Assembly (NCBI GenBank): GCA_018657885.1
Contig: JABHWG010000113.1
Location: 1-32,839 of the forward strand
DNA: 32,839 nucleotides
Reading direction: 5' to 3'
Source of the DNA: Pelagibacteraceae bacterium
Lineage (GTDB): Bacteria > Pseudomonadota > Alphaproteobacteria > HIMB59 > GCA-002718135
Shown: piece after piece, positions 1 to 32,839 of the stretch
Layout: each line of letters begins with the position of its first letter
How positions within the stretch are numbered: position 1 is the stretch's first letter
The notes under the pieces: generated by a model
Told to the model about the DNA's origin: nothing
Database searches by the model: none
The model's input: the letters and a program-made list of their open reading frames with translations, nothing else
Program-made: the position numbers and the translations under genes

Positions 1-1
1 C

Positions 2-772
2 AACTATCCGTGTGACTTTAATAATTCTAATGACTATGTAAGCACGCAAACAAATAATCACAAACGCTCTGATAACCTTATACTCATCAACCCTAAGATG
101 GATAAAACAGAAATAATAAATCATTTAGAGTCTTCAAAAGCTGTAGGCTTTAAGCCTTATAGAACGTATTCAAAAACAGGCGATATCACTAACTGTAAAA
201 TTACAGACTTTCTGCCTGAGCATCAAATTGCAATAGCCAATGAAAAAGGCTTAATTATTATGATGCACTTATCTAAAAAAGATGGAGTAGCTGATGATGA
301 AAATATCAATGACTTAATTTTTCTCAGTGAAAAATACCCTAGTACAAAATGGATATTAGCACACTGTGCAAGAAGCTATTCTGCTTGGGGTATAGAAAAA
401 GCAGCTAAAAAATTAAGAAACTTAAAAAATATTTGGTATGATTGTTCCACAGTTTGTGAATCTGATGCCTTGAATGCCTTGTATACAGGTGTAGGAGTAG
501 ATAGAGTAATGTACGGCTCTGATGATATGATAGGTCCAATGCGAGGAAAATATATATCCTTTGGTATGGCTTGGTCTAATATCAATGAAAATAATCACTC
601 TTTAAAATTAGATCATTGTGATCATAGAATGACTTTTATTCGATATGAACAATTACGAGCAATGAAAAGAGGATCAAGACAAATTGGTCTTTCAGAAAAA
701 CAAAAAAAAGCTTTATTCTATGATACGGCAAAAAATTTAGTAGATAGCGTTAAGTCTAGAAATAAAATTTAA
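2..772 (+). CDS. amidohydrolase-family (TIM-barrel metal-dependent hydrolase) protein, 5' end truncated by window edge
   Basis: The frame is open from base 2 (NYPCDFNNSNDYVSTQTNNHKRSDNLILINPKMDKTEI...), so the ORF-track start at 98 is probably an internal Met. Amidohydrolase_2-like segments include IIMMHLS, KWILAHCARSY, NIWYDCSTVCES and VMYGSDDMIGP. Confidence 0.75.
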   Translation, partial: NYPCDFNNSNDYVSTQTNNHKRSDNLILINPKMDKTEIINHLESSKAVGFKPYRTYSKTGDITNCKITDFLPEHQIAIANEKGLIIMMHLSKKDGVADDENINDLIFLSEKYPSTKWILAHCARSYSAWGIEKAAKKLRNLKNIWYDCSTVCESDALNALYTGVGVDRVMYGSDDMIGPMRGKYISFGMAWSNINENNHSLKLDHCDHRMTFIRYEQLRAMKRGSRQIGLSEKQKKALFYDTAKNLVDSVKSRNKI

Positions 773-3700
773 TCTGTAACACTAGATAATAAATCGATGT
801 TACCTCCCATAGCAACAATATTATTTGAGATACTATATTCGTAACAAAACTTCTTTAAATATTCTGGCCCCCCTGCTTTAGGTCCAGTACCAGATTTGTG
901 ATGACCTCCAAAAGGTTGCGAACCAACAACAGCTCCTACAATATTTCTATTTATATATGTGTTTCCTACATTTGTATTTTTAATTACAGTATCAATTACT
1001 TTATCAATTCTACTGTGAATTCCTAAAGTTAAACCATAATTAAGGGAGTCAATCTGACGACACAACTCCAATAAATTTTTTGAATTAAAAGGTAGTACAT
1101 GAAGTACAGGCCCAAATATTTCTTCTTGAACTTCATTGATATTATTAATTTCAATCATTGTTGGGTTTATAAAATTTCCTTCACTATTATTTGAAGTTGA
1201 TTGATATTTTTTTGAAAAATTATTTATATGATTTAGTATTTTTTCTTTTGAAGCTCTATCAATAACGGGACCTACATCAGTTGAAATAAATTCTGGACTA
1301 GCAATAGATAATGAATCAATAGCTCCCTTAAGCATAGTTAAGGTTTTATTATAAACATTCTCTTCAAGACATAATATACGACAAGCAGAACATCTTTGTC
1401 CTGCACTATTAAAAGCTGAATTTACAACATCTTCTACCACATGCTCTGTAAGCGCAGAACTATCAGCAATAAGACAATTAAGTCCCCCAGTCTCAGCAAT
1501 TAAGTTTATTAAATCATCTCTTTCATGAAGTTTTTTTTGAATAATTTTTGCTGTCTCTAATGATCCTGTAAAAACAACATTTTGTAATTTTTTGTTAGAA
1601 AAAATCTTAGGACCTATTTCTTCCCCTTTACCTAATATTAAAGCAGCGGCATTTTTTGGAAGTCCTGCTTTTAATAAAAGATTAAAAATTACATAACTAA
1701 GATTAGAGGTTTGTTCAGCGGGTTTAGCTATAGTTACATTACCACAAACCAATGCTGCAATCATTTGCCCAACAAAAATAGCTATAGGGAAATTCCAAGG
1801 ACTTATTACACACGTTAACCCTCTTGCTTTTAATTTATAAATATTTTTTTCACCGGTGGGACCAGGTAAATTTTTTTCTTGAAAAATTATTTTAGCTTCT
1901 TCTGCATAATATCTACAAAAATCAACCGCCTCGCGTATATCAGCAATTGAATCTTGAATTGTTTTGCCAGCTTCTTTTACACAACACGATACAAGTGTAT
2001 GATAGTTACTTTCAAGTAAATTGGCAAATTTATTAACAATATCAACTCTTTTATCAAGATGTGTATTTTTCCACTCTTTGCTATATGATGTAAGATTTTC
2101 AATAGCCTCCTTAATAATATTTTCATCTGCATAAGAGGTCTCACCGATAATTTTTGAGTTATTATAAGGAGATACAATAATCTCTTTAATGTCAGTAACT
2201 TTGTCAGTGCCATTTACAACAGAATTTGATTTAACATTTTCAATTTTTTGTAAATTAGTAAAAAATTCTATATTTTTTTCTTCTGTTAAATCAATTCCAA
2301 CAGAGTTTTTTCTACCAACAAAAATATTTTCTGGTTTATTAATTTGATTTTGATCAATTTTATTAATTTTTGATAAAGGAGACTGAATTAAGCTATCTAT
2401 ATCAGCATTCTTTTTATTTAATTGATGAATGAATGATGTATTTGCACCATTCTCTAGTAGCCTTCTTACTAGATAAGGGAGAAGATCATTATATCCACCA
2501 ACTGGAGCATACACTCTGCAAAAAAAATTAGTTTTGTTGGTAAAATGATTATAAATCTCATCACCCATTCCGTGTAATTTTTGAAATTCATGAGGTTTCG
2601 TCATAAATAACTGCTGAACATAGGCGATTGTAAAAGCATTGTGTGTTGCAAATTGAGGAAATATATTATGTGAATTTGCAAGTATGTGAGCACATTTTAA
2701 GTACGATAAATCTGTTATAAATTTTTTTGTAAAAACTGGATAATTTTCTAATCCCTTTTCTTGAGCAAGCTTTATTTCTGTATCCCAGTATGCACCCTTT
2801 ACAAGACGGACATTCATTTTTTTATTTAACTTTTTCAATTTAGTGTCAAGCCACTTCAAAACAAATATGGAGCGTTGTTGATATGCTTGAACAGCTATAC
2901 CAAAGCCAGAATAATGATTATCTATGACATTGGTATTCAGAATCTCTTCCACCATAAATAATGATAAGTTTAAACGATCTGCTTCCTCAGCATCAAAACA
3001 AATATCGACATTTACTTTTTTTGCGAGCTCAATTAGTTCAAATAATTTTGGTAATAACTCTTTTCTAAGTAAGTCCAATTTGCTACGCTCATAACGAGGA
3101 TGTATAGCAGATAATTTAATAGATATACTATGTTTTTTTTCAGTGGATGATTCTCCTATCACCTTAATAGCATTTTTGTAATTTTCAAAGTACTTGTCTG
3201 CATCATCATAAGTTCTAGCGCCTTCGCCGAGCATATCAAATGAATAAGCATAAATAGATCCCTCTAATTTCGAGGAGAGTTTTGATGCCCTTTTTATATC
3301 TTTTTCAAAAATAAATTGCTTTGCAAGTATATTAATTGATTGCTTGATGACTGATCGTAAAACAGGTTTACTAATATTTTTTAATACCGATATAAATATA
3401 TCAGTTTCTTTTAGTTCATCTTGCTTCAGGATTTTTCCAGTCATTAAAAAAGCAATAGAAGAAATATTTACAAAAATATTATTGTCATTCTTTATGTGAT
3501 CCTTCCACTTACCTGATGGTATTTTGTCTTCTATTAAATCGTTAATAGTTTTATTATCAGGAATTCTAAGCAGTGCTTCTGCTAGACACATTAGTACTAT
3601 TCCCTCTGAACTAGATAAATCATATTCGTGCATTAATTTTTCAAATGCGTTATATGAATTGTATTCTTTTGCGGACTCGATTATTTTTTTAGCTCGATCT

Positions 3701-3816
3701 TGAATTTCTTTATCATTTGATATTAGATAACTGGAAATCTCTGGAACTAAATAATCATGTGTCAGGGTAACTTGATCCGTAAATTTATTATTAAATATAT
3801 CTTTCATTTTTAGCAA
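769..3816 (-). CDS. putA: bifunctional proline dehydrogenase / L-glutamate gamma-semialdehyde dehydrogenase (PutA)
   Basis: 1015 aa. Proline dehydrogenase part (KLSAIHPRYERSK, VRLVKGAYWDTEIK, RVYAPVGGYNDLLPYLVRRLLENGANTSF) followed by aldehyde dehydrogenase part (VISPWNFPIAIFVGQ, VVFTGSLETAK, ETGGLN, SAGQRCSACRI, EEIFGPVLHV). Confidence 0.96.
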   Translation of the reverse strand: MLKMKDIFNNKFTDQVTLTHDYLVPEISSYLISNDKEIQDRAKKIIESAKEYNSYNAFEKLMHEYDLSSSEGIVLMCLAEALLRIPDNKTINDLIEDKIPSGKWKDHIKNDNNIFVNISSIAFLMTGKILKQDELKETDIFISVLKNISKPVLRSVIKQSINILAKQFIFEKDIKRASKLSSKLEGSIYAYSFDMLGEGARTYDDADKYFENYKNAIKVIGESSTEKKHSISIKLSAIHPRYERSKLDLLRKELLPKLFELIELAKKVNVDICFDAEEADRLNLSLFMVEEILNTNVIDNHYSGFGIAVQAYQQRSIFVLKWLDTKLKKLNKKMNVRLVKGAYWDTEIKLAQEKGLENYPVFTKKFITDLSYLKCAHILANSHNIFPQFATHNAFTIAYVQQLFMTKPHEFQKLHGMGDEIYNHFTNKTNFFCRVYAPVGGYNDLLPYLVRRLLENGANTSFIHQLNKKNADIDSLIQSPLSKINKIDQNQINKPENIFVGRKNSVGIDLTEEKNIEFFTNLQKIENVKSNSVVNGTDKVTDIKEIIVSPYNNSKIIGETSYADENIIKEAIENLTSYSKEWKNTHLDKRVDIVNKFANLLESNYHTLVSCCVKEAGKTIQDSIADIREAVDFCRYYAEEAKIIFQEKNLPGPTGEKNIYKLKARGLTCVISPWNFPIAIFVGQMIAALVCGNVTIAKPAEQTSNLSYVIFNLLLKAGLPKNAAALILGKGEEIGPKIFSNKKLQNVVFTGSLETAKIIQKKLHERDDLINLIAETGGLNCLIADSSALTEHVVEDVVNSAFNSAGQRCSACRILCLEENVYNKTLTMLKGAIDSLSIASPEFISTDVGPVIDRASKEKILNHINNFSKKYQSTSNNSEGNFINPTMIEINNINEVQEEIFGPVLHVLPFNSKNLLELCRQIDSLNYGLTLGIHSRIDKVIDTVIKNTNVGNTYINRNIVGAVVGSQPFGGHHKSGTGPKAGGPEYLKKFCYEYSISNNIVAMGGNIDLLSSVTD

Positions 3817-3853
3817 TATAGCTGTTATTCTACAATAATTTGCTCGTAAAAAT

Positions 3854-3893
3854 TTACTGTTAAATTAAAAATATTAGAATTTATTACTGTTAA
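3854..3893. promoter_or_regulatory. putA/regulator intergenic direct repeat TTACTGTTAA (3854-3863 and 3884-3893)
   Basis: Two identical 10-bp direct repeats spaced exactly 30 bp start to start in the divergent intergenic region; candidate Lrp/PutR binding sites (inference). Confidence 0.4.
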
Positions 3894-3950
3894 TATGTAT
3901 AATATTGATATAATCTCTTGTTAAAATATATAAATACAAGAATATTTATT

Positions 3951-4388
3951 GTGATTGATAAAATAGATGAACAAATAATTAAGCTAGTGGCCAAAAATGG
4001 TCGCATAAAATTAAGTGATTTAGCAAAACAAGTAAATTTATCTATATCGCCGTGCCAGGCACGTTTAAAAAAATTAGAAGATCTGAAATATATTTTAGGT
4101 TACCACGCAAGAGTAAACTATGAGCAAATGCAAAAAGCTCATGTGGCATTTGTTCAAGTAGTGTTGTCTGACACAAGAGCTAGTGCATTAGAAAATTTTA
4201 ATAGAGAGGTGAGTAAACTGGACAGTATTGAACAATGTCATATGATAGCAGGAAGTTTTGATTATTTATTAAAAGTCAGAACAAAAAATATAAAAGAATA
4301 TAGAATACTTTTATCTGAAAAAATTTCATCTCTTCCAAATGTATCATCGACATCAACTTTTGTGTCAATGGAATCTGTTAAAGATTAA
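3951..4388 (+). CDS. putR: Lrp/AsnC-family transcriptional regulator, divergent from putA (PutR-like)
   Basis: IDEQIIKLVAKNGRIKLSDLAKQVNLSISPCQARLKKLEDLKYI is an Lrp/AsnC helix-turn-helix, followed by an AsnC-type effector domain. The track starts at a TTG (3918), but GTG at 3951 gives the family-typical N-terminus (M/V)IDKIDEQII. Position next to putA suggests PutR. Confidence 0.85.
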   Translation: MIDKIDEQIIKLVAKNGRIKLSDLAKQVNLSISPCQARLKKLEDLKYILGYHARVNYEQMQKAHVAFVQVVLSDTRASALENFNREVSKLDSIEQCHMIAGSFDYLLKVRTKNIKEYRILLSEKISSLPNVSSTSTFVSMESVKD

Positions 4389-4390
4389 AT

Positions 4391-5455
4391 TTATAAAGGT
4401 TGATATTTAATATCGTATTTAAAATATTTAGGACCAACTAAATCTATTGCTTCTTTTGATCGCCAAATTGGATCACAAGGAAGGCCTAATACATTTACTG
4501 AAAGACCGTACTTCATCACCTCAGTTGTTACTGGCTCACCTGTGTTTGCATCAAACAAACAAATTAAATCAGGTGTGGTTGCTAATACTTTATCTCCTTC
4601 CATTGCAATCAAGAATTCATTTTGAAAATCAAGTTTCGCGTTTCTTCCTGCAAAATCTCCTATACCTTCTAACTTTACGACTCCTCTTGTAAAACCTTCA
4701 CCTGCAGTTCTTTCAACATCTCTAACTCTAGCTTGAAATAAATGTTTTCCTTTCAATTCTTTTGCAAGTACTTGATATGCATTGAAAGAATGTTCCTTTA
4801 CAACACAACCGATATAATGAATTAAGGATAAACTATTTTTAATTAAATATTTTTTACACTCTTTAGCTGTCACTGGATATAAGCTCACCATAGCAGAACC
4901 GCCCATTTGAATTGTCAATGCTCTTGCTAATTTTTCTGTCCATTGATTACTGATAGTGTCAAATGTAGCCCCATTTCCTTTGTCATCAATCATTGCCATC
5001 GGAGTAGCTTTAATGCCACCTAATGTGAATGATACCATTTGTAATTCAGGAAATGCTCTACCCATTGCATCTCCGTCGACTATTGGTAAACCTAATTTTG
5101 CTGCAGCAACAAATGGAATAGTGGAGTTTAAACCACCTGCTTCAATGCATAAAATTGCAGCTACTTTTTTTTGCATTAATTTTTCCATCATCGAAACAAG
5201 TTGGGTAAATTCATTTCCAGAAGGAAATTTTTCCATCATGACTGTAGGTGCTCCCATCATCGCTATTGGAAGTATCAGCGCATCATCATCAAGTGTTTCA
5301 ACTTCTATTACTTTTACAGGATCAGCAGTTTCTAGACATTGATTAGTCATTAATCTTCCAACATAAGGATCTCCACCGCCTCCTGACCCAAGCACAGCTC
5401 CTCCAATCGCGATTGCTTCTAATTTATCTTTATCAACTGATGTAATTTTTTTCAT
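4391..5455 (-). CDS. DUF917-family protein
   Basis: 354 aa. N-terminus AIAIGGAVLGSGGGGDPYVGRLM and internal MGAPTVMMEKFPSGNEF, CIEAGGLNSTIPFVAAAKLGLPIVDGDAMGRAFPELQM are typical of DUF917. Last gene of the leftward operon, directly after a short HyuA. Confidence 0.88.
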   Translation of the reverse strand: MKKITSVDKDKLEAIAIGGAVLGSGGGGDPYVGRLMTNQCLETADPVKVIEVETLDDDALILPIAMMGAPTVMMEKFPSGNEFTQLVSMMEKLMQKKVAAILCIEAGGLNSTIPFVAAAKLGLPIVDGDAMGRAFPELQMVSFTLGGIKATPMAMIDDKGNGATFDTISNQWTEKLARALTIQMGGSAMVSLYPVTAKECKKYLIKNSLSLIHYIGCVVKEHSFNAYQVLAKELKGKHLFQARVRDVERTAGEGFTRGVVKLEGIGDFAGRNAKLDFQNEFLIAMEGDKVLATTPDLICLFDANTGEPVTTEVMKYGLSVNVLGLPCDPIWRSKEAIDLVGPKYFKYDIKYQPL

Positions 5456-5459
5456 TTAA

Positions 5460-7001
5460 TTATTTATTCTCCATCTTAAGATCACCAACAACAGTAACAT
5501 TTATTAATAAATTCTTACCTGGTAAATATGATAATGGCATATCGGACACTGCCAACAAATTAATCGTATCTGGATTGGCATTTCTTTTTATAGCAAGATT
5601 GGTTGCCTCATCTGTAACTTGTTTTATAGCAGTCTCCCTATCAATCTTGTCATCAATCAATATAACTTTTGATACTTGACCGCTGACCTGAGCTATTGCA
5701 GCACCAACTGCATTGGCTAAATCATTATGAGGTGGTTTTATAACATTCAGACCATCAATTTCATTATCAAGCATAACACTTCCACCACCAACAGCAATAA
5801 CAGGTATTTTTTCACTTGAAGTTCTTGCTCTCGCAACTTTATCTTCAACCATTTGATCCATTAAATTAATTATATTTTTTTTATTTTTTATTTCAGGAGC
5901 TTCTTTTGTACCTATCTTACATCTCCCATAAGAAACTGCTACATCACTTGCTGTAAGCACATCTCCTCCAAAAACTTTTGCCTTATCTGTTAATTCATGT
6001 CCAACTGATTGAGGACCTACTGTAATCTTCTCAGTATCAATTATAGAACCTCCTCCTAGCCCAAAACTGATTACATCTGGCATAGAAAAATTTGTTCTAA
6101 CATCTGCTACAGTAACATAAGTACCTGCTTGTCTAGGAAACCCATCCTTTACTTCTCCTACGTCAGTAGTAGTGCCTCCAACATCTACAACAAGTGCATT
6201 TTTTTCTTTAGATAAAAAAGCTGCGCCTCTCATTGAGTTGGTAGGTCCACAAGCAAAAGTAAGTACTGGTGAATCTATTACTTCAGAGGATTGAATTAGG
6301 GTACCATCATTTCTAGTAAAAAACATTGAGCATTTAAAATTCATTTTATTACGAAGTTCGTCAAATGACTCTACAACTTCTTTTGCTAATGGTTTTAAAG
6401 TTGCATTGATTAGGGTGGCGTTTTCTCTTTCTAACAATCCCATTCCACCAATATTTTTACTAAGAGAAACTTGTATATTTGGTGAATTTTTTTTTATTAT
6501 GTCAAAAGCTTCTTGCTCCATATCACCTCTCACTGTCGCAAAGACTGAACTTATGGCAATTTGATCACACCCTGCTTTTATTAATTCATTCAATGCAATA
6601 ATTATTTCTTTTTCATCTAATTTTGAAATCTCACTTCCATCCATTTCAAAACCACCTTTAACTAGTTGAAATTTTCCATTCATAGAATCAACTAATTCTT
6701 TTGGCCAATCAGCAAAAGGTAAAATAGACCCACCTGAAGGTAAACAAATTCTAATCAATCCTGTTTTAGCTAATTTTTTTCTTTGGACTATCGCATTTAC
6801 AAAATGAGTAGTGCCCACAATTAAGGCCTCAACATCTTTTGATTCTGTTTTAGCTTGATTAAGGGCAGCTGTAATTGCGTTTTCTACACCAGATAAAATA
6901 TCTTTAGTTGTAGGACTTTTTGCACCCCCTAAAAATTTTTCTGATTGCATTACTACTGCATCAGTATTTGTGCCTCCAACATCTACACCAATTCTTATCA
7001 T
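5460..7001 (-). CDS. hydantoinase/oxoprolinase family protein, short HyuA form (513 aa)
   Basis: ASKHA-type N-terminus MIRIGVDVGGTNTDAVVM, VGTTHFVNAIVQRKKLAKTG, VVDVGGTTTDVG, FGLGGGSIIDTE, PVIAVGGGSVML. Shorter than the two long HyuAs. Confidence 0.9.
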   Translation of the reverse strand: MIRIGVDVGGTNTDAVVMQSEKFLGGAKSPTTKDILSGVENAITAALNQAKTESKDVEALIVGTTHFVNAIVQRKKLAKTGLIRICLPSGGSILPFADWPKELVDSMNGKFQLVKGGFEMDGSEISKLDEKEIIIALNELIKAGCDQIAISSVFATVRGDMEQEAFDIIKKNSPNIQVSLSKNIGGMGLLERENATLINATLKPLAKEVVESFDELRNKMNFKCSMFFTRNDGTLIQSSEVIDSPVLTFACGPTNSMRGAAFLSKEKNALVVDVGGTTTDVGEVKDGFPRQAGTYVTVADVRTNFSMPDVISFGLGGGSIIDTEKITVGPQSVGHELTDKAKVFGGDVLTASDVAVSYGRCKIGTKEAPEIKNKKNIINLMDQMVEDKVARARTSSEKIPVIAVGGGSVMLDNEIDGLNVIKPPHNDLANAVGAAIAQVSGQVSKVILIDDKIDRETAIKQVTDEATNLAIKRNANPDTINLLAVSDMPLSYLPGKNLLINVTVVGDLKMENK

Positions 7002-7008
7002 TTATAAT

Positions 7009-8667
7009 TTATTTTTTATAACCGTAATATTTTTTTGCCTGTTCCTTAGTTATATATTGGTTTAGCAAATCACTTTTAATCATTTCTTTATTTCTTTTTT
7101 TAGGATCCCCAAAACCTCCACCATTACCAGTATAAATTCTTACAATATCACCTGGTTCTAAACCTAATCCAGTAACCACAGAATATTTTTCAATTTTTTT
7201 GTTTTTTCTAATTACCTCAATGTAGTTAGCACTTCCTTCTCTTCCTTTATTAAGCGACCATGGCAATGTTTTTGATCTTGTATAAGCAACTGAAACCCAT
7301 GCATTTTTTGATCTAACACGATAATCCATAATAATACCTTTGCCGCCATTGAATTTTCCTTCACCACCTTCTTGGTTGTTAAGTCTCATTTGATTAACAT
7401 ACAAACCATGTCTTGCCTCATGAATTTCTGCAGGAGTATTAAAAGTATCACCATGAAAGGCAGAAAAATTTGCACTCATTCCATCACCTGCAGCAGAAGC
7501 ACCCCATCCACCAATTTGAGGTTCGATAATAATAAAAGGTTCATTCGTATCAGGATGTGTACCTCCCATAAATGTCCCACATATAGAAGCAAAACTTCCA
7601 GCTGTTGATTTATCTGGATTAAGATGTGAGATTGTTTTCCAAATTAAATCATACGATCTAATATCAGTTTCATAATAAATACCTTGAGCTGCAGGTCTTA
7701 TTGGATTGAACATTGATCCTTCATCACAAATAACTTTAAGCGGTCTAAAAGTTCCAGCATTACAAATAAAATCACTTGAAGTAACGCCCTTGAAAGCCAT
7801 TTGAGCTGATACAACTGTCCCATCATAAGATGCATTATTAGGACCTGTGTCTTGTACTGGATTATTTCTTAAATCTACAATAAATTCTTTATTGGTAATT
7901 GTTACTTTTACTTGGATTTTTTTTCCATTATCCAAATAATCTTCTCCATAATACGTTCCATTTTTTAATTTTTTTAATGAATCTAATGATGAATTCTCTC
8001 CATATTCCATAAAAAGATCAACTGATTTTTCAAAAGTATCTCTGCCATATTTTTCTGATATATCCTTAATTCTTTTCTCTCCAACTCTTATGGATGCGAT
8101 TGCAGCCCACATGTCTCCTTTTGTATACTGAGGCACTCTACTATTAGAAATAATAATATCGATAACTGATTGAATTGGTTTTCCTTGATTAAATAATTTA
8201 ATAACTGGCAATTGTAATCCCTCTTGAAATATTTCTGTTGCATCTGCAGATATTCCACCTGGTGCCATTCCACCTAAATCAGGCCAATGTGCTATGTTTG
8301 CAGTCCATGCAATTCTTTTTTTTCCCGAGAAAACAGGCATCACAACTATAACATCATTTAAATGGGTTACCCCTCCATTATATGGGTCATTGGTTGCGAA
8401 AATATCTCCAGGATTTATATCCTTATCATCAAATTTTTTTAAAACTGCCTGAACAGCCTTATCACACATTGCAATAAAAGCTGGAATACCAGCACCTGAA
8501 GCAGCTATGTTTCCATTTGAATCAGTTACTGCAGTTCCAAAATCTAATACTTCATATATTATTGAACTCATTGCTGTTTTTCTCATTGCAATAAACATTT
8601 CATCACAAGCAGCTTGTAATGAGCTCTGAATTATTTCTACAGTAATCGGATCAATTTTTTTTGCCAT
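7009..8667 (-). CDS. hyuB: hydantoinase B/oxoprolinase family protein (HyuB)
   Basis: 552 aa. IDPITVEIIQSSLQAACDEMFIAMRKTAMSSIIYEVLDFGTAV, GDIFATNDPYNGGVTHLNDV, C-terminal GNGGGFGDPKKRNKEMIKSDLLNQYITKEQAKKYYG. Confidence 0.95.
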   Translation of the reverse strand: MAKKIDPITVEIIQSSLQAACDEMFIAMRKTAMSSIIYEVLDFGTAVTDSNGNIAASGAGIPAFIAMCDKAVQAVLKKFDDKDINPGDIFATNDPYNGGVTHLNDVIVVMPVFSGKKRIAWTANIAHWPDLGGMAPGGISADATEIFQEGLQLPVIKLFNQGKPIQSVIDIIISNSRVPQYTKGDMWAAIASIRVGEKRIKDISEKYGRDTFEKSVDLFMEYGENSSLDSLKKLKNGTYYGEDYLDNGKKIQVKVTITNKEFIVDLRNNPVQDTGPNNASYDGTVVSAQMAFKGVTSSDFICNAGTFRPLKVICDEGSMFNPIRPAAQGIYYETDIRSYDLIWKTISHLNPDKSTAGSFASICGTFMGGTHPDTNEPFIIIEPQIGGWGASAAGDGMSANFSAFHGDTFNTPAEIHEARHGLYVNQMRLNNQEGGEGKFNGGKGIIMDYRVRSKNAWVSVAYTRSKTLPWSLNKGREGSANYIEVIRKNKKIEKYSVVTGLGLEPGDIVRIYTGNGGGFGDPKKRNKEMIKSDLLNQYITKEQAKKYYGYKK

Positions 8668-10739
8668 TATTTTTTCTTTTGAGTGTTAATATGAAGATTG
8701 GCATAGTCATCAACTTTGCATCTTTGCCCAGGAAATACGACAACTGTTGTGCTAGAGTCTTCAACTATTGCTGGTCCATTAAAAACCATATTAGGTTCAA
8801 GTTTATCAAAATCGTATATATCTGAAATACGCTCTCCAAGTTGATCAAAATCAACTTTCCTTTTTGATTTAATTGCTTCTCTAACTTCTCTCCCTGTTTT
8901 TTTTCTTTTCTCCAGCTTGGGTTTTTCAATTTTAGCTACAGCAACTAGATGAAATTGTATAAGTTCTACAGGGTTATCTAAACTATAAGTAAATTCTTTT
9001 TCATACTGCTTATGAAAAGAAATAAGTATTTTATTTAGTTCTTTTTTATCATACGTACCACTAGGAAGTAAAACTTCTACAGAATGGTCTTGTCCCAAAT
9101 ATCTTAAACTAGCATAGCGCTGAAACTGAATTAAGTTTTTATGTATTTTTTCTTTTTTAAAATTAGAGATTGCTTTAGTTTCCATTTTTTTAAATGTTTC
9201 ATTTATTGAACCAAGTGAATCAATATCCATTTTATTTAGCTTAGTTAAAATAAAATCCCTTCTCAAGTCACTCATTAACATACCCCATGCTGAAAATACT
9301 GCAGAGTTTATGGGTATAATCACGTTAGGGATATTTAGTTCCATTGCTAAAGAGGTAGCGTGCATTCCACCACCACCTCCGAAAGCAACTAATGTAAAAT
9401 CTCTAGGATCATGGCCTTTGTTAACAGAAATTAATTTTAAAGCATTTGTCATATTATTATTTGCTATTCTAATAATACCTCTGGCAGTTTCAATTTTAGT
9501 TAATTTTAATTTTTTAGATAATGTGCTGATGTGTTTATCTACAGACTTAATATCAGCATTAACTTCTCCACCACAAAAATATGATGGATTTATTCTTTTA
9601 GTATATAAATTTGCATCAGTAGTAGTGATACTATTTCCACCTTTTCCATAAGATACAGGTCCTGGACTTGCACCTGCACTTTGTGGACCTACATGTAATT
9701 TTTTATAATCATCTACCCACGCTATACTTCCTCCGCCATTACCAATTTCAACAATATCTACAACAGGTAGCATTACAGGGTATCCAGCTGAGGTACGGTT
9801 TTTCTCGATCCAATAATTTGTATTAATTTTCACATTACCATCTTCTATTAATGAACATTTTGCTGTAGTGCCGCCAATATCAAGTGCTATAATATCTTTT
9901 ACTCCAATTAATTTTCCAATTTCAGCGGCTCCTAAAACGCCACTTGTTGGTCCAGATTCAATAATAGTTAAAGGTGTTTTTTTAGTACTTTCAAAAGTAT
10001 CTATACCTCCATTCGATTGCATGACATATGGATTGCCTTTAAATTTATATTTTTTAAGTTCAATAAATAAATTATCTAAATAATTTTTAGCTATAGGTTT
10101 CACATAAGCACAAAGTGCAGTTGTATTTGTTCTTTCATACTCTCTCCACTCCCTTGTAAGCTCACTAGAGGTAACTATTTCAAATTCAGGCCATTGTTGT
10201 TTTATTTTTTTTGCTAATACCTGTTCGTGTTTTGGATTTGCATATGAGTGTAGAAGGCAAATTGCAATTGATTTTACATTATGAGACTTAAATGATTTAA
10301 TAATTTTCTTAAGATCATTTAGCTGTAATTTTTCAATCTCCTTACCTAGAAAATCCATTCTACCAGGAACTTCAGTTCTTAGATATCTTGGAATAAATGG
10401 TTTAGGTTTTTTATAACGAAGATTAAAAAAATCAGGCCTATCTCCTCTTGCAATCTCTAAAGAATCTCTAAAACCTTTTGTAGTAATTAAACCTGTAACC
10501 GAACCTTTTCTTTCAGTTATAGAATTAATTATAACTGTTGTTCCATGTGCAAAAAATATAGCTTCAGAAATAGATATTCCAGATTTTTTTATAGCTTTAA
10601 ATACACCTTGTTCATAATTTGGAGGGGTGGTATCAGATTTTGCGTTAGAAATTTTTTTAGCTTTTTTTGTTTTTTCATCAATTTCAAAATAAACCAGATC
10701 AGTAAATGTTCCTCCAACATCTGTTGCCACTCTAATCAT
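8667..10739 (-). CDS. hyuA: hydantoinase/oxoprolinase family protein (long HyuA)
   Basis: 690 aa. MIRVATDVGGTFTDLVYF, FAHGTTVIINSITERKG, IALDIGGTTAKCSLI, IGNGGGSIAWVDDYKKLHVGPQSAGASPGPVSYGKGG, LVAFGGGGGMHA. Overlaps the downstream hyuB start by 1 nt (TAATG). Confidence 0.95.
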   Translation of the reverse strand: MIRVATDVGGTFTDLVYFEIDEKTKKAKKISNAKSDTTPPNYEQGVFKAIKKSGISISEAIFFAHGTTVIINSITERKGSVTGLITTKGFRDSLEIARGDRPDFFNLRYKKPKPFIPRYLRTEVPGRMDFLGKEIEKLQLNDLKKIIKSFKSHNVKSIAICLLHSYANPKHEQVLAKKIKQQWPEFEIVTSSELTREWREYERTNTTALCAYVKPIAKNYLDNLFIELKKYKFKGNPYVMQSNGGIDTFESTKKTPLTIIESGPTSGVLGAAEIGKLIGVKDIIALDIGGTTAKCSLIEDGNVKINTNYWIEKNRTSAGYPVMLPVVDIVEIGNGGGSIAWVDDYKKLHVGPQSAGASPGPVSYGKGGNSITTTDANLYTKRINPSYFCGGEVNADIKSVDKHISTLSKKLKLTKIETARGIIRIANNNMTNALKLISVNKGHDPRDFTLVAFGGGGGMHATSLAMELNIPNVIIPINSAVFSAWGMLMSDLRRDFILTKLNKMDIDSLGSINETFKKMETKAISNFKKEKIHKNLIQFQRYASLRYLGQDHSVEVLLPSGTYDKKELNKILISFHKQYEKEFTYSLDNPVELIQFHLVAVAKIEKPKLEKRKKTGREVREAIKSKRKVDFDQLGERISDIYDFDKLEPNMVFNGPAIVEDSSTTVVVFPGQRCKVDDYANLHINTQKKK

Positions 10740-12453
10740 TTAACACTACCTCAGGATAATATTTATTAATATATTCTTTAGATATATATTCTTGCTTATA
10801 GTCATCCAATACTTTTTCTTTTTGTCTTTCACTTGGATGTCCATAACCTCCTCCTCCTCCATTTTGTATCAAAACTTTATTTCCTTTTTTAATTAAAACT
10901 CTTGTGGCCTTTGGTATAGATTTTTTTGTTCCATCATCATTGATTAAGAAACAATTATTTGCCAACCCTTCCCTACCTTCATTTAAGCCCCAAGGCTCTA
11001 ACTCAGTTCTTTCACATACTGTAGTTGCAAAGGTATCCTCTAACATTTCTATTTCTATATTTACTCCTAATCCACCTCTATTTTTTCCTGCCCCACAGCT
11101 ATCTTGAATTAATTCTACACGTGTAACTAACCATGGATTCCGGTTTTCCCAAACTTCAGTGGGTGCAAACCTTGTTGCAGATTCTGCATGATGTAAGCAC
11201 GTTGCTCCATCTCCATGTACGCTACCACCTTGTCCTATAGGATGTGGAGATCCATCAGCCCAAGGCTCACCCGTTAACTTTTTTTGACCCCAATACACAA
11301 CAGCGTTTATACAACCACCACTACTAGCAGGAACTTTTTCTGGGTGCTTAGACCCAAGAGCCTTATAAAAAACTTCCATAGCTTGAAGTGCAGGCCATCC
11401 ATATAAGAAACACGGAGCAGGTGATAATGGATGAAAAAGCGTTCCTTTTTTTGTAATAACTTCAATAGGTCTAAAAAAACCTTCGTTAGGAGCTTCGTTA
11501 CTTCCTGCTAACATGCTCATAGCAACTCTTGCAGTTGATACTGTTGAAGGAAGAGGGCAATTAATTGGTCCATTTTGCTGAGGTGGAGCTTCTGACATAT
11601 CTAAAACAACTGAGTCATCTTTTATTAGGACTTTTACATCAAAGGGGACAGACCCTTCTTCAACACCGTTATTATCCATTTGCCCAGATCCAAAATATTC
11701 ACCATTAGGAATGTCTTTTAGATATTTTCTTACTATTTTTTCTCCTGCATCAAATATTTCTTCAACAGCTTCTCTAAATTTTTTTAATCCATATTTCGAC
11801 ACAACTCTTTTTAAAGCTCTCTCTCCTGTTCTTACACCTATCGCTTGAGCATTAATATCTCCTGCTACAGAGTTTGGAACTCTTGTATTAGCAATACACA
11901 TTTTAAAAATATCATTAACTAAATTTCCTTTACTATATAATTTAACCCCAGGATAAACTGTTCCTTCTTGAAAAACATCAACTGTATCTGTTGAGTAAGG
12001 TTCTTTACCTGCTATATCTAACCAGTGAGCTTTAATTGCAGTGTACGCAATTAGCTCTCCTTCAAAGAAAACTGGCATAACTAATGCCGCATCTTGTGGA
12101 TGTGAACCTGTGCCATATGGAGAATTATAAATTATAATATCTCCTTCATATAAGTTTTCCTCACCTCCAACACCTTTTACAGCCTCTTCAATGCAAAAGT
12201 TGAGAGTTCCCATAAAAAGAGGGAGGCTTGGAGCTTGTGATAACATTCTTAAATCTCTGTCATAAATTGCTGCAGCAAAATCTAATACTTCATAAATTAT
12301 AGGGGACATTGCTGTACGACATAACGCTCTTTTCATTTGTTCAGCTGCTGAGTTAAGACTATTTCGAACAATCTGAGTAGTGATGGGATCAACGTCAGTT
12401 TTTTGAACTTTTCTATCAATACCACATTTATAATGATGTAAATCTTTATTCAT
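10732..12453 (-). CDS. hyuB: hydantoinase B/oxoprolinase family protein (HyuB)
   Basis: 573 aa. DPITTQIVRNSLNSAAEQMKRALCRTAMSPIIYEVLDFAAAIYDRD, GPINCPLPSTVSTARVAMSMLAG, C-terminal NGGGGGYGHPSERQKEKVLDDYKQEYIS. 8-nt overlaps with both neighbouring genes. Confidence 0.95.
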   Translation of the reverse strand: MNKDLHHYKCGIDRKVQKTDVDPITTQIVRNSLNSAAEQMKRALCRTAMSPIIYEVLDFAAAIYDRDLRMLSQAPSLPLFMGTLNFCIEEAVKGVGGEENLYEGDIIIYNSPYGTGSHPQDAALVMPVFFEGELIAYTAIKAHWLDIAGKEPYSTDTVDVFQEGTVYPGVKLYSKGNLVNDIFKMCIANTRVPNSVAGDINAQAIGVRTGERALKRVVSKYGLKKFREAVEEIFDAGEKIVRKYLKDIPNGEYFGSGQMDNNGVEEGSVPFDVKVLIKDDSVVLDMSEAPPQQNGPINCPLPSTVSTARVAMSMLAGSNEAPNEGFFRPIEVITKKGTLFHPLSPAPCFLYGWPALQAMEVFYKALGSKHPEKVPASSGGCINAVVYWGQKKLTGEPWADGSPHPIGQGGSVHGDGATCLHHAESATRFAPTEVWENRNPWLVTRVELIQDSCGAGKNRGGLGVNIEIEMLEDTFATTVCERTELEPWGLNEGREGLANNCFLINDDGTKKSIPKATRVLIKKGNKVLIQNGGGGGYGHPSERQKEKVLDDYKQEYISKEYINKYYPEVVLND

Positions 12454-14491
12454 TTTTCATTTTTGTGTCTGTAATAATTAAATGATCCATTTTATCTTTG
12501 TTAACTATATAATTTTTATCAACATAGGTAACAGCAGTACTTTCTAAAATGATAGCTGGTCCTGAAAATTCTTTATCAATTTGTGATCTTTGAATAATTT
12601 GAAATTCCTCAAGCTGATCTGAATCAAAAGAATAACATTTAATTTTATCATTTGCTGATATTGCTAATTCTTCATTAATCTTTCCACTTCCTGTTTTTCT
12701 TGGAAGAGGTACTCTTAAAGAAGCTCTAATTGAAACAATTTCTATAACCGTATCTAACTTACTACCAAATGTTTTTTCATAATCATTAACAAACATTTCT
12801 TTGATTTTGTCTACGTTGCAGGTAATTTTACCATTTTTTTCATCAATAAGTTTAAGTGTTATAGTGTGTTCTTGACCCATCCAACGCATATCTAAAGATA
12901 TTTCTTTTATTTTTTCTAAAATTTTAAAATTAATTTTTTGTCTGTCCTCCAAATCTTGAAACAATCTATCTAAAATCGTATTACATTGATCAAGAGATTC
13001 TTGACTTAGTCTTAAAATTTTTGTTTGAGCCGTCATCTGTAAAAGATCTGCACCTAGCAATCCCCATGCTGAAAAATTTCCTGAGAAAGGTGGTATAATT
13101 ATTTCTTTAATATCTAATTCTTTTGCAATTAAATTTGACATTAAAGGTCCAGCACCTCCAAATGCTAAAAGCTTTAATTCACGAGGATCAATACCTTGTT
13201 CAATTGTAATTTCTCGAATAGCATCAGCCATATTTGCACTACTTATTTTTAAAATTCCTTTAGCAACCTCAAATGCAGAAAGGTTAATTTTTGAACCAAC
13301 AGATTTTAGAGCATTTTCTGCTAAATCTTTTTTCAACTTTAGTCCAGAAGCTAAATTTCCTTCTCCAAGCATTCCTAAGTAAAAGGCTGCATCTGTTGTG
13401 GTTGGTTCTACACCTCCCCTTCCATAACAGGCAGGACCTGGTTGCGCTCCTGAACTTCTTGGTCCTGATCTCAATAAACTACCTTCATCAAGATACGCTA
13501 TTGATCCACCGCCAGCTCCAATAGATCTTACATCAACCCATGGGGATTGGATTGGCAGCCCAACTATCCTTCCTTCAAATTGTATTTGTGGCCTCCCATC
13601 TAAAATTAAACAAGTATCAAAACTAGTTCCACCTACATCAGCAGTAACCATATTAATATTTTTAAAGGTTCTCGATAATTCTCCTGCGCCTTCTGCTCCT
13701 GCTACTGGCCCTGACATGATAGTTTCAAAAGGTCTTTCTTCAGCTTCATCAAATGTCATTGAGCCACTCCCTGATCTTGTTACCAAAAAGTTACCTTTGA
13801 AACCTAAACTTTTTAATTCATTTCTTAGATTATTTAAGTAATTAGACATTCTTGCTTTTACAAAAGAGTCAATTACTGTTGTTGTTGTCCTTTCATATTC
13901 TCGGTACTCACCAGATACTACTGAGGACAAGGAAATATAGCCTTCAAATCCAAATTTTCTTAAAAGTTTTTCAATTTTTTTTTCATGATCGTTGTTTGCA
14001 TAAGAATTAATTAAACATACTGCAATACTTGTGACACCTTCTTTAATAAAATATTTACAAGCTTTTTTTATTTCATCTTCATTTAAAGATATATGCACAT
14101 CACCACTTGCAAACATTCTTTCATTTAGTTCTAACCGTAAGTATCTTGGAACTAGAGGTTCACTTGGTTGCCAAAACAAATTGTACATTTCATCTCTATC
14201 ACCCCTTCTTATCTCAATTACATCTCTAAAACCTTTTGTGCATAACATTCCTACTTTTGATCCTTTTCTCTCCAGTAAAGCATTGAGACCCACTGTTGTT
14301 CCATGTAAAAAAAAATCAATTTCTTTAATTTTTTGTTCGTTTAAATTTCTTTTAACAACCTCTATTACTGCTTTCTGAGGTTCTAAGGGTGTGGTGGGTA
14401 TTTTATCAATAGTAATTGAGTTATCTCTTTCATTGTACATAATGAAATCTGTAAACGTTCCCCCAATATCTACACCTATTCTTGATGCCAA
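12446..14491 (-). CDS. hyuA: hydantoinase/oxoprolinase family protein (long HyuA), TTG start
   Basis: 681 aa. MASRIGVDIGGTFTDFIMY, LHGTTVGLNALLERKG, VTADVGGTSFDTCLI, IGAGGGSIAYLDEGSLLRSGPRSSGAQPGPACYGRGG. Start codon is TTG (minus strand) preceded by GGGAGG at 14501-14506 with a 9-nt spacer. Confidence 0.95.
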   Translation of the reverse strand: MASRIGVDIGGTFTDFIMYNERDNSITIDKIPTTPLEPQKAVIEVVKRNLNEQKIKEIDFFLHGTTVGLNALLERKGSKVGMLCTKGFRDVIEIRRGDRDEMYNLFWQPSEPLVPRYLRLELNERMFASGDVHISLNEDEIKKACKYFIKEGVTSIAVCLINSYANNDHEKKIEKLLRKFGFEGYISLSSVVSGEYREYERTTTTVIDSFVKARMSNYLNNLRNELKSLGFKGNFLVTRSGSGSMTFDEAEERPFETIMSGPVAGAEGAGELSRTFKNINMVTADVGGTSFDTCLILDGRPQIQFEGRIVGLPIQSPWVDVRSIGAGGGSIAYLDEGSLLRSGPRSSGAQPGPACYGRGGVEPTTTDAAFYLGMLGEGNLASGLKLKKDLAENALKSVGSKINLSAFEVAKGILKISSANMADAIREITIEQGIDPRELKLLAFGGAGPLMSNLIAKELDIKEIIIPPFSGNFSAWGLLGADLLQMTAQTKILRLSQESLDQCNTILDRLFQDLEDRQKINFKILEKIKEISLDMRWMGQEHTITLKLIDEKNGKITCNVDKIKEMFVNDYEKTFGSKLDTVIEIVSIRASLRVPLPRKTGSGKINEELAISANDKIKCYSFDSDQLEEFQIIQRSQIDKEFSGPAIILESTAVTYVDKNYIVNKDKMDHLIITDTKMKNE

Positions 14492-14529
14492 AATTTTTAT
14501 CCTCCCAAAATAAAATATTTAAGTTTACT

Positions 14530-14545
14530 ATGGTAACGCTACCAT
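14530..14545. promoter_or_regulatory. candidate LacI-family operator, site 1 (ATGGTAACGCTACCAT)
   Basis: Near-perfect palindrome with central CG in the divergent hyuA/hyuB intergenic region. Its reverse complement recurs exactly at 16359-16374. Confidence 0.8.
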
Positions 14546-14580
14546 GATAGAAATATTAATTCAACAAATATTATATTTTT

Positions 14581-16287
14581 ATGATCAGAACTTTTCAGTC
14601 TAAAACAAGTTATGAAAACATTGATGAAAACATTGATCCGGTATTAGTTGAAATAATCAGAAATAGTCTCAACTCAGCTGCTGAACAGATGAAGAGAGTT
14701 TTAATTAGAACTGCATTTTCTCCAATAATTTATGAGGTGTTAGATTTTGCAAGTGCAATTTATGATAAAAATTTTTGTATGCTTTCTCAATCACCAAGCT
14801 TACCTGGCTTTATGGGAACATTAAGTTTTTGTGTACAAGCTGCTGTAGAAGAAGTTGGGGGTGAAGAAAATTTATATGAGGGAGATATAATTTTATATAA
14901 CAACCCATATGGTTCAGGATCTCATTCTCAAGATGCAGCTATCGTTATGCCAGTATTTCTCAAACACAAAATATTAATTGGATACACAGCTATTAAAGCA
15001 CACTGGCTTGATACTGGTGGGAAGGAACCATACTCTACTGATACGGTTGATGTATTCCAAGAAGGAACTATTTATCCAGGTTTAAAGCTTTACAATAAAG
15101 GTCAACTTGTAGAAGACATTTATAAATTAATTGTCGCTAACTCACGAGTGCCTAAGGCTATAATTGGAGATCTTAATGCCCAATTAAATGGAGTCAAAGC
15201 GGGTGCTTCAGCTCTACAAAGGATTGTTAATAAGTTTGGTATTCAAACTTTTGATTCTTGTGTCTCTAAAATTTATCAACATGGAGAAAAATTGGTAAGA
15301 AAAACTATATCTAAAATACCTGATGGAAAGTATTCGGGATGGGGTCAAATGGATAGTAATGGTGTAGATAAGGATCCTGTTAAATTTAAAATTAATATAA
15401 ATGTAAAAGGATCTGATCTTGAGTTAGATTTTTCAGAAACTCCTGAACAACAAAATGGGCCAATTAATTGCCCTCTTCCTTCAACAGTTTCAAAGGCAAG
15501 AGTAGCATTCAGTATGATGGCTGGAAATGGAGAGCAGCCAAATGAAGGATTTTTTAAACCCTTAATTATTAAAACAAAACAAGGAACTATGTTTGATCCT
15601 ATTTCTCCTGCACCTTGCTTCTTAAATGGTTGGGCAGGGCTTCAGGTAATAGAAATAATATATAAAATATTGTCTGAAAAAATTCCTCACGCATTTCCTG
15701 CTTCAAGTGGTGGTTGTTTAGGAGCAGCAGTTTGGTGGGGTAAAAGAAAAAATAATAACGAGCCATGGGCTGACGGTTCTCCTCATCCAATTGGACAGGG
15801 AGGTTTTAATGGAGGTGATGGCATTACTTCGATGCATCATAATTCAGCTGGTACAAGAATCTCCCCAACAGAAATTTGGGAAAGTAGAAATCCTTGGCTA
15901 GTCAAAAAAATTGAATTAGCTCAAAATTCTTGTGGACCAGGAGAGTATAGAGGTGGTTTAGGTTTAGACCTAGAGTTTGAAATGTTAGAAGAAACATACG
16001 TAACTACAGTTGTAGAAAGAACTAAATTCCCTCCATGGGGTATAAATGAGGGAGGCGAGGGTAGAGCTAATAATGTAATTTTAAATAGAAAAAATGAATC
16101 TTCAAACGTACCAAAAAAAACAGGTTTGAAATTACATAAGGGAGATAGCTTGATCTTTAAAACAGGTGGTGGTGGTGGATATGGGAAATCATCATTAAGA
16201 TCAAATAAAAAAATTTTAAATGACTTAAAACAAGGTTACATATCCATTGAATATGCAAAAAAACATTATCCACAATTAAAAGTTTAG
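14581..16287 (+). CDS. hyuB: hydantoinase B/oxoprolinase family protein (HyuB), divergent copy
   Basis: 568 aa. DPVLVEIIRNSLNSAAEQMKRVLIRTAFSPIIYEVLDFASAIYDKN, GPINCPLPSTVSKARVAFSMMAG, C-terminal GGGGGYGKSSLRSNKKILNDLKQGYISIEYAKKHYP. Closely related to the 10732-12453 product. Confidence 0.95.
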   Translation: MIRTFQSKTSYENIDENIDPVLVEIIRNSLNSAAEQMKRVLIRTAFSPIIYEVLDFASAIYDKNFCMLSQSPSLPGFMGTLSFCVQAAVEEVGGEENLYEGDIILYNNPYGSGSHSQDAAIVMPVFLKHKILIGYTAIKAHWLDTGGKEPYSTDTVDVFQEGTIYPGLKLYNKGQLVEDIYKLIVANSRVPKAIIGDLNAQLNGVKAGASALQRIVNKFGIQTFDSCVSKIYQHGEKLVRKTISKIPDGKYSGWGQMDSNGVDKDPVKFKININVKGSDLELDFSETPEQQNGPINCPLPSTVSKARVAFSMMAGNGEQPNEGFFKPLIIKTKQGTMFDPISPAPCFLNGWAGLQVIEIIYKILSEKIPHAFPASSGGCLGAAVWWGKRKNNNEPWADGSPHPIGQGGFNGGDGITSMHHNSAGTRISPTEIWESRNPWLVKKIELAQNSCGPGEYRGGLGLDLEFEMLEETYVTTVVERTKFPPWGINEGGEGRANNVILNRKNESSNVPKKTGLKLHKGDSLIFKTGGGGGYGKSSLRSNKKILNDLKQGYISIEYAKKHYPQLKV

Positions 16288-16358
16288 AATTAATCAATTA
16301 TAAACCCTAAAATTTACTCTTTTGTACGTAAAAACAACATTGTTAAATATTTATATTC

Positions 16359-16374
16359 ATGGTAGCGTTACCAT
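16359..16374. promoter_or_regulatory. candidate LacI-family operator, site 2 (ATGGTAGCGTTACCAT)
   Basis: Exact reverse complement of site 1. The identity extends to 19 nt, TCATGGTAGCGTTACCATA. Lies 22 bp upstream of the likely ATG of the binding-protein gene (16397). Confidence 0.8.
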
Positions 16375-16396
16375 ACTGAAATATTTAGGAGGCAAA

Positions 16397-17977
16397 ATGA
16401 AAATATTTAAAATAAATATATTAGCTTTTTTAGTTACCTCATTATTTAGTTTTAGCATTTTTGCTGGGGGAACTCTAAGGCTAGACGAAGTTGCAATTGG
16501 GGAGGCGGACCCTGCAAAAGCTACCGACTTTGCTGATGGTATCATAATGGAGAATGTATATGACGCTCTTGTTACTGAACCTCAGGGTGGTGGACCAGTA
16601 ATTGGTAAACTAGCAAAGGACTGGGAAGTTAGCAATAATGGTACTACAATTACTTTTCATTTAAATGAAAATGTTAAATTCTCTAGTGGGAATGATATGA
16701 CTGCTGATGATGTAGTTTACTCTTATGAGAGATTAATGGGATTAAAACTTGGATGGTCATATCTTTTTGATGGTTGGGTTAAGGGAATAAAAAAAATAGA
16801 TAATCATAAAGTTCAATTTGAACTAAATGAACCTTACGCTCCTTTTATGTCCTCATTAGTTCGTTTTTATATTGTTGATTCAGAAACATTAAAAGCAAAT
16901 GAAAGTGATGGAGACTGGGGTCAGGAATATCTTCTTGCAAACTCAGCTGGTACAGGGGCATATTCAATTACTGCCCATGATCCAAATGTTGAAACAAGAA
17001 TGGCTAAAAACAATAACTATTTTTTAGGTATTGCTGAAATAGCTCCAAATGAAGCTATACTAAGATATAACTTAGATGCTCCAACTGTAAGAACTTTAAT
17101 TTCTAACGATGAGCATGACATAAGTAGTAACTGGCTACCTACAGATGTTAAAGCAGCAATTGCAGACTCTGGTGATAAGCTGGCAAAAGTAGTAAGTGCT
17201 GGTGGATGGTATTTTAAAATTAATACTACTAGAGCTCCATTAGATGATGTTAACTGTCGAAAGTCTCTTGCTTATGCACTTGATTATGACTCTCTTGTTG
17301 GAACTTTTCAAGTTACTGATGATATAGCTGCAGGTCAAAAAGCTAGAGGACCTATTCCTCAAGGAATGATTGGGTATTCTGATGATGTACCACTAGTGGA
17401 ATATAATTTAGATAAAGCTAAAGATTATTTATCTAAATGTAAGTACAGTGGTGATGATCTCAAAATTACTATTAATTGGATAGCAGAAGTTCCTTTTGAA
17501 GAATCATGGGCTCTAATTCTGCAACAAGGTGCTATGGCTATTGGTTATGAAGCTTCAGTAGAAACTTTACCATGGGCTGTTTTTACTGAGCAAGTTACTA
17601 AACCAGAAACAACACCAAATTTAAGTATTGTTGCAGTGCAGGCGCAGACACCTGATCCAGATGGATTAATATATAATATGTATCATTCTGCAGCAGCTGG
17701 TACTTGGCAATCTACTGAGTGGGTACAAGATGATAATATTGATTCAATGCTTAATGCTGGGAGAACAACGATTGATGGTCAAGAAAGAGTAGCCATCTAT
17801 GAAAGCTTTCAACAAGCTATTGTGGATATGCAACCAGACTTGTTCATTAGTGATTTAGTAACAGTATATGCTATGAGAGATGAAATCAATGCACCAACAC
17901 TTGAAGATTCAGCGACATATGGATTTTCAACTATGGCGCAAAACTTCTCTTTCAGATTAATGGAAGTTCCTAACTAA
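16397..17977 (+). CDS. ABC transporter solute-binding protein, family 5 (peptide/nickel/oligopeptide type), secreted
   Basis: ATG at 16397 preceded by AGGAGG (16387-16392). Signal peptide MKIFKINILAFLVTSLFSFSIFA. SBP_bac_5 features: LAKDWEVSNNGTTITFHLNENVKFSSGNDMTADDVVYSYERLM, NNNYFLG, RKSLAYALDYDSLV, QTPDPDG. The track start at 16322 (TTG) would place the operator inside the CDS and is less likely. Confidence 0.93.
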   Translation: MKIFKINILAFLVTSLFSFSIFAGGTLRLDEVAIGEADPAKATDFADGIIMENVYDALVTEPQGGGPVIGKLAKDWEVSNNGTTITFHLNENVKFSSGNDMTADDVVYSYERLMGLKLGWSYLFDGWVKGIKKIDNHKVQFELNEPYAPFMSSLVRFYIVDSETLKANESDGDWGQEYLLANSAGTGAYSITAHDPNVETRMAKNNNYFLGIAEIAPNEAILRYNLDAPTVRTLISNDEHDISSNWLPTDVKAAIADSGDKLAKVVSAGGWYFKINTTRAPLDDVNCRKSLAYALDYDSLVGTFQVTDDIAAGQKARGPIPQGMIGYSDDVPLVEYNLDKAKDYLSKCKYSGDDLKITINWIAEVPFEESWALILQQGAMAIGYEASVETLPWAVFTEQVTKPETTPNLSIVAVQAQTPDPDGLIYNMYHSAAAGTWQSTEWVQDDNIDSMLNAGRTTIDGQERVAIYESFQQAIVDMQPDLFISDLVTVYAMRDEINAPTLEDSATYGFSTMAQNFSFRLMEVPN

Positions 17978-17987
17978 TATTATCTTT

Positions 17988-18013
17988 AAACCACCCTTTT
18001 TTAAGGGTGGTTT
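17988..18013 (+). terminator. strong hairpin followed by T-rich tract between binding-protein and permease genes
   Basis: AAACCACCCTT-TTTT-AAGGGTGGTTT: 11-bp perfect stem with a 4-nt loop, followed by attttattttac; begins 10 nt after the SBP stop. Confidence 0.75.
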
Positions 18014-18026
18014 ATTTTATTTTACA

Positions 18027-19046
18027 TTGAACATTAAACTTTATTTATTACGAAGATTTTATAGTGCAGCAATTGTATTAATTGGTGTTTCAATATTAAT
18101 ATTTATCATTGCCAGAATGATACCTGGTGACCCTGCAAGGATGGCATTAGGGCCAACAGCTACTCAAGAAATGGTTGAGAAATATAGAGATAAATTGCAC
18201 TTAAATGACCCTATTCATATTCAATATTGGTTTTTTATTAAAGGCATCACAAAGGGTGATTTAGGAGAATCAGTTTATACTAAAAGAAAAGTAACCACTG
18301 ATGTATCTACATACTTTCCAGCAACTCTAGAATTAATTATTTTTGCTTCTCTAATTATGATTTTTGTAGGAGTCCCTTTAGGGATATTAGCAGGAAGATT
18401 TAAAGACAAAGCAATAGACAATATATCAAGATTTATTTCCTTACTTGGGGTTGTTACACCCAGTTTTGTTTGGGCAGTTTTTCTTATGATTATTTTTGCT
18501 TTTTATTTAGATATTTTACCTGTTGCTGGCAGATTATCACAAGATACTGTTGCTCCTGAAAGAATAACAGGTCTGATAATTCTTGATAGCATCATTAGAG
18601 GTCAATTTAATGTAACGATTGATGCATTAAAACATATTATATTACCTGCTCTTGCTCTTTCACTTGGTGCTCTAGGACAAGCCTCGAGATTAACAAGGTC
18701 AAATATTACTGAGGTCTATGATAAACAATATATAGAAATGGCGAGAGCATATGGTTACAATGAATTTAAAATTGCAACTAAATACGCTCTTAAACCTGCT
18801 ATGATTCCGACTTTAACTATATTAGGTTTAGATTTTGCGGCTATGTTGGGAAATGCTTTTCTTGTAGAGTTTGTTTTTGCATGGCCAGGTATTGCCAAAT
18901 ATGGGGTTCAAGCAATTTTATATAAAGACCTTAATGCAATTACTGCCACAACAATGATAATAGCTACTTTCTTTGTTTTTACAAATTTAATTGTTGATTT
19001 AATAGTGGCATATCTAAATCCAAAAATTAGATTGAGTGGAAAATAA
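18027..19046 (+). CDS. ABC transporter permease, DppB/OppB-like (TTG start)
   Basis: LLRRFYSAAIVLIGVSILIFIIARMIPGDPARMALGP, GQASRLTRSNITEVYDKQYIEMARAYGYNE (EAA loop), multiple transmembrane segments. Confidence 0.93.
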   Translation: MNIKLYLLRRFYSAAIVLIGVSILIFIIARMIPGDPARMALGPTATQEMVEKYRDKLHLNDPIHIQYWFFIKGITKGDLGESVYTKRKVTTDVSTYFPATLELIIFASLIMIFVGVPLGILAGRFKDKAIDNISRFISLLGVVTPSFVWAVFLMIIFAFYLDILPVAGRLSQDTVAPERITGLIILDSIIRGQFNVTIDALKHIILPALALSLGALGQASRLTRSNITEVYDKQYIEMARAYGYNEFKIATKYALKPAMIPTLTILGLDFAAMLGNAFLVEFVFAWPGIAKYGVQAILYKDLNAITATTMIIATFFVFTNLIVDLIVAYLNPKIRLSGK

Positions 19047-19891
19047 TGAAATTATTCAAATCTAGAGGCTGGTATAAATTTTCTAAAAATCCACTTTCTG
19101 TTTTAGGCTTATTAATTGTTTCATTAATAGTTTTGATGGCAGTATTTGCAAATTATTTAACTCCATTTCCTGAGCATGCAGGGCCTTTTGTAGATATACC
19201 AAATAAAATTAAATCTCCTTCATCAACTTACTTTTTCGGTACTGACAAGATTGGAAGGGACTCTTTTTCAAGGATAATTTTTGGATACAGAACATCGCTA
19301 TATTTAGGTGTAATTGTTTTATGCATTGCTGTTCCAATTGGAACAAGTCTTGGTTTAGTTGCTGGATATTTTGGAGGAAAAATAGATGCTATAATAATGA
19401 GAATAACAGATATTTTTTTATCAATTCCTCCACTTGTATTAGCTTTATCAATAATGGCATTTTTAAAACCTACTTTAACTAACGCCATGATAGCTGTATC
19501 AATGATGTGGTGGCCTTGGTATACTCGACTAGTCTATAATTTAACAAGATCTATTAAAAATGAAGGTTTTGTTGTTTCTGCTAGAATAGTTGGCGCTTCT
19601 AATTTTCATATTATTTTTAAAGAAATTTTACCTAATTGTAGCGCTTCACTAATTACAAAAATTACCTTGGATATGGGCTTTGTTATCTTAATAGGCTCAT
19701 CTCTTAGTTTTTTAGGCTTGGGTGTTCAACCTCCCACTCCAGATTTAGGGACAATGGTTTCACAAGGATCAAAATATTTACCTGATATTTGGTGGTTGTC
19801 AGTATTTCCTGGTCTAGCAATTTTAGTCATAGTACTTGGTTTTAACTTGTTAGGGGATGGTCTTAAAGATTTATTCGATGTAGAGTTATGA
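19046..19891 (+). CDS. ABC transporter permease, DppC/OppC-like
   Basis: YFFGTDKIGRDSFSRIIFGYRTSLYLG, EGFVVSARIVGASNFHIIFKEILPN, SSLSFLGLGVQPPTPDLGTMVSQG. Overlaps both neighbours. Confidence 0.94.
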   Translation: MKLFKSRGWYKFSKNPLSVLGLLIVSLIVLMAVFANYLTPFPEHAGPFVDIPNKIKSPSSTYFFGTDKIGRDSFSRIIFGYRTSLYLGVIVLCIAVPIGTSLGLVAGYFGGKIDAIIMRITDIFLSIPPLVLALSIMAFLKPTLTNAMIAVSMMWWPWYTRLVYNLTRSIKNEGFVVSARIVGASNFHIIFKEILPNCSASLITKITLDMGFVILIGSSLSFLGLGVQPPTPDLGTMVSQGSKYLPDIWWLSVFPGLAILVIVLGFNLLGDGLKDLFDVEL

Positions 19892-20742
19892 CAATACTTT
19901 CTATTAAAAATCTAGAGGTTAAATTTAAGCATTTTGAAGGAATTACAACTGCACTAAAAAAAATATCATTAAATATAAAACATGGTGAAAAAGTTGCATT
20001 GGTAGGAGAATCTGGTTCTGGTAAATCTGTTACAGCTAGAATGATATTAGGATTATTATCTAATCCAAATATTAAAAAAAGTGGAGAAATATTTTTCGAA
20101 AACAAAGACCTTTTGAAAGAAAGTAGTTCACAAATAAAAAAAATTCGAGGTAACGATATATCAATGATTTTTCAAGACCCAGTCTCATCCATGAATCCCT
20201 TTTTTACTGTAAGAAAGCAAATGTTACAGGCACTAGAAAATCATAACAAAAACTATGATAAAAAAAATATAGATGAATATTTTATTAATCTTCTTCGTGA
20301 TGTAAAAATTGAAGACCCTCAAAGAGTTCTTAATTCATACGCTTTCCAATTAAGTGGGGGTATGGCTCAGAGAGTAATGATCAGTATGGCTATGATTAAC
20401 AAGCCAAAATTAATACTCGCAGATGAACCTACAACCGCTTTAGATGTTACGGTTCAAAAAACAGTATTAAAAATAATGAAAGAAATAATTAGTCAAAAAA
20501 AAATGTCTATGTTGTTGATTAGTCACAACTTGGGGGTTGTAAGAGAATTTGCTGATAGAATTTATGTAATTTATCAAGGATCGATTTTAGAAGAAGGAAC
20601 CACTGAGCAAATTTTTAATTCACCAGGACATATTTATACACAAACACTTTTACGAGCTATTCCTAAAATCAATAGTTCACAACTACCTAGTCTTAATGCT
20701 GAAAATATTAATTATTTAAGCCAACCTAAATTTACTCATTAG
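19888..20742 (+). CDS. ABC transporter ATP-binding protein, DppD/OppD-like
   Basis: Walker A GESGSGKSV, signature LSGGMAQRV, Walker B LILADEPTTALDV, H-loop LISHNLGVV. ATGA overlap with the upstream gene. Confidence 0.95.
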   Translation: MTILSIKNLEVKFKHFEGITTALKKISLNIKHGEKVALVGESGSGKSVTARMILGLLSNPNIKKSGEIFFENKDLLKESSSQIKKIRGNDISMIFQDPVSSMNPFFTVRKQMLQALENHNKNYDKKNIDEYFINLLRDVKIEDPQRVLNSYAFQLSGGMAQRVMISMAMINKPKLILADEPTTALDVTVQKTVLKIMKEIISQKKMSMLLISHNLGVVREFADRIYVIYQGSILEEGTTEQIFNSPGHIYTQTLLRAIPKINSSQLPSLNAENINYLSQPKFTH

Positions 20743-20744
20743 AT

Positions 20745-21527
20745 ATGTCAGAACCTTTATTAAAAATACAAAATGTTAAAAAAATTTTTAAAGTAGGCTT
20801 TTCTAATGTTATTGCTGTAAACGATGTTAGCTTTAATATTGAAAAACATGACTCAGTGTCAATTGTGGGAGAGTCAGGATCAGGTAAAACAACTTTAGCA
20901 AATTTAATTCTTGGGATTGAAGAACCCACCGCTGGTACAATTTTATATAATGACAAAAAAATTAATTTTAACGATAAAGGATTAAGAAAAAAAATTCAAT
21001 TCGTTCAACAAAATCCCTTATCATCTCTAAATCCAAAAAAAACCATTTATCAAACTTTAGAATTACCACTTAAAATTCATAATATTTGTCCTCGAGAAGA
21101 TGTAAAAAGTAAAATAATAGAATTATTAAGATATGTTGATTTAGATCAAAGTTACCTGGAGAGACATCCATATTCTTTATCAGGTGGGCAAAGACAACGA
21201 ATATCAGTGGCAAGAGCTCTAGCTTGTGAACCAGAAATAATAATTTTTGATGAACCTACTTCCGCTTTGGATGTTTTAATTCAATTAAAAATTCTAAACT
21301 TACTTGCTGAAATTAAAGAAAAACTAAATCTTACATATATTTTTATCACTCATGATCTGGCAGTAGTAAGAAATATTTCAGATAAAACAATAGTTATGAA
21401 TAAAGGAAATATAGTTGAAATGAATGATACACAAAAGGTGTTTGAGTCTCCAAAACAAGAATATACAAAAGAATTAATAAGATCAATTCCAACAATTACT
21501 GATGAAGAGGAGGCTGCAAAACCATGA
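20745..21527 (+). CDS. ABC transporter ATP-binding protein, DppF/OppF-like
   Basis: Walker A GESGSGKTT, signature LSGGQRQRISVARAL, Walker B IIIFDEPTSALDV, H-loop FITHDLAVV. Confidence 0.95.
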   Translation: MSEPLLKIQNVKKIFKVGFSNVIAVNDVSFNIEKHDSVSIVGESGSGKTTLANLILGIEEPTAGTILYNDKKINFNDKGLRKKIQFVQQNPLSSLNPKKTIYQTLELPLKIHNICPREDVKSKIIELLRYVDLDQSYLERHPYSLSGGQRQRISVARALACEPEIIIFDEPTSALDVLIQLKILNLLAEIKEKLNLTYIFITHDLAVVRNISDKTIVMNKGNIVEMNDTQKVFESPKQEYTKELIRSIPTITDEEEAAKP

Positions 21528-22012
21528 ATAAATTAGAAAAAGAAATTTATAATATTTATTTAAAATATGAGAGCCATGAAACTGTCATTAAAAAAGTAGT
21601 TGCATTAATACGCAAAGAAATAGGTTTCAAGTTATTAACTTTCATGATTTTTAGTAACAATCAAAAATTTGCAAAAAGAATATATTCTTCAGATGAAAAT
21701 AAATATCCAATTGGCAAATCTAAAAAATTACCAAACAATTATTGGGCTGTTATGACTGTACAAAAAAGACGCTCTTTTATTGGTAATAACAAAAAAATAA
21801 TAGAAAAATATTTTTATGATCATAAAATCATTACTTCACTTGGCTGTGAAGCAATTCTTAATCAAGTTGTAACTTATAATAAAAAAACTATCGGATGTAT
21901 TAATATTTTACACAAAAAAAACTATTTTACAAAAATACATCAAGAGAAAATGAATATTATTTCAAAGTGTGTAGTGGCTCTTTTCTTAGATAAACAAAAG
22001 GAAATTAAATAA
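21524..22012 (+). CDS. small GAF-like domain protein
   Basis: 162 aa, overlaps both neighbours. C-terminal half GCEAILNQVVTYNKKTIGCINILHKKNYFTKIHQEKMNIIS resembles a GAF fold (strand 'kkTIGcInil'). Assigned by pattern recognition only. Confidence 0.6.
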   Translation: MNKLEKEIYNIYLKYESHETVIKKVVALIRKEIGFKLLTFMIFSNNQKFAKRIYSSDENKYPIGKSKKLPNNYWAVMTVQKRRSFIGNNKKIIEKYFYDHKIITSLGCEAILNQVVTYNKKTIGCINILHKKNYFTKIHQEKMNIISKCVVALFLDKQKEIK

Positions 22013-23115
22013 TGAATAATAGAGTAGAAAAAATTTATAAAATTCTTGATAATTCAAACCTAGATGCTGTAGCATTAGTCCCAGGATCAAACTTTAAATA
22101 CATAACTGGTGGAAATTTTCATCTGATGGAAAGGCCTACAACTCTAATAATTACTAAAAAAAGAGAATTAATTGCTATTCTGCCATCATTAGAAGTTGAC
22201 AGTTTTAATAAACTTGGTCTTTCTGCAAATGTAATAAGCTGGCATGATAAAAATGGTTACAACGATGCATTTAAAGAAGCGAGTGAAATTATTGGAGATA
22301 TAAAAATAATAGGCGTCGAAGGACAAAGAATCAGATTTTTTGAAACAGAAGCCTTTAAAGAAAATTTTTCTAAAATAACTCTATTAAACTTTCACAAGGA
22401 AATATCTTCCATAAGACTTAATAAAGATAAAGAAGAGGTAGATTATTTAAGTAAAGCAATTAATATTTCTGAAGTTTCTCTAGAAAACACCTTAAATTAT
22501 ATAAAAATTGGGATGAGTGAACTTGAGGTTAAACAGTTTCTAATCCAGCAACTATATCAAAATGGGGCTGAAGGTATTTCTTTTGATCCAATTGTATTAA
22601 GTGCTGCAAATTCTGCTCTTCCTCATGGACATTCCTCTGAAAATAATAAATTAAAAAAAGGTGATGCCATTTTATTTGATTTTGGAGGAACATACCAAGG
22701 TTTCAATGCAGACATTACAAGAACTTTTTTTCTAGAAGAAATAAATGAAATACAAAAAAATGTTTACAATAACGTACTTGAAGCAAATTTAATTGGAATT
22801 AAAAATTCAATTATACCTAAAACTATGCATGAAATTGATGACTCAACTACTAATGTTTTAGAAAATGGAGGATTTAAAGAATTTATTGTCCATAAAACTG
22901 GACATGGTTTAGGTTTAGATGTGCATGAAGATCCATATATCGTAAGAGGTAATCACTCTAGCTTAGAAGAAGGCATGATAATTACAATAGAGCCAGGCCT
23001 CTATTTACCTGGTAAATTTGGAATAAGAATAGAAGATGATGTTTTGATTACAGACAACTCTCCAAATGTTCTTACAAATTTTTCTAAAGAAATAAGAATA
23101 ATAAAAAATGATTAA
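22012..23115 (+). CDS. M24-family metallopeptidase (Xaa-Pro peptidase / PepQ-like)
   Basis: 367 aa. All five metal-ligand motifs appear intact: DFGGTYQGFNADITRTFF (two Asp), HKTGHGLGLDVHEDP (His), ITIEPGLYLPG (Glu), IRIEDDVLIT (Glu). Confidence 0.92.
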   Translation: MNNRVEKIYKILDNSNLDAVALVPGSNFKYITGGNFHLMERPTTLIITKKRELIAILPSLEVDSFNKLGLSANVISWHDKNGYNDAFKEASEIIGDIKIIGVEGQRIRFFETEAFKENFSKITLLNFHKEISSIRLNKDKEEVDYLSKAINISEVSLENTLNYIKIGMSELEVKQFLIQQLYQNGAEGISFDPIVLSAANSALPHGHSSENNKLKKGDAILFDFGGTYQGFNADITRTFFLEEINEIQKNVYNNVLEANLIGIKNSIIPKTMHEIDDSTTNVLENGGFKEFIVHKTGHGLGLDVHEDPYIVRGNHSSLEEGMIITIEPGLYLPGKFGIRIEDDVLITDNSPNVLTNFSKEIRIIKND

Positions 23116-24124
23116 AAAAAATGCAACAATCATTGATGTGGCAAAACTTGCTAATGTAGGGACGATGAGTGTTTCAAGATTTTTTAAAAATTCTTCACTT
23201 GTTTCTCCACAACTTCAGAATAGAATAAGTGAGGCAGCAAAAAATTTATCCTATACCCCAAATCCTATTGCGTCATCTCTTGCCTCCAGAAACACAAAAA
23301 TAATTCCTATTTATATTCCATATCTTCGATTTGCAGCTATTCATTATATGAGAAGTATAAACAAAGTTTTACACAAACAAGGTTTTCAAAATTTTTTACT
23401 TAGCAATGACGGTATATCAAGCGAAGAAAAAATATTTGAAAATATACTAAAATGGAACCCTCAAGGATTAATAATAGTGGGAAATATTACTTCACGAAAT
23501 GTCAGAAAAAAACTTATGGAAATAAAAATTCCTTTGGTAGAAACAGCTACAAGTAATCCAGTAGATACATTTGTTGGTGTTGACTATGAAAATGCTGGTG
23601 TTCGTATGGCAGATTATTTGATAAAAAAAAATTATAATAACATTGCTTTTGTTGGAACAAGTTTGGAGTCTAAATCTTTACACACTTCTCTTATCTATAA
23701 AGGCTTTAAGAAAACAATTCAAAAACACGGTATGAAAATTAGTCAATTAATAAACTATAAGGAAAAAGAAAAAGACAATCTGCTAACAAAGAGTCAAAAT
23801 CCTGGTGCAGACTCTATGAGTAAAATTATTTCCTCTAAAGAAAAAATTGACGTAGTTGTTTATGCAGATGACTTATTTGCTTTAGATGCTCATATTTTTT
23901 GTAAAAAAAATAATATTAAAATAAAAAAAGATATTAGTCTTTCAACTTTTAGTGGAACTATACCTGAAATATTCGATGTTAATCCATCAATTACATCCAT
24001 AGATATGGATCATAAAAAAGTAGGTTTACTTGCTGCAGAATTATTAATTAAAAAATTAAATAATAAAACTCATAAAAAAATTAACTACATTGAATCCAAT
24101 TTTATTATTGGAGGAAGTGCATAA
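23108..24124 (+). CDS. LacI-family transcriptional regulator (GntR(Eco)-like HTH)
   Basis: ATIIDVAKLANVGTMSVSRFFKNSSLVSPQLQNRISEAAKNLSYTPNPIASSLASRNTKII is a LacI-type HTH plus hinge, followed by a periplasmic-binding-like domain (VGVDYENAGVRMADYLIKKNYNNIAFVGTS). Confidence 0.95.
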   Translation: MIKKNATIIDVAKLANVGTMSVSRFFKNSSLVSPQLQNRISEAAKNLSYTPNPIASSLASRNTKIIPIYIPYLRFAAIHYMRSINKVLHKQGFQNFLLSNDGISSEEKIFENILKWNPQGLIIVGNITSRNVRKKLMEIKIPLVETATSNPVDTFVGVDYENAGVRMADYLIKKNYNNIAFVGTSLESKSLHTSLIYKGFKKTIQKHGMKISQLINYKEKEKDNLLTKSQNPGADSMSKIISSKEKIDVVVYADDLFALDAHIFCKKNNIKIKKDISLSTFSGTIPEIFDVNPSITSIDMDHKKVGLLAAELLIKKLNNKTHKKINYIESNFIIGGSA

Positions 24125-24142
24125 ATATTTATTATAATTTAT

Positions 24143-24540
24143 TTATATTTTTTCGTAAAAATTTGAATTGAGAGCATCAATTTTTGCTTGAGCTATGATC
24201 ATTTGTTCATTAACTTTATCTGTTTCTTGTCCTTCAAGCTCTTGAATTTCTTTTTCAATAGCTGACTTTTCAAGTGTGTTTATTTCATCAACACTCTCCG
24301 CAAGAACTATACATTTCTCTGGATTAACTTCAGCAAAACCGCCAGACACGAAAAAAGATTTTAATAAGTTTTTACCTTCGCCGTAAACCATTACTCTGCC
24401 TGGTCTTAATGAAGACATTACTTTGCTGTGTCCAGGAAGAACGCCAAAATCGCCATCCTTTCCTGGAACAATAATCATTCCTACCTCATCATTAAAGATA
24501 AGGTTTTCAGGTGAAACTAAATCAAACGAAATTGTTGTCA

Positions 24541-24541
<1 letters not shown>
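24143..24541 (-). CDS. atpC: F1F0 ATP synthase subunit epsilon
   Basis: 132 aa. ISFDLVSPENLIFNDEVGMIIVPGKDGDFGVLPGHSKVMSSLRPG; last gene of the F1 operon. Confidence 0.95.
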
Positions 24542-26870
<2,329 letters not shown>

Positions 26871-26873
26871 TAA

Positions 26874-28409
26874 TTAGTTACTCGTAAATTTTTCAATAAT
26901 GTTATCTAAGATTGACTTTAATTTTTCATCATTCTCTTTTGATAACTCTTTTTCATTGGCAATTGCATCTAATAATTCAGCATGACTAGATCTCATTTCA
27001 TTTAAAACTTCCGTTTCAAAACGAACAACATCATTAACTGCTACTTTATCAAGATAACCTCTCACACCAGCATAAATCGATACAACTTGCTCCGATACGG
27101 TTAGTGGTGAGTATTGCCCTTGCTTAAGAATTTCAACAAGTCTTGCTCCACGGTTAAGTAATTGTTTAGTTGATGCATCTAGATCAGATGCAAACTGTGC
27201 AAACGCTGCCATTTCACGATATTGTGCCAACTCTAATTTAACAGGACCTGCAATCTTTTTCATTGCCTTAGTTTGAGCGGCAGAACCAACACGACTAACA
27301 GATAAACCTACATTAATTGCTGGACGAATACCTGCAAAGAATAAGTCAGTCTCTAAAAAGATCTGTCCGTCAGTTATTGAAATAACATTTGTTGGAATAT
27401 ATGCAGAAAGATCACCAGCTTGCGTTTCGATAATAGGCAAGGCTGTTAAACTTCCACCACCGTGTTCGTCACTCATTTTTGCAGCTCTTTCGAGAAGACG
27501 GCTATGAATATAAAAAACGTCTCCTGGATATGCTTCACGTCCTGGTGGTCGTCTTAATAAAAGAGACATCTGTCTATACGCAACAGCCTGCTTAGATAAA
27601 TCATCGTATACAATAAGTGCATGCATTCCATTATCTCTAAAAAACTCACCCATTGTACAACCTGTGTACGCAGATAAAAATTGAAGAGGCGCAGGTTCTG
27701 ATGCTGTTGCAGCCACAACTATAGTGTATTCCATTGCACCGTTATCTTCTAATGTTTTGACAATCTGCGCTACTGTTGATCTTTTTTGTCCAATAGCAAC
27801 ATAGATACAATATAATTTTTCTTTTTCGTTATCTGATTGGTTAACTGTTTTTTGGTTTAAAATAGCATCAATTGCAACTGCTGTTTTTCCAGTTTGTCTA
27901 TCACCAATAATAAGTTCACGCTGTCCTCTACCAACAGGGACAAGAGCATCTAACGCTTTGATACCTGTCTGCATTGGCTCTGATACACTTTGACGAGGAA
28001 TAATTCCTGGAGCTTTTAATTCTATTCTTCTTTTTTCAGATGATTGAATTGGTCCTTTACCATCAATAGGGTTTCCTAAACCATCAACAACACGACCTAA
28101 TAATTCTTTTCCAACAGGAACATCAACAATTTCTCCTGTACGTTTAACTGTGTCACCTTCTTTAATACCAGTATCATCTCCAAATATTGAAACACCAACA
28201 TTATCCATTTCAAGGTTAAGAGCCATACCTTTAACTCCGCCTGGAAACTCTACCATCTCACCAGCTTGTACTTGGTCTAGACCATATACGCGGGCGATAC
28301 CATCACCAACACTAAGTACAGTTCCAACCTCAGCTACATCTGCTTTAGTTTCAAAATTGGCAATCTGATCTTTTATTACTGAAGAAATTTCAGCTGCTTT
28401 AATTTCCAT
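26874..28409 (-). CDS. atpA: F1F0 ATP synthase subunit alpha
   Basis: [60 protein letters not shown]. Confidence 0.99.
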
Positions 28410-28966
28410 TACGCCCCCTTCATTGCGATTCTAAGTTTATTTATTTTATTAGCTAGAGAAGTATCAATCATCTTTGATCCTACTTTAACAATTAATCCAC
28501 CCATAATATTTTTATCAACATCAAAAGACAGTAATAACTTATCACCTAAAATATTTTTAAGTTGATTGGTAATATTATTTTTTTGATCATCATTTAACTC
28601 ATCTGCTGAAGTTATGCCAGCTAATACATCTCCTCTTTTATGAGAATTAATTTTAATAAATTGAGTAATGATTGATGCTAGGTTAGAAAATCTTTTATTT
28701 TTTTCAATTACTTTTAAAAACGTATTTGTTAGTTCATTTGCATTTATTTTTTTTAATAAACTTTCAAAAATATTAAGTTTATCTGGAGAAGGAATTAAAG
28801 GACTTTTGATAACCAAGTTTAATTCTTTATTATCTTTTAAAATATTCTTTAAATTAGAAAGATCGGTTAACACAGGATCAACAGCTTTTTTTTCTGCAGC
28901 TAAATCGTATAATGCAGAAGCATACCTATCCGATATTAGGTCTCCTGATGCTAGTTGTGATGCCAT
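28409..28966 (-). CDS. atpH: F1F0 ATP synthase subunit delta
   Basis: 185 aa. [26 protein letters not shown] ... [35 protein letters not shown]; first gene of the F1 operon. Confidence 0.95.
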
Positions 28967-29062
28967 TAAATTATTCTCCGTAAGGAATTAGTGAGAGGCT
29001 ATTAACACATCAGAAAAAGTAGGTAAACTCTCAGTTTATGCGTCAAATATGTTAATTTGCTT

Positions 29063-29076
29063 ATTTAGGCCTAAAT
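29063..29076. repeat. 14-bp perfect palindrome ATTTAGGCCTAAAT in priA-atpH intergenic region
   Basis: Self-complementary sequence read directly; lies 11 bp past the priA stop and about 97 bp upstream of the atpH start. Confidence 0.5.
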
Positions 29077-29086
29077 TGTGAATAAA

Positions 29087-31045
29087 TCACATAAAAGTGT
29101 ATGGATCAACATCAATAATTACCCTAATAGTTGATGGAATCTTTAATGAACTGACCATCTTTTTAGTAAAAATATTAAGGTTTTTCCTACTTTTTCCTTT
29201 AAGCAAGATCCTGTAACGATATTGTCCTTTCAATAAATTAATGGGGGCCTCTACGGGACCAAGAACATCCACTTCTGAAGAATATTTTTTAAAAAAAACT
29301 AATTTTTGTGAAGTTTTTTCAACATTAGCCTTAGATGAACCTGAAATAATGATGGATGTCATGAAGCCAAAAGGAGGAATTTTAAATTGTTCTCTTTCCT
29401 TAAGGGCTTCTCTAATAAAAGAAGTACGATCTCTTTTTTGTAAAGATTGAATGATAGGTTGCTCAGGGTAATATGTTTGGATGATAACTTTTCCTGTCTG
29501 CTGAGATCTTCCTGCTCTACCACTTACTTGCTGCAACATATTATAAGTTTTTTCAATTGCTCTCATGTCGCCACCAAACAATCCTGCATCAGCATCAATA
29601 ACACCAACTAAGGATAAATTAGGAAAGTCATAACCTTTGGCCATTATTTGCGTTGCTACAATAATATCAATTTCTTTATTAGTGAACTTTGTGATTAAGT
29701 CTTTTATTTTTTTTGGTGAATTTATTAAGTCACTCGACATCACACTTACAACTTTATCAGAAAATACTTGCTGGAGCTCTTCTGCAATTCTTTCAACTCC
29801 AGGTCCTATAAATTTTATTGACTCTTTCGCTAAACACTTAGGACAATCAAAAGTCATTTCTTCAATACTTCCACACTGATGACATAGTAAACGTTTTTTT
29901 TGTTGGTGCATCACTAGCCAAGAAGAGCATTGGGTACACTGGTGTCGATAACCACACTCAACACATAAACTTAAGGGTGAATAACCTCTTCTATTTAAAA
30001 ATATTAATGCCTGCTCTTGATTGGATAAACAATTTTCTATTTCTTTTTTTAGAAGAGACGAAATCCATTGATTTTTTTCTAATTTATTTTTTGATAAATC
30101 AACCAAACTTATTTCTGGAAGAGGTAGACCCGAATATTGCTTAGATAAAAAAACACGGTGGTACTTATTATTATTAATATTATTAGTTGTCTCCAAAGAG
30201 GGAGTTGCAGATGCTAAAATCAATTTATTTTTTTCAAAATTAGATTTGACGACTGCTAGGTCTCTAGCTTGATACCTAATGTTATCTTCTTGTTTATATG
30301 AAGAATCATGTTCTTCATCGATGACAGTTAATCCTAGATTACTGAAAGGAAGGAAAAGGCTTGAGCGCGCACCTATAATGACAATAGGCTTCCCTTGATA
30401 ACATTTATGCCAAATTTCTTTTCGTCTTTTAGGTGTAATCCTTGAGTGCCAAATATCAATATCAATGCCAAATCTTTCTTTAAATCTATTTTCAAATTGA
30501 GGTGTTAAACTTATCTCTGGCACCATAATAAGTACTTGTTTTGATTGTTTAATTTCTAATTCAATTAAATCAAAGTAAACTTCTGTTTTACCAGAACCTG
30601 TTACCCCTTCTAAAACAATAGGTTTATTTGAATTTTGCTGAATTTTAATAATATCTGTTTTAGCTCTATCTTGCTCTTCATTTAAAACAGTTGATTTAAA
30701 AACTGGATTAATGACACTTTCACTATCTTGTTGATACGCAATGATATCTTTATTAATAGTAAATAGTTTTAAGACAGAGCCTAGTGGAGCAAGAGTATAA
30801 TCGCTTACCCATTTTAGAAATCTTATATTTGTTTTATTAAGTTTTACTCCACTAATAATCGTATCTATTTTTTTTATTTTATATTCAGGTTTTTTTACGT
30901 CACTTTCAATGATCATTCCTACATCCATCGCCTTACCAAATGGAACAATAACCACTTGACCTATTTCTAAAAGAGAATCGTCATCTTCATAAGTAAAGAC
31001 TTGATCAAAAGGTCTGGCAACAATGATATTATAATACATATTCAA
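29087..31045 (-). CDS. priA: primosomal protein N' (PriA replication restart helicase)
   Basis: 652 aa. EGVTGSGKTEVYFDLI, VPEISLTPQFENRFKERFG, VIDEEHDSSYKQED, zinc-binding Cys clusters (CVECGYRHQCTQCSSWLVMHQQKKRLLCHQCG...CPKC), QVSGRAGRSQQTGKVIIQTYYPEQPII. Confidence 0.97.
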   Translation of the reverse strand: MNMYYNIIVARPFDQVFTYEDDDSLLEIGQVVIVPFGKAMDVGMIIESDVKKPEYKIKKIDTIISGVKLNKTNIRFLKWVSDYTLAPLGSVLKLFTINKDIIAYQQDSESVINPVFKSTVLNEEQDRAKTDIIKIQQNSNKPIVLEGVTGSGKTEVYFDLIELEIKQSKQVLIMVPEISLTPQFENRFKERFGIDIDIWHSRITPKRRKEIWHKCYQGKPIVIIGARSSLFLPFSNLGLTVIDEEHDSSYKQEDNIRYQARDLAVVKSNFEKNKLILASATPSLETTNNINNNKYHRVFLSKQYSGLPLPEISLVDLSKNKLEKNQWISSLLKKEIENCLSNQEQALIFLNRRGYSPLSLCVECGYRHQCTQCSSWLVMHQQKKRLLCHQCGSIEEMTFDCPKCLAKESIKFIGPGVERIAEELQQVFSDKVVSVMSSDLINSPKKIKDLITKFTNKEIDIIVATQIMAKGYDFPNLSLVGVIDADAGLFGGDMRAIEKTYNMLQQVSGRAGRSQQTGKVIIQTYYPEQPIIQSLQKRDRTSFIREALKEREQFKIPPFGFMTSIIISGSSKANVEKTSQKLVFFKKYSSEVDVLGPVEAPINLLKGQYRYRILLKGKSRKNLNIFTKKMVSSLKIPSTIRVIIDVDPYTFM

Positions 31046-31104
31046 TACTAAAATTTTTATAATCTTAACTTTTTAAATATCACGTATATGATATACAGCA
31101 ATCA

Positions 31105-31764
31105 ATGAAATTTTTTGTTGATACAGCTAATATAAAAGAAATTGAAGAACTCATCCCTACTGGATTTGTTGATGGAGTAACTACAAACCCTTCTCTTATT
31201 GCTAAAAATGGTGATGATATGGCCAAAACAATTAAAACAATTTGTTCTATCGTTTCTGGTCCAGTAAGTGCTGAAGTTACCGCAACAGATTTTGACACCA
31301 TGTTACAAGAAGGGAAATACTTAGCCTCTCTTGCTAAAAATGTTGCTGTGAAAGTTCCCCTTACCCCTAATGGGTTGAAAACATGTAAAACACTTAGAGA
31401 GAAAGATATTATGGTAAATGTCACTCTTTGTTTTACTGCCGCACAAGCTTTATTAGCCGCAAAAGCTGGTGCGACATTTATCTCTCCTTTTGTTGGTCGA
31501 TTAGATGATTTGGGAGAAAATGGAATGGACCTTATTGAAGATATTGTCGATATTTATGAGAATTACAATTTTAAAACAGAAGTACTCGTTGCCTCTATTA
31601 GATCAGCACAGCACGTAATTGATGCAGCTGTCATTGGTGCACATGTCTCTACGCTACCTCCAAAAGTTATTCACGGATTATACAACCATGAATTAACAGA
31701 TAAAGGGTTAAGTGCTTTTTTAGAAGATTGGAAAAAAACAGGACAATCCATCTTACCCAAATAA
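31105..31764 (+). CDS. fsa: fructose-6-phosphate aldolase-like transaldolase
   Basis: 219 aa. [67 protein letters not shown]. Placement next to priA/atp fits Alphaproteobacteria. Confidence 0.95.
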
Positions 31765-32430
31765 ATGAAAAGAAAAGATGAAAACAGTTCTGCTGAAGAT
31801 CTTGTTCAAAACTTTCTCAAAAAAAATAAAAACTTTTTTCTAAAGCATCCAGAACTACTAAAGGAGTTACAATTTCCTCTTAAGGATGAGAGCTCAGACA
31901 AAGTTATCGATCTTCAAGTTTACCGATATAAAAAAATTAATCAGGAAAATATTGATATTCAAAATCAAATGACACAAATTTTACTTGCTGGAAAAAGTCA
32001 TATGCAATCGCAAAAAAGAATTCTAAAATCTTCTCTTAAAATTTTAAATTGCAAATCATTAGCAAAAGTCTTTAGCGTGATCTTATCTGATTTTAAATTA
32101 CTTCTTGGTTGTGAATATATTAATTGTTTCAGTACAAATGATAGTATTGATATCAATGAGATACAAAAAATAGATGCGAGAATAGCCAAAAGTTATTTTC
32201 GTGAGAAAGCTATCACAAACTTAAATCAAAATCCCAAAGGGGTGTTGTTATATTTTCCTAATAAATCCCAGCAAATAAAATCCTATATCTTATTAAAAAT
32301 TAATTTTCAGGAAGATATGTTCGTTGTGGCTATGGGATCAAAAGATATCAATAAATTTAATCCAGACCAACAAGTTGATCTCATCGAATATTTAATTAAA
32401 ATTATAGAAATTAAAATAAACCAACTATAA
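31765..32430 (+). CDS. DUF484 family protein
   Basis: VQNFLKKNKNFFLKHPELLKELQFPLKDESSDKVIDLQVYRYKKINQENIDIQNQM is the typical DUF484 N-terminus. Confidence 0.85.
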   Translation: MKRKDENSSAEDLVQNFLKKNKNFFLKHPELLKELQFPLKDESSDKVIDLQVYRYKKINQENIDIQNQMTQILLAGKSHMQSQKRILKSSLKILNCKSLAKVFSVILSDFKLLLGCEYINCFSTNDSIDINEIQKIDARIAKSYFREKAITNLNQNPKGVLLYFPNKSQQIKSYILLKINFQEDMFVVAMGSKDINKFNPDQQVDLIEYLIKIIEIKINQL

Positions 32431-32439
32431 GGAACATAC

Positions 32440-32646
32440 ATGAAAGGTTTTAGATTTATAACAGATGATGATACATCAGAGTTTTGTCACCGCGTAACAG
32501 AAGCGTTATCAAATGACTGGAAATTATATGGTGAACCCAAAATGACATTTGATAAAAAAAGAGGAGTAATGCGGTGCGGTCAAGGGGTTATAAAAAGTGC
32601 TCCTAAAAAAAAATATTCAAAGAAAATGTCTTTGAGTTCGATTTAA
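32440..32646 (+). CDS. DUF1737-domain small protein
   Basis: 68 aa. FITDDDTSEFCHRVTEALSNDWKLYGEPKMTFDKKRGVMRCGQGVIKS matches the DUF1737 pattern. Confidence 0.82.
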   Translation: MKGFRFITDDDTSEFCHRVTEALSNDWKLYGEPKMTFDKKRGVMRCGQGVIKSAPKKKYSKKMSLSSI

Positions 32647-32689
32647 TTTTTTGATCCTCTAATAAAAATTATTTTCAAACATCATTATA

Positions 32690-32839
32690 ATGTCTGATAA
32701 ATCTTCAATTCAAAATATTGTAAAATTATCTATACCAATTTTTTTTGCTAATCTTGTTATTCCATTAGTAGCCATTGTTGATACAGGCTTAATGGGTAAT
32801 CTAGATAATGCTAGTTATCTAACAGCCACAAGTATTGCC
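32690..32839 (+). CDS. MATE-family efflux transporter, 3' truncated by window edge
   Basis: Not in the ORF track. ATG at 32690 gives an open frame to the window end: MSDKSSIQNIVKLSIPIFFANLVIPLVAIVDTGLMGNLDNASYLTATSIA, a MATE-like first helix ('P.f.anl..pl...vDt..mG'). Confidence 0.75.
   Translation, partial: MSDKSSIQNIVKLSIPIFFANLVIPLVAIVDTGLMGNLDNASYLTATSIA

Follow-up and report, generated by a model that had tools for sequence, protein, structure and literature searches.

The caprolactamase CapAB (PDB 6YRA) and N-methylhydantoinase (7HK5) have HyuA phosphate motifs, a HyuB D-H-D-H metal tetrad, and a two-subunit gene order, all of which they share with the locus described here, and the acetophenone and acetone carboxylases (5L9W, 5SVB) have related subunits. 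A HyuAB pair is also found in the trans-3-hydroxy-L-proline operon of Agrobacterium vitis S4 (Avi_7022, PDB 4K7G; PMC4113996), together with an ABC importer and an Ldh-family reductase, and this operon feeds proline. The MLD2 neighbours were shown in that paper to be proline-ketimine reductases, and the function of HyuAB is not studied in the parts of its text covered by our search. With regard to cyclic dipeptides, a 2013 study reported that no peptidase cut those tested and called the responsible enzymes unclear, and we found no gene for diketopiperazine hydrolysis to serve as a comparison (PMC3852281); that some “oxoprolinase” genes encode cyclic dipeptide hydrolases has been mere speculation (PMC6061476). 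Flexible genomic islands in the order HIMB59 are likewise replacement islands at a fixed chromosomal position; however, those described concern phosphate and phosphonate, and a text search of the report returned no mention of hydantoin, oxoprolin, or dipeptide (PMC10734472). Hydantoin was also not mentioned in the AEGEAN-169/HIMB59 literature searched.

Here, we examined a single contig (the window, 32,839 nt) from a marine alphaproteobacterium of the AEGEAN-169/HIMB59 type. The open reading frame listing bore out the gene content given by a previous sequence-only reading, namely seven hydantoinase and DUF917 genes accompanied by a Dpp-type importer and GAF, M24, and LacI genes, and Pfam profile matches confirmed HyuA, HyuB, DUF917 (now S-Me-THD), M24, LacI, and SBP_bac_5. 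The minus-strand genes form the tight operon that had been described (hyuA1, hyuB1, hyuA2, hyuB2, hyuA3, and DUF917), with junction overlaps of 8, 8, and 1 nt followed by gaps of 7 and 4 nt. The divergent plus-strand genes, mostly overlapping or nearly so, are in the order hyuB3, SBP, dppB, dppC, dppD, dppF, GAF, M24, and LacI. This replaceable block lies next to the ATP-synthase operon as a genomic island, and it very probably imports a cyclic amide and opens the ring using ATP. The substrate had been left unassigned; we extend the earlier account by proposing, with a probability of roughly 45% for the reading as a whole, that this is a catabolic island for a cyclic amide containing or yielding either proline or 3-hydroxyproline, with a proline-containing diketopiperazine as the likeliest candidate.

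The hydantoinase genes had been grouped into three HyuA/B modules, but they instead comprise two HyuA-HyuB pairs, a solo HyuB that is a paralog of hyuB1, and a separate pair of a short HyuA and DUF917 that has no HyuB. Pair 1 consists of hyuA1 (12446..14491, minus strand, 681 aa) and hyuB1 (10732..12453, minus strand, 573 aa; PF02538, 515.9 bits), and pair 2 consists of hyuA2 (8667..10739, minus strand, 690 aa) and hyuB2 (7009..8667, minus strand, 552 aa; PF02538, 503.7 bits), with the predicted ATP site in HyuA and the metal site in HyuB. Both pairs passed the Pfam cut-offs for PF01968 and PF02538, and the HyuA phosphate motifs (DxGGTxTD and DxGGT) are intact in both, as is the D-H-D-H metal tetrad in hyuB1, hyuB2, and hyuB3. 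The two pairs are only 34–36% identical to each other in HyuA. HyuA1 grouped with homologs from A. vitis, Ketogulonicigenium, and the genome G392 (clade support 100/100), and HyuB1 is 55–58% identical to the homologs from the same three sources; no further pair-1 cases were found among the relatives of G392 or in a phylum-wide sample. HyuB2 is 50–57% identical to HyuBs from M24/GAF/Dpp operons of several phyla, and HyuA2 has Glu and Lys at CapA positions 269 and 302, in common with the pair-2 relatives compared. The extra hyuB3 (14581..16287, plus strand) is an AEGEAN-169 paralog with 59% identity to hyuB1 and altered pocket residues.

The island proteins are 26–35% identical to those of 6YRA and 7HK5 and fell into separate clades in trees whose reference set was without characterised oxoprolinase sequences. 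The best NCBIfam models for HyuA and HyuB are the caprolactamase subunits, and HyuA2 has a Lys at the position of CapA Asp302, as reported for the alpha′ subunit of the acetophenone carboxylase Apc (PMC8453981). The locus is also a hot spot, and therefore its neighbours are possibly accidental. These observations could be explained by a caprolactamase- or carboxylase-like chemistry of lactams or ketones unrelated to amino acids, with the M24 and PutA genes lying in this variable locus by coincidence; however, we consider this quite improbable, given that all scores against the equivalog models were below the curated cut-offs (488.6 and 450 versus 1000 for CapA; 219–266 versus 1000 for CapB), that alignment revealed no counterpart of the CapB vicinal Cys pair (Cys410-Cys411) in the island HyuBs, and that the M24, GAF, SBP, and HyuA2B2 genes are kept together in unrelated settings. 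The scores against the carboxylase models were far below their cut-offs (at most 262 versus 1500 for ApcC and 189 versus 1250 for ApcA), and, in contrast to the carboxylases, the island shows no carboxylase-specific extra subunit gene and has an importer and peptidase context. As far as could be tested, the modules do not all belong to one characterised substrate clade, an outcome that the sequence-only reading had named as one that would contradict it; HyuA and HyuB lie outside the caprolactamase and carboxylase models.

What further distinguishes the island from the CapAB/N-methylhydantoinase family is the joining of two pairs, an extra HyuB, an importer, and a peptidase in one regulon. A LacI-type palindrome occurs in just two perfect copies in the 1.63-Mb genome: ATGGTAACGCTACCAT (14530..14545), in the divergent promoter region of hyuA1 and hyuB3, and ATGGTAGCGTTACCAT (16359..16374), ahead of the importer genes. 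Because these sole copies precede hyuA1/hyuB3 and the importer, the two halves of the island are likely to form one regulon. The regulator gene itself (23108..24124, plus strand; PF00356) encodes a LacI helix-turn-helix domain, and its nearest NCBIfam model is GntR, with a score below the cut-off. Among the relatives, the operator is conserved solely in those bearing the LacI gene, and the gene is found solely in those bearing the operator. Together with the palindromes at the predicted target promoters, this pattern is consistent with LacI/GntR-type regulation, in which LacI would repress hyuA1, hyuB3, and the importer via the two operators.

The importer is of the Dpp/Opp type, with an SBP_bac_5 substrate-binding protein (16397..17977, plus strand; PF00496, 225.5 bits), whose called reading frame begins at 16322 and whose signal-peptide-bearing start is probably at 16397, and with two permeases, dppB-like (18027..19046) and dppC-like (19046..19891), and two ATPases, dppD-like (19888..20742) and dppF-like (20745..21527), all on the plus strand and assigned by reading, operon position, and syntenic homologs. 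The SBP shares 44–46% identity with SBPs of pair-2 operons in Qingshengfaniella, Thermus, and Roseateles. The following gene (21524..22012, plus strand) encodes a stand-alone protein that had no Pfam match above the cut-off; its AlphaFold model (pLDDT 93) matched GAF domains in the PDB (Foldseek, best E-value 2.5e-7). The M24 metallopeptidase (22012..23115, plus strand; PF00557, 202 bits) retains all of the metal ligands (D223, D234, H298, E327, and E341), and its best PDB matches are Xaa-Pro aminopeptidases and dipeptidases, in agreement with an Xaa-Pro dipeptidase/aminopeptidase P type; its score against the PepQ equivalog NF040821 was 196 versus a cut-off of 630. A role in ectoine degradation was rejected for this protein (DoeA models, 70 and 52 versus cut-offs of 575 and 613).

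Relatives share the core of the island (B2-A2-B1-A1<>B3-SBP-DppBCDF-GAF-M24, at least ten genes) in synteny, and within the order, 13 of 162 genomes have a HyuA1 ortholog. As the core is syntenic and the assembled genome has its only three HyuA genes inside the island, the gene set is not due to chance; a lack of joint conservation, which would have spoken against the earlier account, was not seen as far as this could be tested. Pair 2, the importer, GAF, and M24 also constitute a recurrent operon in Alpha- and Betaproteobacteria, and in part in Thermus and Bacillota. All four components (importer SBP, GAF, HyuA2B2, and M24) occur in one operon in Qingshengfaniella and Roseateles, where the GAF homologs (29–34% identity) adjoin HyuA2; the Thermus operon has SBP, HyuA2B2, and M24, with only an annotated GAF missing, and Ketogulonicigenium has HyuA2B2-M24-SBP with ABC genes. 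The pairs 1 and 2 lie within about 20 kb of each other in Ketogulonicigenium and A. vitis and are adjacent in Natrononativus; in a haloarchaeon the pairs and importer alone are present, and in Mycetohabitans the pair-2 HyuAB occurs without M24 or importer. The view that the genes are a single catabolic unit served by a dedicated importer was upheld by the common operator, the conserved core, and the orthologous SBP fixed beside HyuAB in other phyla.

M24 was in the cluster in five of the nine lineages reached through HyuB searches (present in Qingshengfaniella, Roseateles, Thermus, Ketogulonicigenium, and Novosphingobium; absent in A. vitis, Devosia, Mycetohabitans, and Natrononativus), given here as a raw count. 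Because several plasmid M24 neighbourhoods (Ruegeria, Sulfitobacter, Haladaptatus, and Cytobacillus) are without HyuAB, M24 alone is not diagnostic. Parageobacillus has HyuA-HyuB-cupin-XaaPro peptidase-PruA-proline dehydrogenase, but it and Planococcus were examined via an M24 search and therefore do not count as independent evidence for the link to M24.

The neighbouring genes in the relatives suggest that the substrate is a cyclic amide that yields proline or hydroxyproline. Related islands additionally encode cis-3-hydroxyproline dehydratase and PutA. In the window, putA (769..3816, minus strand), encoding a bifunctional proline dehydrogenase/glutamate-semialdehyde dehydrogenase (NF008869, 1270.9 versus a cut-off of 747), lies in the same variable locus as the island, beside an Lrp/AsnC-type, putR-like regulator gene (3918..4388, plus strand); in the genome G497, putA-putR directly adjoins atpC. 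The A. vitis operon shares pair 1 with the island; however, its SBP is only 26% identical, and it is without M24, GAF, PutA, and LacI. The dehydratase is absent from the island’s own assembled genome, and a proline-racemase-family gene on another contig scored 424 versus the dehydratase cut-off of 550 and has Ser90 but a Cys in place of the Thr256 of the proven dehydratase, which weakens a 3-hydroxyproline route in this genome.

ATP-dependent 5-oxoprolinase is a known activity of the family (PMC8453981), and were HyuAB to act in this way, with M24 cleaving pyroglutamyl-prolyl or X-Pro peptides to proline and glutamate, the PutA product would likewise be glutamate. This explanation is quite unlikely, as it leaves the 3-hydroxyproline dehydratases, the proline-ketimine-type reductases, and the divergence of the two pairs unaccounted for, and many genes annotated as “oxoprolinase” are nearer to CapA/CapB than to confirmed oxoprolinases (Otzen et al., PMC6061476). 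A route through hydantoins or thiohydantoins, in which HyuAB would yield N-carbamoyl amino acids, DUF917 would remove the thiohydantoin sulfur, and a carbamoylase encoded elsewhere would finish the pathway, is unlikely, although it would fit the family name, the membership of DUF917 in the S-Me-THD domain family, the Asp/Glu racemase-family (hydantoin-racemase-like) genes in several pair-2 operons, and the one carbamoylase-type gene in the genome, which is unlinked to the island. The downstream hydrolases linked to pairs 1 and 2 in their operons are mostly peptidases or aminoacylases (M24 or M20D in the annotated clusters), and the M20D proteins scored 331 and 328 bits against TIGR01891 (cut-off, 153.75), compared with 25 and 44 against the carbamoylase model (cut-off, 204). 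Furthermore, DUF917 scored far too low for either of the NCBIfam thiohydantoin desulfurase models (107 versus a cut-off of 450 and 88.7 versus 440), and the proline and hydroxyproline enzymes are left without explanation. The term “thiohydantoin desulfurase” had no text match in the literature searched. We counted the racemase-family neighbours, the carbamoylase-type gene, a gene annotated “Zn-dependent hydrolase” that adjoins pair 2 in A. vitis, Mycetohabitans, the PepQ score, and the missing dehydratase against the diketopiperazine reading.

According to the diketopiperazine reading, the Dpp-type importer would bring in the cyclic amide, HyuA2 would activate the amide carbonyl with ATP, and the ring would be opened at the metal site of HyuB2 to a linear X-Pro-type dipeptide, which the M24 peptidase would split; PutA would then complete the proposed pathway by oxidising the released proline to glutamate. 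A second ring of a related kind, probably a variant of the 3-hydroxyproline type or a stereoisomer, may be the target of HyuA1B1, in which HyuB3 could replace HyuB1 as the metal subunit. Tentatively, importer-GAF-HyuA2B2-M24 might represent a genetically undescribed ATP-dependent diketopiperazine degradation in several phyla, which abundant oligotrophic bacteria of the ocean would carry on a replaceable island; ring opening would be linked to the cleavage of X-Pro and the oxidation of proline, and a second pair would serve hydroxyprolyl or stereoisomeric rings. The locus and its relatives provide a concrete operon with diagnostic residues, anchored beside a proven 3-hydroxyproline dehydratase. 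If the proposal is true, it would give a genetic handle on how a stable class of organic nitrogen is turned over by streamlined bacteria of the ocean, and many hydantoinase/oxoprolinase annotations would be corrected.

DUF917, hyuA3, and LacI are outside the conserved core. The product of hyuA3 (5460..7001, minus strand) departs from full-length HyuAs, with 513 aa, no GxxPGP motif, no C-terminal domain, and a Hydantoinase_A match extending only to profile position 174 of 291, and it falls in a five-member clade with short HyuAs of Mesorhizobium, Planococcus, and Parageobacillus (support 100/100). The partner of the short HyuA in other records is DUF917, making the adjacent DUF917/S-Me-THD-like gene (4391..5455, minus strand, 354 aa; PF06032 and PF20906) its probable partner here, and the two may form an accessory module acting on rings of a third type. 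Adjacent pairs of the same two genes without HyuB are widespread, occur on many plasmids, and are 42–49% identical to those of the island; in the island they form the tail of the HyuAB operon, whereas elsewhere a dedicated cytosine permease or ABC importer often accompanies the pair.

Open reading frame calls placed every gene of the hydantoinase/DUF917 and importer block (4391–24124) where the sequence-only reading had put it. The minus-strand genes hyuA1, hyuB1, hyuA2, hyuB2, a short hyuA3, and the DUF917 gene overlap at the first three junctions (8, 8, and 1 nt) and are 7 and 4 nt apart at the last two; these junctions are translationally coupled. Pfam searches assigned HyuA, HyuB, S-Me-THD (formerly DUF917), M24, LacI, and SBP_bac_5; the search with the GAF-like protein returned nothing above the cut-off, and its AlphaFold model (pLDDT 93) resembles GAF domains in the PDB. 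At 284 and 260 aa, the two importer ATPases (19888–21527) fall short of the 325–330 aa of the Dpp-type ATPases encoded on a different contig of this genome (locus L124). The window is one complete contig of a 1.63-Mb genome (84% complete), and all HyuA genes detected in that genome lie within it.

The proposal of three HyuA/B modules did not hold: gene order, trees, and identities resolved the genes into two pairs, A1B1 (pair 1) and A2B2 (pair 2), plus HyuB3 (14581–16287) and an A3–DUF917 unit. A1 and A2 share 34–36% identity. At positions 269/302 of the caprolactamase subunit CapA, A2 and every pair-2 relative compared have Glu/Lys, and A1 and its close relatives have Met/Asp. B3, 59% identical to B1, is its sister within this lineage, a moderately supported grouping (91/87). 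The Asp-His-Asp-His tetrad required by CapB (PMC8453981) is intact in B1, B2, and B3, so by this test B3 is no dead copy. A3 has neither the GxxPGP motif nor the C-terminal domain; a short HyuA likewise adjoins DUF917, with no HyuB in between, in Mesorhizobium, Qingshengfaniella, Peribacillus, Parageobacillus, Planococcus, and Novosphingobium, and in such pairs DUF917 probably stands in for HyuB. HyuA1 matches in two close relatives carry one internal TAG (G026:C24:7574–9610 and G479:C36:1829–3838); this codon may fall close to the C terminus or indicate a gene that is truncated or degenerating.

In the genome collection, the window's genome is closest to marine single-cell genomes and MarineAlpha5 bins, which we take from their names to be AEGEAN-169/HIMB59. 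HyuA1 orthologs (≥74%) occurred in at least 13 of the 162 genomes of the order, a lower bound because many genomes are incomplete; all 13 belong to the window's family, and a HyuB3 search of 24 sister-family genomes found none. Relatives preserve the core B2-A2-B1-A1<>B3-SBP-DppBCDF-GAF-M24 in synteny; A3, DUF917, and LacI were seen only in close relatives, with A3–DUF917 additionally in genome G020. The block is a replaceable island at an insertion hot spot next to atpC. Judging from window positions 2–4388 and the region 3′ of atpC in relatives (L098–L117), the full hyu island is one of several alternative contents; other genomes of the genus carry nothing, an amidohydrolase, putA-putR only (as in G497, with putR directly adjoining atpC), a gene set containing cis-3-hydroxyproline dehydratase, or an ~870-aa protein. 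In some relatives, the core instead adjoins putA, away from atpC within the fetched stretches. Variant islands (L067, L068, and L069) have an Rbs-type importer, of the sugar family, and a single diverged HyuAB in place of the Dpp importer and both pairs, and keep GAF and M24, usually also with cis-3-hydroxyproline dehydratase and putA. In A. vitis and Devosia, too, pair-2 HyuAB has a similar sugar-type importer as a neighbor.

A near-perfect 16-bp palindrome, ATGGTARCGYTACCAT, has exactly two mismatch-free copies in the whole assembled genome, at 14530–14545 between hyuA1 and hyuB3 and at 16359–16374 before the importer (0.01 matches expected in the window with ≤2 mismatches allowed). Both sites are present in L004, a relative with the same arrangement, and L012/L106, which are partly sequenced, keep one; the palindrome was not found in fetched loci without a LacI gene. 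The shared palindromes, kept with LacI, indicate that the two strands form one regulon, which LacI would bind and repress at these sites.

The HyuB2 search recovered closer pair-2 relatives (50–57%), comparably arranged, in Qingshengfaniella, Roseateles, Thermus, and Ketogulonicigenium. The Qingshengfaniella operon runs SBP, two permeases, two ATPases, GAF, HyuA, HyuB, XaaPro peptidase, and second HyuB; Roseateles keeps this order up to HyuB, followed by a racemase and aminopeptidase P; Thermus has racemase, SBP, permeases, ATPases, XaaPro peptidase, HyuA, HyuB, and HyuB. Binding proteins of the four operons are 40–46% identical to that of the window; for the GAF proteins, identity is 29–34% in Qingshengfaniella and Roseateles. 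This recurrence and these identities suggest an ancestral unit made up of the importer, GAF, pair 2, and M24, with pair 1 and A3–DUF917 as apparent additions. The second HyuBs of Qingshengfaniella (L137:15901–17451) and Thermus (L138:13689–15263) retain the metal tetrad and are of pair-2 type (45–46% to B2); B3 is of pair-1 type. The two pairs lie within ~20 kb of each other in Ketogulonicigenium and A. vitis, and are adjacent in the haloarchaeon Natrononativus, in a cluster without M24 whose pair-1-like member groups weakly (93/75). Pair 2 accompanies a proline-racemase-family gene in Devosia and stands alone in Mycetohabitans. Novosphingobium (L142:16147–19582) has racemase-HyuAB-XaaPro peptidase alongside TonB receptors, and racemase-DUF917-short HyuA close by, so this set of genes can also be paired with outer-membrane receptors rather than an ABC importer.

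Among four lines pointing to (hydroxy)proline are the presence of PutA in the same locus, often adjoining the island in relatives; the neighbors of pair 1, whose relatives in A. vitis and others share 52–58% identity and which in Ketogulonicigenium and G392 is accompanied by an M20D aminoacylase and an Ldh-family gene (superfamily members near proline racemases are proline-ketimine reductases, according to a published study); and a Parageobacillus pair-2 relative in HyuA-HyuB-cupin-XaaPro peptidase-PruA-proline dehydrogenase. We put the probability that the substrate is a proline-linked cyclic amide at roughly 60%. 5-Oxoproline is a possible substrate, as are hydantoins. HyuAB would open a hydantoin to an N-carbamoyl amino acid, for which a carbamoylase is then needed; an unclassified "Zn-dependent hydrolase" adjoining A. 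vitis pair 2 leaves some room for this route, but in clusters with M24 or M20D the linked hydrolase is of peptidase or aminoacylase type, and the M20D proteins scored 25 and 44 against a carbamoylase model with a cut-off of 204. A prolyl diketopiperazine would best fit the peptide-type importer, ATP-dependent ring opening, X-Pro peptidase, and proline oxidation. With CapAB as the model for the division of labor (PMC8453981), HyuA would activate the ring amide carbonyl using ATP, and HyuB would hydrolyze it at the metal site. The complete scheme of diketopiperazine import, HyuAB opening, X-Pro cleavage, proline oxidation, and LacI control is more tentative, a little short of an even chance. The hydantoinase/oxoprolinase family is already known; a search of open-licence papers turned up neither this operon architecture nor its connection to 3-hydroxyproline/proline metabolism.

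A second operon in the window's own genome (L123, G000:C12) encodes an EutC-like cyclodeaminase, a PLP enzyme, M20D, M24, a proline-racemase-family protein carrying Ser90/Cys256, and an Ldh-family oxidoreductase, and may represent an ectoine- or hydroxyproline-type pathway.

Follow-up and report, generated by a model that had tools for sequence, protein, structure and literature searches.

Two inverted 16-bp palindromes as predicted operators of a GntR-like LacI-family regulator in a hydantoinase and importer gene cluster

The cluster, the two sites and the candidate regulator

A gene cluster for hydantoinase-type enzymes and a peptide-type importer in an uncultured alphaproteobacterium raises the question of which protein, if any, acts at two matched palindromes located at its head. 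We analyzed the window, a stretch of 32,839 nucleotides which is the entire contig C140 of the genome G000 (1.63 Mb, 84% complete). The comparisons described below make it very probable that the cluster's own regulator, a GntR-like member of the LacI family (23108-24124), uses the two 16-bp sites as its operators. The original prediction had assigned them to this protein as LacI-type operators, and four computational tests speak in its favor: co-occurrence of the sites with the regulator gene, their conservation compared to the flanks, their absence from syntenic clusters in which the LacI gene is missing, and the presence of the same operator upstream of distantly related LacI-family genes.

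The leftward operon, on the reverse strand, begins with hyuA1 (Hydantoinase_A, 12446-14491, with a TTG start assumed at 14491), whose product scores 450 bits with the NCBIfam model of caprolactamase alpha, below the 1000-bit cut-off. It continues with hyuB2, hyuA2, hyuB3, hyuA3 and the gene of an S-Me-THD/DUF917 protein (4391-12453); family matches cover hyuA3 and the DUF917 protein, and the other genes were assigned from open reading frames and synteny. On the forward strand, hyuB1 (Hydantoinase_B, 14581-16287, ATG start; Pfam PF02538, 503 bits) lies between both sites. The importer operon, on the same strand, starts with a family-5 solute-binding protein (16397-17977; PF00496, 225.7 bits), followed by permeases and ATPases of the Dpp/Opp type (18027-21527, assigned from protein sequences and synteny with relatives), a 162-aa protein (21524-22012, an open reading frame with no Pfam or NCBIfam match), an M24 peptidase/creatinase-like protein (22012-23115, Pfam) and, as the last gene, that of the 338-aa regulator (23108-24124), the first 8 bp of which are shared with the M24 gene. 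This gene content, with three HyuA, three HyuB, DUF917, a Dpp-type importer and M24, points to lactam, hydantoin or peptide-like substrates.

Several features of the cluster and its surroundings deserve a separate mention. The 162-aa protein is retained in all clusters read that far, save for a rearranged contig of the relative G026. The DUF917 protein (4391-5455) reaches 107 bits with the S-methyl-thiohydantoin desulfurase models, below the 450-bit cut-off, and its gene adjoins a short HyuA (5460-7001), which makes a thiohydantoin/hydantoin link possible. Beside the cluster (769-4388) an Lrp-family regulator is encoded divergently from a proline-oxidising protein, designated PutA-like by its sequence, and the same pair is found in G020. 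In G062, an Asp/Glu/hydantoin racemase family gene (L098:5654-6535, 94.5 bits) and a second ABC importer, of the BPD_transp_2 type, are located near the cluster.

Predicted operator 1, ATGGTAACGCTACCAT at 14530-14545, lies in the 89-bp gap between the divergent hyuA1 and hyuB1, 38 bp from the start of the former and 35 bp from the start of the latter. Predicted operator 2, ATGGTAGCGTTACCAT at 16359-16374, is placed in the 109-bp gap that separates hyuB1 from the importer operon; 22 bp separate its end from the ATG of the binding protein (16397), with AGGAGG in between. Neither site is assigned to a strand. Both 16-mers match exactly as predicted, with 0 mismatches, and the proposed 19-nt identity is likewise there (TATGGTAACGCTACCATGA at 14529, its reverse complement at 16357). 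Each site is a 16-bp even palindrome with 7 of 8 pairs matched and a CG centre, which agrees with the view that they resemble LacI-family operators, described as even palindromes of 16-22 bp with a central CG (PMC4052901); the proximity to start codons expected of such operators is also seen at both (38, 35 and 22 bp). The claim of opposite orientation holds insofar as the reverse complement is exact, but in a near-palindrome this amounts to a flip of the only asymmetric base pair (positions 7/10). When read toward hyuA1 and toward the importer, respectively, sites 1 and 2 are alike in orientation and surroundings. The AAATATT-like flanking tracts are present, but the DNA is AT-rich and the tracts are not strictly conserved in relatives. 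As had been stated, the window contains no third copy: the nearest sequence has 3 mismatches and is situated inside atpA at 28241. No separate copy of the operator stands ahead of the regulator gene itself.

The product of 23108-24124 belongs to the LacI family by its Pfam matches (PF00356, 48.5 bits with a cut-off of 27; PF00532, 61.3; PF13377, 52.5) and consists of an N-terminal LacI HTH and a periplasmic-binding-protein-like effector domain (Peripla_BP_1/3). Its HTH had been called GntR-like, and the alignment of its MSVSRFFKN with the MTVSRFLRN of E. coli GntR bears this out. The top NCBIfam model is the P. aeruginosa-type GntR (168 bits, cut-off 400), and the model of the gluconate repressor GntR gives 96.7 bits (cut-off 433). 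Both scores are far under the curated cut-offs; orthology to GntR (gluconate) was rejected on this ground, and the regulator is therefore called GntR-like and not GntR.

Predicted mode of control

According to the mechanism that we propose, a regulator dimer would place its hinge helices into the central CG, and its recognition helix would read the half-site ATGGTA. On site 1 the dimer would occupy the promoter region of hyuB1 and of the divergent operon headed by hyuA1; on site 2, with 22 bp left to the start codon of the binding protein, it would block transcription of the importer operon. The regulator is probably self-controlled, because its gene is the last one of the importer operon. The regulator would be released by a small molecule, for which the imported substrate or its hydrolysis product is the probable candidate. 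Binding, repression and not activation, autoregulation and a lactam-, hydantoin- or peptide-like effector are what we infer from the sequences. The predicted result is a compact two-operator regulon in an uncultured alphaproteobacterium, in which one response would join six hydantoinase/oxoprolinase-type genes, the DUF917 protein, the Dpp-type importer and the M24 peptidase. This narrows the search for the substrate: a compound able to release the repressor is likely to be that substrate, or the product made from it.

Effector sites of the family typically contain an arginine (LacI R197, PurR R196) and an aspartate (LacI D274), but in all three orthologs (3/3) the alignment places I and S at these positions. 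The regulator thus does not keep the arginine and aspartate of a sugar-responsive member. E. coli GntR also departs at the aligned positions, and for this reason the substitutions do not prove a non-sugar ligand.

It is unlikely that the regulator activates from these sites instead of repressing. Some LacI-family members, such as FruR and GntH, are indeed activators, but site 2, the end of which is only 22 bp from the start codon, is for this reason probably located within or downstream of the core promoter, where a bound protein would block RNA polymerase. A scan for sigma-70 promoters gave matches no commoner than in shuffles, none of them clearly assignable.

Slightly less probable still is an addition to the operator reading, namely that one repressor assembly bridges both operators and forms a 1.83-kb repression loop across hyuB1. 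The sites are identical, and their centre distance is 1829 bp in the window and 1827 bp in G026. However, the sequence of the regulator stops at residue 338, in line with the end of E. coli GntR, and does not have the C-terminal tetramerisation extension of E. coli LacI, so the loop would need another mechanism. Moreover, a loop is not needed to account for two sites, as each is already located at a promoter region of its own. The suggestion of a loop over about 1.83 kb, made in the original prediction, is thus left unsupported.

Conservation and distribution of the sites

We followed the distribution of the sites in 110 genomes of the family, our own and 109 others. Close regulator orthologs (75% identical) are encoded in two of the 109, G026 (AG-439-A19) and G098 (AG-447-J18). 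The sequence ATGGTARCGYTACCAT occurs in 3 of the 110 genomes only, exactly those with the LacI ortholog, at the equivalent promoters. G026 carries both operators in equivalent places; in G098 operator 2 is present, and the contig ends within hyuB1, so that operator 1 falls off the contig. Operator 2 is identical in the window and both relatives. Such co-occurrence would arise by chance about once in 216,000 cases if the genomes were independent; they are not, since the three are close relatives and site 1 of G098 is off the contig, and we therefore read it as about two independent lineages. Close orthologs outside the genus were absent from 386 genomes of the class, where the best matches were about 30%, and a scan of genome contigs with the regulator returned only the relatives G026 and G098, plus weak Vibrio matches. 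The G026 contig (L025 / L030, G026:C24) differs from the window and from G098: its DppD gene is joined directly to ATP synthase genes, and its LacI gene lies on the other strand. This arrangement is probably a chimera from single-cell amplification, or else an inversion.

Both sites agree between the window and G026 at 16/16 positions, compared to 88% and 75% identity in the near flanks (20 bp per side), 55% and 48% in the far intergenic sequence, and a 33% match at the four-fold third positions of hyuB1. Neutral positions between these two genomes look saturated. The conservation reaches partly into the near flanks, as would be expected if promoter elements lie there. A lack of conservation and many random genomic copies had been named as grounds against the original prediction, and we observed neither: our own genome (1.63 Mb, 84% complete) contains no further exact copy, and its three copies with 2 mismatches are all within long open frames. 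A scan of our own and the 109 other family genomes for the regulon, as had been proposed, found the operator confined to the promoters of the cluster and to regulator-bearing genomes. We also considered ATGGTATCGATACCAT, found in ten relatives, as a second regulon and rejected it: it is a single orthologous stretch (KYGIDTM) in a reading frame adjoining a NagA-like gene.

Relatives with the cluster but without the regulator form a clean natural control. Nine further genomes contain a hyuB1 ortholog (74-78%) and a syntenic hyuA/hyuB/importer cluster, and the LacI ortholog is absent from all nine. In the seven of them where both gaps were read, no sequence comes closer to the operator than 6 to 8 mismatches per gap; the other two show no exact match.

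Most of the LacI-less clusters (L099, L100, L102, L104, L105) have in common an element other than the operator, of roughly AAG(C/T)TATCAGATG(C/A), near the hyuA1 start in the HyuA1-HyuB1 gap; in L104 it is seen ahead of the binding protein as well. A similar element, TATCAGATACTA, precedes the binding-protein gene in G133. Counts of TATCAGATRNTA exceed those of its reversed control several-fold in nearly all of the 16 genomes examined. The element of the LacI-less clusters is possibly the site of another regulator.

A tentative evolutionary scenario, which we find conceivable but a little short of probable, is that a LacI-family repressor left sugar sensing for a lactam-, hydantoin- or cyclic-peptide-like compound. 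It would have been gained (or kept) together with both operators in three sampled species only, within one uncultured alphaproteobacterial genus, and the cluster of the relatives would be under a different control element.

The same distribution makes it improbable, a shade more so than the loop, that the sites serve as operators for a different LacI-family protein, one from another part of the genome. Our own genome, 84% complete, does contain at least two further LacI HTH genes (C103, C150), but these have VT and PS as recognition pairs, and another LacI protein found in G026 has QS. These pairs differ from the TM of the regulator, and the cluster's own protein is thus the best candidate. 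LacI-family genes are, moreover, widespread in the genus, yet ATGGTARCGYTACCAT occurs in 0 of the 107 genomes without the regulator ortholog.

That the sites are palindromes arisen by chance, or form a structural element (a terminator hairpin, for example), can practically be dismissed: exact inverted 16-mer pairs of any kind are indeed frequent in AT-rich DNA (71% of 300 Markov-1 simulations with the dinucleotide content kept), but pairs which in addition are palindromic to at least 7/8 around a CG centre appeared in 0/300, neither site was listed by the terminator scan, and the sites are conserved against saturated neutral sites and missing where the regulator gene is missing. The palindromic CG-centred form is found in three 16-mers of the window only, both operators and one A/T-rich sequence.

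Recognition residues and comparison with known systems

In the GalR numbering of PMC2978694 the alignment gives T15 M16 S17 V18 S19 R20 for the recognition helix. A published rule connects R at AA20 with G at NT-6 and a hinge L with the CG centre (PMC2978694). The aligned regulator and the sites agree with both parts, as both half-sites carry the G, and the sites fit the backbone (T)G-A-CG-T-C(A) of the same study; that code was built on TVSR-class helices, and the SVSR helix of the regulator is outside that class. E. coli GntR (KM) and L072 (AM) have GTTA half-sites and not GGTA; therefore, the code supports T at NT-4, but not uniquely G at NT-5.

Outside the family, only four genomes among the 386 scanned in the class contain the 16-mer: in two it is directly upstream of LacI-family genes, in G388 (AA15-16 = AI) and G278 (PM), and in two it is inside open frames. 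G388 has two copies of the GGTA form at the start of its own LacI-family gene, 32 bp apart, and G299 (AI) has two at the equivalent gene start with a spacing of 33 bp, one copy containing a mismatch. Sites of the TGGTAGCGCTACCA type are found near the own starts of the GntR-like homologues L068 and L071, at a spacing of 32 to 33 bp, in agreement with the published spacing peak of 32 bp (PMC4052901). The pairs TM and PM with GGTA would be new data points for the recognition code.

Nearly 90% of the catalogued LacI-family members are local regulators of sugar pathways (PMC4052901); hydantoin, oxoproline and peptide are not mentioned in the main text of that study, and the literature that we searched yielded no relevant report of hydantoinase genes under a LacI-family regulator. 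Local control by the cluster's own LacI-type repressor, as predicted here, is well supported by the genomic comparison and would be of an ordinary kind; it would stand out mainly by its non-sugar gene content in a family that normally responds to sugars. The local regulons of PMC4052901 likewise have an even CG palindrome near start codons and the regulator inside the regulated cluster. G388, G299 and G278, all from other Alphaproteobacteria, resemble the window in having ATGGTAGCGCTACCAT or TGGTAGCGCTACCA beside the start of a LacI-family gene, but their sites are perfect palindromes in other gene neighbourhoods, their pairs are AI and PM, and the protein of the window shares only 28-31% identity with those of G388 and G299. 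E. coli LacI and the lac operators share the fold family and the CG-centred recognition logic; contrastingly, the window regulator is without the tetramerisation tail and its operator without the intervening base. The parallel drawn by the original prediction with the E. coli GntR operator is right: the sequence of that operator is ATGTTACCGATAACAG (PMC10450161), and the gntK-gntR gap shows half-sites ATGTTA compared to ATGGTA in the window. Both regulators are LacI-family proteins with M at AA16 and closely similar helices, 16-bp even palindromes and local regulation; E. coli GntR has the pair KM and T at NT-5, the sole half-site difference, where the window has TM and G. E. coli GntR controls gluconate genes, whereas the regulator of the window is predicted to act at hydantoinase and peptide-type importer genes.
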